DNA of 64,000 nt, from the NCBI RefSeq assembly GCF_030818905.1, contig NZ_JAUTAZ010000001.1, positions 1,736,001-1,800,000 on the forward strand. The letters run 5' to 3'. The notes under the pieces were generated by a model that did no database searches, was not told the DNA's origin, and saw only the letters and a list, made by a program, of their open reading frames with translations. The stretch is from Microbacterium sp. SORGH_AS_0888 (GTDB lineage Bacteria > Actinomycetota > Actinomycetes > Actinomycetales > Microbacteriaceae). Position numbers and translations under genes: made by a program. Position 1 is the first letter of the stretch. Each line of letters opens with the position of its first letter. Shown here piece by piece: positions 1-64,000 of this stretch.

Positions 1-1
1 A

Positions 2-931
2 CGCGGCGGCCATCGCGCGGTCGACGCGGCGGAGCTCGGCGCCACCGAGATCTGCGTACAGGGGATGCTGCCGCCCACCGAGGACGCCGGCGGCTACCTC
101 GAGGTCATCCGGGCGATCCGCGCCGCGGCTCCCGGCATCCACCTGCACGCGCTGCGGCCGCAGGACGTCCACGACCTCGCCGATCGCACCGGCCTCGGGC
201 TCGACGGCGCGCTCGCGGCGATGCGAGCGGCGGGCGTCGACACCGTGCCGGGCACGGGCGTGAAGGTGCTGTCGGAGCGGGTGCGCGGCATCGTCGCCCC
301 CGGCGACCTCGACATCGACCGCTGGGTCGAGGGCATCACGGCGGCGCACCGGGCGGGCTTCTCCTCGACGAGCGTGCTGTTCTACGGTCACGTGGAGACC
401 GCGCACGAGCGCATCGTGCATCTGCGCCGGCTCCGCGACATCCAGAGCCTCTCCGCCACTCCCCCTCTGGACGTCCCCCTTTTGGATGTCCCACTTTCGA
501 CCGCTCAGAGCCCCTCAGACCGGTCGAAAGTGGGACATGCCCAGCGGGAGTCCCCCGGCGGGTTCACGGAGTTCGTGCCGATCCCGCTGCCGGGGCCGCA
601 GGGCGGCGTGCCGCTCGTCGCGGACCGCTCCCCGCTCGACGAGCACCGCGCCATGGTGGCCGTGTCGCGGCTGCTGCTGGCGGGCAGCATCCGCCACATC
701 CAGATCCCGTGGACGCGCCACGACACCGCGACGACGGCGGCGCTGCTGCAGGCCGGCGGCGACGACCTCGGCGGCACGCTGCTCGACGGGCGCGTGCGTC
801 CCGAGACCGGCATCGAGCACGGTCACGAGCTGACCCTGGACGCCGCCGCCCGCCTCGTGCGTCCGCTGTTCCGTCCGCTCCGGCAGCGCGCGACCGACTA
901 CGGCGACGCCGGCCGGAAGCCGACCGCCTGA
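2..931 (+). CDS. cofH: FO synthase, CofH domain (FbiC/CofH), 5'-truncated by window edge
   Basis: This is the C-terminal part of 7,8-didemethyl-8-hydroxy-5-deazariboflavin (FO) synthase, the radical-SAM step that couples a tyrosine-derived radical to the flavin precursor in coenzyme F420 synthesis. The frame is open from base 2. Visible family signatures are GATEICVQG near the left edge, FYGHVETAHERIVHLRRLRD, and GGFTEFVPIPLPG. The radical-SAM CxxxCxxC lies upstream of the window, so fused FbiC and stand-alone CofH cannot be told apart. Between RDIQ and GGFTEFVP, where the family usually has only a few residues, there are about 35 extra residues encoded by a palindromic repeat (467-540) that stays in frame. 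The stop overlaps the next start (TGATG). Neighbours fgd, cofC and cofD support the F420 role. Confidence 0.9.
   Translation, partial: RGGHRAVDAAELGATEICVQGMLPPTEDAGGYLEVIRAIRAAAPGIHLHALRPQDVHDLADRTGLGLDGALAAMRAAGVDTVPGTGVKVLSERVRGIVAPGDLDIDRWVEGITAAHRAGFSSTSVLFYGHVETAHERIVHLRRLRDIQSLSATPPLDVPLLDVPLSTAQSPSDRSKVGHAQRESPGGFTEFVPIPLPGPQGGVPLVADRSPLDEHRAMVAVSRLLLAGSIRHIQIPWTRHDTATTAALLQAGGDDLGGTLLDGRVRPETGIEHGHELTLDAAARLVRPLFRPLRQRATDYGDAGRKPTA
467..540 (+). repeat. GTCCCACTTT three-box palindromic element, copy 1 (inside cofH)
   Basis: A lone half-site (469-483) is followed by a perfect 18-bp inverted repeat, 486-503 against 521-538, starting ATGTCCCACTTT and closing AAAGTGGGACAT. The same layout (half-site, short spacer, hairpin) recurs at 7554-7630, 49478-49554 and 62335-62410. 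This copy lies inside a coding region and is read through without a stop. Confidence 0.85.
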
Positions 932-2412
932 TGCTCGACACCGCGATCGTGGGCGCCGGCTTCGCCGGGCTCGGCATGGGGATGGCGCTGCGCGAGGCGG
1001 GGCGGTCCGACATCGCCGTGCTCGAACGGGGGGCGGATGTCGGGGGCACCTGGCGCGACAACACCTACCCGGGGGTCGCGTGCGATGTGCCGAGTCACCT
1101 CTACGGCTTCGCGCGGCGGCCGAACCCCGGATGGTCGGGCGTCTACGCCGAGGGCGCCGAGATCCAGGACTACCTGCGCCGCGCCGCGGCAGGCCTCGCC
1201 CCCCAGCTGCGGCTGCGCACACCGCTGCTCGGGGCCACGTGGGCCGGGGCGGCGTGGCGGCTCGAGACGGGCGGGCCCGATCCCGGAGTCACCTGGGCGC
1301 GCAGCCTCGTGCTCGCCTGCGGCCGGCTCACCGAGCCGCGCATCCCCGCCATCCGGGGGCTCGAGACGTTCGCCGGTCCGATGTTCCACACGGCCCGGTG
1401 GGACCATTCGACCCCTCTCGCGGGCACCCGCGTCGCGGTCGTCGGCACCGGCGCCTCGGCCGTGCAGCTCGTGCCCGAGCTCGTCCGTCGCGGCGCGCGC
1501 GTCACGCTGTTCCAGCGCACGCCGGCATGGATCGTGCCCCGTGAAGGGCGACGGTACACGGATGCCGAACGCCACCTTTTCGCGACACGCCCCGACGAGC
1601 TCGCCGCGCTCCGCGACCAGCTCTACCTCGAGGGCGAGGAACGCTACGCCTCCCGGTCGGGGGATGCCGAGGCCGCCGCGGCGGCGGAGGCCGTCGCCCG
1701 CGCGCACCTGGCCGCGCAGGTCGCCGACCCGGACCTGCGCCGGGCACTGACGCCCGACTACGCGTTCGGGTGCAAGCGCGTGCTGCTCTCGGACGACTTC
1801 TACCCGGCGCTCTCGTCCGGTGCCGTGACGTTCGAGCCGTCCGCCCTGTCCGCCGTCGAGGCGGGCGAGCTGGTCGCCGCATCCGGTGCCCGCTACCGCG
1901 CGGACGTCCTCGTGCTCGCGACCGGTTTCGCGTCGTCGCAGCAGCCCTACGCCGACCTCGTGCGCGGCGAGCACGGCACGCTGGCCGAGCACTGGTCGGG
2001 TGGGATGACCTCGTACGCGTCGACCGTGGTCGCCGGCTTCCCGAACCTCTTCGTGCTGAACGGGCCCAACGCCTCCCTCGGGCACAACTCGTCCGTGCTG
2101 ATGGCCGAGGCGCAGGCCGAGTACGTCGTGCGCGCCCTCGCGCTGCGCGACGAGCGCGGTGGTGTGCTGCGCGTTCGCCCGGACGCCGAGAAGACCTACA
2201 CCGCGCGGATCGACGAGGCCGCCGCATCCACGCCCTGGATCGCCGGCGGATGCGAGAACTGGTACACCGACGAGCGGTCCGGACGGCTCACGCTGCTGTG
2301 GCCCGGCACGGTGGACGCCTTCCGCGCGATGCTCCGCGGCAGTCGTGGCGACGAGTTCGACACCGGCAGCAACCGACCCCGCGATCCGTCGCGGACGAGA
2401 GGAGAACCATGA
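931..2412 (+). CDS. Flavin-containing / Baeyer-Villiger-type monooxygenase
   Basis: Predicted cytosolic FAD- and NADPH-dependent monooxygenase of 493 aa. The N-terminus shows an FAD Rossmann motif GAGFAG (about residues 8-13). It is followed by GGTWRDNTYPGVACD, the signature FxGxxxHxxxWD (FAGPMFHTARWD) that marks type I Baeyer-Villiger monooxygenases, a second nucleotide-binding motif GTGASA, and ATGF near the C-terminal third. The start at 931 was chosen because the Rossmann fold begins directly after it and it overlaps the cofH stop; the frame is open further upstream, but that extension is arginine-rich and resembles no family. It ends in an ATGA overlap with fgd, so it is probably co-transcribed with the F420 genes. 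The substrate is unknown. A direct F420 role is not implied by the family, which uses NADPH. Confidence 0.85.
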   Translation: MLDTAIVGAGFAGLGMGMALREAGRSDIAVLERGADVGGTWRDNTYPGVACDVPSHLYGFARRPNPGWSGVYAEGAEIQDYLRRAAAGLAPQLRLRTPLLGATWAGAAWRLETGGPDPGVTWARSLVLACGRLTEPRIPAIRGLETFAGPMFHTARWDHSTPLAGTRVAVVGTGASAVQLVPELVRRGARVTLFQRTPAWIVPREGRRYTDAERHLFATRPDELAALRDQLYLEGEERYASRSGDAEAAAAAEAVARAHLAAQVADPDLRRALTPDYAFGCKRVLLSDDFYPALSSGAVTFEPSALSAVEAGELVAASGARYRADVLVLATGFASSQQPYADLVRGEHGTLAEHWSGGMTSYASTVVAGFPNLFVLNGPNASLGHNSSVLMAEAQAEYVVRALALRDERGGVLRVRPDAEKTYTARIDEAAASTPWIAGGCENWYTDERSGRLTLLWPGTVDAFRAMLRGSRGDEFDTGSNRPRDPSRTRGEP

Positions 2413-3425
2413 CAACCCTCCCCCTGCGCCTGGGATACAAGGCTTCGGCCGAGCAGTTCCCGCCCGACGAGCTGGCAGACTACGCGGTGCTCGCGGAGGA
2501 GATGGGCTTCGACTCCGTCTTCATCTCCGACCACTTCCAGCCGTGGATGCACGAGGGCGGACACGCCCCGGCGGCGATCCCGTGGCTCGGCGCCGTCGGC
2601 GCGCGCACCTCCCGGGTCGTCCTCGGCACGAGCGTGCTGACGCCCACCTTCCGCTACCACCCGGCCGTCGTGGCCCAGGCCTTCGCGACGCTCGGCGTGC
2701 TCTACCCGGGGCGCATCGTGCTCGGCGTCGGCACCGGTGAGGCCCTCAACGAGGTCACGCTCGGTCTCGACTGGCCCGACGCTCCCGAGCGCTTCCAGCG
2801 GCTCAAGGAGTCGATCACGCTCATCGAGAAGCTGTGGGAGGGCGAGCGCGTCACGTTCGAGGGCAACTTCTGGCACGTGACGGATGCGACGGTGTACGAC
2901 CGGCCGACGACGCCGGTGCCGATCTACATCGGCGCCGCGGGACCGGCGGCGACCCGTCTCGCGGGCCGCATCGCCGGCGGGTTCATCACGACCAGCGGCA
3001 AGGACCCGAAGCTCTACACCGACACGCTGCTGCCCGCCCTGGCCGAGGGCATCGAGAAGGCGGGGCGCGCGGCGGACGAGGTCGACACGCTCATGGAGGT
3101 CAAGGTCTCGTACCACCCCGACCACGCCACGGCGCTGGAGAAGACGCGATTCTGGGCGCCCCTCGCCCTCTCGCCCGAGGAGAAGATGGGCGTGCACGAC
3201 CCGATCGAGATGCAGCGGCGCGCCGCCGAGCTGCCGATCGAGCGGGCGGCGTCGCGGTTCATCGTCTCGACCGACCCGGACGAGCACGTCGAGAAGATCG
3301 CCCGCTACGTCGAGCTCGGATTCCGGCACCTGGTGTTCCACGACCCCGGCGCCGACCAGGCCGAGTTCCTCCGGATGTACGGCGCCGAGATCCTGCCGCG
3401 ACTGCGCGCCCGCTTCGGCGCGTGA
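2409..3425 (+). CDS. fgd: F420-dependent glucose-6-phosphate dehydrogenase
   Basis: Luciferase-like (LLM class) F420-dependent oxidoreductase of 338 aa, predicted to oxidise glucose 6-phosphate to 6-phosphogluconolactone while reducing F420. Similarity to mycobacterial Fgd1 runs the whole length: LGYKASAEQF at the N-terminus, SDHFQPW with His42 and Trp46 at the positions of the catalytic His40/Trp44, and GVGTGEALNE with Glu111 at the position of catalytic Glu109. Also visible are TSGK and SDPDEHVEKI-type segments typical of Fgd. A good ribosome binding site (gaggaga) precedes the ATG. The gene overlaps its neighbours at both ends (ATGA and GTGA), consistent with one operon that makes and reduces F420. 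Confidence 0.92.
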   Translation: MTTLPLRLGYKASAEQFPPDELADYAVLAEEMGFDSVFISDHFQPWMHEGGHAPAAIPWLGAVGARTSRVVLGTSVLTPTFRYHPAVVAQAFATLGVLYPGRIVLGVGTGEALNEVTLGLDWPDAPERFQRLKESITLIEKLWEGERVTFEGNFWHVTDATVYDRPTTPVPIYIGAAGPAATRLAGRIAGGFITTSGKDPKLYTDTLLPALAEGIEKAGRAADEVDTLMEVKVSYHPDHATALEKTRFWAPLALSPEEKMGVHDPIEMQRRAAELPIERAASRFIVSTDPDEHVEKIARYVELGFRHLVFHDPGADQAEFLRMYGAEILPRLRARFGA

Positions 3426-4015
3426 GCTGGACCGTCGTCGTCCCGCTGAAGCCGGCGGCGCGCGGCAAGTCCCGGCTCACCGGGGCGTCGGTCGAGCTCG
3501 TGCGTGCCATCGGTCTCGACACCGTGACCGCCGCGGTGGGTGCGGCATCCGTCGTCCGCGTGGTCGTGGTCACCTCGGATGCGGCGACCGCGGCGGCCGT
3601 CGCGGATGACGCGCGGGTGACCGTGGCCCCCGACCCGGGCGCGGGGCTCAACGCCGCGATCGCGGCGGGGGTTGCTGTGGCGGGTGCGGGGCCGGTGGCG
3701 GCACTGCTCGGCGATGTTCCCGCCCTCGTGCCGGCCGAGCTCGACCTCGCGCTCGGCCTCGCCGCCCGGCATCCGCGCTCCGTGGTGCCGGATGCCGAGG
3801 GCACCGGCTCGACCCTCGTCACCGCCGCAGGGGTGCCGTGGGAGTCGGCGTTCGGCCCCGACTCGTTCGCCCGGCACCTGGCGCTCGGGTGCGTCCCGCT
3901 GGCGGTGGATGCGGCATCCGGCCTGCGACGCGACGTCGACACGCTGGCGCAGCTGCGCGCCGTGCTCGACCGTGCCGGGCCCCTCACCCGCGCGGCGTGG
4001 ACCGCCGGGGCCTGA
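3422..4015 (+). CDS. fbiD: 2-phospholactate / phosphoenolpyruvate guanylyltransferase (CofC/FbiD)
   Basis: This 197-aa nucleotidyltransferase activates 2-phospholactate or phosphoenolpyruvate with GTP, supplying the donor for CofD/FbiA in F420 synthesis. The N-terminus VVVPLKPAARGKSRL is the characteristic GTP-binding start of CofC. Further matches are GAGLNAAIAAG, ALLGDVPAL, VPDAEGTGSTL and the terminal GLRRDVDT. Initiation is at GTG 3422, overlapping the fgd stop as GTGA. The next intact F420 gene, cofD/fbiA, lies about 4.4 kb away on the other strand, separated by an insert. A decayed copy of this gene's 3' half is found at about 6136-6420. Confidence 0.9.
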   Translation: MSWTVVVPLKPAARGKSRLTGASVELVRAIGLDTVTAAVGAASVVRVVVVTSDAATAAAVADDARVTVAPDPGAGLNAAIAAGVAVAGAGPVAALLGDVPALVPAELDLALGLAARHPRSVVPDAEGTGSTLVTAAGVPWESAFGPDSFARHLALGCVPLAVDAASGLRRDVDTLAQLRAVLDRAGPLTRAAWTAGA

Positions 4016-4050
4016 ACCCGCTCCCGCGCCCGGGCTCGCGGCGCGCTCCG

Positions 4051-4102
4051 CCCCTCCGCCCTCCCCCCAGTCCCTCCGCCCTCCCCCCAGTCCCTCCGCC
4101 CT
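4051..4102. repeat. 20-bp tandem repeat downstream of cofC
   Basis: The pyrimidine-rich unit tccctccgccctccccccag occurs about 2.6 times in tandem (period 20) in the 299-bp intergenic region after cofC. A single unit is kept in the decayed duplicate near 6421-6440. Apart from this and the adjacent hairpin, no gene is seen in 4016-4314. Confidence 0.7.
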
Positions 4103-4108
4103 ACCCAC

Positions 4109-4178
4109 CTGCGGGGATTGTGCCCGACACGCCGCGCCACACGGCTCCACCCCGGCGTGTCGCCCACGATCCCCGCAG
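4109..4178. repeat. Long imperfect hairpin downstream of cofC, copy 1
   Basis: Two 26-nt arms (4109-4134 and 4153-4178) beginning CTGCGGGGAT and ending ATCCCCGCAG pair with three mismatches around an 18-nt loop. It could act as a terminator for the F420 operon, but there is no U-run. A second, more degenerate copy lies at 6447-6515 inside the duplicated block. Confidence 0.65.
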
Positions 4179-4301
4179 TTGCGGATGGATGCCGCGACGC
4201 CCCACACGCCCGATCGGCTCGGGCGAGAACCGGCCGGCCCGAAGGCTGGCCGCGCGGTCACGGCCGTAGACCCGGTGCCCGCCAGAACACCCTGCTGCCT
4301 G

Positions 4302-4307
4302 TAGCGT
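4302..4307 (+). promoter_or_regulatory. Putative -10 box (TAGCGT), leaderless promoter
   Basis: TAGCGT lies 7 nt before ATG 4315 with no ribosome binding site in between. This is the same geometry as other genes in the window and suggests leaderless transcription. Confidence 0.4.
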
Positions 4308-4314
4308 CACACAC

Positions 4315-4659
4315 ATGGTGCAGGCCTCTCCGCTCGAACGTGCTCGACCGTCATGGCGGCTTCTGACAACGGCGACGGTCTTCGGCGCCGTCACCATCGC
4401 CCTCATCTGGTCTCTCGCGGTGCCGTACGGGGTACTCGTGTGCGCCGCCGATTCGACCGCCTGCTATCCGCAGTTTCGCGCAGGAAGCGGCGTGATCGCT
4501 TCCTGCGCGGTCGCTGTCCTCCTGGCAGGAACGGTCACCGTCGGCATGTTCGCCCCGCGCCTTCGCGGCATCATCATCAGCGGAGTCGCTGTTCTCGGTG
4601 CGGCGCCTCTCGTCACATACGTCGCCATCTCTTACAGTCCGGGTTTCGAGCTCGGCTGA
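4315..4659 (+). CDS. Small membrane protein, unknown function
   Basis: A 114-aa protein with three predicted membrane segments: about residues 16-36, 60-80 and 85-107. A Cys-containing loop (VCAADSTACYPQF) lies between the first two. I recognise no family. It starts at ATG 4315, right after a TAGCGT box. It sits at the left end of an AT-richer insert between cofC and the decayed cofC/tauE block, next to a secreted protease gene. The 151-aa membrane protein at 6770-7225, in the second part of the insert, has a similar size and style but no clear sequence match. Confidence 0.6.
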   Translation: MVQASPLERARPSWRLLTTATVFGAVTIALIWSLAVPYGVLVCAADSTACYPQFRAGSGVIASCAVAVLLAGTVTVGMFAPRLRGIIISGVAVLGAAPLVTYVAISYSPGFELG

Positions 4660-4736
4660 GAGATCATCGCTATGAATCTTGACATACCAAAAGACCCCCG
4701 TTGCGTTGTGAGCGTAATCAAAGATTAGGGGGAATC

Positions 4737-6049
4737 ATGACTACACGTCGCTCATTTTTGCTAGTCGCGATTGCGAGCGCGACCCTATCCATCGCACTGG
4801 GAAACGCCAGCTACGCAGCGCCGACAACCTCAGAAGTCAATCCCGAGCATGTCGGACTTATCCCCTTCAACGCTCCGATCCCCGAGGGGCTGGACCGCGC
4901 GGAACCGATTGCGATGGAATCTGGAATCTAGAGTTCACTGAAGCAGGATCCAAGGTGAATTCATACATTTGGAATGAAGATTCCGAAAGCTTGTCGATAT
5001 ACAGCGCGGAATCTTTCGAATACTGGGAACCTTTAATCACGAAACACTTTCCGGACGAGCGAGTACACCTCGTTCCCGCAAAGACATCACAGGAGGAAAT
5101 AGAAAAACTCACGTCGATCGTGGTTGCGACCGGCGGAAAGCTCTCCGATGGGACGCAGGTCGTCACTGTTGTGCCCGAGAACGACGGAGCCTACGTCACC
5201 ATCGGCGTACAACAATCTGACGGCATGGTGCTACCTTCTAGCGAAGCCCTACGAAAAGCACTCGGTACCCCCGTGCCCCTCATCGTCGAAGCTGCCTCCG
5301 ATGTGGCGTCGGCTCAGCGCAACATCTCGCCGATTTCTACCATCTGGGTGGGCGGCGCGGTCGACAGTAGCGGTATCACAGATGGCTACTACACGAAGTG
5401 CAGCACGGCCTTTCGGATTGGGAATTTGACAGATTCAACGGTCGGAATGCTATCGGCCGATCATTGCGGCAGCGGGAAGCCAACGAATTCTTGGTACTTT
5501 TCTACGAATCAGACATCAACAAGTTCATTGGGAACCTACCAGGGTTCACTAGCTAGCGTCTGGCCTGTCTCGGACACTGCTCTATGGACAGGTGGAAACG
5601 TGTCCAAACTCTACCCGATACTCTTAACCGGCGACCACAATGATCCAAACACATCGCAACTTGTCAGAGGCGGCAACTACCCGGCTGTCGGAACGGAAGT
5701 GTGCTACTCCGGTTCCCAGTCTGGAAACGTCTGCAGCAACGATGTTCTATATCAGAACGTAACGGTCTGCTATCCGGGCTCAAACTGTTATTCAAGCCTC
5801 ACTTGGACAAGCCAGCAGTCCGATGTTCCTGCTGCCGGAAACGGCGATAGTGGCGGCCCCGTTTACCAAATGGTGAATGGCTTGCTCAAGGCATCGGGAG
5901 TGATTAGCGGAATCATCAACGGCACATCCACGTGCACCGGCGAACCTGGCTCTTCCGGGGGACGACAGTGTAGTTCGGTTGCACTTTTCGCTCCGATTGC
6001 AGCAGCCCTAGGCGGCTCCAGCAGTTGGGGGTTGTCTTACTATCCGTGA
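4737..6049 (+). pseudogene. Secreted trypsin-like (S1) serine protease, frameshifted after the signal peptide
   Basis: The first reading frame starts at ATG 4737 behind aggggga and encodes a signal peptide (MTTRRSFLLVAIASATLSIA) plus a short propeptide, stopping at 4931. The downstream frame (open from about 4905, first usable GTG at 4955) continues without a gap in sense: DGIWNLEFTEAGSKVNSYIW. The protease domain shows SADHCG (His), SDTALW (candidate Asp) and GNGDSGGPVY (Ser), the chymotrypsin-fold triad of streptogrisin-like secreted enzymes. It has several Cys residues likely to form disulfides. The shift near 4914-4930 equals one missing base (or two extra). Base composition is clearly lower in GC than the flanks, which suggests transfer. 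Expression as an intact enzyme is doubtful unless the shift is a sequencing error. Confidence 0.75.
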
Positions 6050-6135
6050 GCCACGGGTCGCGCCAACAGCGACTTGAGGAGCCGAATAGGGATATGACAT
6101 TTCCCCGGGCAAGCCCAATGATATCGCCGAAGGGC

Positions 6136-6545
6136 TCCGGCGCAGGGCTCAACGCGGCGATCGCGGCAGCGGTTGTTAGCGGGCATCGGACCGATGGCGG
6201 CGCAGCTCGGCGATGCTCCCACCCTCATGTCGGCTGAGTTCGCGTTCGGCCTTGCCCGGCATCCGCGTTCCGTAGTGCCGGATGACGAGGGCACACCGGC
6301 TCTACCCTCGTCGCCGCCGCGGGGCGCCGTGGGAGTCTGCGTTCGACCCCGACTTGTTCGCCTGGCACCTTGATCTCGGGGCTGTCCCACTCATGCTCGA
6401 CGTCGCGGCCGGGCTCCGCCCTCCCCAGTCCCTCCGCCCTGCCCACCTGCGGGCATTCCGCCCGACACGCCACGCCACACGGCCCCACCCGGCGTGTCGC
6501 CCACGATCCGCGCAGTTGCGGATGGATGCCGCGACGCCGGGCTCC
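6136..6545 (+). pseudogene. Decayed duplicate of the cofC 3' half and its downstream region
   Basis: By eye the stretch from ggctcaacgcggcgatcgcgg onward tracks 3641-3930 of cofC, including the LGDVPAL and HPRSVVPDAEG coding regions, but with frame-breaking indels. It then jumps about 100 bp and continues with the cofC downstream region (pyrimidine repeat, hairpin, gttgcggatggatgccgcgacgcc). No open frame is retained. With the following tauE remnant it keeps the order cofC-tauE, so it is a second, degraded copy of that junction. Confidence 0.75.
6447..6515. repeat. Long imperfect hairpin, copy 2
   Basis: Counterpart of the 4109-4178 hairpin within the duplicated block. The inner arms around CGACACGCC/GGCGTGTCG are kept while the outer arms have drifted. 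Confidence 0.55.
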
Positions 6546-6554
6546 TGAGTCGCG

Positions 6555-6665
6555 CCCTCAGAACAGCAGATACACGGCGCCGACCACGATGAAACGATCC
6601 CGAGCCGATCGAAGACCGCCTGGTTCGGCCGACCGGCGAGCGATCCCCGGCCGAGCTGCGTTCCG
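6555..6665 (-). pseudogene. Decayed duplicate of the tauE 3' end
   Basis: The bases around cagaacagcagatacacggcg closely match 7664-7780, the C-terminal codons and stop region of the intact tauE gene on the minus strand, with several substitutions and small gaps. It follows directly on the cofC remnant. Only the last 30 or so codons are recognisable. Confidence 0.65.
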
Positions 6666-6769
6666 CCAACTCCCGCGCGGCCGGCACCTCATAGCACATG
6701 GTGCTCGCGCACGAGCCGGTCATCAACCATTCGCCGTTACAGGCGATAAGTCCCCGAGGACAGGCCGAC

Positions 6770-7225
6770 TCACAGTCCTTCGATGCCGCAGACAGCATGC
6801 TCAGCGGACATGACGAAAAGCTGACCGCCCCACACGATCTCGTTGACCACGATCGCGAAAACCGTCGCCACCAGCAGAACGGCCAACGCGAGGCATATGC
6901 CCGCACCACGTCGGCTTCGTTGGCTTGCACCGATCGCGATCAGCGGCACCCCAACCGTGACGTACGTGACGACGAGAGGAAAGCCTCCGAGAAGCGCACC
7001 GGCGCGAGCCTGCGAAGAACCTGCGACGACGGCCTTGCACCGCTCGGTCATCTCCTCGGAAAACGCGAGTCCGTACCAGAACCACGCGATGGCGATAAGA
7101 ACGAGACCGACAACCGCGACCACCCAGAACCAGGTACTCGCACTCTTGAAGAGCCAAACGGCTGACGGTTGGCGCTCATTGCCCTGAGTGCCCAGACCTG
7201 CCAACTCCTCACCGAAAGGACTCAT
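6770..7225 (-). CDS. Membrane protein, unknown function
   Basis: A 151-aa protein with a polar N-terminus and four likely membrane segments, at about residues 32-52, 78-98, 108-122 and 122-140. The second loop contains a Cys (MTERCKAVVAG), and another Cys sits near the C-terminus (AEHAVCGIEGL). No family is recognised. It lies alone in the second part of the insert, between the decayed tauE copy and the palindromic element at 7554. Base composition is slightly lower in GC than the core genes. Confidence 0.55.
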   Translation of the reverse strand: MSPFGEELAGLGTQGNERQPSAVWLFKSASTWFWVVAVVGLVLIAIAWFWYGLAFSEEMTERCKAVVAGSSQARAGALLGGFPLVVTYVTVGVPLIAIGASQRSRRGAGICLALAVLLVATVFAIVVNEIVWGGQLFVMSAEHAVCGIEGL

Positions 7226-7553
7226 GCCACCTCTGAATCACGTAGTACAACTGCATGTGGCTTCGGCCGTAGACCATGTCCGTTGTCGCCATGACAACAA
7301 GTACGGATCACCTGACTCGGCGTCAGCCGTCCCAGGTTCGTTGTCGTCGCTCGCTCCACCTTTACCTGCGACAAGCAGCGGGCCGCACGAACTTGTCGCA
7401 GCACGCGTGAGTGACGGTCGACGAGCACGCTTGCGCAGTTGGTGGTCGGCTTCGGTCGGCATCGTCATCCCCTTCACGGCAACTGCTTTGTGATGTCCGG
7501 CGGCATCCGAATGGTTCCCACCGGGCTGTCGTCGAGGGGAGCTCTCGCCCCGG
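7226..7553. other. Non-coding stretch with a 10-bp inverted repeat
   Basis: I see no credible gene here. The only structure is a perfect inverted repeat CTGCGACAAG / CTTGTCGCAG at 7366-7375 and 7392-7401, able to form a small hairpin. Confidence 0.5.
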
Positions 7554-7630
7554 CATGTCCCACTTTGCACCGCTCGCGCGGTGGCTGAGCGGTGCAAAGT
7601 GGGACATGAATCGGTGCAAAGTGGGACATG
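7554..7630 (-). repeat. GTCCCACTTT three-box palindromic element, copy 2
   Basis: A perfect 21-bp inverted repeat (7554-7574 against 7588-7608) has outer sequence CATGTCCCACTTT and inner GCACCGCT. A further direct half-site, CGGTGCAAAGTGGGACATG, lies at 7612-7630. Orientation is opposite to copies 1 and 3. It sits just downstream of the tauE stop, at the right boundary of the insert. Confidence 0.85.
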
Positions 7631-7667
7631 AAGCGCTCCGCGACGCCGGGCGACCCGGATCGGGCAC

Positions 7668-8405
7668 TCAGAGCAGCAGGTACACCGCGCCGACGATCGT
7701 GAAGACGATCACGAGCCGGTCGAACACCGTCTGGTTCAGCCGCCCCGCGAGCCACCGGCCGCCGAGCGCCCCGACCACGACGAGCGGCACGAGCACGAGA
7801 TCCAGCAGCAGCTCGGGCGGGGTCAACAGACCCAGCCCGATCGAGAAGGGGAGCTTCGTCAGGTTCACGAGGAAGAAGAACCACGCGGCCGTCCCGAGGA
7901 AGCGCTTCACGTCGAAGCGCGCCGCGAGGAAGTACATCGACATGACCGGTCCCGCGGCGTTGGCGACCATGGTCGTGAAGCCGCCGAGCGCACCGTAGGT
8001 CGCGGTCGCGACCGGGTGGATGCCGCCGGTCACCGCGGCCTGCGCCCGCCGCCGCAGCAGCGTGATCGCGATCACGACCAGCAGCAGGACGCCGATCGTG
8101 CGCTTGACCCAGCCGTCGGAGGCGAACGCGAGGAAGACGGCGCCGAGCAGCAGCCCCGCGACGACCGCGGGCGCGAGCCGCACGAGCGCCCGCACGTCGG
8201 CGTGACGCCGGTAGGCCGTCACCGCGAAGAGGTCGGCGACGAGCAGCAGGACCAGGAGCGCGCCGGTCGACTGGCGCGCGGGCAGGAGCGAGGCGAACAC
8301 GGCGACCGACACGGTCGTCGCCCCGGGGATCGCCGTCTTCGACAGGCCGACGATGACGGCGGCCACCGCCAGCAGCGCCCAGGCCCAGGCGGCGAGATCA
8401 GGCAT
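7668..8405 (-). CDS. TauE/SafE-family sulfite/anion exporter
   Basis: A 245-aa polytopic membrane protein with about eight hydrophobic segments, the usual size of the TauE/SafE permeases that export sulfite, sulfoacetate or related anions. Family-like motifs are GLSKTAIPG near the N-terminus and GGFTTMVANAAGPVMSMY in the second half, the duplicated glycine-rich motif of the family. The start at 8405 (MPDLAAWAW) was chosen because the extension upstream is arginine-rich and lies over fbiA. It overlaps the fbiA stop by 8 bp, so the two are probably co-transcribed. A decayed copy of its last codons exists at 6555-6665. Confidence 0.85.
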   Translation of the reverse strand: MPDLAAWAWALLAVAAVIVGLSKTAIPGATTVSVAVFASLLPARQSTGALLVLLLVADLFAVTAYRRHADVRALVRLAPAVVAGLLLGAVFLAFASDGWVKRTIGVLLLVVIAITLLRRRAQAAVTGGIHPVATATYGALGGFTTMVANAAGPVMSMYFLAARFDVKRFLGTAAWFFFLVNLTKLPFSIGLGLLTPPELLLDLVLVPLVVVGALGGRWLAGRLNQTVFDRLVIVFTIVGAVYLLL

Positions 8406-9375
8406 CCGCCGCCCGCAGCGCCGCCTCGGCCAGCGCCGCCGACAGCTCGAGGTCGCGCATCCACAGCGGCGCCACCTGGGCGCGGATGCCGAGACCGTCG
8501 ACGGATGCGGCGAGCCCGGCGTCCTCCTCCGCGAGCAGCCAGGCGTCCAGCACACCGCCGTCGGCCCGCGCGCCGTAGTGGGCGGCGACCGCATCCGCCG
8601 CCGTCGCGACGCCGATCGCCGTCAGGCAGACGTCGGCCATGCCGCGCACGACCGCGCCGCCGATGATGGGAGACACCCCGACGACGCGCGCGCTCGTCCG
8701 CCGCAGCGCTTCGCGCACACCGGGCACCGCGAGGATCGGGCCGATCGAGACGACGGGGTTCGAGGGGGCCATGAGGACGACGTCGGCCGCGGCGATCGCG
8801 TCGACCACGCCGGGAGCGGGGGCCGCGTCGACGATCCCCGGGTTCTCGAAGGCCGCGGGGGCGAGCGTCGCGCGATGCCTCGTCCACCACTCCTGAAAGT
8901 GCATGTCCCCGCCGCCTTCGAGACGCACCCGGGTGTCGACCTCGGCGTCGGTCATCGGCAGCATCCGGATGCCGAGCGGCCACCGTCGCGAGAGGCGCTC
9001 CACGACCTCGGTCACGGTGAGGCCGTCGCGCAGCCAGCCGGTGCGTGCGAGGTGCGTGCCGAGATCGAGGTCGCCGAGCGTGAACCACGGCCAGCCGGCG
9101 CCCCATGCCTGCAGTTCCTCGTTCACCCGCTCGGTGTCGCCCGCGCGCCCCCAGCCGCGGACCGTGTCGTTGACGCCCCCGAGCGCGTAGAGGACGGAGT
9201 CGATGTCGGGCTGCAGGCGCACCCCGGACAGCCACAGGTCGTCGCCCGTGTTGACGATCGCGGTCGCCTGGGGAGCGCCGCGGCGAAGCAGGGCCTCGCG
9301 CACGCCGAGAAGGAATCTCGATCCGCCGACCCCGCCGGCGAGCACGACGACGCGGGGTCGCTCACTCGATGTCAC
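8398..9375 (-). CDS. fbiA: 2-phospho-L-lactate transferase (CofD/FbiA)
   Basis: A 325-aa enzyme that transfers the phospholactyl or phosphoenolpyruvyl moiety from the guanylyl-activated donor made by CofC to FO, giving F420-0 or its dehydro form. The N-terminal VVVLAGGVGGSRFLLG is the diagnostic CofD nucleotide-binding motif. IVNTGDDLWLSGV, PDIDSVLYAL and TLGDLDLGTHLART are further conserved segments, and MAPSNPVVSIGPIL lies in the second half. It starts at GTG 9375. It is divergent from the WXG100 gene at 9499 and followed by tauE with overlap. FbiB (gamma-glutamyl ligase) is not in the window. Confidence 0.93.
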   Translation of the reverse strand: MTSSERPRVVVLAGGVGGSRFLLGVREALLRRGAPQATAIVNTGDDLWLSGVRLQPDIDSVLYALGGVNDTVRGWGRAGDTERVNEELQAWGAGWPWFTLGDLDLGTHLARTGWLRDGLTVTEVVERLSRRWPLGIRMLPMTDAEVDTRVRLEGGGDMHFQEWWTRHRATLAPAAFENPGIVDAAPAPGVVDAIAAADVVLMAPSNPVVSIGPILAVPGVREALRRTSARVVGVSPIIGGAVVRGMADVCLTAIGVATAADAVAAHYGARADGGVLDAWLLAEEDAGLAASVDGLGIRAQVAPLWMRDLELSAALAEAALRAADA

Positions 9376-9498
9376 CGATCAAGTCTCGCAGAGCCCTCTC
9401 GGGCGCCCTTACCACCGCCGCCCGGATTCCTCCACAGCCCCTCACGCCGACACCGCCGAGTTGCCAGAATGGTCGGAGGACACGACGAGGGGAAGAGC

Positions 9499-9786
9499 AT
9501 GGCGGATCACATCCGGATCGAGTTCGAGCGAGTCGGGCAGACCGTCGAGGCGCTCAAGGCGGCCTCGGTGCAGATCCGCGCGGAGCTCGATCAGCTCGAC
9601 GCACGTCTGGCCGTGATGGAAAGCGGCTGGCAGGGCGAGGCTCGCGAGGCCTACTCCGTCGCGCGCGCACGGTGGGAGACCCAGATGCGCCAGATGCAAG
9701 CCACCCTCGACGCCTACTCGCAGGTCCTCCTCGCGACGGGCTCGGCGATCGCGGATGCGGAGTCCAAGCTCGCGAAGTCGTTCTGA
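9499..9786 (+). CDS. WXG100-family type VII secretion protein
   Basis: A 95-aa helical-hairpin protein with the WXG turn in ESGWQGEAREAY at about residues 43-46. The length and the all-helix, Ala/Gln-rich composition are typical of the EsxA/EsxB family. The start at 9499 has a strong purine-rich ribosome binding site (gaggggaagagc). It lies 25 kb from the ESX core and opens a satellite group of type VII-type genes (9499-13930). It probably pairs with another WXG100 protein or works with the two unknown proteins immediately downstream. Confidence 0.85.
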   Translation: MADHIRIEFERVGQTVEALKAASVQIRAELDQLDARLAVMESGWQGEAREAYSVARARWETQMRQMQATLDAYSQVLLATGSAIADAESKLAKSF

Positions 9787-9808
9787 GCGTCCTCATCGAT
9801 GGCCGGAA

Positions 9809-9814
9809 TACGCT
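9809..9814 (+). promoter_or_regulatory. Putative -10 box (TACGCT), leaderless promoter
   Basis: TACGCT lies 6 nt before GTG 9821. The paralogous gene has TAGGCT at exactly the same distance from its first GTG, which supports both the promoter and the start choice. Confidence 0.5.
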
Positions 9815-9820
9815 GACCAC

Positions 9821-10801
9821 GTGATGTTCGACGGCAGCAGGAAGAAGCAGGCCGCGGCGGCCCGGAGTGCGCTCGTGCGAGACGCCGAGGCGGCTGGATG
9901 GACGTGGCATGGCCCGACCCCGCCGCCATCCGCAGAGATCTGCGAGGCGGCGCTGCGCGGTGCACGTCGAGCAGGCTTGCCCTGGACCAGCGGCATCCAG
10001 CCCGTCTGGACGGTAGGGCTCGCCGATGGCGTGAGCGGGACGGTCGGGGACCGAGGCTTCGTCGCGGGACGCCTGGCAGGATATGCACGCGGCACGACAA
10101 ATGACGGGACGGTTTTCGGTCACCTTACGGAAGCATCCGTCGTGTGGTCGACGCTGCCCGCCCCGCTGCCGGAGATCCGGCTCGTGGACCGAACCGGCAC
10201 CGCGGATGACGCCGGGATCCGGCTGCCGGCGATCCAAGCGCTCGGAACACGCTGGTCCGCCGAGGGCTTCCTTCCGGCGTTCGCCGCCGACCTCTTGTCC
10301 CCAGAGTTCATGGCCGCGCTCGATATGGTCCCGGCGTGCTCGGCCATCGTGATCCGGGCCGGCGTGATCCTCGCGTACGGTTTCGAGCCCTGGGATGCCG
10401 CCGCGATCCGCGACCGCGTGGCCGCGCTCGATCGCCTCATCCGAGCCGTGCCCGCCCACTGCTGGAACCGCGCGGACGCGCTCGTCGCCGGCACCGGGGT
10501 CTTCCCCCACGACATCGCCGACGGCGACCGCCTGCGGCTCGACCAGCGGCTCGTCGCTCTCGACTGGCAGGGCGGGGGCCTGTCCAAGTTCCGTTGGGAG
10601 GACATCGACACCCTCGACAACAGAGTCGTCCTGAGCGGGCGCGAGTCCGTCGAGCTCGAGGTGTACCCGATCGACCGGGCGCCCGCCGAGCTCCGGCGCG
10701 GTGTCGGCGTGCAGTTCGGCGGCTTCGGCGACCCGCTCGCCGAAGCCCGGGCGCGCGGCGTCCGCACCGTCGCCTCGACCCTGTCGTCCCAGAGCGCGTA
10801 A
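9821..10801 (+). CDS. Unknown protein, paralog A of a tandem pair
   Basis: About 326 aa, soluble, with no signal peptide and no membrane segment. I do not recognise the family. It is clearly paralogous to the next gene: a basic N-terminus followed by EAxGWTW and PPPxxEICEAALRG; a WTVGLADGVSGTVGDR block; ERR-free central segments such as LPAPLPEIRLVD; a hydrophobic SAIVIRAGVILAYG near residue 185; and ADALVAGTGVFP near 225. Both paralogs end in RTVASTLSSQ- or PTVASTLGGD-like tails. Start at GTG 9821 (ATG 9824 is an alternative) because a -10 box is 6 nt upstream. Location after a WXG100 gene suggests a type VII-associated role, but nothing in the sequence proves it. Confidence 0.65.
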   Translation: MMFDGSRKKQAAAARSALVRDAEAAGWTWHGPTPPPSAEICEAALRGARRAGLPWTSGIQPVWTVGLADGVSGTVGDRGFVAGRLAGYARGTTNDGTVFGHLTEASVVWSTLPAPLPEIRLVDRTGTADDAGIRLPAIQALGTRWSAEGFLPAFAADLLSPEFMAALDMVPACSAIVIRAGVILAYGFEPWDAAAIRDRVAALDRLIRAVPAHCWNRADALVAGTGVFPHDIADGDRLRLDQRLVALDWQGGGLSKFRWEDIDTLDNRVVLSGRESVELEVYPIDRAPAELRRGVGVQFGGFGDPLAEARARGVRTVASTLSSQSA

Positions 10802-10886
10802 GCGAGCGACGATGCGATACCCAGATCTCACGATCCTCGTACGAGCAGACGGCGAGGCTTCTCAGCCCGCGCATGGGACCCCGGCC

Positions 10887-10892
10887 TAGGCT
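10887..10892 (+). promoter_or_regulatory. Putative -10 box (TAGGCT), leaderless promoter
   Basis: TAGGCT lies 6 nt before GTG 10899, matching the spacing in the upstream paralog. Each paralog therefore seems to have its own promoter. Confidence 0.5.
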
Positions 10893-10898
10893 GAGGCC

Positions 10899-11873
10899 GT
10901 GGTGTTCGGACAGCGCAAGCGCGAGGAAGCAGCCGCGCGTCGGCGGGTGCTGCAGCAGCAGGTCGAGGCGGAGGGCTGGACCTGGAACGAGGCGCAACCC
11001 CCACCCGCGTTCGAGATCAGCGAAGCCGCACTGCGCGGACAAAGACGGTACGAGATCTGGACCATCGGGATCGCCGAGGTCATCGACGGGACGACCTCGG
11101 ACCGCACGTTCCGCGCCGGCCGTCTCGTGGGCTACGAGTTCGGCACGACGAACAGCGGCATCCCCCACGGCGATCTGCGGCAGACCAACGCGATCTGGAT
11201 GTCGCTTCCCGCGGCCCTGCCCGAGATCCGCCTCGCGGACATGACCACCACCACGACGACCGTCCGAGACTACGGCCTCCGCCTCCCCCCGCTCACCCCA
11301 CCGCGCACCCCTGACGGCCGCTGGCAGATCGAGACCTTCATCCCCGCCTTCGCCACCGACCTGCTCCACCCCGCCTTCCTCGCCGCGCTCGCCACCCTCC
11401 CACCCCTCAGCGCCATCGTCATCCGCGCCGGCGTCATCCTCGCCTACGGCACGCCCACCCTCGACGTCTCCATCATCCACACCATCGCCCGCACGCTGTC
11501 GGCTCTCATCGACACCGTCCCGGCCACCGCCTGGGGACGCGCCGACCCCCTCGTCGCCGGAACCGGCGTCTTCCCCGAAATGATGAACGACGGCCCCGGC
11601 CTCACACTCAACGCACGACTCATTCGCCCCGACTGGAAAGGCTACGGACTGGCGAAGGAGGTGCCGTGGCAAGACGCCGCCAACGCACGGAGTCACGTCG
11701 TGCTCACCGGACGCGGGGCGGGAGTCGACGTCTGGGACCCGGTCCCGGACGCAAAGCCGGGGTGGTACGTGAGCGCCGCGGTCGGCAACCTCACTATGGG
11801 TAGCCCCATGCCACACGGCATCCCCACCGTCGCCTCGACCCTCGGAGGCGACGGGGCGACGGAAAGCTCCTAG
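10899..11873 (+). CDS. Unknown protein, paralog B of a tandem pair
   Basis: A 324-aa soluble protein, paralog of the preceding gene along its whole length: VEAEGWTWNEAQPPP, ISEAALRGQ, YEIWTIGIAEVIDGTTSDRTF, SLPAALPEIRLADM, SAIVIRAGVILAYG and RADPLVAGTGVFP. The central part (about residues 110-140) is the most divergent region. A run of TTTTT and proline codons there gives locally unusual cytosine-rich codon use. GTG 10899 or 10902 can serve as start; 10899 fits the promoter spacing. Function unknown. It is convergent with the YbaB-like gene at 11880. Confidence 0.65.
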   Translation: MVFGQRKREEAAARRRVLQQQVEAEGWTWNEAQPPPAFEISEAALRGQRRYEIWTIGIAEVIDGTTSDRTFRAGRLVGYEFGTTNSGIPHGDLRQTNAIWMSLPAALPEIRLADMTTTTTTVRDYGLRLPPLTPPRTPDGRWQIETFIPAFATDLLHPAFLAALATLPPLSAIVIRAGVILAYGTPTLDVSIIHTIARTLSALIDTVPATAWGRADPLVAGTGVFPEMMNDGPGLTLNARLIRPDWKGYGLAKEVPWQDAANARSHVVLTGRGAGVDVWDPVPDAKPGWYVSAAVGNLTMGSPMPHGIPTVASTLGGDGATESS

Positions 11874-11879
11874 AACGGC

Positions 11880-12311
11880 TTAGCGCTCGTTGATCGTTGC
11901 GCCCGGATCCTCCAGCGCCCTGAGAGGCCCGGAGAGTCCGGCGTCGGCCTCGCGGAGCGTGACTGCGCCGATCTCTCCCGCGCCAGCCTCTTCGACGACC
12001 TCGCCCAGCCGCTCCCGCAGGTCGAGCAGTGCGTCGCGGACTGTCGCCATGATGAGCCGGCTGAGTGCCTGGGGGCCCAGGTCGACACCGTGGCGTGTGA
12101 TCTGCAGATCGGTCAGAAGGCCGCCGGCCGAGACCGTGGCCTTGACCTCGCCACGCAGCGAGGACGCCGAACCGGACACCACAGCCAGCTGCTCCTGCAG
12201 CACGGCGGCGGTGGCACCGCGAGCGTAGGCGGCGGCGTACTGGGCATCGCGCAGAGCGAGTCGCTCCTGGATCTCAAAAGGCATCTGAGAGAAGTCGGGC
12301 GCGTCGGTCAC
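11880..12311 (-). CDS. YbaB/EbfC-like protein of a type VII satellite cluster
   Basis: A 143-aa protein with the YbaB/EbfC pattern: an N-terminal helix (MPFEIQERLALRDAQYAAAYAR), a beta-rich middle (GEVKATVSAGGLLTDLQI), then a conserved PQALSRLIMATVRDALLDL helix. Divergent YbaB-like proteins commonly accompany WXG100 genes in actinobacteria. Whether they bind DNA or chaperone secreted partners is not established here. The start is GTG 12311, overlapping the stop of the upstream gene as GTGA, so it is last in a four-gene minus-strand operon (13930 to 11880). Confidence 0.75.
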   Translation of the reverse strand: MTDAPDFSQMPFEIQERLALRDAQYAAAYARGATAAVLQEQLAVVSGSASSLRGEVKATVSAGGLLTDLQITRHGVDLGPQALSRLIMATVRDALLDLRERLGEVVEEAGAGEIGAVTLREADAGLSGPLRALEDPGATINER

Positions 12312-13201
12312 TTGTTCTCGCCCGATCCATACACACCGTTCTCCTCCATCGACTTCGTGACTCCGTCGTTCGTTCCTCTTACAATTCCGACCAGATTGAC
12401 CGCGTTGAGGTCGATCTTGATGCTCGCGCCGCCGAGTCTGGCCGGAAGCCGACCCACGTGATGCGTGAACTCGTGGCCAACTTGCGTGAACCTCTGAATA
12501 GCATCCGAAACCTTCTTCATCACGTCCTGGATCTTCTCCACCCACTTCGCGACCTTGCTCACCCACTGCGCGATCTTCGGAGATACCTGCGCGACGATGA
12601 GGGGAATCCCAACGCCGGCGGTGGCAACCGCTTCCACGACCGCTTGGATGAGCTGACCGACGAGATCGGCGATGATGCCCTTGACGATCTCGTACACGAT
12701 CTGCACGACGGACGCCGCGAGCCGCAGTCCGTTCGCGTTGCTGTGGGCGGCCTCCGAGAGCAGGCGCAGAATCCCGGTGAGGCCGTTCGCGACGGCTTCG
12801 TACCCGGTCGCCGCCGCGCCGTCCCAGTTCTCGCGCAATCCGCTGAGCGCCTGGTCTCGTTCGTCGGCGACGGCGCCGAGCGCCTCACCGACGTTGTCCC
12901 AGGTCTCGCCGAGGGCTCGCACCATCTCGGGGCTGCCGGTGAGCAGCTCGAGCTCCTGATGAAGCGGCTCGATGTAATCGAGCAGGAACGACGCACACGA
13001 CGACGCCAGCGTCGCGATCGGGTTGGCGATCATGCTGACGACATCCAGCGCCGATCCCGCCACGTCGATGACGCCGGAGGTGATGTTGCCGTTGCCGAAG
13101 TCGCGGACCGAGCTGGCGATCCCGCCGGCGACCGGCAGCGCTCCGAGCACCGCCTCTCCGCTCAGACCGCTTTCGTAGGTGGGGGCGGCGATCAGCGACA
13201 C
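12308..13201 (-). CDS. Putative type VII secreted protein with embedded WXG100-like domain
   Basis: A 297-aa, mostly helical protein. A central segment (about residues 90-165) resembles a WXG100 hairpin with the WXG turn at NWDGAAATGYEAV. This is followed by a hydrophobic stretch (VVQIVYEIVKGIIADLVGQL and AVATAGVGIPLIVAQV). The C-terminus ends VYGSGENK, containing Y-x-x-x-E, the form of the type VII export signal. It may be a substrate in the style of PPE or LXG proteins but carries no recognised toxin domain. It is third in an operon with an EspC-like protein and two YbaB-like proteins, and is separated from the upstream gene by 2 bp. Confidence 0.6.
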   Translation of the reverse strand: MSLIAAPTYESGLSGEAVLGALPVAGGIASSVRDFGNGNITSGVIDVAGSALDVVSMIANPIATLASSCASFLLDYIEPLHQELELLTGSPEMVRALGETWDNVGEALGAVADERDQALSGLRENWDGAAATGYEAVANGLTGILRLLSEAAHSNANGLRLAASVVQIVYEIVKGIIADLVGQLIQAVVEAVATAGVGIPLIVAQVSPKIAQWVSKVAKWVEKIQDVMKKVSDAIQRFTQVGHEFTHHVGRLPARLGGASIKIDLNAVNLVGIVRGTNDGVTKSMEENGVYGSGENK

Positions 13202-13203
13202 GG

Positions 13204-13509
13204 TCAGATCACCTTCGCGATCGCGTCGGCAAGACCGTCGTCGAGCGCGGAGTAGGTGAGGGCCGCGCCCGACACGGCGGCCGACTCGGCGGCCAAAGCG
13301 ACCCGCAACGCGCCCAGGCCTGCGAGGGTCGTCGACTGCTGGAGACTCACGATGGGCACGAGGAAGGAGCAGAGGAGCCCGAACGCCGCGGGCTGGAGCG
13401 CCACGGCCGTCAGCGACGCCTCCGCCGCCTGGCCGACACGATCGGCTGCGTCTCCGAGCTTGGACGCGTGCGCACGCAGCGCGTTGACCTGTACGTCGAG
13501 ATCTGTCAT
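13204..13509 (-). CDS. EspC-like / WXG100-superfamily small protein
   Basis: A 101-aa protein starting MTDLDVQVNALRAHASKLGD, the helix pattern of the EspC-type ESX-associated family (PF10824-like by pattern). It has a hydrophobic centre (FGLLCSFLVPIVSLQQ) and a C-terminal helix. It lacks a WXG tripeptide. Start at 13509 with a gaagga ribosome binding site. Within the operon it lies directly before the larger WXG-containing protein, suggesting the two are export partners. Confidence 0.6.
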   Translation of the reverse strand: MTDLDVQVNALRAHASKLGDAADRVGQAAEASLTAVALQPAAFGLLCSFLVPIVSLQQSTTLAGLGALRVALAAESAAVSGAALTYSALDDGLADAIAKVI

Positions 13510-13543
13510 CGCTTTCCTTCCTCTACTCCGTCGCCTTCGGGCG

Positions 13544-13930
13544 TCACTGCCCGTCCCGCCGCTGGATCTCCTCGTAGAGCTCATCGATCCGCTGCGAGAA
13601 GTCGACGCGCGGCGCCTGCAGGTGCGGCTGCAGCACGGCGGCGCGAATCGGCTCCGCCTGGCGCTGCACGTCTTCGATCGCGCGGGACGTCGCGGTGAGC
13701 ACCCAGCCGGAAACGGTGCGCCCGTCCGCATCCGAGATGGCCTCGGAGAGCGCGACATCGATGACGATGCCCTGGTGGTCGACTGTGACGGTCGCCTCGT
13801 CCTCGTCGCTGTGGCCGATGCCGCGCAGCTTCGCGAGCTCGCCCGTCAACTCCTGCGCGACGTTCGACAGCTCGGTCGCGCGCTCCAGCTGGGCGGCGAT
13901 CCCCATCAGGATCTGGGCGGCGTCTTCCAT
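13544..13930 (-). CDS. YbaB/EbfC-like protein
   Basis: A 128-aa protein with the YbaB fold pattern: an N-terminal helix (QILMGIAAQLERATELSNVA), a beta-strand segment ATVTVDHQGIVIDVALSEAI, then a helix ending in DVQRQAEPIRAAV. It is first of the four-gene satellite operon. The paralog at 11880-12311 ends the operon, so two YbaB-like proteins bracket the putative substrates. No direct DNA-binding residues can be assigned. Confidence 0.7.
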   Translation of the reverse strand: MEDAAQILMGIAAQLERATELSNVAQELTGELAKLRGIGHSDEDEATVTVDHQGIVIDVALSEAISDADGRTVSGWVLTATSRAIEDVQRQAEPIRAAVLQPHLQAPRVDFSQRIDELYEEIQRRDGQ

Positions 13931-14025
13931 GCGACTCTTTCTCGAGCGAGCGGCTTCCGCCCGCATGCTATCGAAACGGCGGGGCCCCCACGCGACTGTC
14001 CACAGGCTTGACCCCCGTGAGAGAT

Positions 14026-15348
14026 TCAGACATCCGCCGCCGCGGCCGCACGGGCGGCCCCGGGGAGCGCGGCGACGACCCGGGAGAGCGCGTCGTCGTC
14101 GTGCGCGGCGGTGAGGAACCACGCCTCGTAGACGCTGGGGGGCAGCGAGACACCGGCATCCTGCATCGCGTGGAAGAACGCCGGGTACCGCCCGGCCTCC
14201 TGAGTCAGGGCTTCGTCGTAGTCTCGCGGCGCCTCCGGCAGGAAGGCGAGACCGAACAGGCTGCCCGCACGCGGAACGCTGTGGGCGACCCCCGCCGCGT
14301 CCAGCGCGCCACCGAGAGCATCGGCCACGACGGCGGATGCCGCATCCACCCGCGCGTACACGTCGCTCGTCGCGAGCCGCAGTGTCGCGAGGCCCGCCGC
14401 GACCGAGAGCGGATTGCCGCTGAGGGTGCCCGCCTGGTAGACCGGGCCGACCGGGGCGAGGAGGTCCATGACCTCGGCCCGGCCGCCCAGAGCGGCCAGC
14501 GGCATCCCACCGCCCACGACCTTGCCGAACGTGAACAGGTCGGGCAGGTAGTGCTCGCCGGCGGCCTGCTGCAGCCCCCAGTAGCCGGCGGGGTGCACGC
14601 GGAAGCCGGTGAGCACCTCGTCGAGGATGAGCAGCGCGCCGTGCCGGTGGGCGAGGTCGGCGAGCGCGGCGTTGAAGCCGGGTTCCGGCGGCACGACGCC
14701 CATGTTGGCCGCCGCCGCCTCGACGATGACCGCCGCGATGCGGTCGCCGTGGGCGGCGAAGACCTGCTCGATCGCGGGCAGGTCGTTGTAGGGCACCACG
14801 AGCGTCTGAGCCGCGATGGGCGCGGGAACGCCCGCCGAGCCCGGCAGGGCGAGGGTCGCGACGCCGGACCCTGCGGCGGCGAGCAGCCCGTCGGAGTGGC
14901 CGTGGTAGTGACCGGCGAACTTCACGAGCAGGTCGCGGCCGGTCGCGCCCCGGGCGAGGCGGATCGCCGTCATGGTGGCCTCGGTGCCCGTCGACACGAG
15001 CCGCACCTTCTCCACCGGCGCCGCCTGCTCGGCGACGACGCGGGCGGCGATCAGCTCCGCGAGCTCCACCTCCGCCTCGGTGGGCGCACCGAAGGACAGT
15101 CCTCGGGATGCGGCCTCCTGCACGGCCCCGACGACCTCGGGGTGCGCGTGGCCGAGCAGGGCGGGGCCCCAGCTGGCGACGAGGTCGACGTACTCCCGAC
15201 CCGCGGCATCCGTCACGGTCGCGCCGTGCGCGCTCGCGAGGAATCGCGGCGCCCCGCCGACCGCCCCGTAGGCGCGCACGGGCGAGTTGACCCCTCCGGG
15301 GATGGCGTTGCGCCCCCGGGCGAACAGCTCGTCGTTGCGGTCGGTCAT
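14026..15348 (-). CDS. hemL: Glutamate-1-semialdehyde 2,1-aminomutase
   Basis: A 440-aa PLP-dependent enzyme converting glutamate-1-semialdehyde to 5-aminolevulinate, the second step of the C5 heme pathway. Visible motifs: [12 protein letters not shown] at the N-terminus, [39 protein letters not shown] and the PLP lysine in [12 protein letters not shown], then [11 protein letters not shown]. The length is normal. It is the last gene of the minus-strand heme cluster, about 100 bp from hemB. Confidence 0.97.
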
Positions 15349-15451
15349 GCGGTGTCCTCCTCCGCGAGCGCGCGCGTCGGCGACGCATCGCGCGATCGTT
15401 CGTCGTGGGTGTTCCCTCGCACGAGGGTCGAGGGCGCCGGGGTGCGGGATC

Positions 15452-16426
15452 TCAGCGCAGCCACGCGGCCGCCTCGACCGCCCAGTACGTCAGGATCGCG
15501 CCGGCGCCGGCGCGGCGGATGCCGGTCAGCGACTCCAGGATCGCACCGCGGCGATCGATCCAGCCGTGCGCGGCAGCAGCCTCGACCATCGCGTACTCGC
15601 CCGAGACCTGGTACGCCCACACCGGCACGTCGACGGATGCCGCCACCTCGGCGAGCACGTCGAGGTACGGCATCGCGGGCTTGACCATGACGATGTCGGC
15701 GCCCTCCTCGACATCCAGCAGCGCCTCGCGGACGCCCTCGCGTCCGTTCGCGGGATCGAGCTGGTACGTGCGGCGGTCGCCGGTCAGCTGCGAATCGACC
15801 GCTTCGCGGAACGGTCCGTAGAACGCCCCCGCGTACTTCGCCGCGTAGCCCAGGATCAGCGTGTCGACGAACCCCTCGGTCTCGAGCGCGTCGCGGATGG
15901 CCGCCACCTGGCCGTCCATCATGCCCGACAGCCCCAGCAGGTGCGATCCCGCACGCGCCTGCGCCAAGGCCATCGCCACGTAGCGCTCGAGCGTCGCGTC
16001 GTTGTCCACGGCGCCGGAGGCGTTCAGCACGCCGCAGTGCCCGTGGTCGGTGAACTCGTCGAGGCACAGGTCGGTCTGAACCACCAGCGCATCGCCGACC
16101 TCGGCGACCACGGCGCGGGTCGCCACATTGAGGATGCCGTCGGGGTCGTCCGCGCCGGAGCCGAGGGCATCCCTCTCGGCGGGGACGCCGAACAGCATGA
16201 CGCCGCCGATGCCCGCGGCCGCCGCATCCGCCACGGCCCGCCGCAGCGAATCCATCGAATGCTGCACGACGCCCGGCATCGAGCCGATCGGCAACGGCTC
16301 CGTGATCCCCTCGCGCACGAACATCGGCAGCACGAGCTGCGCGGGGACGAGGTGCGTCTCACGCACCAGACGGCGGACCGCCGGCGACTGTCGCAGCCGC
16401 CGCGGCCGATGCGCGGGGAAGCTCAC
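15452..16426 (-). CDS. hemB: Porphobilinogen synthase (delta-aminolevulinate dehydratase)
   Basis: A 324-aa enzyme condensing two 5-aminolevulinates to porphobilinogen. The two Schiff-base lysines are in [16 protein letters not shown] and [14 protein letters not shown]. The metal-site region reads [13 protein letters not shown], a form with Cys and Asp that is intermediate between the all-Cys zinc and Asp magnesium versions. Initiates at GTG 16426, overlapping the hemD stop (GTGA). Confidence 0.96.
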
Positions 16427-17238
16427 GGCTGGAACTCGTCGGCGGCGTGCGGCAGGGCGAAGTGCGAGACGGCGTCGATGAGCGCATCGACCGTCTGCCG
16501 GTCGGCGACGACGTCGACGTCGAGGCCCGCCTCGCGCGCATCCTTGGCCGTGCGCGGCCCGATCGCGGCGATCACGGTGCCCTCGGGGATGTTCGGGAAC
16601 TGCAGCGACACCTGCTCGGCGACCGAACCGCTCGTCACGAGGATCGCGTTGATGCGGCCGGACTCGACATCGTGTGCGATGCGCTCGGTGACGGGCACGC
16701 CCACGGTGCGATAGGCGACGACGCTGCGCACCCGGTGCCCGGCCTCGATGAGGCGCTTGGTGAGCACGGGCTTGGCGATCTCGCTGCGCAGGGTCAGGAT
16801 GTCGCGCGGCTCCGGCTCGAGCCCGATCATCTGGTCCGCCATGCCGGCCGCGGAGTTGTCGCGGTCGGGCACGAGGTCGACCCGGTATCCCGCGGCCTGC
16901 AGCGCAGCGGCCGTCGTCTCTCCGACGGCCGCGACGCGGGTGCTCGCCGGGATCTTGGCGCGATACGCGAACAGGACGTCGACCGTCGTCGCACTCGTCA
17001 CGGTCAGCCAGTCGAAGGCGCCGGCGGCGAGGTCGGCGAGCGCCTTCTCGAGCGTCTGGATGTCGTTGGTCGGGGCGAAGTTGATGAGCGGCGCCACGAC
17101 GGGCACCGCTCCCTGGCTGCGCAGCGATGCCGCCACGCCGTCGCCCCAGGGGCCGCCGCGCGGCACGAGGACGCGCCAGCCGGTGAGCGGCTTGGCGTCG
17201 TGCCGGTGTGGTTCTGCGTGCATCAAGTCGGCTTTCAT
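16423..17238 (-). CDS. hemD: Uroporphyrinogen-III synthase
   Basis: A 271-aa protein that cyclises hydroxymethylbilane to uroporphyrinogen III with inversion of ring D. The family is weakly conserved, but [10 protein letters not shown] at the start, [36 protein letters not shown] and [13 protein letters not shown] are recognisable, in the two-domain order. It lies between hemC and hemB with overlaps at both ends, which fixes the assignment. Confidence 0.92.
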
Positions 17239-18209
17239 CAGGAAACGTCTGCTGCTCCGCGGTCGAGCAACTCGCGAGCGACGTCATCACCGGTGCGCCT
17301 CGCGCGCGTTACCGGGTCCGCGCCGCCGACAGCCTTCGCACCATTGCCGCTGCCTGAAGCCCTAGCATACCCGTCTAAGAGAGAGACCGTCCGATCCGTG
17401 CCCACGCGGGCGGACCCGTCGAGCGCGTAGACGACCGCACGCACGCGCAGCAGGTCCCCCTCGAGCTCGGCGTGGACGCCGACCGGGGCGTGGCAGCCGG
17501 CTTCGAGCGTCTCCAGCACGGCGCGCTCCGCGGCGACGGCGACACGGGAGGGCGCGTCGTCGAGCGCGGCGATCGCGTCCGCGAGCGCCTGCGGCGCATC
17601 GTCGCGCGTCTCGACCGCGAGCGCACCCTGCCCGGCCGCGCTCGGCCATTCCGCGAGCCCGAGGGGTTCGAGCGCGAGACCCGCGGGGATCGCACCGAGC
17701 CGGGCGAGCCCCGCGGCGGCGAGCACGACCGCATCCAGCTCTGCGTCCTTCACCCGCGCCAGGCGCGAGTCGATGTTGCCACGGATGTCGCGTGCCTCGA
17801 CGCGGTGATTGCGGATGCGGAGCTGCGCGATGCGGCGTGGCGAGCCCGTCCCCACGACCGATCCGGCGGGCAGCTCGTGCAGCGGCGTGCCGTCGCGGGT
17901 GACGACGACGTCGCGCGCGTCCTCCCGAGCCGGGATCGCGGCGATCACGAGGCCGGGCGCGGGAGCCGTCGGGAGGTCTTTGAGCGAGTGGACCAGCAGG
18001 TCGCACTCGCCCGCCAGCAGGGCTTCGCGCAGACGCGTCGCGAACACGCCCGTGCCGCCGAGCTGCGAGAGCGAGGCACGGGACACATCCCCCTCCGACA
18101 CGACGGGCACCAGCTCGACCGGCTCCCCCGCGACGGCCGAGAGCGCGTCGGCGACGCGCTGTGACTGGGCGAGGGCCAGCGCGGAGCGGCGGGTCCCGAG
18201 CCGGATCAC
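17238..18209 (-). CDS. hemC: Hydroxymethylbilane synthase (porphobilinogen deaminase)
   Basis: A 323-aa enzyme polymerising four porphobilinogens. It starts [15 protein letters not shown], contains [18 protein letters not shown] and IRGNIDSRL, and carries the dipyrromethane-cofactor cysteine in [10 protein letters not shown]. It starts at GTG 18209 overlapping the hemQ stop. The C-terminal tail (after [10 protein letters not shown]) is longer than usual and low in conservation. Confidence 0.96.
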
Positions 18210-18889
18210 GACAGCACCTCGGCGATCGCCGAGGTGGGGATGCGACGACCGGTGTAGAAGGGCACCTCCTCGCGCACGTGCCGGCGGGCCTCGGTGTAAC
18301 GGAGGTCGCGCATCATGTCGACGAGGTCGGTGAGCTCGTCGGACTCCATGGGCAGCAGCCACTCGTAGTCGCCGAGCGCGAAGCTGGCGACCGTGTTCGC
18401 GGTGACGCCCGTGAACGCTGCGCCCTTGCGACCGTGGTCGGCCAGCATCGCACGGCGCTCCTCCTCCGGCAGCAGATACCACTCGTAGCTGCGCACGAAG
18501 GGATAGATCACGAGCCAGTCCTTCGCCGGGACGCCGCGGAGGAAGCCGGGGACGTGGGAGCGGTTGAACTCGGCGTCGCGGTGCACGCCCATGGCGTGCC
18601 ATGTCGGCAACAGGTTCTTCAGCAGCTCGGTGCGACGCAGCCGACGCAGGTCGCGCTGGAGCGCCTCGGCCTCGGGGCCGTGGAGCCAGATCATGAGGTC
18701 GGCGTCCGCGCGCAGACCGCTGACGTCGTAGAACCCGCGGACGGTGACGCCGCCCTGCTCGATCAGCGCGACGAGGTCCGACAGCTCGGCGTCATCGGTC
18801 TCGGTGACGGGATGCTGCGGATCGCGCCGGAAGACCGCCCAGAGCGTGAACTGCGAACGGGACTCGACGGCATCGTGGTTCTCGGGCAT
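18206..18889 (-). CDS. hemQ: Coproheme decarboxylase (HemQ/ChdC)
   Basis: A 227-aa chlorite-dismutase-fold enzyme that decarboxylates coproheme to heme b, the last step of the coproporphyrin-dependent pathway used by actinobacteria. Diagnostic actinobacterial blocks are RSQFTLWAVF, FYDVSGLRADADLMIW, YPFVRSYEWYLLP, NTVASFALGDYEWLL and ARRHVREEVPFYTGRR. The start is the ATG at 18889; longer frames upstream lack family similarity. It begins the hemQ-C-D-B-L run. The ferrochelatase gene is not in the window. Confidence 0.95.
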   Translation of the reverse strand: MPENHDAVESRSQFTLWAVFRRDPQHPVTETDDAELSDLVALIEQGGVTVRGFYDVSGLRADADLMIWLHGPEAEALQRDLRRLRRTELLKNLLPTWHAMGVHRDAEFNRSHVPGFLRGVPAKDWLVIYPFVRSYEWYLLPEEERRAMLADHGRKGAAFTGVTANTVASFALGDYEWLLPMESDELTDLVDMMRDLRYTEARRHVREEVPFYTGRRIPTSAIAEVLS

Positions 18890-19037
18890 GAGGCAAGTCT
18901 CCTCCCCGGTGCGTGCTCGCGGCAAACGCACGCGGGGCACGCCGCCCGAATCCACCCTCCCCCGCCCAGCCCGCACTCGATCAGCGCACATGGATGTGGA
19001 CTCGCGGCGCGGGGCGGGCGGCGAGGAGCCGTGGGGG

Positions 19038-19310
19038 TCAGCGCGTGTAGAGACGCACGGCGCCCCACACGGCCACGCCGACACCGAGGGCGATGCCCGC
19101 GACCGCGAGGGCTGCGGCCGCGGGGTTGCGGTGCGCGAAGTGGCGCGCCTCGGCGACGCGCTGCTCGATCGCGCGTCCGGCGCGGCGCGGAACGTTCGCC
19201 TTCTCCTCGATCGCGGCGAGCGCTGCCTTCAGCTCGGCGCGCGCCTTCTCGACCGGATCGGTGATCCCGACCGGGACGGCGGTGCGCGGAACGGGAACGA
19301 TGTCACTCAC
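19038..19310 (-). CDS. Small membrane-anchored protein (DUF3618-like)
   Basis: A 90-aa protein: an Arg/Ala-rich helical stretch (DPVEKARAELKAALAAIEEK) and one C-terminal membrane segment (AAALAVAGIALGVGVAVWGAV). The pattern resembles DUF3618 proteins found beside actinobacterial holin-X genes. It starts at GTG 19310 overlapping the upstream stop (GTGA) and is third in a three-gene operon with a holin-like protein and a YtxH-like protein. Confidence 0.7.
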   Translation of the reverse strand: MSDIVPVPRTAVPVGITDPVEKARAELKAALAAIEEKANVPRRAGRAIEQRVAEARHFAHRNPAAAALAVAGIALGVGVAVWGAVRLYTR

Positions 19311-19708
19311 TCGATCGCCTCCTTGACGGCGCGCACGTCCTCCGAGACGGAGGCGACGGGATTGTTCTTGCCGATGCGCTTGAAACGCCGATAGCCCATG
19401 AACGCCAGGAAGAGCGCCACGACGATCAGCACGCCGAAGACGATGAGCGCGGACGCCCACACCTCCAGCCACAGCGACAGCACCGCGATCACGACCGTGC
19501 CCAGCACCGGGATCGACCAGAAGAGGACGAAGAGCGCGGCCACGACCCACACCGCGCCGAAGCCGGCGTTCTTCGACGTGTCGGCGATCCACTTCTTCAC
19601 CGAGTTGAACTCGGCGATCACGAGGTTGCGGACGAGCTCGGGAATCTCGCCGACGAGCGTCAGCAGACTCTCGTCGGACTTGTCGCGAAAGCCGCGGGGC
19701 GTCGTCAT
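19307..19708 (-). CDS. Holin-X/phage-holin-III-like membrane protein
   Basis: A 133-aa protein with a charged N-terminal half (SLLTLVGEIPELVRNLVIAE) and two strong membrane segments at about residues 48-72 and 80-108, followed by a basic tail. This is the architecture of the putative actinobacterial holin-X family (PF07332-like), which is chromosomal and usually not phage-associated. No phage genes are nearby, so lysis is unlikely; an envelope role is inferred. It is separated from the upstream stop by one base. Confidence 0.75.
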   Translation of the reverse strand: MTTPRGFRDKSDESLLTLVGEIPELVRNLVIAEFNSVKKWIADTSKNAGFGAVWVVAALFVLFWSIPVLGTVVIAVLSLWLEVWASALIVFGVLIVVALFLAFMGYRRFKRIGKNNPVASVSEDVRAVKEAIE

Positions 19709-19709
19709 C

Positions 19710-20105
19710 TCACTCCCCGGTGGTCTTGCGCGTCGTCGAACGCGCCCGCGTCGTCGTCTTCTTCACGGCTTTCTCCGCCGCCTCGGCAGAGGTCTCGGCG
19801 GCGTCGGCGACGTCGTCCGCCGCCTCGTCCGCGGCATCCAGGGCGGCGTCGAGCCGCTGGCCCGGCGTGCCCTTCGTGGTCGCCGCCTTGCCGACGGCGA
19901 CGGCGCCCTTCCACAGCGCCGACGGCAGCGCCATGAGCGCCGACTTGCCGAAGTCCTCGACCTTGGCGACCTGCTTCTGCACAGGATCGAGGTTCCAGAC
20001 CTTCAGAGCCTGCGCCTTGATCTGCTCATAGCGCTCGCGGCCGGCGCGCGTACCGAGGACGTAACCTGCGGCCAGTCCGATGACGAGTCCTACCCTGCCC
20101 CTCAT
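19710..20105 (-). CDS. YtxH-like envelope-associated protein
   Basis: A 131-aa protein beginning MRGRVGLVIGLAAGYVLGTRAGRE, a short glycine-rich membrane segment typical of YtxH-like proteins. It continues with a soluble helix and ends in an Ala/Lys/Thr-rich tail (KKTTTRARSTTRKTTGE). First gene of the three-gene operon; its upstream region also borders the 3' end of hemG. Function unknown; the pattern suggests a membrane-tethered stress or envelope protein. Confidence 0.7.
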   Translation of the reverse strand: MRGRVGLVIGLAAGYVLGTRAGRERYEQIKAQALKVWNLDPVQKQVAKVEDFGKSALMALPSALWKGAVAVGKAATTKGTPGQRLDAALDAADEAADDVADAAETSAEAAEKAVKKTTTRARSTTRKTTGE

Positions 20106-20213
20106 GGGGTCTCCTCACGCTCGATGGAGCTGAAATCGTCGTCCCAGGGTATCCCCATATGCCGTTACCGGCATCCGCTTGACAAGGGCTGTGGAATCCG
20201 GTGGCGCGTGCGC

Positions 20214-21711
20214 TCAGCGGTCGCGCCAGAGAGCCCCATGACGCAGCCGGTCGGCCTCCGCGATCGCATCCGGGACGACCTGCGCCAGCCCGGTGCCGCT
20301 GAGCCACGCCCCGACCGCGCCGAGGCCGGCCAGGCCGCGGATCGCGGTGCGCGCGCCCGCGACGAGCTCCGCCCTGCCGATCACGGACGCCGGCTGGGAC
20401 TGCTCGTACCGCTCGCGGTGCGCGCCGCGCAGCCGATCGGGGGCCAGCGCGACACCGAGCATCTCGGATGCCTGGGCCAGCGCGAGCGCGGCGGCGTCGT
20501 CGTCGTCGAGCGCCGCCGTCGCCGGTTCCTCGTCCTGCGCACCGAAAGAGACCCGCACGACGTGCACGCCGGCACCGGAACGCTCCCCGATCCACGCCCA
20601 CTTCGCGGTCGCATGCGTGAGGGCCTTCGCCTCGAAGGCGTGCGGAACGGTGAGGACGCCGGTTCCGCGGGGCGGCGCGTCCAGTTCCGGGGCATCGACG
20701 ACGAGGGTGACGATCTCGACGACCGGAGCGGCCGCGGGCGCGTCGCCGAGGGCGGGCAGGAGCGGCCGCAGCAGCCGGCGGGCCTCCGCCTCGGGGGTCG
20801 CGACGACCACGATGTCGGCGTGCACGACCTCATCGCCGTCTGCGGGGCCGTCGGGCGCGCTGTCCGGCGTGTCCTCGCGCTCGTCCGCCGTGGCGAGGGC
20901 CACCTCCCAGACACCGTCCACGCGGCGGATCCGCTCGACGGCCGTGCCCGTGCGCACCTCGACACCGAGCTCACCCAGCCGCACGGCGAGCGCGTCGACG
21001 AGCCGCGTCATCCCGCCTTCGAGTCCGGCGACGGCGCTGCCCGGCGTGGCCGGCACCCCGGCCCGGAGCTCGGCGACCGCGCCCGAGAGCGAGCCGGTGC
21101 GGGTCAGCGCGGCGTTCAGGCCCGGAGCGGCGGCGTCGACGTCGATGTCGTCGGGCCTCGCCGAGTAGACGCCGCTCGTGACCGGCGCGACGAGCCGGTC
21201 GAGGACCTTCGCCCCCATGCGCGAGCGGACGAGGTGGCCGAGGCTGCGGTCGTGCCCGATCGTCAGCGGCGGGCGGAGCCGGTCGAGGTAGGCACGCCAG
21301 GCCCCGCCCCAGCCGATGACCCGGCGAACGGCCGGGTCCCACACGTTCTCCGGGATGCCGAGCACTCCGCCGCGCGGAAGCGGCGCCGCCCCGACCCCCG
21401 GGATCCCGGCGACCCACGCGCCGCCCGCGGCGGGCGTCACGACCGCGTCGGAGAGGTCGAGCTCGTCGATGAGGGCGCGGACGTGACCGCCGCGGGTGGC
21501 GTAGCTCTCGGCGGCCGACGTCGAGCCGGATGCCGGCGACCTCGGCCGCGCGCAGCACGCCGCCGAGGCGTTCGCTCGCCTCCAGCACGGTCACGCGCAT
21601 GCCGAGCTTGGCGAACTCGATCGCCGTCACGAGTCCCGAGACGCCGCCGCCGGCGATCACCACACGGGTCGCGTGTGCGCGGGCGGCGAGGTCGCCGAGC
21701 GCCTCCGTCAT
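20214..21711 (-). pseudogene. hemY: Coproporphyrinogen/protoporphyrinogen oxidase, with +1 frameshift
   Basis: FAD-dependent oxidase that in actinobacteria makes coproporphyrin III. The N-terminal frame (start 21711) has VVIAGGGVSGLVTAIEFAK and VLEASERLGGVLRA, up to IRLDVG. The remaining 400 codons are in the next frame: AESYATRGGHVRALIDELDL, then VAPVTSGVYSARPDDIDV and AVGAWLSGTGLAQVVPDA. The join falls at 21510-21522, where ggcggcc in place of ggcgcc would explain the shift: one extra base. Everything on both sides is well conserved and the gene is needed for heme, so a sequencing insertion is more likely than true loss. Overlaps hemE (ATGA). Confidence 0.85.
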
Positions 21712-22776
21712 GCGGGGTCCCCCGCTGCCGGCGCGGCGGCGCCGCCCTCACCGCCGCGGACGAGCTCGACGATGCGCGTGAGCACCTCGGGATCGGTGTC
21801 GGGCGGCACCCCATGACCCAGGTTCAGCACGTGGGCGCGGGCCGCGCGGCCGCGGCGGACGACATCCATCACGTGGTCCGCGAGCACGGGCCACGGTGCC
21901 TGCAGGAGAGCGGGGTCGATGTTGCCCTGCAGCGTGACGTCGGCCCCGAGGACCGACGCGGCCTCGTCGAGCGGGGTGCGCCAGTCGACGCCGACCGCGT
22001 CGACCGTTCGCCCGCCGCCGGCGGGGTCGAGGCGCATGTCGCGCAGCAGGTGCCCGGTCCCGACGCCGAAGTGGATGCGGGGAACCGACACCGCGGACAG
22101 CGCACGGGCGGAGTGCGGGGCGACGAAGGCGCGGTAGTCGGCGACCGAGAGCGAGCCGGCCCAGGAGTCGAAAAGCTGCACGGCGGCGGCGCCGGCATCC
22201 GTCTGCGCGCGCAGGAACGCGGCCGAGAGCTCGGCCAGCCAGCCTGCGAGCGCATGCCACGATGCGGGGTCCGCGTGCATCATGGCGCGGGCGCGCAGGT
22301 GCTCCTTCGAGGGCCCGCCCTCGACGAGGTAGGCGGCCAGGGTGAAGGGGGCTCCGGCGAAGCCGATGAGCGGCGTCGCGCCGAGCTCTGCGACGACGAG
22401 CCGCACGGCCTCGCGGATCTCGGGGCTCGCGGCGACGATCTCCGGATCGATCGCCGTGAGACGGGCCACGTCGGATGCGGTGCGCACCGGCTGGGCGAAG
22501 ACCGGCCCGCGCCACGGGCTCGATCTCGACCTCGACGCCGGCGATCTTCAGGGGAACGACGATGTCGCTGAAGAAGATGCCCGCGTCGACGCCGTGACGG
22601 CGGACGGGCTGGAGGGTGATCTCGGCCGCGACATCCGGCGTGAGGCAGGCATCCAGCATCCGGGTGCCCACCCGCAGCGCACGGTACTCCGGCAGGGATC
22701 GGCCCGCCTGCCGCATGAACCACACCGGCGGACGCGCGGACTTGTGACCCGTCAGGGCCTCGACGAGGAGCGACAC
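21708..22776 (-). pseudogene. hemE: Uroporphyrinogen decarboxylase, with +1 frameshift
   Basis: Decarboxylates the four acetates of uroporphyrinogen III to give coproporphyrinogen III. The N-terminal frame holds PPVWFMRQAGRSLPEYRALR and [16 protein letters not shown]. The rest ([70 protein letters not shown]) is in the next frame. The shift is at about 22508-22520, just after VEIEP, and again equals one extra base. Start at GTG 22776 is favoured by ggagg spacing; ATG 22785 is directly adjacent to that site and less likely. Divergent from hemA. Confidence 0.88.
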
Positions 22777-22826
22777 GCACTCCATCCTCCCACCCCGGCC
22801 CGCCCCGCTCCCCCACCCCACTCATT

Positions 22827-22899
22827 CCGCGAGACCAGTCCCCGCCGCCGAGACCGGTGGGTTTCCCGCCGGTCTCGGCGCGCCGGACTGGTCTCGCGG
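22827..22899. repeat. Large intergenic hairpin between hemE and hemA
   Basis: Two 31-nt arms (22827-22857, 22869-22899) pair as 15 bp (CCGCGAGACCAGTCC) plus 12 bp, interrupted by a 4-nt internal mismatch, around an 11-nt loop. It lies between divergent genes, just upstream of the hemA promoter. It could be a dispersed palindromic repeat, a regulatory site or an RNA structure. Its sequence is unrelated to the GTCCCACTTT element. Confidence 0.75.
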
Positions 22900-22938
22900 T
22901 CAGGGGGAGGGGGCGGGGAGGGCGGGGCGGGGGGCGGG

Positions 22939-22944
22939 TACGAT
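22939..22944 (+). promoter_or_regulatory. Putative -10 box (TACGAT) for hemA
   Basis: TACGAT lies 8 nt before GTG 22953 with no ribosome binding site, so hemA is probably leaderless. Confidence 0.45.
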
Positions 22945-22952
22945 AGGGGACC

Positions 22953-24263
22953 GTGCTGCTGTGTGTGAGCGCGAGTCACCAGACCGCGTCCTTCGACCTC
23001 CTCGAGAGGCTCAGCGCACCCACGGACCCCATCGGTCCCGTCATCGCCGCCCACGACGACTGCGTCCAGGGCGCCGTCGTCGTCTCGACCTGCAACCGCT
23101 TCGAGGCCTACGTCGACATGGACGAGCCGGTCACCGCGGCCAGCGCGGTCGGCGTCGAGGCCGCCCTCATGGCGATCGAGGCGGCGACCGGGGTCGACGC
23201 CTCGCAGCTCGACGGCTCCTACCGCGTGATCGCGGGACCGGCCGTCGCCGAGCACCTGTTCGCCGTCGCCTCGGGCCTCGAGTCGGTCGTCGTGGGCGAG
23301 GGGGAGATCGCCGGCCAGGTCCGCCGCGCGCTCGCGGAGGCCCGGGAGCAGGGCACGACCTCCCCGGAGCTCGAGCGACTCTTCCAGCGCGCCTCCGAAG
23401 CACAGCGCGACGTGAAGAACTCGACGGCCCTCGGCCGAGCCGGCCGCTCGCTCGTCCGCCTCGCCCTCGATCTCGCCGACAGCCGCATCGCCGACTGGGG
23501 CATGCTGAAGGTGCTCCTGGTCGGCACGGGCGCCTACGCCGCGGCGACCCTCGCGGCCCTCCGCGACCGCGGTGCCGCCGACATCACCGTGCACTCTCCC
23601 TCGGGGCGCGGGGAGCGCTTCGCCCGCAAGCACGGGATCGACTGGGTCGAGTCCGCCGGCTACCCCGCCGCCGCCCGCCGCGCCGACCTCGTCATCACCT
23701 GCACGACCGCCGAAGGACACGTGCTGTCAGCGGCCACCTTCGGCGGCTCCGCCGGCCCGGATGTCGCGGCATCCTGCCCCGCACACGCAGCGCCGCGACG
23801 GCTCGTGATCGATCTCGGGCTGCCGCGCAACGTCGACCCGGATGTGGCGACCGCCGTGGGAACGGACCTGCTCGACCTCGAGACGATCCGGCTCCACGCC
23901 CCGCTCGAGGAGCTCCAGGCCACGGATGCCGCGCGAGCCCTCGTGCTCGACGCGGCCCGCAGATTCACGGTCGTGGGCGAACGCCGTGCGGTGGCACCGG
24001 CGGTCACGGCACTGCGCGAGCACGCCTTCGGCATCCTCGAGGAGGAGATCGCGCGGGCGCGCGCGAAGGGCGACGACGGACGCACGGAGCAGGCCCTGCG
24101 GCACCTGGTCGGGCGGCTCCTGCACGTCCCGACCGCGCGTGCGCACGAGCTGGCCGAGTCCGGCCGGGCGACCGACTACGTCGATGCCCTCGAGGCGCTC
24201 TTCGGCCTGCGCCCCGAGCACGCCGAGCCCGACGCGCCGGTCGCGCAGGATCTCGCCGGCTGA
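22953..24263 (+). CDS. hemA: Glutamyl-tRNA reductase
   Basis: A 436-aa NADPH-dependent enzyme reducing glutamyl-tRNA to glutamate-1-semialdehyde, the first committed step of the C5 pathway. The catalytic Cys47 lies in VVVSTCNRFEAY. GLESVVVGEGEIAGQVRRA, RASEAQRDVKNST, LLVGTGAYAAATL (NADPH fold) and VIDLGLPRNVDPDV are all present. The C-terminal dimerisation helix ends near FGLRPEH. It is divergent from hemE; together with hemL it completes tetrapyrrole entry. The family usually has a His in the active-site ASHQTA segment, present here. Confidence 0.96.
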   Translation: MLLCVSASHQTASFDLLERLSAPTDPIGPVIAAHDDCVQGAVVVSTCNRFEAYVDMDEPVTAASAVGVEAALMAIEAATGVDASQLDGSYRVIAGPAVAEHLFAVASGLESVVVGEGEIAGQVRRALAEAREQGTTSPELERLFQRASEAQRDVKNSTALGRAGRSLVRLALDLADSRIADWGMLKVLLVGTGAYAAATLAALRDRGAADITVHSPSGRGERFARKHGIDWVESAGYPAAARRADLVITCTTAEGHVLSAATFGGSAGPDVAASCPAHAAPRRLVIDLGLPRNVDPDVATAVGTDLLDLETIRLHAPLEELQATDAARALVLDAARRFTVVGERRAVAPAVTALREHAFGILEEEIARARAKGDDGRTEQALRHLVGRLLHVPTARAHELAESGRATDYVDALEALFGLRPEHAEPDAPVAQDLAG

Positions 24264-24289
24264 CGTACGCGGCCTCGGCGAGACCCGCG

Positions 24290-24766
24290 TCAGCGGCGGC
24301 GGAGGAACGGCACGGCGATGGGGCACCGGAACACCCGAGAGCCCGAGACGACCGTCCCGACGATCGTGACGACGGCGTGCGTGAGCGCGAGCAGGAAGTA
24401 CACGATGACCGCGGCGCCGATGGGGAAGAAGCCGTGCGTCGCGCCCGCCAGCGCCCATACGAGGACCCAGAGGCCGCAGAGCACAAAGACGCCGAGCAGC
24501 GTGAGCGCCCAGTTGGCCGCGTTCCGCGCGTTCTCGGCGGCGAGCGGTCCGCGCCGCTGCTGCGAGCGGTACGCCAGGAGCATCGCGAACGCTGCGATCA
24601 CCACGCCCACGGCCGGCACCGGGATGTAGGCGAGGAACCCGAGCGCCCACGCGACCCTGCCCGTGGGCACGGCCGGCGGATAGCCGGGAGCACCGGCGAC
24701 GGGCGGGCCGGGCAATGGGGCACCGCCGCCAACCGGCGTCGTCCACGGGGCGTCGGGCTGAGTCAT
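24290..24766 (-). CDS. DUF4870-type membrane protein
   Basis: A 158-aa protein with a Pro/Gly-rich N-terminal tail (GGGAPLPGPPVAGAPGYPP) and three membrane segments. Conserved DUF4870 features are visible: WALGFLAYIPVPAVGVV, then ENARNAANWALTLL between helices one and two. The function of this family is not known. It is convergent with hemA and divergent from menC. Confidence 0.8.
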   Translation of the reverse strand: MTQPDAPWTTPVGGGAPLPGPPVAGAPGYPPAVPTGRVAWALGFLAYIPVPAVGVVIAAFAMLLAYRSQQRRGPLAAENARNAANWALTLLGVFVLCGLWVLVWALAGATHGFFPIGAAVIVYFLLALTHAVVTIVGTVVSGSRVFRCPIAVPFLRRR

Positions 24767-24904
24767 CGGAGTCCTTCCACTGCAGGCGGGTCCTCCAGTG
24801 TGTCGCATCGGTCTCGCGGCCGTCAGGGGGCTGTGGACAACGCGCGCGGACGACGCCGAGGGGTCGGCAGAGCCGGCACACAGCGATCGCAAAGCAGCGC
24901 GCCC

Positions 24905-24910
24905 GATACT
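24905..24910 (+). promoter_or_regulatory. Putative -10 box (GATACT) for menC
   Basis: GATACT lies 9 nt before ATG 24920; the intervening ctggagacc leaves no room for a long leader. Confidence 0.4.
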
Positions 24911-24919
24911 CTGGAGACC

Positions 24920-26053
24920 ATGCCGATACCGCGGGATGCCGCTTCCGTCGTGCTCGAGGGGTTCGAGCTGCGGGTGCTCCACATCCCGCTCGTGAGTCCC
25001 TTCACGACCTCGTTCGGCACCGAGAGGGTACGCGAGGTGATCATCGTGCGGGCGCTGACCGCGGACGGCGACGGCTGGGGCGAGATCGTCACCCAGGAGG
25101 CACCGCTCTACTCCAGCGAGTACACGCACGGCGCCTGGGACGTCGCGCTCCGGTGGCTGTGCCCCGCCCTCCTCGAGCTCGATGCGCTGGCCCCCGCCCA
25201 GGTCGCTGAGACGCTGCGCCCCTTCGTCGGTCATCGCATGGCCAAGGCCGGCCTCGAGCTCGCGGTGCTGGATGCCGCCCTGCGCGCGGAGGACCGCCCG
25301 CTCTCCGCCCACCTCGGTGCCGTCGTCGATCGCGTTCCGAGCGGCGTGAGCGTCGGCATCCAGGAGTCCGCCGAGTCTCTCGTGGATGCCGTCGGCTCCT
25401 ACCTCGAGGACGGCTACGAGCGGATCAAGATCAAGATCAAACCGGGCCGCGACATCGCCGACACCGCGGCCGTGCGCGACGCGTTCGGCACGATCCCGCT
25501 GCAGGTCGACGCGAACTCCGCGTACACGCTCGCCGACGCCGACACCCTCGCCGAGCTGGACCGTTTCGACCTGCTCCTCATCGAGCAGCCGCTGCAGGAG
25601 GACGACCTCGTCGACCACGCGGTCCTCGCCGAGCGGCTGTCGACGCCGATCTGCCTCGACGAGTCGATCACCTCGGCGAAGGCGGCCGCCGACGCGCTCG
25701 CGCTCGGCGCGACCTCCGTCATCAACGTCAAAGCCGGGCGGGTGGGCGGCTACCTCGAGGCCGTGCGCATCCACGACCTCTGCCGAGCGGCGGGGGTGCC
25801 GGTCTGGTGCGGCGGCATGCTGGAGACCGGCATCGGGCGGGCGGCGAACGCAGCGCTCGCGGCGCTTCCGGGTTTCACACTGCCGGGCGACATCTCGGCA
25901 TCCGGCCGCTTCTACGCGCGCGACATCGTCACCGAGCCGGCCGTGCTCGAGGACGGTCACGTGCGCGTGCCGACGGGCCCGGGACTCGGCGTCGAGATCG
26001 ATCCGGTCGCGCTGGAGGAGTTCACTGTCGCACGGGAGCTGCTGCACCGATGA
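24920..26053 (+). CDS. menC: o-Succinylbenzoate synthase
   Basis: A 377-aa enolase-superfamily enzyme dehydrating SHCHC to o-succinylbenzoate in menaquinone synthesis. The length and the motifs fit the MenC/N-acylamino-acid racemase branch: SPFTTSFGTERVREVIIV at the start, the KxK acid/base pair in YERIKIKIKPG, metal ligands in VDANSAY, IEQPL and CLDESI, and the second lysine in VINVKAGRVGG, followed by WCGGMLETGIGR. An additional racemase activity cannot be excluded. Other men genes are not in the window. Confidence 0.9.
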   Translation: MPIPRDAASVVLEGFELRVLHIPLVSPFTTSFGTERVREVIIVRALTADGDGWGEIVTQEAPLYSSEYTHGAWDVALRWLCPALLELDALAPAQVAETLRPFVGHRMAKAGLELAVLDAALRAEDRPLSAHLGAVVDRVPSGVSVGIQESAESLVDAVGSYLEDGYERIKIKIKPGRDIADTAAVRDAFGTIPLQVDANSAYTLADADTLAELDRFDLLLIEQPLQEDDLVDHAVLAERLSTPICLDESITSAKAAADALALGATSVINVKAGRVGGYLEAVRIHDLCRAAGVPVWCGGMLETGIGRAANAALAALPGFTLPGDISASGRFYARDIVTEPAVLEDGHVRVPTGPGLGVEIDPVALEEFTVARELLHR

Positions 26054-26601
26054 GACGACGGATGCTGTGGGCCGCCCCCGCTCTCGCCCTGCTGTGCGCG
26101 GGCGTCGTCGTGGTGGCCGGATGCGGCCAGATCCAGGCGCGACCAGCGCCGTCCGCGACGGCGCTGCCGCGCGGCATCAGCGCGACCCTGCTGCCGGCGA
26201 CACCCGCCCAGACCGCCAAGCAGGTGCGGCTGTGGGTGCACAACAACACGAGCGACGACCTCGTCGTCAACAAGGTGCGGCTGACCGACCCCCGCTTCCT
26301 CGGCTACGGGCGTCCGGCGCAGTACGGTTCGGTGACGATCCCCGCCGGCCAGGAGGGGGAGCTCACGGTCACCCTGCCCCCGGTCGCGTGCACGGACGCG
26401 GCGACCCCCTCCCCCGCAGCGGTCGCCGAGCAGCCGGACCCGACCGCGAGCCCCAGCCCGACCGCGACCCCGACGACGCCGGCGCCCGACACGACCCTCG
26501 TCGTGGGCTTCACGGTCGGCGCCGCGACCGGCACGACGAGCGAGCGCGTGTCCGACCCCGACGACGTGATCGAGGCGTACGTCGCGGCACAGTGCCGGTG
26601 A
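26050..26601 (+). CDS. Predicted lipoprotein, unknown function
   Basis: A 183-aa protein with a lipobox ([10 protein letters not shown], Cys about residue 26) after a hydrophobic signal segment. A beta-rich middle ([20 protein letters not shown]) looks immunoglobulin-like, as in secreted accessory domains. A Pro/Thr/Ser-rich linker ([15 protein letters not shown]) precedes a final strand, and the protein ends with a Cys. Starts at ATG 26050, overlapping the menC stop, so it is co-transcribed with menC. No specific function can be assigned. Confidence 0.7.
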
Positions 26602-26612
26602 CCCGCGCCGAC

Positions 26613-26618
26613 TAGAAT
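26613..26618 (+). promoter_or_regulatory. Putative -10 box (TAGAAT) for glyS
   Basis: TAGAAT precedes a purine-rich start region. Transcription would begin about 60 nt before the glyS start codon chosen at 26687. Confidence 0.4.
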
Positions 26619-26686
26619 CGGGGGATGCGGACGCCCCCGGTGTGGCCGACGCATCCCTCATCTCTCCCCCGACCATTGGAGCCACC

Positions 26687-28069
26687 GTGGCCGAGCAGTC
26701 CCGCCTCGACAAAGTCATCGCCCTCGCCCGTCACCGCGGGTTCGTGTTCCAGGCCGGTGAGATCTACGGCGGCTCGCGCTCGGCGTGGGACTACGGCCCC
26801 CTCGGGACGGAGCTGAAGGAGAACATCCGCCGCCAGTGGTGGCAGACGTTCGTGCGCGGCCGCGGCGACATGGTCGGGCTCGACAGCTCGATCGTGCTCC
26901 CCAAGCGCGTGTGGGAGGCCTCCGGCCACGTCGAGACCTTCGCCGACGAGGTGGTCGAGTCGACCATCACCCACAAGCGCTACCGCGCCGACCACCTGTG
27001 GGAGACCTTCACCGCCAAGCACGGCCGCGAGCCGCAGAGCTGGGACGAGGTGCCCGACCCCGAGACCGGCCAGCGCGGCAACTGGACCGAGCCGCGATCG
27101 TTCTCCGGTCTCATGAAGACCTACCTCGGCGTCGTCGATGACGAGTCGGGCCTGCACTTCCTGCGCCCGGAGACGGCGCAGGGCATCTTCGTGAACTTCG
27201 CGAACGTGCTGCAGGCGTCGCGGAAGAAGCCGCCGTTCGGCATCGGCCAGGTCGGCAAGGCGTTCCGCAACGAGATCACGCCGGGCAACTTCATCTTCCG
27301 CACGCGCGAGTTCGAGCAGATGGAGATCGAGTACTTCACGCCGCCGGCCGAGGCCGGCGAGTGGTTCGAGCACTGGGTCGAGGCGTGCTGGAACTGGTTC
27401 ATCGATCTCGGGATCGACCCCGACAACATGCGACGCCTCGACGTTCCCGAGGAGGATCGTGCCCACTACTCCGCGGGCACGATCGACGTCGAGTACCGGT
27501 TCGGCTTCAGCGGCAAGGAGTGGGGCGAGCTCATGGGCGTCGCCAACCGCACCGACTACGACCTCTCGCGTCACGCCGAGGCGTCGGGCCAGAAGCTCTC
27601 GTACTTCGACCAGGCCTCCGGCGAGACCTACATCCCCTACGTGATCGAGCCCTCGTTCGGCCTGACCCGGGCGATGATGGCGTTCCTCATCGACGCCTAC
27701 CGCGAGGAGGAGGTCCCCAACGCCAAGGGCGGCACCGACACGCGCACGGTGCTCAGGATCGACCCGCGTCTGGCGCCGGTCAAGGTCGCGGTGCTGCCCC
27801 TGAGCCGCAACGAGAACCTCTCGCCGCTCGCGCGCGAGGTCGCCTCCGACCTGCGCGGCCGCTGGAACGTCGACTTCGACGACGCCGGTGCGATCGGCCG
27901 CCGCTACCGCCGTCAGGACGAGATCGGCACGCCGTTCTGCGTCACGGTGGACTTCGACTCGCTCGAGGACCGCTCCGTCACGGTGCGCGAACGCGACACG
28001 ATGGCCCAGGAGCGCGTAGCACTCGACCGGCTCGACGCGTATCTCTCCGAGCGACTCCGCGGCGCCTGA
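26687..28069 (+). CDS. glyS: Glycyl-tRNA synthetase (dimeric, class II)
   Basis: A 460-aa class II synthetase charging tRNA-Gly, of the alpha2 type (GlyQS-like). Motifs: [21 protein letters not shown] near the N-terminus, [45 protein letters not shown] (motif 2) and [18 protein letters not shown] (motif 3). The anticodon-binding domain begins near [11 protein letters not shown]. The start is GTG 26687, preceded by ttggag; in-frame GTG 26642 adds 15 non-conserved residues. Confidence 0.96.
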
Positions 28070-28099
28070 GAGCCGGGGGACGGCCTCGCCCGCGGCTCG

Positions 28100-28363
28100 C
28101 TAGCCTCGTGAGAGCGCGACCGTCGTGGTGGGGACGAGCCACGACAGCAGCATCGCCAGGGCGAATGCGATGATCGTGATCAGCGAGACGGCCCAGGCGA
28201 TCGCTGTCGTGCCACGGTCGGAACCGACCGCCAGGAGCAGGGCGACCCCGATGCCCTCGGCCGCGTACGCATCCGCGCGAGCCCGACCCGCTCGCAGGCT
28301 AGAACACCGCGACGGATCACCGCGAGGTTTTCCACAACGGAGCCGACCGCCGAGAACCCGCAC
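28100..28363 (-). CDS. Small membrane protein, doubtful start
   Basis: An 87-codon frame whose last 55 residues look real: two membrane segments (EGIGVALLLAVG and VSLITIIAFALAMLLSWLVP). The first 30 residues are Arg/Cys-rich and unlike a protein N-terminus. A TAGCCT box on this strand, inside those codons, suggests the true start is internal or that the frame is disrupted. An out-of-frame ATG shortly after it would join the membrane part with one base shift, the same kind of defect seen elsewhere here. It lies in the 338-bp space between glyS and the FHA gene, where nothing else is apparent except a possible glyS terminator hairpin at 28071-28099. Confidence 0.35.
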   Translation of the reverse strand: MRVLGGRLRCGKPRGDPSRCSSLRAGRARADAYAAEGIGVALLLAVGSDRGTTAIAWAVSLITIIAFALAMLLSWLVPTTTVALSRG

Positions 28364-28407
28364 GCGACACGGTAACGTCGAGTGACGCCGAGAATCGGAG
28401 GAGAAAC

Positions 28408-29535
28408 GTGACCGATGCCGTCGCCCTCGCCGTGCTCGCCGCGGGGATGCTCGTCGTGCTGGCCGTGCTCGCCGCCTGGCACGTCTGGTACGCCCTCGCT
28501 CTTTCGCGCGTGTTCAGCACGAGAGAGACCGACCCGTGGCGTGCCTGGGTGCCGGTGATGAACGAGGCCGAGCTGCTGCGGCTCGGCGGCCAGGATCCGG
28601 TCAAGGCCGCCCTGTTCCTCGTTCCGCTCGTGAACCTCTATGCCGTCGTGCTCAAGGCCATCGCCGCGCACCGGATCGGTCGGGATGCCGAGCGTGCGGG
28701 AGGACTCGTCGCGCTCGCCGTGCTGATCCCGCCCCTCTGGGCCACCCTCCTCGGTTCCCCCGGCCGCACTGTCCAGGCCGCGGGTGCGACCGCCGCGACG
28801 ACGGATGTCGCCTCCGGCGGAGGCGCCGCATCCGGCGCATGGACCGCCGCCGCGCCGGCAGGCCCTTCGACCGTGCAGCCTGTGGCGCCGTTCGCCGCCC
28901 CGCCCGCGCCCTCGTTCCCTGCCTCGGCGCCCGCTCCGGTACCGGCGGCCTTCCCTGCACCGCCGGCCGCGACGCCCGCGCCGGCATCCGCCGTGCCGAC
29001 ACCGGCTCCCGCCGCTTTCACGACGCCCGCGGCGCAAGCGTCCGCCCCTGCCGCGCCGACATCCGCGCCCGCGCCGACCGCTCCGTCGTCCTACGCGGCA
29101 CCACGCGCCACTCCGGGCGCATCGCCCGCGACGTCCGATGTTCCGCTCACCCGCCGCCAGGCCGCGGGGCTGCGCCGTGACGGCGCGGACGAGTCCACGG
29201 CCCTCGTCCGCGCCCCTGCCGGCTGGCAGCTCGTTCTGCCGACGGGCGAGACCGTGTCGCTGTCGGAACGCGTCGTCGTGCTGGGGCGCAATCCTCGCCC
29301 TGAGCCGGGCGCGCAGATCGTGGCGATCGAGGATGCGACCAAGACGATGTCGAAGCGCCACGCTCGACTCGAGTGGACCGGCCAGGTGTGGACGATCACC
29401 GATCTGGGATCGACCAACGGCGTGACGCTGCGTGACGGCGCCGCCGAGCGACTGATCACCGCCGAGCAGCCGACATCCGCGACCGAGGTCTTCCTGCTCG
29501 GCGACGCGGCTCTCTCCCTGCGCCGGATTCCCTGA
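28408..29535 (+). CDS. Membrane-anchored FHA-domain protein
   Basis: A 375-aa protein. Two or three N-terminal membrane segments surround a DUF5684-like region (WRAWVPVMNEAELLRLGG, ALFLVPLVNLYAVVLKA). A long Ala/Pro-rich linker spans about residues 125-245. A C-terminal FHA domain carries the phosphothreonine-binding motifs GRNP, SKRHARLEW and DLGSTNGV. It probably reads Ser/Thr kinase signals at the membrane. It lies next to the ESX locus, whose RDD-FHA protein has the same overall logic, but it is convergent with mycP and may not belong to the system. Starts at GTG 28408. Confidence 0.8.
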   Translation: MTDAVALAVLAAGMLVVLAVLAAWHVWYALALSRVFSTRETDPWRAWVPVMNEAELLRLGGQDPVKAALFLVPLVNLYAVVLKAIAAHRIGRDAERAGGLVALAVLIPPLWATLLGSPGRTVQAAGATAATTDVASGGGAASGAWTAAAPAGPSTVQPVAPFAAPPAPSFPASAPAPVPAAFPAPPAATPAPASAVPTPAPAAFTTPAAQASAPAAPTSAPAPTAPSSYAAPRATPGASPATSDVPLTRRQAAGLRRDGADESTALVRAPAGWQLVLPTGETVSLSERVVVLGRNPRPEPGAQIVAIEDATKTMSKRHARLEWTGQVWTITDLGSTNGVTLRDGAAERLITAEQPTSATEVFLLGDAALSLRRIP

Positions 29536-29550
29536 CCCCACGCGGGGACG

Positions 29551-29577
29551 ACGGCGACCCCCTGGAGGGGTCTGCCG
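29551..29577. terminator. Bidirectional terminator between FHA gene and mycP
   Basis: A stem ACGGC-GACCCC pairs with GGGGTC-T-GCCGT around CTGGA, placed between two convergent genes. No T-run follows. Confidence 0.5.
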
Positions 29578-29601
29578 TGACTCCCGCGGGGGCCGGTAGC
29601 G

Positions 29602-30894
29602 TCAGGCGGGCGGCTCGCCGTACAGCCCGCGGCCCACGCGCGTGACCGTCGCACGGCCGGCGGCGCGACGCCGCGCCACCAGGACACCGCCGGCGCCCGC
29701 GGCGCCGAGCACCACGAGGCCGCCGATCGCGGTGACCAGGCCGAGGGCGATCGCAGCCGCATCCGCCGGCGGGTCGTCGTGCACGACGACGGCTGCCGCC
29801 GGGGTCGGCGTGGCGACCGGCTCATCGCCGACATCGAAGGGGCTCGGTGGGCCCGGGATTCCCGGACCGGGAACCAGCATCATCGCCTCGTAGGGCTGCA
29901 CGATGCCCCACCCCGCGGAGTCGTCACGGGAGCCGGGATCGGGACGCACCGCGGTCGCCTCGAGCCGGTAGGCCCACTGCGCGGGCGTCTCGCGAGGGTG
30001 GGCGGCGGCGACGAGCGCGGCGGCCGCCGACACGTACGCGGCGGCATAGCTGGTCGCCGGATCCGTGTCGGCGTAGCTGCAGTCGCCGCCCGCGGCGGAC
30101 GTGGTGAGGATGCTCTGCCCGAGCGCTGCCACCGACACGTGCGGGCCGTGGATGCTGGTCTCGGTCACGACACCGTTGAGGTCGGTCGCGGCGACGCCCA
30201 CCGCGGAGGGGTCGCCGGCGGGGTAGCGCGTGCCGTCCTGGTCGCTCTTGCCGAGCGACATGTTCGAGTCGCGATTGCCCGCGCTCGCGATGACGAGCGA
30301 GCCGCGCGCCGTCGCCTCGGCGACGGCGGCGCTGACGGCGGGGTCCGGAGCGGTCATGCTCATCGAGACGTTGATGATCTGCGCGCCATGGCTGGCGGCA
30401 TATCGGATGCCGTCGGCCATTCGGGCCGCAGACGGTCCGAAGCCGGCCTGCACCTGACGGTCGTCCGCGCCCGCGAACACGCGCACGGGCATGATGCGCG
30501 CCTCGGGAGCGAGGCCCTCCACACTGGAGCCGTCGATCTTGCGGGCCGCGATCTGGCCCGCGATCGCGGTGCCGTGTCCGTACTGGTCGGTCGTGCCCGC
30601 CGCATCCGTGCCGTCGGGTACGAGGTTGACGCCGCCCGAGACCGCCGCGGTCAGATGCGGGTTGTTCGCCGAGACACCCGAGTCGACGACCGCGACTGTC
30701 ACTCCGGCGCCGCGGGTCACACTCCATGCGAGGTCGCTCTGCAACATGCCCAGCGCCGGAACGGGCTGGTTGAGTCGGAAGTCGGCCGTGCACGGGTCGG
30801 AGCCGGCCGCCTGCGCGGGGACCGGCACGGCGATCATGCCCGCCGCGAGCGCGCATCCAGCGGATGCCGCGACCCAGCGCCGCAGCCGGTTCAT
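29602..30894 (-). CDS. mycP: Mycosin, type VII secretion-associated subtilisin protease
   Basis: A 430-aa membrane-anchored S8 protease of the ESX machinery. It has a signal peptide (SAGCALAAGMIAVPVPAQAA) and the catalytic Asp71 in VTVAVVDSGV. His107 lies in YGHGTAIAGQ. NVSMSM and ASAGNRDSN form the oxyanion region, and the catalytic Ser is in ATSYAAAYVSAAAALV. A Pro-rich linker leads to a C-terminal membrane helix (AIGGLVVLGAAGAGGVLVARRR). The triad is complete, unlike in the two mycosin-like proteins on the plus strand. Its start directly abuts the eccB stop, so eccD-eccB-mycP form one minus-strand operon. Confidence 0.92.
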   Translation of the reverse strand: MNRLRRWVAASAGCALAAGMIAVPVPAQAAGSDPCTADFRLNQPVPALGMLQSDLAWSVTRGAGVTVAVVDSGVSANNPHLTAAVSGGVNLVPDGTDAAGTTDQYGHGTAIAGQIAARKIDGSSVEGLAPEARIMPVRVFAGADDRQVQAGFGPSAARMADGIRYAASHGAQIINVSMSMTAPDPAVSAAVAEATARGSLVIASAGNRDSNMSLGKSDQDGTRYPAGDPSAVGVAATDLNGVVTETSIHGPHVSVAALGQSILTTSAAGGDCSYADTDPATSYAAAYVSAAAALVAAAHPRETPAQWAYRLEATAVRPDPGSRDDSAGWGIVQPYEAMMLVPGPGIPGPPSPFDVGDEPVATPTPAAAVVVHDDPPADAAAIALGLVTAIGGLVVLGAAGAGGVLVARRRAAGRATVTRVGRGLYGEPPA

Positions 30895-32216
30895 CAGCCG
30901 CCGGCGGCGGGCGTCGTCCCCGCCGCCGCCTCGGTGAGCTCGGGACCGGTGCGGAACAGCGCCGTCCAGCCCTGGCCGACGGCACCGACATCGCTCATGC
31001 GGTAGCCGAGCCGGTTGACGGTCTCTTCGTTGGCGCCCGGGAGGGCGTAGGCCGTGCCGGTCGCGTCGACGAGGGTGAGGATGCCGCTGGCCTGGTTACC
31101 ACGTCCGCCCGCACGCACGAGGGCACCGGAGCCCGGCGCGACCGAGATGCCGGCCTTCGCGTCCGCCGTGGCGCTCTGGGAGGCGAGAACGGTCTCGGCG
31201 CCGTCGGCCGTCGCGGTCAGGAGGGCGCAGGGGCGCTGCGACGAGGCAAGCCCGGTGAAGCCGTTCGTCGGCCAGTCATCGCCCCCGGCGGGTGGGGCGG
31301 TCGGGAGGTTCGCGGTCTCGGCGGGGCTCACCTCGACGACCTGGTCGGACGTGCTGCCGCTGCCGAGGAGGTACAGCTGCCAGGCGAGCGGCGTGAGCGG
31401 CGCGAGGCTGCCGTCGGTCTGCACGACGTATCGCTTGTCGTCAGGGGTGCCGCGCGAGTGCACGACGTCGCCGATGGCGAGGGTCGAGCCCGCGAGGCCC
31501 TGGCCGGCACGGTCGACGACGAGCGGCTGCAGCGGCGTTCCCTGGACGAACAGGTTGAGCCAGTCCGCGGAGACCTTGACGGGATCGGCCGCGGTGATGC
31601 CCGCGGCGCGCAGGACGGCGTCGGCGCCGTTCGCCGGGACGGCGTAACTGCGGCCGCCCGCGACGACGTAGAGCCTGTTTCCCATCGAGACGACCGCGGC
31701 GGCATCGGTGGGGACCGGCCCGGTCTGGCCGACGCGCACGTCGATTCCCGCGTCGGAGACCGCGCAGGCACTCCAGCCGGAGTTGCTCAGCCGGTCGGGC
31801 GCGGGCAGTTCATCGGGCGCTCCGACGATGCCGAGGGTCGAACCGACCGCGACGCCGGCGAGATTCTGCTGATCCGTCGTGATGACGCCGAAACCCGACG
31901 CGGGAAGCAGCAGTCGAGCGCTCGCCGTGTTGATCACGGGATGCAGGGTCCCCTCGACCGTGACGAAGCGCGCGCCGGTGTCGGAGACGAGCACGAGCTT
32001 GCCGTTCTCCCACCCGTTCGGCAGCCCCGGCTTGACGAGTCCGTAGAAGACGCCGACCAGGACGACGCCGAGGGTGAGGGCGATCGCGGCGATGACCGCC
32101 CGCAGGGGCGCCGCCGGCTGCAGTTCCTTGCCGCCGGGAGCGCCGCTGACGAACGCGGTCAGCAGACGACGACGGGAGAAGTTCTGCGCCTCGATCAGGT
32201 CGCTCTTGGTCGCCAT
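30894..32216 (-). CDS. eccB: Type VII secretion core protein EccB
   Basis: A 440-aa single-pass protein of the ESX membrane complex. The N-terminus ATKSDLIEAQNFSRRRLLTAF is the family hallmark, followed by one membrane helix (VIAAIALTLGVVLVGVFYGLV). The large extracytoplasmic repeat domain has NGKLVLVSDTGARFV, then conserved Cys residues in SGWSACAVSD and SQRPCALLTA, likely disulfide-bonded. It lies between eccD and mycP. Typical length. Confidence 0.95.
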   Translation of the reverse strand: MATKSDLIEAQNFSRRRLLTAFVSGAPGGKELQPAAPLRAVIAAIALTLGVVLVGVFYGLVKPGLPNGWENGKLVLVSDTGARFVTVEGTLHPVINTASARLLLPASGFGVITTDQQNLAGVAVGSTLGIVGAPDELPAPDRLSNSGWSACAVSDAGIDVRVGQTGPVPTDAAAVVSMGNRLYVVAGGRSYAVPANGADAVLRAAGITAADPVKVSADWLNLFVQGTPLQPLVVDRAGQGLAGSTLAIGDVVHSRGTPDDKRYVVQTDGSLAPLTPLAWQLYLLGSGSTSDQVVEVSPAETANLPTAPPAGGDDWPTNGFTGLASSQRPCALLTATADGAETVLASQSATADAKAGISVAPGSGALVRAGGRGNQASGILTLVDATGTAYALPGANEETVNRLGYRMSDVGAVGQGWTALFRTGPELTEAAAGTTPAAGG

Positions 32217-32222
32217 CGGCGA

Positions 32223-33563
32223 TCAGGCCCATCCGGCCGCGATGGCGCCCAGCGGCAGCAGGAGGGCGAGGACGATGAGCTCGGTCGTGTCGGCGAGGCG
32301 GGTCACCCGCATCCGGGCTCCCGGCGACAGCAGCGTGAGGGTGATGACGATGACGGTCGCGACGGCGACCGCGATCATGAGCGCGACGCGCAGACCGGGC
32401 TGGAACGCGGCGACGGTGAGCCCGGTTGCGGCAAGACCTGCCGCTCCCACGACCATGACGGCCAGCACGCTGCCGCGCGAGTACGCCTGACGGGAGGGGA
32501 ACATCATCGCGAGCGACGCGAGCAGACACAGGAGCGCGCCGACGAGACCCGAGCCGGCGACCAGCGGGATCGCGGCGAGCACGATGATGCCGCCCGCGAT
32601 ACGCAGGCACACCAGCATCCGTCGCCCGCGTGCCGCGCGGCGCCGCACGTCCTCGGCATCGATGGGCGCGGGGTCGTCGAAGACCTCGGCGTCGCTCTGT
32701 GGCGAGATGACCCGGATGCGGGTGGAGCTGAGGACCAGCCATGGGAGCGCACCGCCGAGGGTGCCCACCACGGCGATGGTGAGCGCGTAGACCGCGGTCT
32801 CGGAGCCCGGCAGCAGCACCGCGATACCCGAGGAGATGGCGATCGCACCCGCCACGGCGAGGGGGATGAGCTGGATCTCTGCCTGTTCGGGCATCAACGC
32901 CATGGCGATGCCAGCGACGACGAGCGCGGCGAATCCGGCGATGGCCAACGGCCAACCCCACAGCGGCAGGCCCGCCGGGGTCGCGAGGTAGCCGGCGAGT
33001 CCGGCGAAGACGGCCGCGGCCATGGCGAGTCCGTGACCCGCCTCGCGCTGGCCGAGGCGGGCGATGACGGCCGCCACGACGAGCAGCACGACGGCGCCGC
33101 CGCCTGCGACGAGCGCTCCGATACCGAGCGCCGGGCCGGCGGCGAGCAGAAGAACGGCGCAGATCCCGAGAAGCGTGAGGCTCGCGGCCAGGGCGGTTCG
33201 GGCGTTGTCTTTCGGGCTCCACGGACGCGACTGCTCGGCGGTCGCGTCGATGACCGCCTCGACGATGTCGTCGTACACCCGCGGCTGGGCCACGAGCCCG
33301 CCGCGGGTGAGGGTGAGGACGTCCCCGTCTTCCACCCCCTGCGGGGCAGCCCCCTGCGAGACGTCGAGTCGCGTGCCGTCGGACGTCAGCAGCTCGTAGC
33401 CCGCGACGGTCATCGAGGGATCGAGCACGCCGAGACTGCGGGCGAACCCCGGCAGGAACTCGATCAACGGAACCTGCGCGGGCACGCCGATATCGAGGCG
33501 GCGCCCCTCGCTCTGCACGGAGAGTCGAAGCAGTGCGCGCGGCGCGGTGGTGGTCTGGGCCAC
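32223..33563 (-). CDS. eccD: Type VII secretion channel protein EccD
   Basis: A 446-aa protein with an N-terminal ubiquitin-like domain (LLRLSVQSEGRRLDIGVPAQ to GDVLTLTRGG, about residues 10-95). About eleven membrane helices follow; the hydrophobic part starts near LAASLTLLGICAVLL. The loop RIRVISPQSDAEVF is cytosolic. It starts at GTG 33563 with a ggggga ribosome binding site. It is the promoter-proximal gene of the minus-strand ESX operon. A second, quite different EccD-like protein is encoded at 39864-41222. Confidence 0.93.
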   Translation of the reverse strand: MAQTTTAPRALLRLSVQSEGRRLDIGVPAQVPLIEFLPGFARSLGVLDPSMTVAGYELLTSDGTRLDVSQGAAPQGVEDGDVLTLTRGGLVAQPRVYDDIVEAVIDATAEQSRPWSPKDNARTALAASLTLLGICAVLLLAAGPALGIGALVAGGGAVVLLVVAAVIARLGQREAGHGLAMAAAVFAGLAGYLATPAGLPLWGWPLAIAGFAALVVAGIAMALMPEQAEIQLIPLAVAGAIAISSGIAVLLPGSETAVYALTIAVVGTLGGALPWLVLSSTRIRVISPQSDAEVFDDPAPIDAEDVRRRAARGRRMLVCLRIAGGIIVLAAIPLVAGSGLVGALLCLLASLAMMFPSRQAYSRGSVLAVMVVGAAGLAATGLTVAAFQPGLRVALMIAVAVATVIVITLTLLSPGARMRVTRLADTTELIVLALLLPLGAIAAGWA

Positions 33564-34031
33564 GGTCCGTTCCCCCTCGAGCTCGACTGGGTGCCTGTCG
33601 CGCGGCCAGTCTAGTGCGCGGTCCGGACACCCGCCGTGAGCTGTGTACGGGACATATGCTCCGCGAGCCAAGCGCTTCCCGGCGTCTCCTGCGCGGGAGA
33701 GGACGGGAGGGGTCCTCTCCGCGACCTCCTTCCGGGGGTCACGGAAGTCCGCGGCCGGACCCCCGGCTCCCGAAGGCGGCCCTCGATCGGGCGAAACACC
33801 GCGGACGTCGATATTCCGGCGCGGAAGAGCCAAAGGAGCCCCGCAGAACCATGCATCCGGATGGAATCCGGCCTGATCATGAGAGATATTTAATCCACAG
33901 GTTGCGGAATTCTTCTGCGCAGAACCGCTAGCACATCTAGCGTTGAGATCGGTAGACCGGGATACCGTTCGCACTGGGCGTTTAAGATCGGCTGCCATCA
34001 CGACCATCGAACAGGAATGAAGGGGGTTGAC
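33564..34031. promoter_or_regulatory. Divergent intergenic region of the ESX locus
   Basis: A 468-bp space between the minus-strand eccD operon and the plus-strand WXG100 genes. It is markedly AT-richer in its right half (gagagatatttaatccacagg, gcgtttaagatcgg), as expected for divergent promoters. No convincing gene is seen. Specific -35/-10 pairs could not be fixed with confidence. Confidence 0.55.
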
Positions 34032-34346
34032 GTGGCAGATGTGATCTCCGCCGAGGAGGGCGCACTCAAGGCCGGCGCCGAGGCAGTGAGCACCGCGAAG
34101 GCTGGTATCGACTCGCAGGTCAAGAAGGTGCGCGGTGAGATCGAGCAGGTCGCCGGGTTCTGGACCGGAGCCGCGGCCGGCTCGTACACGCAGCTGATGC
34201 AGCGCTGGAACGAAGAGACGACCAAGCTCAACGAGGTGCTCGTCACGCTCGAAGACGCGCTCAAGGGCACCGAGCGTGACCAGGCGGCATCGGAAGAGTC
34301 GCACCAGCAGACCATTTCGGGTCTCTCGTCGATGATGGGCTCCTGA
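34032..34346 (+). CDS. WXG100 protein, module 1 subunit A
   Basis: A 104-aa WXG100-family protein: MADVISAEEGALKAGAEAV, then a helix, the WXG turn in AGFWTGAAAGSY and a second helix ending SHQQTISGLSSMMGS. The GTG at 34032 was chosen because aaggggg lies at proper spacing. It forms a pair with the next gene and is paralogous to 37802-38119 (ISAEEGAL/ISATEGAL, ISGLSSMMG/IRGLGSLMG). Such pairs are exported as heterodimers by ESX systems. Confidence 0.9.
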   Translation: MADVISAEEGALKAGAEAVSTAKAGIDSQVKKVRGEIEQVAGFWTGAAAGSYTQLMQRWNEETTKLNEVLVTLEDALKGTERDQAASEESHQQTISGLSSMMGS

Positions 34347-34379
34347 GCCCTTCGGCACAGGAAGAGAAAGGGAACTCAG

Positions 34380-34670
34380 ATGCAGTCGATGTCCGTTCGT
34401 CCCGAGCAGGTGATCGCGCTGGCCGGTCAGATCCGCAACGGCGCCAACGGGATCAAGTCCGAGCTCGACCAGCTCGAGAGCGCAGTCGGCAAGCTGCGCT
34501 CGTCCTGGTCCGGTGAGGCACAGACCTCTTACGACGAGGCGCAGCGCAAGTGGACCCAGTCGCTTCAGAACCTCAACACCCTGCTCGAGCAGATCTCCTC
34601 GAAGACCGAGCAGATCGCGCAGGGCTACACCAGCACCGACAAGTCGGCCGCCGGACGCTTCGCGCTCTGA
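34380..34670 (+). CDS. WXG100 protein, module 1 subunit B
   Basis: A 96-aa WXG100 protein with the turn at SSWSGEAQTSY and the second helix QSLQNLNTLLEQISSKTEQIA. The C-terminal region after the helix reads YTSTDKSAAGRFAL, where a loose Y-x-x-x-D signal is visible. It is paralogous to 38122-38412, which shares the TDKRSAKLF-type ending. Strong ribosome binding site (agagaaaggga). Follows its partner by 33 bp. Confidence 0.9.
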   Translation: MQSMSVRPEQVIALAGQIRNGANGIKSELDQLESAVGKLRSSWSGEAQTSYDEAQRKWTQSLQNLNTLLEQISSKTEQIAQGYTSTDKSAAGRFAL

Positions 34671-34683
34671 CACGACGACACCG

Positions 34684-34725
34684 GTGCGGGCCGGTTCCGA
34701 CCAGGGGTCCGGAACCGGCCCGCAC
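34684..34725 (+). terminator. 15-bp perfect hairpin after the first WXG100 pair
   Basis: GTGCGGGCCGGTTCC (34684-34698) pairs perfectly with GGAACCGGCCCGCAC (34711-34725), 14 bp after the stop codon and 28 bp before the next gene. No T-run follows. It may be an attenuator or an mRNA stabiliser that raises WXG100 levels over downstream genes. No equivalent exists in module 2. Confidence 0.6.
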
Positions 34726-34752
34726 CCGCTCCACACTTCAGGGGGAACGACC

Positions 34753-35166
34753 ATGAGCATTCAGAACATCGGGTTCACGCTCGACCAAGTCCTCAAGAAC
34801 ATCACGGCGTTGATGAATCACGCGGATGCTCTTCCCGACAGGTCCACCGTGACGAACATCGTCGGCGGAAACGAGGTCACGTCCGAGCAGAACATCACGA
34901 AGAAGCTGGAGTGGGCGACCACGGCGCTCGCCGGTCGCATCGACCGGCTGCGTGAGTTCGTGAGGATCAACGCAGATGCTCTCAACGCGGCGGCGCAGGG
35001 GCTGCAGCAGAACGAGGCCGACAACTCGCTTTCGGCCAGCGACGCTTCCGCTTTCATCAACAACACCGCGGCCTCCGCTCCCGCACCCACGTCGTCGTCC
35101 TCCAGCACGCACACACCGCCCGCCTCGAACGCGACGAGCAGCGACCCGTCGCAACGCGCCTACTAA
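34753..35166 (+). CDS. Small ESX-associated protein, unknown function
   Basis: A 137-aa, mainly helical protein: MSIQNIGFTLDQVLKNITAL, then WATTALAGRIDRLREFVRIN. It ends in a Ser/Pro/Thr-rich tail (about residues 105-137) terminating QRAY. There is no WXG turn, but size and helix layout suggest a WXG100-superfamily relative that takes the place of a third secreted subunit. Starts behind a strong aggggga site. It exists only in module 1; module 2 goes directly from the WXG pair to the mycosin-like gene. Confidence 0.65.
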   Translation: MSIQNIGFTLDQVLKNITALMNHADALPDRSTVTNIVGGNEVTSEQNITKKLEWATTALAGRIDRLREFVRINADALNAAAQGLQQNEADNSLSASDASAFINNTAASAPAPTSSSSSTHTPPASNATSSDPSQRAY

Positions 35167-35173
35167 CCCGACC

Positions 35174-36496
35174 GTGGGTACATCCTCGCTCCACCCCTCG
35201 TGGCGCATATCAGCGGCAGCCGTCGGGCTGACGGTGGCTGTCGTGCTCGGCGGCGGCACGTCGCCGGCCGTGGCCGATGACGGCCAGTGGTGGTACTCCG
35301 CCTACAACGTCGACCAAGCACACTCCGAAGGGTGGACCGGCAAAGGCGTCAAGATCGCCGTCATCGGAACCCAGATCAACCCCAACTACGCTGCCCTGAG
35401 AGGAACCCATCTGACGGTCGACCCGAAACCGATCTGCACCAACGGAACTGTCATCAGTCAAGACCTCGGGGGAAGTTCCAGTCACGACACCGGAGTCACC
35501 GCGTTCCTCGTCGGGAACGGGCAAGGCCCAGCTGAAATTCGTGGAATCGCGCCCGACTCTGATGTGACCTTCATCGGATACGGTGGTGACGCCTGCTCGC
35601 CACCGTATGACCCGGCGAACCCGACGATTAGTTCGTTCGGTCTGGCGCTGCAGAGGGCGATGAACGACGGCGTGCAAATCGTCACCACGTCCACCGGGGC
35701 CGAGAACGCCACAGATGACGACGGCAAGATGCTCGCGGAGGCGATTGCCCGCGGGATCATCGTCGTCTCCGCGACGCCGAACAGTGTCTCAGAGGTAACG
35801 AACGGATCAGCGCCAAACTCATTGCGGGGCGTCGTGTCGGTCAGTGCGACGGATGCAGACGGCAACCTTCAGCAAGATGACGCCACGGGCGCACCGGTAG
35901 TCGTGCCGAACGTAACGGTCGCGGCGGCCGGTGTGAAGATCATGGCGCCGAGCAAGACAAACTGGGACTCTGCAGCGCTCAGTACGGGTTCGTCGATTTC
36001 CGCGCCGATTGTGGCGGGGATGTTGGCGTTGGCGGCGCAGAAGTACCCGGACGCGACCGGGAACCAGCTGATCCAGTCGCTGATCCACAACACCGGACGA
36101 GACGACCACCCTCTGGCGTACAACCCCACCGACGGTCTCGGCTATGGGGCGGCGTCGCTGACACGTCTGCTCAGCGTGGACCCCTCGCAATATCCCGACG
36201 AGAACCCTCTGCTCAACAAAGACCCAAGACTCAGCGGCTCGTTGTATCTGCCCACGGACGCGCAACTCGCCGCCGCGCAATCCGCGCTCGGGACCGCGTC
36301 GAACTCTCCCGCCGCGAGCGCGCCGGTTTCCGCACCCGCGACCGCGCCCGCGGAAACCGGCGCCGTGGACGCCATCCTGACCGGCGTCATCATCGCCGCG
36401 ATCATCATCCTCGTCCTCATCATCGCCGCCGCCATCATCACCATCGTGCTCGTCACCCGCCGCGCGAAGAACTCCCCACGGAAGGACACACCATGA
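35174..36496 (+). CDS. Mycosin-like subtilase lacking the catalytic Asp (module 1)
   Basis: A 440-aa S8-fold protein with a signal peptide (AAAVGLTVAVVLGGGTSPAVA), a mycosin-like domain and a C-terminal membrane helix (ILTGVIIAAIIILVLIIAAA) after a Pro/Ala linker. Aligning KGVKIAVIGTQINPN with mycosin GVTVAVVDSGVSANN puts Gly65 where the catalytic Asp belongs. His104 (SSSHDTGVTAF) and the serine motif (SSISAPIVAG) remain. It is therefore probably not a classical protease. It may act as a structural cap, as proteolysis-independent roles are known for mycosins, or use another mechanism. Starts at GTG 35174, 7 bp after the previous stop, and overlaps the next gene. Confidence 0.85.
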   Translation: MGTSSLHPSWRISAAAVGLTVAVVLGGGTSPAVADDGQWWYSAYNVDQAHSEGWTGKGVKIAVIGTQINPNYAALRGTHLTVDPKPICTNGTVISQDLGGSSSHDTGVTAFLVGNGQGPAEIRGIAPDSDVTFIGYGGDACSPPYDPANPTISSFGLALQRAMNDGVQIVTTSTGAENATDDDGKMLAEAIARGIIVVSATPNSVSEVTNGSAPNSLRGVVSVSATDADGNLQQDDATGAPVVVPNVTVAAAGVKIMAPSKTNWDSAALSTGSSISAPIVAGMLALAAQKYPDATGNQLIQSLIHNTGRDDHPLAYNPTDGLGYGAASLTRLLSVDPSQYPDENPLLNKDPRLSGSLYLPTDAQLAAAQSALGTASNSPAASAPVSAPATAPAETGAVDAILTGVIIAAIIILVLIIAAAIITIVLVTRRAKNSPRKDTP

Positions 36497-37784
36497 GCGC
36501 AGAAGAAGACCTGCAAGAAGATCGCCAGCGGTACGTGGTGGAACCTGCCCGCCACGGGGCAGACCGTCGAGGCGCTCCGCAACCTCCAGACCATCCTGGG
36601 CAACGTCGCCTCCGACACCGGAATCACCGGAACGGCCGGGATGAGTGCGAGCGAGACCCTCGACCAGACCAAGAAGGACCTCGAAGTCCTCATCGACTAC
36701 GTCGAGAACACGCTTCCCAACGCCGTCACGTCGGCGAACGAAGCACGCGAGACCGCGAAAGCAGAGCTCAGCAAGCTCGGTGCGGGACAGCTGGATTCTG
36801 GACAGGTCGCCGCCATCCGCGGAGCAGAAGCGGGAGCCATCGTCGCTCTCGGCCCGTTCTCGATCATCGCGGGTGAGACGGCCATCGCGATTGCGAACAA
36901 CATCCTCGGCAATCAACGCAACGAGCAGGCCGAGGCGTCGCTCAACACCGTCAACGGACAACTGCAAGCCGCGCACGAGCAGATCACGCTGCCTCCGCCC
37001 GCTGTTCTCGGCGCTTACTACAATCAGCCTTCCGACACGGAGCCGCCGCGGTGGGACGAGACGACGCCGCCGCGTGGTGGGTCAGGTGGCGGCGGGTCGT
37101 CGTGGCCGGGCGGCGGCGCTTACGTCCCCGGTCCGGGGTCTTCGGGTGGCTCGGGCGGGTCGGGTGGCTCGGGTGGCTCGGGGCCGAGCGACCCGGGGTG
37201 GTCGCCCGGCCCCGACTACATCGTCATGCCTCCGCCGGGAGGTTCTGGCGGTCCGATCATCGTCCCGACGCCGGATGGCCCGATCTCGGGCGGACACGGT
37301 TTGCCGGGCGATATCGGGGGCGGAATCCACGTCCCGGGTGGCTCCGGCCCTGGCGGCGGTTCGGGTCTACTGGGCGGCTCGAGCGGCGTCGGTAGCGGCC
37401 TGATCGCGGGCGCGGGTGGCGGCGCCGCCCTTGGCGGGCTGGGCAAGCTCGCCGCCGGCGGAGCAGGGTCGCTGGGGCGGCTCGGCGGTGGCGGCGGCCT
37501 CGGCGCGGGCGCGGGAAAGCGCGGGCGCGGGTGCCGCGGGCCGTTCCGGAGGGCTCTTGGGTGGCTCGGGCGGAACGGGCAGCGGTGCGGGAGCGGCCGC
37601 GGAGGGCGCGGCCGGCCGCGGTGCGGCCGGCATGGCCGGCGGCGGCATGGGCGCGCAGGGCGGCGCTGGCGGCAAGAGCGACAAGCGCAGCCGCGGGCTC
37701 GGCGGACCGCTCGCCCCGAAGCTCGAGGACGACGAAGAGATCGGTCCGTGGTCGGAGAACGCCGGCGCCGGCGGACGCGACTGA
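36493..37784 (+). pseudogene. Gly-rich ESX-associated protein, two +1 frameshifts
   Basis: Starts at ATG 36493, overlapping the previous stop. After MSAEEDL the sense shifts by one base near 36512-36518 into KKIASGTWWNLPATGQTVEAL. This continues as a helical domain (EVLIDYVENTLPNAVTSANE, GPFSIIAGETAIAIANNIL) and a Gly/Ser/Pro-rich region rich in GGSGG repeats. A second one-base shift near 37514-37520 leads to a Gly/Ala-rich stretch, ending PLAPKLEDDEEIGPWSENAG. The acidic, Trp-containing C-terminus resembles the tails of PPE-like or EspB-like ESX proteins. Left unrepaired, the first frame reads through into the next WXG100 gene, which is an artefact. Likely a secreted or surface ESX partner; the function is inferred from position only. 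Confidence 0.65.
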
Positions 37785-37801
37785 GACAGGGAGGACGCGA
37801 C

Positions 37802-38119
37802 ATGGAAAACAAGATCTCCGCGACCGAGGGCGCTTTGATGCGCGGTGCGGAAGCCGTCTCGGGCGCGCACATCGATATCGCCGACAGCACCCGACGGGTG
37901 CTCGGAGAGCTCGACCAGATCCAGTCGGTCTGGTCTGGTGACGCCGCGAAGGCGTACACGCAGATGGTGTCGACGTGGACGGCGAACGCACAGCGGATCA
38001 ACGACACTCTCGTGCATCTCGAGTCTGCACTGCGAGCGACGCACAGCGACCAGGTCGCCGTCGAGCAGTCGCATCAGTCGACGATCCGCGGGCTCGGCTC
38101 GCTGATGGGAGGAGAGTGA
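37802..38119 (+). CDS. WXG100 protein, module 2 subunit A
   Basis: A 105-aa WXG100 protein: MENKISATEGALMRGAEAVSG, the turn as QSVWSGDAAKAYTQM (WSG in place of WXG's usual small residue order) and the end SHQSTIRGLGSLMGGE. Paralog of 34032-34346. The ribosome binding site gacagggagga precedes the ATG. Followed by its partner after 2 bp. Confidence 0.9.
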   Translation: MENKISATEGALMRGAEAVSGAHIDIADSTRRVLGELDQIQSVWSGDAAKAYTQMVSTWTANAQRINDTLVHLESALRATHSDQVAVEQSHQSTIRGLGSLMGGE

Positions 38120-38121
38120 CC

Positions 38122-38412
38122 ATGTCAGATCTTCGTGTCTCCCCGGCAGGGTTGAGTGAGGCATCCGAGGCTCTTCGGGTCGAAAGCCAGCGAATCGAGG
38201 GGGCGCTGCTCGGGCTCGAGCAGGAGGCCAACCGGCTCCGCGCGAACTGGGACGGCGCTGCCAAGACGGCGTACGACAACGCACAGCGGCAATGGTCGAC
38301 CTCGTTCGCCGAGATGAAGCAAGTGCTCGCCTCGATCGCGAACGCGACGCAGCAGATCGCCGAGAACTACGTCGAGACCGACAAGCGTTCCGCCAAGCTC
38401 TTCCAGCAGTGA
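38122..38412 (+). CDS. WXG100 protein, module 2 subunit B
   Basis: A 96-aa WXG100 protein with RANWDGAAKTAYDNA at the turn, helix SFAEMKQVLASIANATQQIA and tail NYVETDKRSAKLFQQ. Paralog of 34380-34670. It starts behind gggaggaga that also ends subunit A, and its stop overlaps the start of the mycosin-like gene (GTGA). Confidence 0.9.
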   Translation: MSDLRVSPAGLSEASEALRVESQRIEGALLGLEQEANRLRANWDGAAKTAYDNAQRQWSTSFAEMKQVLASIANATQQIAENYVETDKRSAKLFQQ

Positions 38413-39699
38413 ACGCCCGGCGCGCGCTGGCCGCCCTCGGGCTCGCGAGCGCGCTGACACTCGCGGTAGTCGACGCAGCAACACCAGCCACAGCAGACGA
38501 CGGCCAATGGTGGTACTCCGCCTACAACGTCGACCAAGCACACTCCGTAGGCTGGACCGGCAAAGGCGTCAAGATCGCCGTCATCGGACAGCAGATCAAC
38601 CCCCAGTACGAAGGACTCACGGGGTCGCACCTTACGGTAGATCCCGACCCCATCTGCGAAGGGGCGACCGTCGTCAACACGGCGCCAAGCGAAGCCTCAA
38701 CTCACGACACCGACGTGACGTCATTCCTCATCGGCAATGGCCAAGGCGCCGGGATCCGCGGAATCGCACCGGAAGCCGACGTCACCTTCATCGGATACGG
38801 AGACGGCGCATGCAGCGTGCCGTACGACCCGGAGAACCTCGGGATCACCTCGTTCGGTCTCGCCCTGAAGCGAGCGATGCAGGACGGCGCACAGATCGTG
38901 AGCACCTCGACCGGCGTCGAGCCGGCTAGTGACGACGACGGGAAGGTCTTGGCGGAAGCGATCGCGCGTGGAGTCGTAGTGGTTGCGGCACCCCCGAACA
39001 GCGCCTCGGAACAAAAGGAACGGCGAAGCACCGAACTCTCTGCGCGGCGTCGTTTCGGTCAGCGCAATAGACGCTAATGGCGACCCTATGAAGGACTCCA
39101 GGACTCGTGAACCGGTCATCGTTCCTAACGTGACCACCGCCGCCGCGGGGATCAACATCATAAGCAATAGCAGTACGAGTTGGGACTCGCCTGTTCTGAG
39201 TTCAGGAACATCTCTCGCAACGCCGATTGTGGCGGGGATGTTGGCGTTGGCAGCGCAGAAGTACCCGAACGCGACCGGGAACCAGCTGATCCAGTCACTG
39301 ATCCACAACACCGGACGAGACGACCACCCTCTGGCGTACAACCCCACCGACGGTCTCGGCTATGGGGCGGCGTCGCTGACACGTCTGCTCAGCGTGGACC
39401 CCTCGCAGTATCCCGACGAGAACCCTCTGCTCAACAAGGATCCCCGTCTCAACGGCGCCGACTACCTACCCACCGATGCTCAACTCGCCGCCGCGCAATC
39501 CGCACTCGGGACCGCATCGAACTCTCCCGCCGCGAGCGCCCCGGCGCCCGCGCCCGATCCGACGAGTACGAATCCCGTCGACGGCATCCTGACCGGCGTC
39601 ATCATCGCCGGGATCATCATCCTCGTCCTCATCATCGCCGCCGCCATCATCACCATCGTGCTCGTCACCCGCCGCGCGAAGCGCCCGCCGCGGGCCTGA
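38409..39699 (+). pseudogene. Mycosin-like subtilase lacking the catalytic Asp (module 2), +1 frameshift
   Basis: Starts at GTG 38409 with a signal peptide (LAALGLASALTLAVVDAATP). The domain closely follows the module 1 protein: DDGQWWYSAYNVDQAHS, then KGVKIAVIGQQINPQ with Gly60 in place of Asp. THDTDVTSFL keeps the His, and SSGTSLATPIVAG is a canonical Ser motif. A run caaaagg at 39014-39022 has one A too many, shifting NSASEQ to RNGEAPNSLRGVVSVSA. After it the rest is intact to the C-terminal membrane helix. The last 450 bp are nearly identical to module 1, whereas the middle is divergent. The homopolymer location suggests a sequencing error. Confidence 0.82.
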
Positions 39700-39815
39700 C
39701 CGCTCGCGGCGAGAACGATCCTCGTTCACGAACGAACGCGCACACCTACTGCGGGAGGATCGACCGCCTCGCCCCCAACGACGCACGACAGCGCGCCCCG
39801 TCCGGGTGGGCTCGC

Positions 39816-39821
39816 TACGCT
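39816..39821 (+). promoter_or_regulatory. Putative -10 box (TACGCT) upstream of second eccD
   Basis: TACGCT (or the overlapping TAGAC) lies about 42 nt before ATG 39864. A normal ribosome binding site (gaggaaaggg) follows, so this transcript would have a short leader. Confidence 0.35.
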
Positions 39822-39863
39822 AGACGCACCCGGCTGTTCCGGGCGCGAGGAAAGGGCTGACCG

Positions 39864-41222
39864 ATGACGGATGTCGCAGAGCGTCGCCGCGTGGCGATCC
39901 TCGACGGCACCGCCCGCCATGACCTCGTGCTCCCGCTCGACGCCACGATCGGCGAAGCACTCGCGCACCTCGGACTCCGACCGCAGGTCGGCCGCGAGGC
40001 TCTCCTCGAGCCGAACGGACGCGAGGTGAGCGCGCTCTCCCGCGCCGAGGACCTCCCCGACGGCGCCGTCCTCTCCTACGTCGACCTCACGCGCCCGTCG
40101 TCCTCGCGACGTCGGCGTCGCCGCGCTGCCGGCGTCATCGAGGGCGTCGGAAGCCCCTGGTGGCTCGTCTTCACCGTCGGTGGCCTCCTCGCGGCCGTGT
40201 CGCTCGCCACCCCGGCCGTGTTGTCTGCCACACCCCGGCTCTGGCTCGCCGCGGTGCTGGTGCTCGCGTCCCTCGTGGCGGGCGGTTTCATCGCGGTGCG
40301 CGGCGACCGAGCCGTCGCGGTCGCCGTCGCGGCGGTGCTCGCCCTCGCGTTCGCCGCGGGCGTGGTCGCGGTCCCCGCGCTGCCGGCGGCATCCGGGGTG
40401 CTCGCCGTCTTCGCGGGCCTGCTCACGGCCGCCGTCGTCGCCGGCGTCCTCTCTGTCGTGTCCCGTGCACCCGCGCTGCAGGCCGCTCTCGCCGCGAGCG
40501 CCGCACTGTTCCTCATCGTCGCCGCGGTCTGGGGGCTGGCGTTGCCGCTCGGACTCGCCGCCGCCTCACCCGCCGCCGTCACCCTCGGCCTCGCGCCGGT
40601 CGCGCTGCGAGCCGTGCTCGCGAGCCTCGTCGAGGTCCCGCCGGGACTGTTCATCGACTACGGCCGCTACCAGACCACGCGCTGGAGCGTGCGGCAACAG
40701 CTTCCGGAGGAGATCCACTCGATCGGCGCCGCGGACGCTCGCCGTATCGTCGAGCGCTCGACCGGCCGCATGCTCGCGGCGACCCTCCTGCTCAGCGCCG
40801 CCGCGGCCACCGCCGCCCCCTTCGCCCTGCCGGGGTTCGACACCTCCGACCCCCTCGTGCTCGCCGGACGCATCGCCCTGGCGGCGACGACCGCGCTCGC
40901 CCTCCTCCTCGGCGCCCGCCGATTCTCCGCGCCCCTCCTGCGATGGATGCCGCGCGCCGCCGCCGGGGTCATCGTCATCGTGGTGGCCGCCGCGCTCATC
41001 CCGCACGCCGACCCGCTCACGCTGACCGTCGCGGCGGGGGTCCTGCTGGCCGCCGGCGCGCTGACCGCGTTCGCGATCGTGCCGGCCGGCCGCGGCTCCC
41101 GCTCCCTCGCCTGGTCACGCACCGGCGATGCCTTCGAGTGGCTCTCCGTCGCGCTCTCCCTGCCTGCGGGCCTCCTCGCCGCCGACGCGGTCGACATCCT
41201 GCGCGGTCTCATGGGGGCGTGA
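39864..41222 (+). CDS. EccD-like type VII secretion membrane protein (second copy)
   Basis: A 452-aa protein. An N-terminal ubiquitin-like domain (RVAILDGTARHDLVLPLDAT to GAVLSYVDLTRP, about residues 8-75), a basic linker (SSSRRRRRRAAG) and about eleven Ala/Leu/Val-rich membrane helices give the EccD architecture. Identity to the minus-strand EccD is low. A soluble loop (YGRYQTTRWSVRQQLPEEIH) lies near residue 275. It belongs to the same strand as EccC and the RDD-FHA protein and may serve the duplicated WXG100 modules specifically. Confidence 0.85.
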   Translation: MTDVAERRRVAILDGTARHDLVLPLDATIGEALAHLGLRPQVGREALLEPNGREVSALSRAEDLPDGAVLSYVDLTRPSSSRRRRRRAAGVIEGVGSPWWLVFTVGGLLAAVSLATPAVLSATPRLWLAAVLVLASLVAGGFIAVRGDRAVAVAVAAVLALAFAAGVVAVPALPAASGVLAVFAGLLTAAVVAGVLSVVSRAPALQAALAASAALFLIVAAVWGLALPLGLAAASPAAVTLGLAPVALRAVLASLVEVPPGLFIDYGRYQTTRWSVRQQLPEEIHSIGAADARRIVERSTGRMLAATLLLSAAAATAAPFALPGFDTSDPLVLAGRIALAATTALALLLGARRFSAPLLRWMPRAAAGVIVIVVAAALIPHADPLTLTVAAGVLLAAGALTAFAIVPAGRGSRSLAWSRTGDAFEWLSVALSLPAGLLAADAVDILRGLMGA

Positions 41223-41266
41223 CCCCCGGAGGTGTGAACAACCCGGGGAGCGTCCGGGCCCTCCCC

Positions 41267-41272
41267 TAGACT
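41267..41272 (+). promoter_or_regulatory. Putative -10 box (TAGACT) for the RDD-FHA/eccC transcript
   Basis: TAGACT at this site would start transcription near 41279, about 60 nt before GTG 41339. Confidence 0.35.
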
Positions 41273-41338
41273 GGGCGGCAGTGCAGGTTTCTCACAGGAA
41301 GCCCTGCGTCACGCGGTCGTCGAAGGGAATGTCCTGTC

Positions 41339-42358
41339 GTGAGTCTGCCCCCCGGGTTCGCCGGCACCGCTGCCGGCGTCGGCGCCCGAGTCGGCGCATT
41401 CTCGATCGACGCGGTCATCGTGATCGCCCTCGGCGCCCTTACCGCCGTGCTCACCCGCTCCCTCGGGTTCGGAGCGCTCGTATGCGCCGAGGCCGTGCTC
41501 GCGCTCTGGGTCCTCCAGGCCCGCACCGGAAGCAGCCCGGGCAAGGCCATGCTGCGCCTGCGCGTCAGCCGCACCGACGCACCGTACTCCCCCGGGGCCG
41601 GCCGCGCCTTCGTGCGCGGTTCCATCGTCGCGATGGGGGCACTGGTCTTCGCCGCCGGCGCGTGGATCGTCGAGGCCTCGGGCGCGTGGAGCCGCTCACG
41701 CCGCTCCTGGCACGACCAGGCCGCGGGCACCGTCGTGGTGGTCGTCCCGCCCCGTGTTCGCACCCGTGGCAACGCAGCCGTTCCCACCCCCTACGCCGCA
41801 CCCGCACCCACCGTCATCGCGCGCCCCTGGGCGCCCGCCGCGGTCGCCCCGACGACCGACCGCGGGCCCGCCGCCGCACCGCCGGCATCCTCCCTCCCCG
41901 TCGCCGCGCCCGCATCCGTGCCCCCCGTCGCCCCCTCCTGGGGGTCACCGGTGGCGGTCGCACGAGACGTCGCCGCGCCGCCCGAGCCGCAGGCTGCGAC
42001 GACGGGAAGCCCGAGCGCCCTCCTGCTCGTGTTCGACACCGGGCAGCGCGAAGAGCTGCGCCTGCCGGCCGCCGTCGTTCTCGGACGCAACCCGTCGCCC
42101 GTCGACGACACCGACGCGGTCATCGAGGTCGCCGACCCCGATTCGAGCGTGTCCAAGAACCACGTGCGCCTCGAGCACGACCGCGAGGGCTTGTGGATCA
42201 CCGACCTCGGCTCCACCAACGGCACCGAGCTCGTCGATGACGAAGGTCGAGCGCGCATGCTCCCCTCCGGCCAGCGCACCGCGCTCGACGACGGGACCCA
42301 GGTGCACATCGGCAACCGCGTGTTCACCGTGAGCCGACTGATGGGAACCACCGCATGA
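41339..42358 (+). CDS. RDD-FHA protein of the ESX locus
   Basis: A 339-aa protein. An N-terminal RDD membrane domain has GARVGAFSIDAVIVIALGA, the conserved TGSSPGKAMLRLRV and RSRRSWHDQAAGTVVVVV. A long Pro/Ala linker spans about residues 145-220. A C-terminal FHA domain carries GRNPSPVDD, SKNHVRLEH and DLGSTNGTELVD. The FHA domain should bind a phosphothreonine partner, tying the ESX machine to Ser/Thr kinase signalling. It overlaps eccC by ATGA, so the two are translationally coupled. Confidence 0.85.
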   Translation: MSLPPGFAGTAAGVGARVGAFSIDAVIVIALGALTAVLTRSLGFGALVCAEAVLALWVLQARTGSSPGKAMLRLRVSRTDAPYSPGAGRAFVRGSIVAMGALVFAAGAWIVEASGAWSRSRRSWHDQAAGTVVVVVPPRVRTRGNAAVPTPYAAPAPTVIARPWAPAAVAPTTDRGPAAAPPASSLPVAAPASVPPVAPSWGSPVAVARDVAAPPEPQAATTGSPSALLLVFDTGQREELRLPAAVVLGRNPSPVDDTDAVIEVADPDSSVSKNHVRLEHDREGLWITDLGSTNGTELVDDEGRARMLPSGQRTALDDGTQVHIGNRVFTVSRLMGTTA

Positions 42359-45300
42359 GAAGAGGGTCCCGCCTCGCCCCGCCCACGGTGCCGAGCGGCC
42401 GCATCGTCGTGCAGGCTCCGCCCGAGCTCGTCCCGAGCGAGGGCGGCAGCGGCCTGCTCACGAGCCTCCTGCCCATGCTGGGCAGCGTCGGCGCGATCGT
42501 CATGGTCACCATCTCGAACGCCGGACCGACCGGGTTCATCACGGGCGGCATGTTCCTGCTGTCCTCGCTCGGGTTCGTCGCCGTCAACGGTTGGCGGCAG
42601 CGCTCGCAGCGCACCGCCCAGGTGCTCGCGTCGCGCCGCGAGTATCTCGCGTACCTTGCCGAACTGCGCGAGACCGTGCGAACGGCGGCCAAGAAGCAGC
42701 GCCGCCACGGAGCCTGGGTCACCCCGGCTCCCGCCGCCCTGCCGTTCATCGCCGAGGAGCGCACGCGCGTGTGGGAGCGCCAGCCCGGCGACGAGAACTT
42801 CCTCCTCACCCGCATCGGCCGCTCCGACCAGCCGTTGTGCATCACACTCGAAGCGCCCGAGCTCCCGCCGCTCGCACAGCTCGACCCCGTCGCCGCCTCG
42901 GCCGCGCACCGGTTCATGCTCACGCACGAGACGCAGCCCGACCTGCCGCTCGGCGTGCGGCTCACCGACTACGCTCGCGTCGAGCTGGTCGGCCCCGACG
43001 AGGAGGCCGTGCGCGGTCTCGCGCGCGCCATGGTCGCCGGCGTCGCCACCCTGCACGACCCTGAGGACGTCGTCGTAGCGGTGCTCGCAGGCGACGCCCA
43101 GCTCGCCGCCTGGGACTGGGTCAAGTGGCTGCCGCACGCCCTCTCCGGGCGCGAGGAGGACCGTCTCGGCCCCGCCCGCATGATCGGCTCCTCGCTCGAC
43201 GACCTCGAAGACCTGCTGCCCGCCGGGCTCCGCGAACGCCCCCGGTTCGCCCGCGGCGGCGGCGTGACCCCCCACGTCATCCTGGTGGTCGACGGCGTGC
43301 GCCTGCCGATGGGAGACCCGGTCGTCGGCGGCGACGGGATGCTGGGCGTCACGGTGCTCGAGCTGCCCAGCCGCTGGTCCGAGCTCGAGAACCCCGACGT
43401 GCTGCGCATCGCCCTGCCCGCCGCCGACGCCGCCGAGCGCCGCGCCGAGCTGATCGACCTGCAGGACGGCTCCACCCTCTTCACCCCCGACACCGCGACG
43501 CCCGCCGAGGCCGAGGCCACGGCCCGCCGGCTCATGCCGCTGCACGCCGGGCCCTCGGCGGCGGCCGAGACGACATCCGCGTCCACCGGTCAACGCGAGC
43601 TGGTCGAGCTGCTGGGGCTCCCCGACGTCCGCGAGATCGACTTCGACCAGGCATGGAGTGGCCGCCTGGAACGCGATCGGCTCCGCGTTCCGATCGGTCA
43701 GGACACTGAGGGAGCACCCCTCGTGCTCGACCTCAAGGAGTCGGCCCAGCAGGGCATGGGCCCGCACGGCGTCATGATCGGCGCCACCGGCTCGGGCAAG
43801 TCCGAGGTGCTGCGCACCCTCGTGCTCGCCCTCGCCCTGACCCACTCCCCCGAGCAGCTGAACTTCGTGCTCGTCGACTTCAAGGGCGGCGCGACCTTCG
43901 CCGGAATGGCGGGGATGCCGCACGTCTCGGCCGTGATCACCAACCTGGGCAGCGAGCTGTCGCTCGTCGACCGCTTCCAGGACGCCCTGCAGGGCGAGGT
44001 GGTCCGCCGACAGGAGCTGCTGCGCGCCGCGGGCAACTTCGCGAACGTGTCCGACTACGAGAAGGCGCGGCGCGGCGGACGCACCGACCTCGCTCCACTG
44101 CCGGCGCTGCTCATCGTCGCCGACGAGTTCTCCGAACTGCTCGCCGCCAAGCCCGAGTTCGTCGAGAGCTTCATCAACATCGGCCGCGTCGGCCGCTCGC
44201 TCCAGGTACACCTGTTGCTGGCCTCGCAGCGACTCGAGGAGGGCAAGCTCCGCGGGCTCGACACGTACCTCTCCTACCGGATCGGTCTACGCACCTTCTC
44301 GGCTGCCGAGTCGCGCACCATCATCGGCACGCCCGACGCCTACACGCTGCCGCAGGAGCCGGGCGTCGGCTTCCTCAAGGCCGACACCGAGAACCTCGTG
44401 CAGTTCCGCGCGGCCTATGTCTCCGGCACCCCGAAGACGCGGATGCGGGGTGCCCGGGCGGGCGGCGACGCCGACCGTGCCGACGCCGCGGCCGAGATCG
44501 AGATCTTCACCGCGGCCCCGCAGCCCCTCGAGCGCGTCGAGGAGACCTCGGCGCCGGTGGCCGAGGAGCCGGGCGCGCAGAAGGAGTCGCGCTCGACGTT
44601 CCAGATCGCGGTCGAGCGCATGGCAGGTCGCGGACCCGCGGCGCACCAGGTGTGGCTGCCGCCGCTGGCCGACCCCGCCTCGCTCGACGAGCTCATGCCC
44701 GACCTCGTGGCCGACTCGCAGCTCGGGCTCGTCTCGCCGTCGTGGCGCGCCGCGGGAACCCTCACGGTCCCGCTCGGCGTCGTCGATGTGCCGCTCGAGC
44801 AGCGTCGCGAGCAGCTGGTCGTGTCGCTGGGCGGCGCCGCCGGCCACGTCGCGATCGTCGGCAGCCCGCTCTCGGGCAAGTCGACGATGGCGCGCACGCT
44901 CGTCTCCGCACTGGCGCTGACCACGACACCGCTCGAGACGCAGTTCTACGTGCTCGACTTCGGCGGCGGAAGCTTCACGGGTCTGCAGCGGCATCCGCAC
45001 CTCGCCGGCATCGCCACGCGCACCGAGGCCGAGGCCGTGCGCCGCACGGTCGCCGAGGTGGAGTCGATCCTCGACGCGCGCGAGCTGTACTTCCGGCAGC
45101 AAGGCATCGACTCGATCGACACCTATCGGCAGCGCCGCGCCCGGGGTCTGGTCGACGACGGCTACGGCGACGTGTTCCTCGTCGTCGACGGCTGGGCGAC
45201 GCTGCGCAGCGAGTACGAGGCGCTGGAGAACCGGGTGCAGACGATCGCAGCGCGGGGCCTCAGCTTCGGCGTGCACGTGGTCGTCACGGCCAACCGCTGG

Positions 45301-46326
45301 CTCGAGATCCGCGCGAGCCTGAAGGACCTCATCCAGACCCGGCTCGAGCTGCGCCTCGGCGACCCCAGCGACTCCGAGATCGATCGCAAGCAGGCCGCGA
45401 ACGTTCCCGCGAACCAGCCCGGTCGCGGCCTCAGCGCCGCGAAGCTGCAGATGCTCGCCGCGATCCCGCGCATCGACGGGTCGGAGGATGCGTCGACCCT
45501 CGTCGACGGCGTCGACGACATGATCGCGCGGGTCACCGCCGCGTGGCAGGGTCCCGCAGGGCCCAAGCTGCGGCTGCTGCCGGAGCTTGTCTCGCTCGCG
45601 GACGTGCGCGCACAGGCGGGCGACGCCGACCGCCGGCTGCTGCTCGGCATCGACGAGGCGGCGCTGGCCCCCTTCGGCGTCGACCCCCGCAGCGAGCCCC
45701 ACCTCTACCTCTACGGCGACGCGGGCATGGGCAAGTCGTCGTTCCTGCGCGGGATCGCCCAGGAGATCACGCGGCTGTACGGGCCGAACGAGGCGAAGAT
45801 CTTCGTCGTCGACTACCGGCGCGCGCTGCTCGGCGAGATCCCCCGCGAGTATCTCGGGGCCTACCTGACCTCGCACGAGATGGCCAGCGGCGGGATGAAC
45901 GAGCTGTCAACGTTCTTCTCCGGCCGCATCCCCGGCCCGGACGTGACACCGGAGCAGCTGAGGGACCGCAGCTGGTGGTCGGGGGCCGAGGGCTTCGTCC
46001 TCGTCGACGACTACGACCTCGTCGCCACCAGCCAGGGCAACCCGCTCGCCGTGCTGCAGCCGCTGCTCGCTCAGGCGAGCGATGTCGGTCTGCACGTGAT
46101 CCTCACTCGCCGGACGGGCGGTGCCAGCCGCGCGGCGTACGACCCGATCATCCAGCGCTTCACCGATCTGGGGGTGACCGGCATCCTGCTCGGTGGCAGC
46201 CCCGACGAGGGAGCGCTCATCGGGCGCGTCAAGCCCGTGCCGTCGGTGCCCGGTCGTGCGCAGATCGTCAGCCGCGAGAAGGGTCTCGTCACGGCGCAGC
46301 TGGCGTTCTCCCCGCCGCTGAACTGA
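42355..46326 (+). CDS. eccC: Type VII secretion ATPase EccC (fused EccCa-EccCb)
   Basis: A 1323-aa FtsK/SpoIIIE-family motor of ESX secretion, the only EccC in the window. Two N-terminal membrane helices lie at about residues 34-80. Three ATPase domains follow, with P-loops GATGSGKSE (about residue 476), GSPLSGKSTM (about 835) and GDAGMGKSSF (about 1120). Walker B strands are LLIVADEF, VFLVVDGW and FVLVDDYD, so only the first domain shows the full DE pair. This fits the known arrangement in which domains 2 and 3 bind substrates and regulate. Substrates are probably the WXG100 pairs upstream. Confidence 0.96.
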   Translation: MRRGSRLAPPTVPSGRIVVQAPPELVPSEGGSGLLTSLLPMLGSVGAIVMVTISNAGPTGFITGGMFLLSSLGFVAVNGWRQRSQRTAQVLASRREYLAYLAELRETVRTAAKKQRRHGAWVTPAPAALPFIAEERTRVWERQPGDENFLLTRIGRSDQPLCITLEAPELPPLAQLDPVAASAAHRFMLTHETQPDLPLGVRLTDYARVELVGPDEEAVRGLARAMVAGVATLHDPEDVVVAVLAGDAQLAAWDWVKWLPHALSGREEDRLGPARMIGSSLDDLEDLLPAGLRERPRFARGGGVTPHVILVVDGVRLPMGDPVVGGDGMLGVTVLELPSRWSELENPDVLRIALPAADAAERRAELIDLQDGSTLFTPDTATPAEAEATARRLMPLHAGPSAAAETTSASTGQRELVELLGLPDVREIDFDQAWSGRLERDRLRVPIGQDTEGAPLVLDLKESAQQGMGPHGVMIGATGSGKSEVLRTLVLALALTHSPEQLNFVLVDFKGGATFAGMAGMPHVSAVITNLGSELSLVDRFQDALQGEVVRRQELLRAAGNFANVSDYEKARRGGRTDLAPLPALLIVADEFSELLAAKPEFVESFINIGRVGRSLQVHLLLASQRLEEGKLRGLDTYLSYRIGLRTFSAAESRTIIGTPDAYTLPQEPGVGFLKADTENLVQFRAAYVSGTPKTRMRGARAGGDADRADAAAEIEIFTAAPQPLERVEETSAPVAEEPGAQKESRSTFQIAVERMAGRGPAAHQVWLPPLADPASLDELMPDLVADSQLGLVSPSWRAAGTLTVPLGVVDVPLEQRREQLVVSLGGAAGHVAIVGSPLSGKSTMARTLVSALALTTTPLETQFYVLDFGGGSFTGLQRHPHLAGIATRTEAEAVRRTVAEVESILDARELYFRQQGIDSIDTYRQRRARGLVDDGYGDVFLVVDGWATLRSEYEALENRVQTIAARGLSFGVHVVVTANRWLEIRASLKDLIQTRLELRLGDPSDSEIDRKQAANVPANQPGRGLSAAKLQMLAAIPRIDGSEDASTLVDGVDDMIARVTAAWQGPAGPKLRLLPELVSLADVRAQAGDADRRLLLGIDEAALAPFGVDPRSEPHLYLYGDAGMGKSSFLRGIAQEITRLYGPNEAKIFVVDYRRALLGEIPREYLGAYLTSHEMASGGMNELSTFFSGRIPGPDVTPEQLRDRSWWSGAEGFVLVDDYDLVATSQGNPLAVLQPLLAQASDVGLHVILTRRTGGASRAAYDPIIQRFTDLGVTGILLGGSPDEGALIGRVKPVPSVPGRAQIVSREKGLVTAQLAFSPPLN

Positions 46327-46336
46327 CCGCGCTCAG

Positions 46337-46384
46337 ACGCAGAAGAGGGATGCCCCGGTGATCGGGTGCATCCCTCTTCTGCGT
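46337..46384. terminator. Bidirectional terminator between eccC and the His-rich gene
   Basis: A perfect 17-bp stem, ACGCAGAAGAGGGATGC against GCATCCCTCTTCTGCGT, surrounds a 14-nt loop. It lies between two convergent genes 11 bp after the eccC stop. Confidence 0.8.
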
Positions 46385-46398
46385 GAGGAGCAGTGGGC

Positions 46399-46695
46399 TC
46401 AGTGCTCGTCGTAGTGGTCGCCGTGAGCGGCGTGCTTGTGTCCGTCGTGCACGTAGTCGACGTGGTCGCCATGCTCGACGGCCTCGTGACCGCAGTCGGT
46501 GCCGTGGGCGTGGTCGGCCGTGGTGTGCTCGGCGACGGCCTCGTGCTCGTCGTAGTGGTCGCCGTGCAGCGCGTGGTGGTGGGTGCCGTGCACGTAGTCG
46601 ACGTGGTCGCCGTGCTGAACGGCCTCGTGACCGCAGTCAGTGCCGTGCTCGTGCTCGGCGGTGGTGTGCTCGGCGTGGATCTCGGTCGTGCTCAT
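46399..46695 (-). CDS. His-rich metal-binding protein with internal duplication
   Basis: A 98-aa protein made of two near-identical halves: AEHTTAEHEHGTDCGHEAVQ and AEHTTADHAHGTDCGHEAVE, each followed by HGDHVDYVH and HGDHYDEH. About a third of the residues are His, with one Cys per half, so it should bind zinc, nickel or cobalt. Databases often call such proteins zinc transporter permease, but there is no membrane segment. It overlaps the arsR stop (ATGA) and is thus co-regulated with it, as a metal buffer or chaperone under metal control. Confidence 0.75.
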   Translation of the reverse strand: MSTTEIHAEHTTAEHEHGTDCGHEAVQHGDHVDYVHGTHHHALHGDHYDEHEAVAEHTTADHAHGTDCGHEAVEHGDHVDYVHDGHKHAAHGDHYDEH

Positions 46696-47033
46696 CGCAA
46701 CTCCTCGTGTTCGTATGGGTGTTCCTCGTCCGCGGCGTCATCCGCGGCAGGCTCTCGGACATGGGCGAGGGCGTCCTCGACGACATGGCTGACGTGCAGA
46801 TCGGCCACCCCGTAGGTGACCTCCTTGCCGCTTCGCGTCGCCGTCACCAGCCCCGCCTGCCGCAGCGTCCGAAGGTGCTGCGACACGAGCGGCTGAGAGA
46901 GCCCGCTCGCCTCGGCCAGCGCTCCGACGGTCCGCGACTCCTGCCCGACGAGGTGCAGGAGCGCGAGCCGGGACTCGCTCCCGAGGACCTTGAACAGTTG
47001 CGCCGCGGCCGCGAGCCCCCGTTCTTCGTCCAT
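46692..47033 (-). CDS. ArsR/SmtB-family metal-responsive repressor
   Basis: A 113-aa winged-helix regulator: LFKVLGSESRLALLHLVGQE, then the recognition helix region ASGLSQPLVSQHLRTLRQAGLV and wing SGKEVTYGV. An acidic, His-containing tail (DLHVSHVVEDALAHV, DDAADEEHPYEHEELR) may hold the metal site. Starts at ATG 47033; an in-frame start six codons upstream is possible. An inverted repeat lies just upstream. It forms an operon with the His-rich protein. Confidence 0.88.
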   Translation of the reverse strand: MDEERGLAAAAQLFKVLGSESRLALLHLVGQESRTVGALAEASGLSQPLVSQHLRTLRQAGLVTATRSGKEVTYGVADLHVSHVVEDALAHVREPAADDAADEEHPYEHEELR

Positions 47034-47051
47034 GTCCCTACTCCACCACAT

Positions 47052-47073
47052 ACATAAACGAATTGCAATATGT
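47052..47073. promoter_or_regulatory. Candidate ArsR operator
   Basis: Inverted repeat ACATA-N12-TATGT in an AT-rich patch 19 nt upstream of the arsR start, the usual position and spacing for ArsR/SmtB operators. Confidence 0.55.
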
Positions 47074-47078
47074 CTACG

Positions 47079-47757
47079 TTACTGGAAACCGTTCTCACGT
47101 GCTCGCAGCCGGGCATCGGACACTGCGGCGCGCAGGATCCGATCCTCGATGTCCACATCGAAGCGCTCACAGAACCGTCGGAGCCGCGCCTCGCCCTCCG
47201 CCTCCCTGCCGAGGGAGATCTCGAGCAGGCCCCGTGCGATGTCGGTCTGCATGTAATGGTCGAGCCCGAAGCGACGGAACGTCATCTCCGAGCGCCGCAC
47301 GAAGAGCATCCGCAGATCTTCCGGCGTCACCACCTGCGCGAAATCGTGCTGCGCGCGGCGCCAGGCTTCCGTCGCGACGGTGCGCGCGGCGCGGGGCGTG
47401 GTGGCCGACGTGAGAGTGCACCACGACGGGACGTTCCCTTCCTCGTCCACCGGGTCGATCACGAGATCGAAGTCCGCCGACTTCGCGGTCCGTTTCCATG
47501 TGGGGCGCGGCGACCAGGACCTTGGGAACGGCATCGAGCCCCCACCCCCACCGCGGGTAGTACCGCGCTCCCTTCACGGCCGCGATGTCGAAGATCTGCC
47601 GGATCCCGTTTCGGCTCTCACCCACCCAGCGGCGTTGCCTCACCCGGTCGAACCCGACGGGAGCGGCGTCTGCCAGCACCGCCAGCGTCTCCGCGGCCAG
47701 CCCGTAATGAAGGCCGTAGTGAACAGGGGCTTCCTTCCGGCGGCGAAACACACTCAC
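47079..47757 (-). pseudogene. Unknown protein (DUF4304-like), +1 frameshift
   Basis: Starts at GTG 47757 (MSVFRRRKEAPVHYGLHYGL), overlapping the HhH-GPD stop. The N-terminal frame reads GFDRVRQRRWVGESRNGIRQ and YYPRWGWGLDAVPKVLVAAP. At 47494-47500 a short A-run (ggaaacgg on the coding strand) has one base too many. The protein then continues RTAKSADFDLVIDPVDEEGN and ends ARLRARENGFQ. The combined 225-aa product resembles DUF4304-type proteins of unknown function. The frameshift is probably a sequence error. Confidence 0.6.
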
Positions 47758-48320
47758 GCCTTCGCCGCAGCCTTGGCCGCCTTCTTGTTCTCTCGGACCT
47801 TCGCGAGCGACTCCGGGCTCACGATGTCGGCCACCGAGCGGAACGAACCGTCCTCGCCGTAGGGTGACGATGCCTCGCGCCAGCCCGCGCCGGAGAAGCC
47901 GCACTGCTTGCCGAGCAGCGCCAGGAAGATCCTCGCCTTCTGATCCCCGAACCCGGGCAGCGCCTTCAGCCGCCTCAGCACGGTAGCCCCGTCCGGGTCG
48001 GCCTCGGTCCAGAGCGCGGCGGCATCCCCGCCCCAGTCGTCGACGATCGCCTGGCACAGCGACTGCACACGCGCCGCCATCGAGCCGGGGTAGCGGTGCA
48101 CAGCGGGCGACCGCCTGAAGGCATCGACAAGCGCATCCGGGTCGTAACCGGCGAGGGCCTCCGCATCGACCGCACCCGTGCGCTCGGCGATCTTCAGCGG
48201 ACCCGAGAACGCGGTCTCCATCGCCACCTGCTGGTCCAGCAGCATCCCGATCAGCAGCGCGAGCGGGTTCTCGCTGAGCAGCGCGTCGGCGGCGGGATCG
48301 TCCGTGATGTGCAACGTCAT
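47754..48320 (-). CDS. HhH-GPD-type base-excision DNA repair protein
   Basis: A 188-aa small DNA glycosylase-like protein. LLIGMLLDQQVAMETAFSGP matches the start of the fold, and LKALPGFGDQKARIFLALLG is the helix-hairpin-helix DNA-binding motif. No iron-sulfur cluster cysteines are present. The C-terminal basic tail ends KKAAKAAAKA. It heads the minus-strand run towards arsR. Substrate lesion unknown; the family is annotated as uncharacterised HhH-GPD repair protein. Confidence 0.85.
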   Translation of the reverse strand: MTLHITDDPAADALLSENPLALLIGMLLDQQVAMETAFSGPLKIAERTGAVDAEALAGYDPDALVDAFRRSPAVHRYPGSMAARVQSLCQAIVDDWGGDAAALWTEADPDGATVLRRLKALPGFGDQKARIFLALLGKQCGFSGAGWREASSPYGEDGSFRSVADIVSPESLAKVRENKKAAKAAAKA

Positions 48321-48465
48321 CCTCCGAGTGTGTCACCGGACCCCGTCCGCGTGCGACAGCGACCACGTGCGCACGACAGTGACATGACAGCGGGTGTCCC
48401 GCGACGGCAGCGGGACGACAGCGGCCCGGTCGCACGATGGGATCACCGCCACAGAAAGGCAACCC

Positions 48466-49476
48466 ATGAACGCTTCCGCCACCCCCGCGGTGCACGCCGA
48501 GGGCCTCGTCAAGGTCTTCGGCGACAACCGCGCCGTCGACGGCGTCGACCTGCACGTCGCCGCCGGAACCGTCTACGGCGTGCTCGGACCCAACGGCGCC
48601 GGCAAGACCACGACCATCAACATGCTCGCCACTCTGCTGCGCCCCGACGCGGGCCACGCGGAGATCTTCGGCCACGACGTCATGCACTCGCCCCAGATCG
48701 TACGGCAGCTCATCGGCGTCACCGGCCAGTTCGCCTCGGTCGACGAGACCCTGTCGGCGACCGAGAACCTCGTGATCTTCGGCCGCCTGCTGGGCTTGTC
48801 ACGCGCCGAGGCACGAGACAAGGCCGTCGACCTGCTCGAGCGCTTCAGCCTGACGGATGCCGCCAAGCGTCCCCTCAAGAAGTTCTCGGGCGGGATGCGG
48901 CGACGCCTCGACCTCGCCGCATCCCTCATCGCCCAGCCGCCGCTCATCTTCCTCGACGAGCCCACGACCGGCCTCGACCCCCGCACCCGCGGTCAGATGT
49001 GGGACACCATCCGCGAGCTCGTCGCGAGCGGATCGACGGTCCTCCTCACGACCCAGTACCTCGACGAGGCCGACCAGCTCGCCGACCGGATCGCGGTCAT
49101 CGATCGCGGCCGCGTCGTCGCCGAGGGCACATCGGACGAGCTGAAGGCCTCGGTCGGCACGTCGAGCCTGCAACTGCGGCTCGCCGACCCCGGCGACAAC
49201 GACGACGCGCTGCGCGCCATCGAGCGCGTGCTCGGTGTGCACGGGACGCTGTCGCCCGAGGCGTCACGCATCACAGCCCCCATGGCGGATGCCGACAGGG
49301 TCGCCGACCTGCTCATCCTCTTCCGGGAGGAGGGCATCCACCTCGCCGAGATGAGCGTGCAGAAGCCGACGCTCGACGAGGTGTTCCTCACCATCACCGG
49401 CCACGGCGCCGACCAGACGAGCCGCACCGACCAGGACGCCGACGCGTCCGAGAGCAAAGAAGAGGTGACCGCATGA
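48466..49476 (+). CDS. DrrA-type ABC transporter ATP-binding protein
   Basis: A 336-aa ABC ATPase of the daunorubicin-resistance type. Walker A is GPNGAGKTTT, the Q-loop is GVTGQFASVDETLSATEN, the signature is KFSGGMRRRLDLAASL, Walker B is PLIFLDEPTTGLDPRT, and the H-loop region reads LLTTQYLDEADQLAD. The C-terminal extension ends VQKPTLDEVFLTITGHGA, the characteristic DrrA tail. The start at 48466 is the ATG before NASATP; upstream codons are not conserved. The partner permease follows after a 97-bp gap filled by a palindromic element. Confidence 0.93.
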   Translation: MNASATPAVHAEGLVKVFGDNRAVDGVDLHVAAGTVYGVLGPNGAGKTTTINMLATLLRPDAGHAEIFGHDVMHSPQIVRQLIGVTGQFASVDETLSATENLVIFGRLLGLSRAEARDKAVDLLERFSLTDAAKRPLKKFSGGMRRRLDLAASLIAQPPLIFLDEPTTGLDPRTRGQMWDTIRELVASGSTVLLTTQYLDEADQLADRIAVIDRGRVVAEGTSDELKASVGTSSLQLRLADPGDNDDALRAIERVLGVHGTLSPEASRITAPMADADRVADLLILFREEGIHLAEMSVQKPTLDEVFLTITGHGADQTSRTDQDADASESKEEVTA

Positions 49477-49477
49477 C

Positions 49478-49554
49478 CATGTCCCACTTCCCGACGGGAG
49501 ATGTCCCACTTCTGCCCGCTTCTCGCCCCGCTGAGCGGTCCGAAGTGGGACATG
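49478..49554 (+). repeat. GTCCCACTTT three-box palindromic element, copy 3 (between ABC genes)
   Basis: A lone half-site CATGTCCCACTTC (49478-49490) and spacer ccgacgggag are followed by an inverted repeat with outer arms ATGTCCCACTTC (49501-49512) and GAAGTGGGACAT (49542-49553). It starts 2 bp after the ATPase stop and ends 20 bp before the permease start, separating two genes that are normally translationally coupled. Confidence 0.85.
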
Positions 49555-49573
49555 GTGAGGGGAGGGATGCGGA

Positions 49574-50407
49574 ATGAGCACTCTCATCGCACCGGTGCCC
49601 TCGCGAATCGTGCCTGCCGAGGACCGCCACCTGAAGAACCGAACCAGCGTCGCGCAGACCGTGCAGAACACGTTCACGATGGCGTACCGCGGTCTCGTCA
49701 AGATCCGCCGCACCCCCGAGCAGCTCATCGACGTGACGGTGCAGCCGATCATCTTCACGCTGATGTTCGCCTACATCTTCGGCGGCGCGATCGCGGGCGA
49801 CGTGCAGAGCTACCTGCCCGCTCTCATCCCCGGCATCCTCGTGCAGACAGTCATCACGACCTCGGTCGTGACCGGCACCCAGCTGCGCGAGGACATGGAC
49901 AAGGGCGTGTTCGACCGCTTCCGCTCGCTGCCGATCGCCCGCATCGCTCCGCTCTCCGGAGCGCTGCTGGCCGACACCGTGCGCTACGCGATCGCGACGA
50001 CGCTGACCTTCGCGATGGGATACGTCATGGGATATCGACCCGCCGGCGGTCTCGGCGCCGTCATCGGCGCGGGCGTGCTCGTGATCGTCTGCTCGTGGGC
50101 GATCAGCTGGATCTTCGCCTTCTTCGGCGTCATCGCCCGCACCGCCTCCAGCGTGCAGGGCATCTCCATGCTGATCCTGTTCCCGCTCACGTTCCTGTCC
50201 AACGCCTACGTGCCGGTCGACACGCTGCCCTCGTGGCTGGCCTGGTTCGCGAACATCAACCCGATCTCGCACCTCGTCACCGCCGTCCGCGACCTCGCCA
50301 ACAACGGCGCTGTGTCCGGGGACCTGTGGATCTCGCTGCTGGGAGCCGCCGTGATCGTGGCGGTCTTCGCGCCCCTCACGGTGCGCGCCTACATGCGGAA
50401 GGCCTAG
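49574..50407 (+). CDS. DrrB-type ABC transporter permease
   Basis: A 277-aa ABC-2 type permease with six membrane segments. ALIPGILVQTVITTSVVTGT and GTQLREDMDKGVFDRFRSLP are the family signatures, with PLTFLSNAYVPVDTLPSWLA and NPISHLVTAVRDL near the end. It works with the preceding ATPase to export a drug, lipid or natural product. Its 3' end overlaps the convergent regulator gene by 4 bp. Confidence 0.93.
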   Translation: MSTLIAPVPSRIVPAEDRHLKNRTSVAQTVQNTFTMAYRGLVKIRRTPEQLIDVTVQPIIFTLMFAYIFGGAIAGDVQSYLPALIPGILVQTVITTSVVTGTQLREDMDKGVFDRFRSLPIARIAPLSGALLADTVRYAIATTLTFAMGYVMGYRPAGGLGAVIGAGVLVIVCSWAISWIFAFFGVIARTASSVQGISMLILFPLTFLSNAYVPVDTLPSWLAWFANINPISHLVTAVRDLANNGAVSGDLWISLLGAAVIVAVFAPLTVRAYMRKA

Positions 50408-53322
50408 AGCCGGGCGGCGAGCTCTCCGAGGTCGGCGGGACCGGATGCTGCGACATCCGGGTCCGCCGACCTCAGCGCCGCGCGGACCGGCGCCGCAACG
50501 GGCTCGCTCAGATCCGGCAGGCCCCGCAGCCGATCGGCCTCGGCGAGCGCCGCCGCCGCGTCGCCGAGGCGTCCGGCGGCGAGGAACCATCGCGCGAACG
50601 CGATCGCGACCTCCGACATGACCGGCTGATCGCCCGTGCCGACCGCGATCGGCACCGCGCGGCGCAGCGCCTCGGCCGCCGCGTCCGGGTCGCCCACCAG
50701 CAGGAGCGCGAGAGCGCGCTTGCTCTCCTGCCACGCGATGACCTGAGCGGGGAAGCCGGCGAGCTCGTGCTGCGTCTCCAGGGAGATGGTCCGGTCGAGC
50801 GCGCGGAGCGCGGCCTCGCCGTTGCCGAGGACGATCTCCAGCGACGCGGCCGTCGTCTCCGCCTGGGCGATCGCCCGCTCGGACCCGTCGGCGTCGGCAC
50901 GGCGCAGCATCTCGGCCACGCGCCCGCGTGCCTCCGCGTGACGCCCGAGCCGCAGCAGCAGGGCGACGCCGAGCCCCTCCTGCTGAAGCTGATCGGCGAC
51001 GGGGGTCAACCCCTCCAGCGCCCGCGTGGAGTCGTCGGCCACCCGCAGCGACTCCTCCAGCCGCCCCTGCAGCATGAGCCACTCCGACCGCATCTGGCTC
51101 GCGAACGACACGCCCCACGCGTCGCCGACGCGCAGGAACATGTCCAGACCCCGGCCGCTGGCCTCGCCCAGCCGCTCGATGTCGCCGTTGTTCTGGGCGG
51201 CGGCCGCATTCATGACGGCGACGAAGGCACGGCTCCACTCCGGCCCGTGCGCGATCTCGCCCTCGTCGAGGCGCAGGTGGCTCGACCAGGGCTCGCCGCC
51301 ACGCCGCTGCGCCCGTGCGCGCAGGGCCGCGCGCAGCAGCACCGGGAGGACGGCGGCGATCTCGGAGTCATAGTGCGCGGCGGCGTCCGCGAGCGACCTG
51401 ATCGACGCGTCGGAGAGACGCTCGGTCGAGGGGTCGAGCATCATCTGCATGAGCATCGCCATCCCGGCCACGACGACGTCGGCCTCCGTCCGCAACCCGG
51501 CCGCGGCCTCTCCCGTCCGAGCGAGCGCGGAACGCAGCAGATCGATGCGCTCCCGCAGCTGCCATCCCCACACCTGCGCGCGCACCAGGCGCACCGCGAT
51601 GTCGCCCCGCCCGGCGCTCCACCGCGTCGCGGCAGCGAGGTTCTCCTGATCGGCGTCGAACCAGGCGATCGCGCGGTGCGCGTCCGGCGTGCGCAGCAGG
51701 GCGTCCTGCGCGAGCGCGAGGTCGGCCATGACGGCGGCCTGGCGGGCGCGGGCACGCTCGAGCCCGCCGTCGCGCCGCAGCTCGTCGAGCCCGTACTCGC
51801 GCACCGTCTCGAGCAGCCGGTAGCGACCGCGCGATCGCTGCACGAGGGACCGATCGACCAGGTCGTCGACCGCCCGCGGCGGGAGCTCGAACTCCGCGGC
51901 GACGGCGGGGAGGTCTGCGGCGGCGACCCCGTCGGGGAAGACGGCGAGCATGAGCAGCGCCTCACGCTCGACCTGCGCGAGCAGGCTCCAGCTCCAGTCG
52001 ATCACCGCCCGGAGCGTCTGATGCCGGGGCTGCGCCGTGCGCGGACCACGGTCCAGGAGCGCGAAGCGATCGGCCAGGCCCGCCTCGATCTCGGCGACGC
52101 TGAGCACGCGGGCCTTCGCCCCCGCGAGCTCGAGGGCGAGCGGCAGGCCGTCCAGCCGACGGCAGATCCGGGCCACCGCCTCGATCTCGGTCTCGTCGGG
52201 AGGAGTGCCGCGCGCCGCACGGATGCGAGCGGAGAGGAGCGTCATCGCATCCGGCTCCGGCAGGGAGCCCACCGCCACGAACGCCTCGCCCGGGACCGCC
52301 AGGGGCTCACGACTCGTGACGAGCAGGCGCAGGGCCGGGGCGACCCGCAAGGCCTGCTCCGCGACATCCGCGGCCTGGGCGACGACGTGCTCGGCGTTGT
52401 CGAGCACGAGCAGGAGCGGCCGCCCCGCCAGGGTGCCGAGGGCCCGCTCACGGGAGGTCTGGAGCGACGCCGGCGTGTTCTCGGCGAGCCGGATGCTGCG
52501 TCCCAGCGCCGTGGCCACCGCATCCCACACGCCGCTCGCGTCGGCCGGCGCCAGCTCGACGAAGACGGCCGGCGCGTGCCCCCGTGCGGTCTCGAGCGCG
52601 AGCGTCGTCTTGCCCGCCCCGCCCGGGCCGAGCAGTGTCACGAGCCGCGCCTCGCGCAGCTGCGCCTCGATGAGAGCGAGCTCGTCCTCGCGGCCGATCA
52701 ACGGGGTGAGGGATGCGGGGATCGCGGGTGCACCGGGCGCGTGCGGTTCGGGGCTTGCGCCGGGCGCGGGATCTGCGAGCATCGCCCTCGTCGCCGAGCG
52801 CGCGGCGGTCTCGGGGCGCGCGCTCGTCGCCGGCGGTCGCGGAGGCTCGGCGACCGACGGGGCTGCCGCGGCGATGCGCTCGGCGTGCGCGCGGTCCTCG
52901 AGCAGGTCGCGCACGACCCAGTCGAAGCCGTCGGGCGTCCACGCCTCGCCGCACCACAGCGCGAGAGCGCGGCGCGCGGCGGAGGGATCGGCGTCGCCAC
53001 GCGCCGCGGCGACCAGGTCCGCGAACGCCACGAGGTCGACATCCGCGCGGTCCGCCTCGAGCCGGTATCCGCCCGGCGTCGCCGACACCGCATCGGCGGG
53101 CAGGCTGCGCCGCAGCCGCGAGACGAGCGAGTGGAGCGCCGCGCGCGGATCCTCGGGCACGTCGAGCCCCCACACGTCCTCGGCGAGGGCGCGATAGGTC
53201 ACGGTGGTGCCCGCGTCCAGCGCGAGCCGGAACAGCAGCGCGCGCTGCCGTGCGCCGGGCACCTCGATCACGGCTCCGACGTCGTCTCGCACGTCGAAGC
53301 CGCCGAAGAACCGCAGCCGCAC
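50404..53322 (-). CDS. SARP/AfsR-like BTAD regulator with NTPase and TPR domains
   Basis: A 972-aa transcriptional regulator. An N-terminal OmpR-type winged helix (MRLRFFGGFDVRDD, TYRALAEDVWG) is followed by a bacterial transcriptional activation domain (PGGYRLEADRADVDLVAF). An NB-ARC-like ATPase has P-loop LLGPGGAGKTTLALE (about residue 230) and LLVLDNAEHV. A long helical repeat C-terminus completes it. GTG 53322 was chosen because the winged helix starts there and TACAGT lies 7 nt upstream. Being convergent with the DrrAB genes, it may control them or the neighbouring MFS gene, but no operator is evident. Confidence 0.88.
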   Translation of the reverse strand: MRLRFFGGFDVRDDVGAVIEVPGARQRALLFRLALDAGTTVTYRALAEDVWGLDVPEDPRAALHSLVSRLRRSLPADAVSATPGGYRLEADRADVDLVAFADLVAAARGDADPSAARRALALWCGEAWTPDGFDWVVRDLLEDRAHAERIAAAAPSVAEPPRPPATSARPETAARSATRAMLADPAPGASPEPHAPGAPAIPASLTPLIGREDELALIEAQLREARLVTLLGPGGAGKTTLALETARGHAPAVFVELAPADASGVWDAVATALGRSIRLAENTPASLQTSRERALGTLAGRPLLLVLDNAEHVVAQAADVAEQALRVAPALRLLVTSREPLAVPGEAFVAVGSLPEPDAMTLLSARIRAARGTPPDETEIEAVARICRRLDGLPLALELAGAKARVLSVAEIEAGLADRFALLDRGPRTAQPRHQTLRAVIDWSWSLLAQVEREALLMLAVFPDGVAAADLPAVAAEFELPPRAVDDLVDRSLVQRSRGRYRLLETVREYGLDELRRDGGLERARARQAAVMADLALAQDALLRTPDAHRAIAWFDADQENLAAATRWSAGRGDIAVRLVRAQVWGWQLRERIDLLRSALARTGEAAAGLRTEADVVVAGMAMLMQMMLDPSTERLSDASIRSLADAAAHYDSEIAAVLPVLLRAALRARAQRRGGEPWSSHLRLDEGEIAHGPEWSRAFVAVMNAAAAQNNGDIERLGEASGRGLDMFLRVGDAWGVSFASQMRSEWLMLQGRLEESLRVADDSTRALEGLTPVADQLQQEGLGVALLLRLGRHAEARGRVAEMLRRADADGSERAIAQAETTAASLEIVLGNGEAALRALDRTISLETQHELAGFPAQVIAWQESKRALALLLVGDPDAAAEALRRAVPIAVGTGDQPVMSEVAIAFARWFLAAGRLGDAAAALAEADRLRGLPDLSEPVAAPVRAALRSADPDVAASGPADLGELAARL

Positions 53323-53329
53323 CCCACTT

Positions 53330-53335
53330 ACTGTA
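53330..53335 (-). promoter_or_regulatory. Putative -10 box (TACAGT), leaderless promoter
   Basis: On the minus strand TACAGT lies 7 nt before GTG 53322 with no ribosome binding site. Confidence 0.4.
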
Positions 53336-53405
53336 GGGCGGGAGCGGCCCGCCGCGGGCTGAGCCGCGCGCGGGACTCCGGGCACCCGAGGGCGGACCGC
53401 GCGGT

Positions 53406-54112
53406 GTCAGCCGTGCACGAGCAGATAGCCCCGCTCGTCGAAGCCGCCGATCACGAGACCGCGCGCGAGCGCATCCGTCAGCTCCGCGCGCACGGTACGG
53501 CGCCACCGCGCCGCGGCGGGGCGGGTCCTCCCGGCGGAGCGCCTCGACGTCGTCGGGCACCGCGACGGTCGAGACCACCTGCCCCGTCGCCGGCGGGGCG
53601 GCCGGGGATGCGGCGACCGCCCAGTCGACGAGGATGCGGTCGCTCTCGTCGCCCCGGTTGACCCCGTCGTCCATGGGCCCGTAGTGATCGACCAGATACT
53701 CCACGGCGCGGGTGCCGAGCACCGCGAGGTTGAGGTGGGCGTTGCGCGCCACCAGCGGATCGTAGGTCCACGTGATGTGCCCGACCCCGCGTTCGAGCGC
53801 CCACTCGCGCTGGTGCTGCTTCAGCATCCGTCCGAGACCGCGGCCGCGATACGCGGGCAGGATCCCGGTGATGTGCGAGTGCATCGCGCGGGCGGCGGGC
53901 GGCCCGAAGAACGCGACCGATGCGCCGACCATGTCGGAGCCGTCGTAGAGCGCGGCCGCATAGTTGCCGGAGTGCGCGAGCGCGCGAAGCAGGTTCGGGG
54001 GCATTCCGGTGCGGTCGCCACCCCACACCTCGCTCAGCACGGCGGATGCGGCGAACACCTGGGTCACGTCGTCGATCGGGCGGATGTCGATTCCCGCGGC
54101 GTGCTCGCTCAT
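53406..54112 (-). pseudogene. GNAT-family acetyltransferase, +1 frameshift near the C-terminus
   Basis: N-acetyltransferase of the COG3375 type. The first 200 residues include FAASAVLSEVWGGDRTGMPP, the acetyl-CoA loop GILPAYRGRGLGRMLKQHQR and ITWTYDPLVARNAHLNL, and end DVEALRRED. In the C/G-run at 53515-53540 the sense moves by one base into RRWRRTVRAELTDALARGLV and IGGFDERGYLLVHG, the normal end of the family. One extra base explains it. Likely a sequencing insertion. Divergent from the MFS gene. Confidence 0.75.
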
Positions 54113-54158
54113 GGGCCCAGTCTCGCACCCCGACCGCCCTCGTGTCGGTGGGGGCCGA

Positions 54159-54164
54159 TAGCCT
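54159..54164 (+). promoter_or_regulatory. Putative -10 box (TAGCCT), leaderless promoter
   Basis: GATAGCCT ends 6 nt before ATG 54171, with only ggcggg in between. Confidence 0.45.
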
Positions 54165-54170
54165 GGCGGG

Positions 54171-55615
54171 ATGGGCATCGAGGACGAGGACGCGAGGAAG
54201 CGCCTGTCCCGGATGCCTCGTCAGGGGCTCGTGGTGGCTGTCCTGGCGATCGCGGGGCTCGCGTCATCCTTCATGTTCACGCTCGTCGTGCCGATCCAGT
54301 CGAAGCTGCCCGAACTGCTGCAGGCGAGCCGCGAGGACACCGCGTGGGTCGTGACCTCGACCCTGCTCGCGGCCGCCGTCATCACGCCCATCGCGGGACG
54401 CCTGGGCGACATGTACGGCAAGCGGCGGATCGTGCTCGTGCTGCTGGTGCTGCTGGTGGCCGGGTCGGTGATCGCGGCGCTCTCCCCCGGCATCGTCGGC
54501 GTCGTGATCGGCCGGGCCCTTCCAGGGCGCGGTGACGGGCGTCGTGCCGCTCGGCATCTCGATCCTCCGCGACGTCCTGCACGAAGACCGGGTGGATGCG
54601 GCGATCGCGCTCATCAGCGCGACGCTCGGCGTCGGCGGCGCCCTCGGGCTGCCGATCAGCGCCCTGCTGACCGAGCGCAGCGACTGGCACATGCTGTTCT
54701 GGGTCGCCGCGGGTCTGGGCGCGGTGGTGTTCGTCCTGGTGCTCACGATCGTGCCGGTCAGCGTGCTGCGCACCGCGGGGCGCTTCGACTACCCGGGCGC
54801 GTTCGGCCTCGCGATCGGACTCGTCGGCATCCTGCTCGCCATCTCGCGAGGCAACGAGTGGGGCTGGACGTCGCCGCCCGTGCTGATCGCGGGTCTCGGC
54901 GGCATCGCCGTCCTGCTGCTGTGGGGCTGGTACGAGCTGCGCATCGCGGAGCCGCTGCTGGATCTGCGGGTCGCGGCGCGGCGGCCCGTGCTGCTCACGA
55001 ACATCGCCTCGATCGCGATGGGCTTCGCCCTGTTCGGTTCGAACGTGACCTACCCGCAGCTGCTCGAGCTGCCGACGCAGGTCGGCGGGTTCGGGCTGCC
55101 GCTGTTGACGGCGAGCCTGGTGGTGATGCCGGCGGGGCTCGTGATGATGGTGCTCTCGCCCTTCTCGGGCAAGCTGGCACGGACGGTCGGGCCGAAGCTG
55201 CTCCTCGTGCTCGGGGCGATCTCGCTCATCGCCGCCTACGGCTTCACGCTCCTGCTCTCCGCGGAGGTGTGGCAGATCCTCGTGGCGAACCTCCTGGTCG
55301 GCGCCGGGATCGGGTTCGGCTACGCCGCGATGCCGATGCTCATCATGCGCTCGGTGCCGCAGACCGAGACCGGCGCATCCAACGGGCTCAACGCCCTGTT
55401 CCGCTCGCTCGGCACGAGCAGCGCCGCCGCGGTCGTCGGGGCGGTGCTCGCGAGCTCGACCGTGATGGACGGCGACACCGCGGTGCCCTCGCCGAACGCG
55501 TTCCAGACGGCGTTCGTGCTGGGGGCTCGGCGCCGCCGTGATCGCGATGGCGGTCGCCCTGTGCATCCCGCGCCACGGCGATCCCGCGGAGCGGCATCCC
55601 TCGCTGCCCGAGTGA
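54171..55615 (+). pseudogene. MFS drug:H+ antiporter (DHA2-like), two +1 frameshifts
   Basis: A transporter of about 480 residues and 14 helices. The first frame holds LVVAVLAIAGLASSFMFTLV and the motif GRLGDMYGKRRIVL. At 54523-54532 an extra base (cttccag for ctccag) shifts to QGAVTGVVPLGISILRDVL. The main part follows: LFWVAAGLGAVVFVLVLTIV, YPQLLELPTQVGGFG and PQTETGASNGLNALFRSLGT. A second extra G in a ggggg run at 55520-55525 shifts to LGAAVIAMAVALCIPRHG, ending at the stop 55613-55615. Both shifts are at small runs and the sequence is otherwise conserved, so errors are likely. Substrate unknown. Confidence 0.85.
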
Positions 55616-55771
55616 GCGCTCGGGTGCTCCGGGCCGGTCGGACCGGTGCTCTGCGCCGGATCCGGAGATCTCGCTCAGGCAGGCTCGGGAGTCAGGCAAG
55701 CGGCCTGATGCGGCGAGACGGCCTGATCCGGCGCGCGGTGCTCACGAGCAGCGAGATCCTTCAGCATGACT

Positions 55772-55777
55772 TAAGGT
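55772..55777 (+). promoter_or_regulatory. Putative -10 box (TAAGGT), leaderless promoter
   Basis: TAAGGT in the AT-rich patch gacttaaggtagagcc ends 6 nt before ATG 55784. The 168 bp between the MFS stop and this gene hold nothing else recognisable. Confidence 0.4.
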
Positions 55778-55783
55778 AGAGCC

Positions 55784-56275
55784 ATGACGCTCGAGACGTT
55801 CCTGCGCCGGCTCGACCGCCTCGCAGGCGGCCGCGCGGCCGACCACCGCGTACCACGCTCCGACGACCCGCGGGTGACGCGGGCGTTCCGGGCGATCACC
55901 GTGCTCCTGTCCCTCTGCGCCGTTCTGGGCATCGGGACCGTCGTGACCGCGGTCGCGCTCACCCTCAACGGCGCGGAGGTCGGTTTCGCGGTGTGGATGC
56001 GATGCCTCGTCGTGCTCGGGATCACCGCGACCCTGTTCTACTTCCTCGCGCGGGCGCGCGCGGGCTGGTACTGGGCGTTCCGCCGGCTGCAGCTGTTCAG
56101 CCGGATCTTCCCCGTCGTCGCCCTCGTGCTCGCCGCGATCCCCGGCCTCTACCCGCTCTGGGTCACGAGCGAGCAGATCGTGTTCGCTCTCCTGCTGATC
56201 GGGGTCTCGGACTACCTGCAGGCCGAGTACATGCGCGACGCGTTCCCGAAGCCGCCGCCTCCCTCACCCTCCTGA
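55784..56275 (+). CDS. Membrane protein, unknown function
   Basis: A 163-aa protein with a basic cytosolic N-terminus (MTLETFLRRLDRLAGGRA) and four membrane segments at about residues 38-62, 70-88, 105-122 and 128-145. It ends in a short tail (MRDAFPKPPPPSPS). I recognise no family. Convergent with the thiolase gene at 56322. Confidence 0.7.
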   Translation: MTLETFLRRLDRLAGGRAADHRVPRSDDPRVTRAFRAITVLLSLCAVLGIGTVVTAVALTLNGAEVGFAVWMRCLVVLGITATLFYFLARARAGWYWAFRRLQLFSRIFPVVALVLAAIPGLYPLWVTSEQIVFALLLIGVSDYLQAEYMRDAFPKPPPPSPS

Positions 56276-56321
56276 GCCCGCGAGGCCGGTAGTGCGCTCG
56301 GGCGCGGTTGGGGGCGCTGGC

Positions 56322-57506
56322 TCAGCGCGTGAGGATCAGCGCGTCGCCCTGACCTCCGCCGCCGCAGAGCGCGACCGCGGCGGTCCCCGTCCCCCGGCGC
56401 AGCAGCTCGTACACCGCGTGCACGACGAGGCGGTTGCCGCTCGCGCCGATCGGGTGTCCGATCGCGATGCCGCCGCCGTGGATGTTCACGACGTCGTCCG
56501 ACAGCCCGAGCTCCCGCTGCGACCGAGCGACCACCGCGCCGAACGCCTCGTTGATCTCGACCACGTCGAGATCGGATGCGGCGAGTCCCTGCTTCGCCAG
56601 CGCCGCCGCGATCGCGCGCGCCGGCTGCTCGTGCAGCGAGTTGTCCGGCCCGGCGACCTGACCGGACGCGCCGACGACCGCGAGCACGGGCCACCCCTCG
56701 GCATCCGCATGCGAGCGTGTCGTCAGCACGAGTGCCGACGCGCCGTCCGAGATCTGCGAGGAGTTGCCGGCGGTGATCGAGCCGCCCTCGGCGAAGGCCG
56801 GTCGCAGGCGTCCGAGCGTCTCGAGCGTCGTCTCGGGGCGGATCCCCTCGTCCCGAGACACGACGATCGGCTCGCCCTTGCGCTGCGGCACCTCCACCGT
56901 GATGATCTCGTCGTCGAACACCCCGGCCTCGTAGGCCGCGGCGGCCCGTTGGTGCGACCGGGCGGCGACGGCATCCTGGTCCTCGCGCGTCACCTCGAAA
57001 CGGGAGTTCGCGCGCTCGGTCGACGCCCCCATGCTCTCGTGGTCGTACGCATCGGTCAGCCCGTCGAAGGCCATGTGGTCGAGCACCTCGACCGTGCCGT
57101 AGGACCAGCCGTCGCGCGAGCCCATGAGCAGATGCGGGGCCCGAGTCATCGACTCCATCCCGGCCGCGACGACGACGCGCACATCGCCCGACCGGATCAT
57201 CCGGGCGGCGTCGATCACGGCCGTGAGCCCCGAGAGGCACACCTTGTTGACGGATGCGGCGTGCACATCCCATCCGAGGCCGGCGCCGACCGCGGCCTGC
57301 CGGGCGGGGTTCTGGCCGGAGCCGGCGGGCAGCACCTGCCCCACGAGCACCGCGTCGACGGCATCCGCGGGGATGCCACCCTTCGCGAGCGCGCCCGCGA
57401 TGGCGAGGGAGCCCAGCTGCGGCGCCGTGAACGAGGCGAGCTGGCCCTTCAGCCGGCCCTGCGGAGTGCGGCCTGCGGCCACGATGACGACATCGTCCGT
57501 GTTCAT
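56322..57506 (-). CDS. Acetyl-CoA acetyltransferase (thiolase)
   Basis: A 394-aa thiolase. The nucleophile Cys90 is in VNKVCLSGL. NEAFGAV, GGGIAIGHPIGASG (catalytic His) and ALCGGGGQGDAL (second Cys) complete the active site. It interconverts acetoacetyl-CoA and acetyl-CoA or acts on 3-ketoacyl-CoA. The gene lies downstream of CoA-transferase genes on the same strand, separated by 133 bp, suggesting a ketone-body or acetoacetate utilisation unit. Confidence 0.92.
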   Translation of the reverse strand: MNTDDVVIVAAGRTPQGRLKGQLASFTAPQLGSLAIAGALAKGGIPADAVDAVLVGQVLPAGSGQNPARQAAVGAGLGWDVHAASVNKVCLSGLTAVIDAARMIRSGDVRVVVAAGMESMTRAPHLLMGSRDGWSYGTVEVLDHMAFDGLTDAYDHESMGASTERANSRFEVTREDQDAVAARSHQRAAAAYEAGVFDDEIITVEVPQRKGEPIVVSRDEGIRPETTLETLGRLRPAFAEGGSITAGNSSQISDGASALVLTTRSHADAEGWPVLAVVGASGQVAGPDNSLHEQPARAIAAALAKQGLAASDLDVVEINEAFGAVVARSQRELGLSDDVVNIHGGGIAIGHPIGASGNRLVVHAVYELLRRGTGTAAVALCGGGGQGDALILTR

Positions 57507-57558
57507 GTTTCCACCTTAGGTTCGAGCGGATTGTGGGAGGGGGCGGGTGGGTGCGCAT

Positions 57559-57621
57559 AACTCAGACAGTTCGGGTCCCTGAGGCGTCGACCGGGCCGAT
57601 CGGCGTGATTCTGCCTGAGTT
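57559..57621. repeat. Inverted repeat upstream of the thiolase gene
   Basis: AACTCAGACAG (57559-57569) and CTGCCTGAGTT (57611-57621) form 11-nt arms with one mismatch, separated by 41 bp. It lies in the 133-bp gap between the CoA-transferase stop and the thiolase start and could be an operator or a palindromic repeat. Confidence 0.45.
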
Positions 57622-57639
57622 GTGAACACCTCGAGCGGG

Positions 57640-58287
57640 TCACGAAGGCGATTCGAGCCGCACGATGAGCTCGGGCTCGGTCGCGGCCACGACGTCGTCG
57701 ACCGTGACGCCCGGCGCGACCTCCACGAGCACGAGGCCCGCCGCCGTCACGTCGATCACCGCGAGATCCGTGATGATCCGGTCCACGACGCGTCGGCCGG
57801 TCAGCGGCAGCGAGCACTCGTGCACGATCTTGGGCGATCCGTCCTTGGCGACGTGCTCCATCAGCACGATCACCCGCCCCGCCCCGTGCACGAGGTCCAT
57901 CGCCCCGCCGGGGCCCTTGACCATCTTCCCGGGGATCATCCAGTTCGCCAGGTCTCCGGATGCCGACACCTGCATCGCGCCGAGGATCGCGGCGTCGATC
58001 TTGCCCGCACGGATCATCCCGAAGCTCGTCGCCGAGTCGAAGAACGACGCGCCCGGCAGGACCGTCACGGTCTCCTTGCCGGCGTTGATGAGGTCGGGGT
58101 CGACCGCGTCCTCGGTCGGGTAGGGACCGACCCCGAGAAGCCCGTTCTCGGACTGCAGGACGACCGTGACACCATCCGGTACGACGTTCGGCACGAGCGT
58201 CGGCAGACCGATCCCGAGGTTCACGTACGCGCCGTCGGCGAGCTCACGTGCCGCGCGCGCGGCCATCTCGGTGCGGCTGCGTGCCAT
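57640..58287 (-). CDS. scoB: 3-oxoacid CoA-transferase subunit B
   Basis: A 215-aa beta subunit. The catalytic Glu47 lies in [10 protein letters not shown]. Further conserved parts are [33 protein letters not shown] and [19 protein letters not shown]. Together with subunit A it moves CoA from succinyl-CoA to a 3-oxoacid (acetoacetate or 3-oxoadipate). The start ATG 58287 is 1 bp after the subunit A stop. A second, separate subunit B begins at the right edge of the window. Confidence 0.92.
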
Positions 58288-58288
58288 G

Positions 58289-59062
58289 TCAGTTCCCTCC
58301 CGCGCGCACGGCGCGCTTCTCGATGCGCTTCTCGATGTGGGTGCCGACCTCGACGATCCGGTGCACGAACACACCCGGCAGGTGCACCGCATCCGGATCG
58401 ATCTCGCCCGGCTCGACCAGCCGCTCGACCTGCGCGATGCAGGTGCGCCCCGCCATCGCCGCGAGCGGGTTGAAGTTGCGCGCGGTCTTGTGGAAGACGA
58501 GGTTGCCGTGGCGGTCGCCGACCGCCGCGTGCACGAGGGCGAAGTCGGTGACGATCGCCTCCTCCAGCACGTACTCGCGGGTGATGCCGCCGACCTCGAT
58601 CGGTCTCACCTCTTTCTCGGGCGATGCGACGGCCACGCTGCCGTCGGCGGCGTAGCGGCGCGGCAGGCCGCCCTCGGCGACCTGCGTGCCGACGCCGGTC
58701 TGGGTGAAGAACGCCGCGATGCCCGCTCCTCCGGCACGCAGCTTCTCGGCGAGCGTGCCCTGCGGGGTGAGCTCGAGCTCGAGCTCACCCGAGAGGAACT
58801 GTCGCTCGAACTCCTTGTTCTCGCCGACGTAGGACGAGGTCATCTTGCGGATGCGGTGGGCGTTCAGCAGGATGCCGAGGCCCCAGTCGTCGACACCGCA
58901 GTTGTTCGAGACGATGCTGAGGTCGCTCGTTCCCTGTGCATGGAGCGCCTCGATGAGCACCATGGGATTGCCGGAGAGGCCGAAGCCGCCGACGGCGATG
59001 CTCGCGCCGTCCGGGATGTCGGCGACGGCCGCTGCCGCGGTCGGGATCCGCTTGTCGATCAC
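58289..59062 (-). CDS. scoA: 3-oxoacid CoA-transferase subunit A
   Basis: A 257-aa alpha subunit. [20 protein letters not shown] is the CoA-binding start of the family. [35 protein letters not shown] and [20 protein letters not shown] are typical SCOT-like segments, and [23 protein letters not shown] follows. Its ATG is 167 bp from the divergent IclR gene, which probably regulates it. Confidence 0.92.
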
Positions 59063-59222
59063 TCGTGCTCCTTTGCCAGCTGTGCCACCGTCCCTCCGGC
59101 ATCGTGGGGACCCGACCGGGTCTCCACGCGCCCGGGGTCGCGGAAGTCGTGCGTCTCATGGTCGGGGCGCTGCCCGCGCCATCGCACGTCCGCGCTTGCC
59201 ATGTGGAACACGGCGTGCGTAT

Positions 59223-59239
59223 TGTCCATATCGTGGACA
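59223..59239. promoter_or_regulatory. Palindromic operator overlapping the iclR start
   Basis: TGTCCA-TATCG-TGGACA is a perfect 6-bp inverted repeat with a 5-bp spacer. It includes GTG 59233 and lies between the divergent scoA and IclR-family genes. It fits an IclR autoregulatory site. Confidence 0.55.
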
Positions 59240-60015
59240 CCGCACACGCGACCACCGGCGCGCAGGCGGTCACGCGCGCCGCGCGCCTGCTGCGGCTCGT
59301 GACGGCGGCCGGGACGGCGGGGGCTTCGACCGCGGGTCTGGCCGAGGCGGCCGGGCTCTCCCGTCCGACCGTCCACCGCATCCTCGCCGCGCTGCGCACC
59401 GAGGGTCTCGTCGACCAGGACGAGCGCACCTCCCGCTGGGCAGCCGGCCCCGAGCTGTATCTCATGGGAACCGTCGCGGCGGCACGCTACGACATCACCG
59501 CGACCGCGCGCGATGTCGTGCGCTCGCTCGCCGTGCGCACGGAGGAGAGCGCGTTCCTCTCGGTGCGCCGCGGCGACGAGACGGTGTGCCTCCTGCGTGA
59601 GGAGGGGAGCTTCCCGATCCGGTCGTTCGTGCTGAGCGAGGGGGTCCGCTTCCCGCTCGGGGTCGCATCGGCGGGACTCGCCATCCTCGCGTTCCTGCCG
59701 CCCCATGATGTGGACGCCTACTTCGAGCGGCACCCCGAGCTGCCCGAGCGCTGGGGCGCCGCCCACGCCGAGGCGCGGCTGCGCGACCGGCTGGCCGAGA
59801 CCGCCGCGCGGGGGTACTGCGTCAACCCCGGGCTCATCGTCGAAGGCAGCTTCGGCATGGGCGCCGCCGTGTTCACCCGCGAGGGCGATCCGCAGTGGGC
59901 GCTCAGCATCACGGGCGTGCAGTTCCGGTTCGGGCCCGAACGGATCGCCGAGCTCGGCCGCATCCTGCTCGCCCATGCGCACCAGCTGTCGGCCCGCATC
60001 GCCTCCCGTCGTTGA
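59233..60015 (+). CDS. IclR-family transcriptional regulator
   Basis: A 260-aa regulator with an N-terminal winged helix (AVTRAARLLRLVTAAGTAGAS, LAEAAGLSRPTVHRILAALRTEGLV) and a C-terminal effector domain (SFVLSEGVRFPLGVASAGLAILA, GYCVNPGLIVEGSFGMGAAVF). GTG 59233 was chosen because the winged helix follows directly and no ribosome binding site serves an upstream start. The start codon is inside a palindrome. It is divergent from scoAB and is the likely regulator of the CoA-transferase/thiolase unit. Confidence 0.88.
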   Translation: MDTAHATTGAQAVTRAARLLRLVTAAGTAGASTAGLAEAAGLSRPTVHRILAALRTEGLVDQDERTSRWAAGPELYLMGTVAAARYDITATARDVVRSLAVRTEESAFLSVRRGDETVCLLREEGSFPIRSFVLSEGVRFPLGVASAGLAILAFLPPHDVDAYFERHPELPERWGAAHAEARLRDRLAETAARGYCVNPGLIVEGSFGMGAAVFTREGDPQWALSITGVQFRFGPERIAELGRILLAHAHQLSARIASRR

Positions 60016-60083
60016 GCGTGGGGTGGTCACCCGCCGAGCTCGGCTGAGCGCCGTCACCGGATCGGCGGCAGTGAGCGGACCTC

Positions 60084-60986
60084 TCAGGCGTGGCAGTCCA
60101 GCGGCTGACGCCCGTTGTACTCGTACATGTCCTGCCAGGCGGCCGCGACGTCGAGCGGCCCCCCGTCGAGCTCGGCGAGCTCACGGTGCAGGTTGCCGAC
60201 GATGCGCTCCTTCTCGGCGAGACCCGCGAAGGGCCCCAGATCCAGGGCGCGGGCGGCCTCCAGCGGAGAGAGTCCCCGCTCGTGCGCGTCGCGCGCCTGG
60301 GCGATGAGGAAGCGCAGGTAGTCGGCGACCGGGGCGAACAGCTCCGGGCCGCCGATCTCGCCATGTCCCGGCACGACCGTGACCGGGTCGAGCGCAGCCA
60401 TCTGCTCGATCGCGCGCAGCCAGCCCGCCGGCGACCCGGAGAGCACGAACGGGGTGCCGCCGTGGAACACGAGGTCGCCGGTGAAGAGGATGCGCTCCTC
60501 GGGCAGCCAGACGTATGCGTCGCCGGCGGTGTGCGCCGGCCCTCCCGGATGCCGCACCTCGATGCGGCGACCGTGCGGATCGATCGTGAGGTCGCTGTCG
60601 AAGACGATCGTGGGCGTGCGGGCGTGGACCTCGCCCTGCTCGAACGGCGTGAAGATCTCACCGACCGCGGGGTGCACCTGCTGGAGGTCGAGAGCCGTGT
60701 TGCGGTGGGCGATGATCTCCGCGTCGGGCACGAGCGACGTGCCGTTGCAGTGGTCGGGGTGCGAATGGGTCAGCACGATCCGCCGGATCGGCGAGGCGAC
60801 CGCCCGGGCGGCCGCGAGGTAGTCGCGCGTGCGGCGCTCGGTCGAGGTCAGGTCGACGCTCGTCGCACCGCCCTCGCCCTCGATGAGGCCCATGTTGTTG
60901 ATCATCCAGCCGCCGTCAGGCTGGATGTAGGCCCAGACGCGGTCGGTCAGCGGGTGGAGCGTCGGTTCGCCGGCGGTGTGCGTCAT
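60084..60986 (-). CDS. MBL-fold metallo-hydrolase
   Basis: A 300-aa metallo-beta-lactamase-fold hydrolase. The dinuclear metal motif is LTHSHPDHCNG. Other ligands are in GGPAHTAGDAYVWLPEERIL (His) and FTGDLVFHGG (Asp), and VVPGHGEIGG ends the site. ATG 60986 begins MTHTAGEP; the 60 in-frame codons upstream look non-coding. It might open a lactone or thioester in the aromatic-acid pathway suggested by its neighbours, but this is inference. Confidence 0.85.
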   Translation of the reverse strand: MTHTAGEPTLHPLTDRVWAYIQPDGGWMINNMGLIEGEGGATSVDLTSTERRTRDYLAAARAVASPIRRIVLTHSHPDHCNGTSLVPDAEIIAHRNTALDLQQVHPAVGEIFTPFEQGEVHARTPTIVFDSDLTIDPHGRRIEVRHPGGPAHTAGDAYVWLPEERILFTGDLVFHGGTPFVLSGSPAGWLRAIEQMAALDPVTVVPGHGEIGGPELFAPVADYLRFLIAQARDAHERGLSPLEAARALDLGPFAGLAEKERIVGNLHRELAELDGGPLDVAAAWQDMYEYNGRQPLDCHA

Positions 60987-61162
60987 CGCTGTCGGTCCTC
61001 TCCTGGCCTCCCTCGTCGGAGGCCAGGGTTTCAGCCTTTCAGCGCCCTCCGCACCGCACAATCGCGACTCGGCTATGCCGGCTATCCGCATTCCGGATGG
61101 TGCCTGGCACGGCCTTCCGGTCCGGCCGCCCGCGCGTCCGCTCCCCGCGCCGTCGCCTCCGC

Positions 61163-61251
61163 GCATCGCGCGCACGCGGCATCCGTCCGGCCGTTCTCCC
61201 GAGCACGCCCTCGTCGCGGCCTCGCATCGCGCGCACGCGGCATCCGTCCGG
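61163..61251. repeat. Direct repeat in the intergenic region 60987-61424
   Basis: A 28-bp sequence starting GCATCGCGCGCACGCGG occurs at 61163-61190 and again at 61224-61251 (period 61). The rest of this 438-bp stretch is GC-rich without a credible gene on either strand. The palindromic gatatc at 61390 is the only other feature noted. Confidence 0.55.
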
Positions 61252-61424
61252 CGTCGGCGCCGAACTCGACACGACCCCTGAGGGGTGGGCCGCCATCGAC
61301 GTCGACCGTGCGTCGGCGGAGCCGACGACGCACGCCGCGGTCCGTAGCGCCGGGTCGAGGCCGGCCTCGACCGCCGGTGAGGAGCCGCGATATCTCAGTA
61401 CCGCGGGCGACGAGCGCGGAGCGG

Positions 61425-62210
61425 TCAGATCAGACGCACATCGGCGTCGATCGCCGCGGCGGTCTGCCGCAGCGGCGGCACGAGTGCGGCACGCACCTGC
61501 GCGAGAGTACCGCGGGTCGCGCTCGTCGACACGTTGACCGCCGCGATCACGGATCCGTCCTTGCCGTGCACGGGCGCCGCGATCGATCGGAGCCCCGGCT
61601 CGAGCTCGCCGTCCACGAGGGCCCAGCCCTGCGCGCGCACCCGCTCGAGCTCCGCGCGCAGCGCCTCCGGGTCGGTCAGGGTGCGGCCCGTGAAGTGCTC
61701 ACGGGCAGAGGATGCGAGCACGGCGTCGCGGTCGGCATCCGGGAGTCCGGCGAGCAGGACGCGGCCCATGCTGGTCGCGAACGCCGGGAAGCGGGTCCCG
61801 ATCGTGATGCGCACGCTCATGATCCGGCGCGTGGGGACGCGCGCGACGTACACGATGTCGGTGCCGTCGAGGACGGCGGCGGATGCCGATTCGTCGACCT
61901 CGCGCGACAGCCGCTCCAGGTGCGGCTGCACCAGCTCGGGGAGCGAGAGGGAGGAGAGGTAGCTGAAGCCGAGCTCGAGCACTCGCGGCGTGAGGGCGAA
62001 CAGCCGGCCGTCGGTGCGCACGTAGCCGAGCGCGGTGAGGGTGTGCAGGAAGCGGCGCGCCGCGGCACGCGTCAGCTCCGCCCGGCGCGCGACGTCGCTG
62101 AGGCTCAGCTCCGGGTGCTCCGCGTCGAACGCGCGGATGACGGCGAGCCCGCGCGCGAGCGACTGCACGAACTCGCCCGACGCCGCCGCATCCGTATTCT
62201 CCGCAGCCAT
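61425..62210 (-). CDS. pcaR: IclR-family regulator, PcaR/PobR type
   Basis: A 261-aa regulator. The winged helix reads FVQSLARGLAVIRAFDAEHP and LSDVARRAELTRAAARRFL, the opening typical of the PcaR/PcaU/PobR branch. LGYVRTDGRLFALTPRVLEL and YVARVPTRRIMSVRITIGTR follow, and the effector domain ends AAVNVSTSATRGTL. ATG 62210 is preferred over GTG 62216 on ribosome-binding-site spacing (gagagg). The neighbouring thiolase and CoA-transferase suggest control of the beta-ketoadipate pathway. An 8-bp tandem array lies in its upstream region. Confidence 0.87.
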   Translation of the reverse strand: MAAENTDAAASGEFVQSLARGLAVIRAFDAEHPELSLSDVARRAELTRAAARRFLHTLTALGYVRTDGRLFALTPRVLELGFSYLSSLSLPELVQPHLERLSREVDESASAAVLDGTDIVYVARVPTRRIMSVRITIGTRFPAFATSMGRVLLAGLPDADRDAVLASSAREHFTGRTLTDPEALRAELERVRAQGWALVDGELEPGLRSIAAPVHGKDGSVIAAVNVSTSATRGTLAQVRAALVPPLRQTAAAIDADVRLI

Positions 62211-62231
62211 ACTCACCCTCTCTTCCTCGCT

Positions 62232-62295
62232 GAACCTCTGAACCCCTGGACCTCTGGACCTCTGGACCTCTGGACCTCTGGACCTCTGGACCTCT
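62232..62295. repeat. 8-bp tandem repeat array upstream of the PcaR-type regulator
   Basis: Six perfect copies of GGACCTCT (62248-62295) are preceded by two variant copies (GAACCTCT, GAACCCCT). The array covers 22 to 85 bp upstream of the regulator's start codon, where promoter elements would be expected. Confidence 0.85.
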
Positions 62296-62334
62296 GCCGC
62301 TCTGCCCCGCCTTCATCCCTACGCCTCCCCCTGC

Positions 62335-62410
62335 ATGTCCCAGTTTGGACCGCTGGGCGGGTCGCCCAGCGGTCCAAACTGGGACATCACCAGGAGGAAA
62401 GTGGGACATG
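62335..62410 (-). repeat. GTCCCACTTT three-box palindromic element, copy 4
   Basis: A perfect 25-bp inverted repeat (62335-62359 against 62363-62387) has a 3-nt loop; outer sequence ATGTCCCAGTTTGGACC. The extra half-site AAAGTGGGACATG lies at 62398-62410. The stem has G/C changed on both arms (CAG/CTG for CAC/GTG), a compensatory pair, while the lone half-site keeps the usual form. Confidence 0.85.
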
Positions 62411-62429
62411 CTGGGGAGACACTCGCGGA

Positions 62430-62600
62430 TCGGAGCCGAACCGGGCGGGGCCGGGCGGGGCCGTACCGGGAAGGGTCGGGCGGGCAGGGTCGGCCGGGCG
62501 GGGCCGTACCGGGAAGGGTCGGGCGGGCAGGGTCGGGCGGGCCGGGCGGAGTCGGGCGGGCCGGGCGGAGCCTAACCGGGCGGGGCCGAGCGGGGCCGAG
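62430..62600. repeat. GC-rich imperfect tandem repeats
   Basis: Extremely G-rich stretch with GGGCGGGGCC-like units. A longer unit beginning CCGTACCGGGAAGGGTCGGG is repeated with period 43 (62461 and 62504). No gene is apparent in 62411-62637. It may be slippage-generated or form G-quadruplex-like structures. Confidence 0.6.
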
Positions 62601-62637
62601 CCCGCACCGGCACCGGGACGGCGTCTCGGCGGGGCGC

Positions 62638-63813
62638 TCAGCGCTCCAGCACGACCGCGAGCCCCTGCCCCACGCCGATGCAGATCGCCGCGACCGCGAC
62701 CCCGCCGCCGCGACGCTTCAGCTCGTGCGCGGCGTGACCCAGGATGCGGCCGCCCGACGCGCCGAGGGGATGCCCGATCGCGAGCGCGCCGCCGTGGATG
62801 TTCACCTTCGCGGGGTCGAGGTCGGGCCAGCCCGCGATGCACGCGAGGGACTGCGAGGCGAAGGCCTCGTTGAGCTCGACGACGTCGACATCCGCCCACG
62901 TCCTGCCGGCCTTCGCGAGCGCCTTGTTGGCGGCCTCGATCGGCGCGATGGGGAAGTAGTCGGGATCGACGCCGTGCGCGGCGCGACCCGCGATACGGGC
63001 GAGGGGCTCCGCGTCCAGTGCGCCCTCGGCGCCGATCAGCAGGGCCGAGGCGCCGTCGTTGATGGGCGAGGAGTTGCCCGCCGTGACCGACCCCTCCCCG
63101 TCGGCGGCGAACAGCGCCTTGAGGCCCGCCAGCTTCTCGACGGACGTGTCGTCGCGGATGCCCTCGTCGCGCGCGAGCTCGGCGCCCGGGACCTGCACGA
63201 TCTCGGGGTCGTAGACGCCCGCGGCCCACGCCTCGGCAGCGAGTCGGTGCGAGCGCACCGCGAACTCGTCCTGGGCCTCGCGGCTGATCCCGAACTCACG
63301 GGCGATCTTCTCGGCCGACTCTCCGTTGGAGATGGTCCAGTGCTTCGGCAGCTTCTTGTTGGTCATGCGCCAGCCGATCGCCGTGTTCCACAGCGTCTGG
63401 TTTCCGACCGCCGGCCACGGACGCGGCGACTTCTCGACGATGAAGGGGGCGCGGCTCATCGACTCGACGCCGCCGGCGAGCACCAGGTCGGCGTCGCCGG
63501 TCTCGACCGCGCGGGCGGCCTGGATCGAGGCCTCGAGCGACGAGGAGCAGAGACGGTTGACGGTCACACCGGTCACGCTCGTGGGGAACCCCGCCAGGAG
63601 CGCCCCGAAGCGGGCCACGTCGCGGTTGTCCTCCCCGGCCTGGTTCGCGTCGCCGAAGATGACATCGGAGATCGCGGCGGCATCCAGCCCGGTCCGGTCG
63701 ACGATCGCCTTCATCACCACGGCCGCGAGATCATCCGGCCGGACCCCGGAGAGCGCGCCGGCGGCACGGCCGAACGGGGTGCGGACGGCGTCGTAGACGA
63801 AGGATGCGGTCAT
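62638..63813 (-). CDS. pcaF: 3-oxoadipyl-CoA / acetyl-CoA thiolase
   Basis: A 391-aa thiolase. The nucleophile Cys89 lies in TVNRLCSSSLEA. GDANQAGEDNRDVARFGALL is typical of PcaF-like 3-oxoadipyl-CoA thiolases. NEAFASQ, GGALAIGHPLGASG and ICIGVGQGLA complete the active site. It cleaves 3-oxoadipyl-CoA to succinyl-CoA and acetyl-CoA if the pathway assignment is right. A CoA-transferase subunit lies 3 bp upstream and a PcaR-type regulator downstream on the same strand. Confidence 0.85.
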   Translation of the reverse strand: MTASFVYDAVRTPFGRAAGALSGVRPDDLAAVVMKAIVDRTGLDAAAISDVIFGDANQAGEDNRDVARFGALLAGFPTSVTGVTVNRLCSSSLEASIQAARAVETGDADLVLAGGVESMSRAPFIVEKSPRPWPAVGNQTLWNTAIGWRMTNKKLPKHWTISNGESAEKIAREFGISREAQDEFAVRSHRLAAEAWAAGVYDPEIVQVPGAELARDEGIRDDTSVEKLAGLKALFAADGEGSVTAGNSSPINDGASALLIGAEGALDAEPLARIAGRAAHGVDPDYFPIAPIEAANKALAKAGRTWADVDVVELNEAFASQSLACIAGWPDLDPAKVNIHGGALAIGHPLGASGGRILGHAAHELKRRGGGVAVAAICIGVGQGLAVVLER

Positions 63814-63816
63814 GGT

Positions 63817-64000
63817 TCAGTTCCCTTCCGCGGATGTCGCGGCATCCGCCAGCGCGAGCCCGGTGAGCGCGCGCAGCTCGTCGATCGTGTTGTCGCCGAA
63901 CAGCTCACGCACGGCGAAACCGGTCTCGGTCACATCGAACACGGCGTAGTCGGTGTAGACGCGGGACACGCACCCGACACCGGTGAGCGGGTAGGAGCAG
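63817..64000 (-). CDS. pcaJ: CoA-transferase subunit B (PcaJ-like), truncated by window edge
   Basis: Only the last 60 codons are present, running CSYPLTGVGCVSRVYTDYAV, FDVTETGFAVRELFGDNTID and ending ATSAEGN. The first block matches the C-terminal part of 3-oxoadipate CoA-transferase subunit B, and parallels [17 protein letters not shown] of the other subunit B in the window. It precedes pcaF by 3 bp, as in pca operons. Confidence 0.8.
   Translation of the reverse strand, partial: CSYPLTGVGCVSRVYTDYAVFDVTETGFAVRELFGDNTIDELRALTGLALADAATSAEGN

Follow-up and report, generated by a model that had tools for sequence, protein, structure and literature searches.

The 64,000-nucleotide stretch of Microbacterium DNA analysed here (the window) contains four copies of a dispersed palindromic element, as reported in an earlier note on this sequence. 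Two of them, copies 2 and 4, are inverted and lie on the minus strand. Copy 3 occupies a junction between two open reading frames.

471-538, plus strand: copy 1; degenerate lone half-site GTCCCCCTT at 471-481, off register and 15 bp upstream; hairpin 486-538
7555-7629, minus strand: copy 2; hairpin 7555-7607; outer direct box 7608-7629 (core 7619-7629, minus strand)
49473-49476, plus strand: ATGA 5′ of copy 3, terminating the upstream ORF (48394-49476)
49479-49553, plus strand: copy 3; outer direct box 49479-49500; hairpin 49501-49553
49554-49573, plus strand: purine-rich 20-nt tail of copy 3, containing the Shine-Dalgarno-like GGGGAGGG
49574-49577, plus strand: ATGA 3′ of copy 3, providing the start codon for the ORF that follows (49574-50407)
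62335-62409, minus strand: copy 4; hairpin 62335-62387 with the CAG variant on both arms; outer direct box 62388-62409 (core 62399-62409, minus strand)

Geometry and copy number

The proposed layout of a lone half-site followed by a hairpin holds in register in three of the four window copies, while copy 1, which sits within open frame 65-931 with no gene end resolvable nearby, departs from it. The change from CAC to CAG is indeed present on both arms of copy 4. The broader claim that stem changes are always two-sided survives in weakened form: pairing is found in 407 of 462 cells when arm positions 10-20 are compared across 42 genome copies, but copy 3 has unpaired inner positions. Within the window GTCCCACTT (at most one mismatch) matched 17 times against 7.4 ± 3.0 expected, a count equalled in one of 100 shuffles.

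The half-site ATGTCCCACTT had 83 matches in the 3.64 Mb Microbacterium genome, to which all dispersed-copy results refer, versus none for a reversed control pattern. Each of the 42 copies that were aligned is a 53-nt palindrome, in agreement with the prediction of many copies per genome; genome-wide, neither confinement to four sites nor a lack of compensation in the stems was found. The inverted half-site pair is spaced 42 bp apart, start to start, in 41 of 41 half-site clusters. In place of the loose 2-16 nt spacer first described, the third box begins at a fixed 22 bp from the hairpin arm, on its outer side, in 37 of the 42 copies when as many as 2 of the 11 positions of the box may mismatch. 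Searching Rfam with five loci gave 22 matches up to E 1 (21 to miRNA models and one to HBV epsilon), none at the gathering score.

Judged from crude GC-frame gene calls, 22/42 copies have a codirectional gene whose 3′ end is no more than 100 nt from the end of the outer box, and 4/42 have a gene 5′ end at such a distance; the copies are thus mostly not at promoters.

A nuclease-like gene between inverted palindromes

Outside the window, a gene at genome position 1,290,065-1,290,976 is flanked by inverted copies at 1289881(+) and 1291080(-). Its 307-aa product has a predicted AbiEi-antitoxin-like fold in the N-terminal part, followed by a predicted Vsr/EDxHD-like nuclease core with conserved acidic and histidine residues. 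An integrase, which the earlier note had considered as a partner, is not supported. The fold names rest on VIA-align comparison, in which MenT1 toxin (8.3) and mitoribosomal proteins (9.8-9.9), both unrelated, reach comparable Z values; Foldseek by itself found nothing as good as E 0.001. A sequence profile run against the PDB identified NGO0050 as the only plausible relative, and a weak one (E 0.077). Among three proteins of the family, two pass the curated 20.6-bit cut-off for DUF559 (PF04480; 24.6 and 21.4 bits) and the Microbacterium protein falls below it (16.2), while all three match the MTES_1575 REase model (PF18741) without reaching the cut-off of that model (E values from 3.6e-06 to 0.0011). 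NCBIfam and PADLOC gave weak matches only, with AbiEi models matching two of the three at about E 0.0006. Of 246 genomes of the class, 146 have homologs at E 1e-15, and the family is mostly annotated as hypothetical protein.

Five inverted pairs of copies in the same genome enclose ORFs, one of which is this nuclease-like gene; the others are presumably ordinary genes, to go by their sequences, and were set aside by eye as carriers. The gene between an inverted pair in another genome (G408) was likewise judged ordinary by eye and rejected.

Palindromes accompany the gene in its relatives. Across 80 related loci they are 31 times denser beside the gene than in distant control DNA. With 6/80 loci left out for a flank under 330 bp, they stand on both sides of 42/74 related genes versus 0/108 other genes; no above-threshold palindrome was found on either side of 8/74. 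Outer boxes are distal in 46 of 47 cases and lie 21-22 bp from the palindrome, whose span is near-constant whatever the arm sequence, in tallies where some loci represent the same species twice. The near-constant span fits protein spacing as well as it fits a hairpin. The enrichment extends beyond the genus and across the class at a pairing threshold of 15-of-18. The two imperfect copies flanking the Microbacterium gene itself, detected by sequence instead, fall short of this threshold, with loci L086 and L196 listing no palindrome near the gene.

Palindrome sequence tracked the protein rather than the genome in 20/20 comparisons, from which 16/80 loci (no TGTC..GACA palindrome) and 3/13 same-genome pairs were left out. 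Palindromes that flank a nuclease-like gene in many related bacteria and change in step with it look like a very small mobile element of an undescribed sort that comes with an enzyme of its own.

Covariance-model matches were counted genome by genome; of a set of 295 genomes, 27 were left unscored. Since at most 39 scored candidates per genome were considered and both strands were counted, the counts rank genomes and do not give copy numbers. In a co-occurrence test that takes no account of phylogeny, 107 genomes lack a close homolog (at E 1e-95), yet 14 of them, for example G344 and G395, have at least 10 matches, whereas G328 (77% complete) and G369 have a close homolog yet no match, and G375 has one match.

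The predicted RNA hairpins are strong (mean minimum free energy -37 kcal/mol over 42 copies) and many copies directly follow stop codons, as would suit transcription terminators or mRNA-stabilising hairpins under selection, their palindromy maintained by template switching. We consider this very improbable: it leaves unexplained the sequence-specific conserved ends, the near-fixed span, the outer box at 21-22 bp and the clustering at one gene family.

The earlier note also likened the element to REP/RAYT types. Its dispersed, structured and REP-like behaviour alongside a nuclease-like gene bears out part of this; the RAYT part fails, with no match to the Y1 HUH transposase model (Y1_Tnp, PF01797) at E 0.001 in the Microbacterium genome compared with matches in 5 of 14 control genomes. 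An ordinary REP/RAYT element whose RAYT was lost or has diverged beyond recognition would account for the REP-like architecture of a gene between inverted palindromes, coevolution and dispersed copies (PMC2817692, in its accessible text). We give it scarcely any credence, as the flanked gene has a different predicted fold and no GTAG/GTGG head was seen by eye in the 42 Microbacterium copies with their flanks or in 54 aligned copies starting NTGTC.

Insertion at ATGA junctions

Two copies, one of them copy 3, are missing at the same junction in relatives. Copy 3 is absent from its junction in 24/24 relative loci with both flanks aligned; for the other copy, which lies outside the window, 6/29 loci were left out because both flanks did not align. 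These two sites are clearly insertions. A single ATGA marks the gene junction in the relatives, and in the Microbacterium genome ATGA stands on both sides of the element. When a general target duplication was sought at all 42 copies, only ATGA emerged, with no other shared flanking word prominent. As the duplication is visible only as ATGA, what is seen could equally result if selection kept the stop and start codons intact.

Ends of the TG...CA type and a short duplication at the insertion site are typical of DDE elements. The palindromes could in principle be miniature elements of a conventional DDE insertion sequence with ends TGTC...GACA, the nuclease-like gene being a frequent passenger. 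The invariant 42-bp inverted pair speaks against this, as does the failure to recognise a transposase by eye in ORFs between the five inverted pairs; moreover, a passenger would not be expected to be followed by palindrome identity in every comparison. We therefore regard a DDE origin as improbable.

The boxes might instead be sites of an AbiEi-type autoregulator, comprising its own operator and dispersed regulatory or organising sites, with no mobility conferred by the protein. In their own promoters, AbiEi and Rv2827c have as their targets 23-bp inverted repeats separated by gaps of 3 bp or 13 bp (PMC7319586, accessible text). The fixed 21/22/42-bp geometry is protein-like, and the N-terminal part has a predicted AbiEi fold. 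An operator would nevertheless be at odds with the frequent downstream palindrome, the preference for gene 3′ ends and the two insertions, and would leave the conserved nuclease-type residues unexplained. We consider this regulatory reading unlikely.

A proposed mobile element and its relation to known systems

We favour, with a probability of roughly two in three, a short, non-autonomous, REP-like mobile element served by a dedicated AbiEi-like/EDxHD nuclease. The earlier suggestion of a protein-binding site is probably right as well: in length (22 bp) and layout the boxes resemble the 23-bp inverted repeats recognised by AbiEi-type antitoxins (PMC7319586). The protein would bind the boxes, cut, and move the element by the following route. 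Its AbiEi-like domain would recognise each 22-bp box, two protomers occupying the palindrome and a third the outer box, all on one face of the helix (spaced by some 21 and 42 bp). The nuclease domains would cleave both the element and, at gene ends, a TGA/ATGA target. A copy some 97 nt long, made up of box, hairpin and ribosome-site tail, would be placed at the target with ATGA on both sides. We propose that the upstream stop and the downstream start thereby both survive.

The usual explanation for dispersed bacterial palindromes lies in HUH transposases (RAYTs). In the present case the REP signatures of inverted flanking palindromes, coevolution and dispersed copies are shown by a nuclease-like family unrelated to these. 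It may represent a second, independent solution of the REP/RAYT kind, in which AbiEi-like/EDxHD nucleases would, throughout the class, be selfish genes with palindromes of their own as boundaries; these palindromes would, in Microbacterium, have escaped as tens of non-autonomous copies inserting in stop/start ATGA overlaps with a ribosome-binding tail, keeping the host operon working; we hold the odds of this wider view to be even. If true, it would give an orphan protein family a function, offer a second case for the spread and tolerance of short palindromes, and provide naturally diversified protein/site pairs that are directly testable. In open-access PMC text, this kind of nuclease was nowhere found tied to REPs, and none of the papers listed there connects dispersed palindromes with DUF559 or AbiEi proteins. 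A word search of a survey of GTAG/CGTC-tagged repeats (PMC3733652) returned none of Actinobacteria, Microbacterium, Clavibacter or Leifsonia.

The protein after which the MTES_1575 domain is named has over 2,000 residues and several domains, is linked to HEPN conflict systems and, unlike the 307-aa protein, has no palindromes described for it in the accessible part of its source (PMC3710099). Compared with AbiEi antitoxins (type IV toxin-antitoxin AbiE; Rv2827c), the C-terminus continues here into a nuclease-like domain, the interval between the flanking palindromes contains no further gene, a DUF1814 toxin partner included, in any of four loci inspected, and sites also occur downstream of the gene and across the genome. 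Unlike EDxHD homing endonucleases (I-Bth0305I) and Vsr, the family has an AbiEi-like DNA-binding part and many dispersed short elements associated with it, and no intron was seen. REP palindromes are dispersed and lineage-specific, coevolve with a gene between two inverted copies and carry compensatory arm changes (accessible text of PMC2817692 and PMC8266576). Relative to REP/RAYT systems (TnpA-REP, REPtrons, REPINs), the enzyme is a predicted Vsr/EDxHD-like nuclease with an AbiEi-like domain rather than Y1 HUH, the 53-nt palindrome has a third box 22 bp outside it and lacks a visible GTAG/GTGG head, and the hosts are Microbacterium and other genera of its class. The two nonetheless share dispersed palindromes, coevolution, compensatory arm changes and the inverted flanking of a gene, even though the gene flanked here is no RAYT.

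Anatomy and arm covariation of the dispersed palindrome

The four copies of the element in the window lie where the earlier note had placed them, and its expectation of many copies per genome was borne out. The single-contig 3.64-Mb genome contains 83 matches to ATGTCCCACTT (reversed control, 0) and at least 42 hairpins, a floor obtained from a fixed-register scan of the window and of the stretches around the matches. The arms start 42 bp apart in a rigid register, giving a 53-nt palindrome, and a third, direct box starts 22 bp outside one arm in 37/42 copies. The layout described earlier, a lone half-site followed by a hairpin, is present, but its spacing is not loose. Window copy 1 is an exception, with a degenerate lone box 15 bp away. 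By eye, the consensus reads ATGTCCCACTTYCGACCGGNGC, then ATGTCCCACTTTCGACCGCTCR, 9 nt and YGAGCGGTCGAAAGTGGGACAT. A short tandem repeat, CCTCTGGA, adjoins copy 4 at window positions 62241-62297, and copies seem denser at 1.65-2.10 Mb, in the middle of the contig. In another genome (G352, loci L079-L081) palindromes form tandem arrays with a 63-bp period, up to six in a row.

Changes at inner arm positions had been called compensatory, and the larger set largely agrees: 407 of 462 cells at positions 10-20 are paired, compared to 384 ± 4.8 when right arms were shuffled among copies (0/5000 shuffles as high). Across species, in 54 copies hand-picked at equal span and aligned without gaps, 90.8% of arm positions are paired, falling to 33-42% in slid registers, and doubly changed cells number 184 against 56 ± 7 after shuffling. 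A single protein would not be expected to require different arms at each copy, and the covariation between copies within a genome therefore suggests that hairpins form or that one arm is corrected from the other. In 131/135 cases the TGTC...GACA span is 49-51, where 40-69 was allowed; this near-constancy speaks for protein spacing.

A nuclease-like gene flanked by palindromes

Inverted copies at genome positions 1289881 (+) and 1291080 (-) bracket an ORF of 307 aa. Four element pairs in other genomes of the genus were chosen from a list of such pairs. Three, from three genomes, with copies about 1.1 kb apart and in two neighbourhoods differing from that of our genome, enclose homologs of this protein, and the fourth (genome G408, 1.3 kb) encloses a different, longer ORF.

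Among the best 80 loci of 363 relatives, taken from one scan of species genomes, 136 palindromes fall within ~330 bp of the gene (54.7 kb), compared to 26 in the 329 kb lying more than 800 bp away. Where there was enough flank, a palindrome was found on either side in 66/74 genes and on both sides in 42/74. The corresponding counts for control genes at 58 relative loci were 17/108 and 0/108, although these are not independent because they come mostly from two homologous regions; a smaller same-locus control gave 1/15 and 0/15. A class-wide sample (best 30 loci of 246 genomes, one locus per genome, 8 of the 30 from the same genus) gave 46 palindromes in 21 kb near the gene and 5 in 54 kb elsewhere; the copies flanking our own gene are absent from the 46 because they are too imperfect for that threshold. 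At least one palindrome was present at 19/22 loci from other genera, with sequences differing by lineage. Genus-wide, the outer box lies at 21-22 bp and is gene-distal in 46 of the 47 cases detected (138 hairpins at 110 loci, some species being included twice); additional boxes are found at 42 bp.

Other genera of the class (loci L211-L225) carry their own palindrome types beside the gene, e.g. TGATCATGGAGAAATCGG and CAGAGAAGTGGGGCACCTG, and a second Microbacterium protein subfamily (many of L169-L195; ~46-51% identity) is flanked by GTCCAAGACACGC-type palindromes. Nearly all named records that encode the gene belong to Microbacterium. Microbacterium-like homologs are carried by contigs labelled Stenotrophomonas maltophilia P13 (L122) and Planococcus sp. 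APC 4015 (L172), possibly through assembly contamination.

Our genome encodes a second homolog:

G000:C1:31122-32048 (own genome; 1523-2449 of fetched locus L226), second homolog, flanked by a GAGCCGTCACAAAACGCG-type palindrome

With up to 2 mismatches, the GAGCCGTCACAAAACGCG type has 17 matches compared to 4 in the control, and a few dispersed copies are probable. This palindrome is seemingly also present at ~1082175, 1277651 and 1583475.

Thirteen genomes were noted with two homologs each, and 10 were testable. In 20/20 comparisons, boxes belonging to the paralog in the same genome differed more (5.0-11.0 of 18) than did boxes belonging to the closest protein in another record (0.4-6.6). Over 64 loci the Mantel r was 0.69, with 0/2000 permutations as high. 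A covariance-model search of relatives, the check proposed in the earlier note, detected elements in 82/149 genus genomes. With our own genome excluded, five or more matches were found in 38/41 genomes encoding a close homolog (at E 1e-95 or lower) and in 26/107 without one (Fisher p 9e-15, ignoring kinship), with exceptions in both directions.

Insertion sites

At both sites checked, the copies are insertions. At position 3503594 the element separates two sugar-type ABC permease genes (named by eye), with CATGAGC on both sides. Both flanks aligned at 23/29 relative loci; the element is present in 0/23, and the genes have overlapping or abutting stop and start codons, mostly ATGA. At window positions 49479-49553, all 24 loci with both flanks (99 genomes searched) show one ATGA junction and no element, and our genome reads ...GCATGACC, element, 20-nt tail, ATGAGC....

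Immediately 5′ of the first box, ATGANC occurs in 8/42 copies (background 0.0012, p 4e-16). Among 4-nt flanking repeats, the most frequent combines an ATGA 2 nt ahead of the box with a second one 20 nt past the hairpin; it was found in 4/42 copies, compared to a mean of 0.3 across the spacings examined. In the G-rich tail, GGGAGG or GGGGAG is present in 14/42 copies, compared to 48/1663 control windows. Crude gene calls place the outer-box end no more than 100 nt from a codirectional gene 3′ end in 22/42 copies and from a gene 5′ end in 4/42.

A candidate enzyme and related systems

In three proteins scanned, DUF559 scored above the Pfam cut-off in two and below it in our own; MTES_1575 matched all three below cut-off, and AbiEi models matched two weakly. 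The AlphaFold2 model of our protein (mean pLDDT 91.3) has a predicted N-terminal part resembling AbiEi and a C-terminal part whose nearest predicted folds are the nucleases I-Bth0305I, NGO0050 and Vsr. Residues E200, D233, E244, H250 and D260 are invariant across 23 sequences.

In the proposed mechanism, the AbiEi-like domain would read the boxes and the EDxHD-like domain would cut, the substrate being either double-stranded DNA or a single-stranded hairpin formed by extrusion. With its two inverted copies, the gene would be a mobile unit in its own right, and solitary copies would be non-autonomous derivatives. Binding to 23-bp inverted repeats is reported for AbiEi-type proteins (PMC7319586), and I-Bth0305I is reported to dimerise on a target almost 60 bp long (PMC3943268); both fit the 22-bp box and 53-bp palindrome.

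In the top 120 of 415 homologs, names, where given, are mostly "hypothetical protein", with a few "DUF559 domain-containing protein" and one "very-short-patch-repair endonuclease". No paper linking the protein family to palindromes was found in open-access PMC text and, on the evidence of these searches, a tie between this nuclease superfamily and dispersed palindromes would be new. In its logic, REP/RAYT (PMC2817692, PMC8266576) is the nearest system. The earlier note had also likened the element to REP/RAYT types, but their defining enzyme was not found here, with no Y1_Tnp match in our genome. By logic alone, the element and its nuclease-like gene could be filed with the REP kind.
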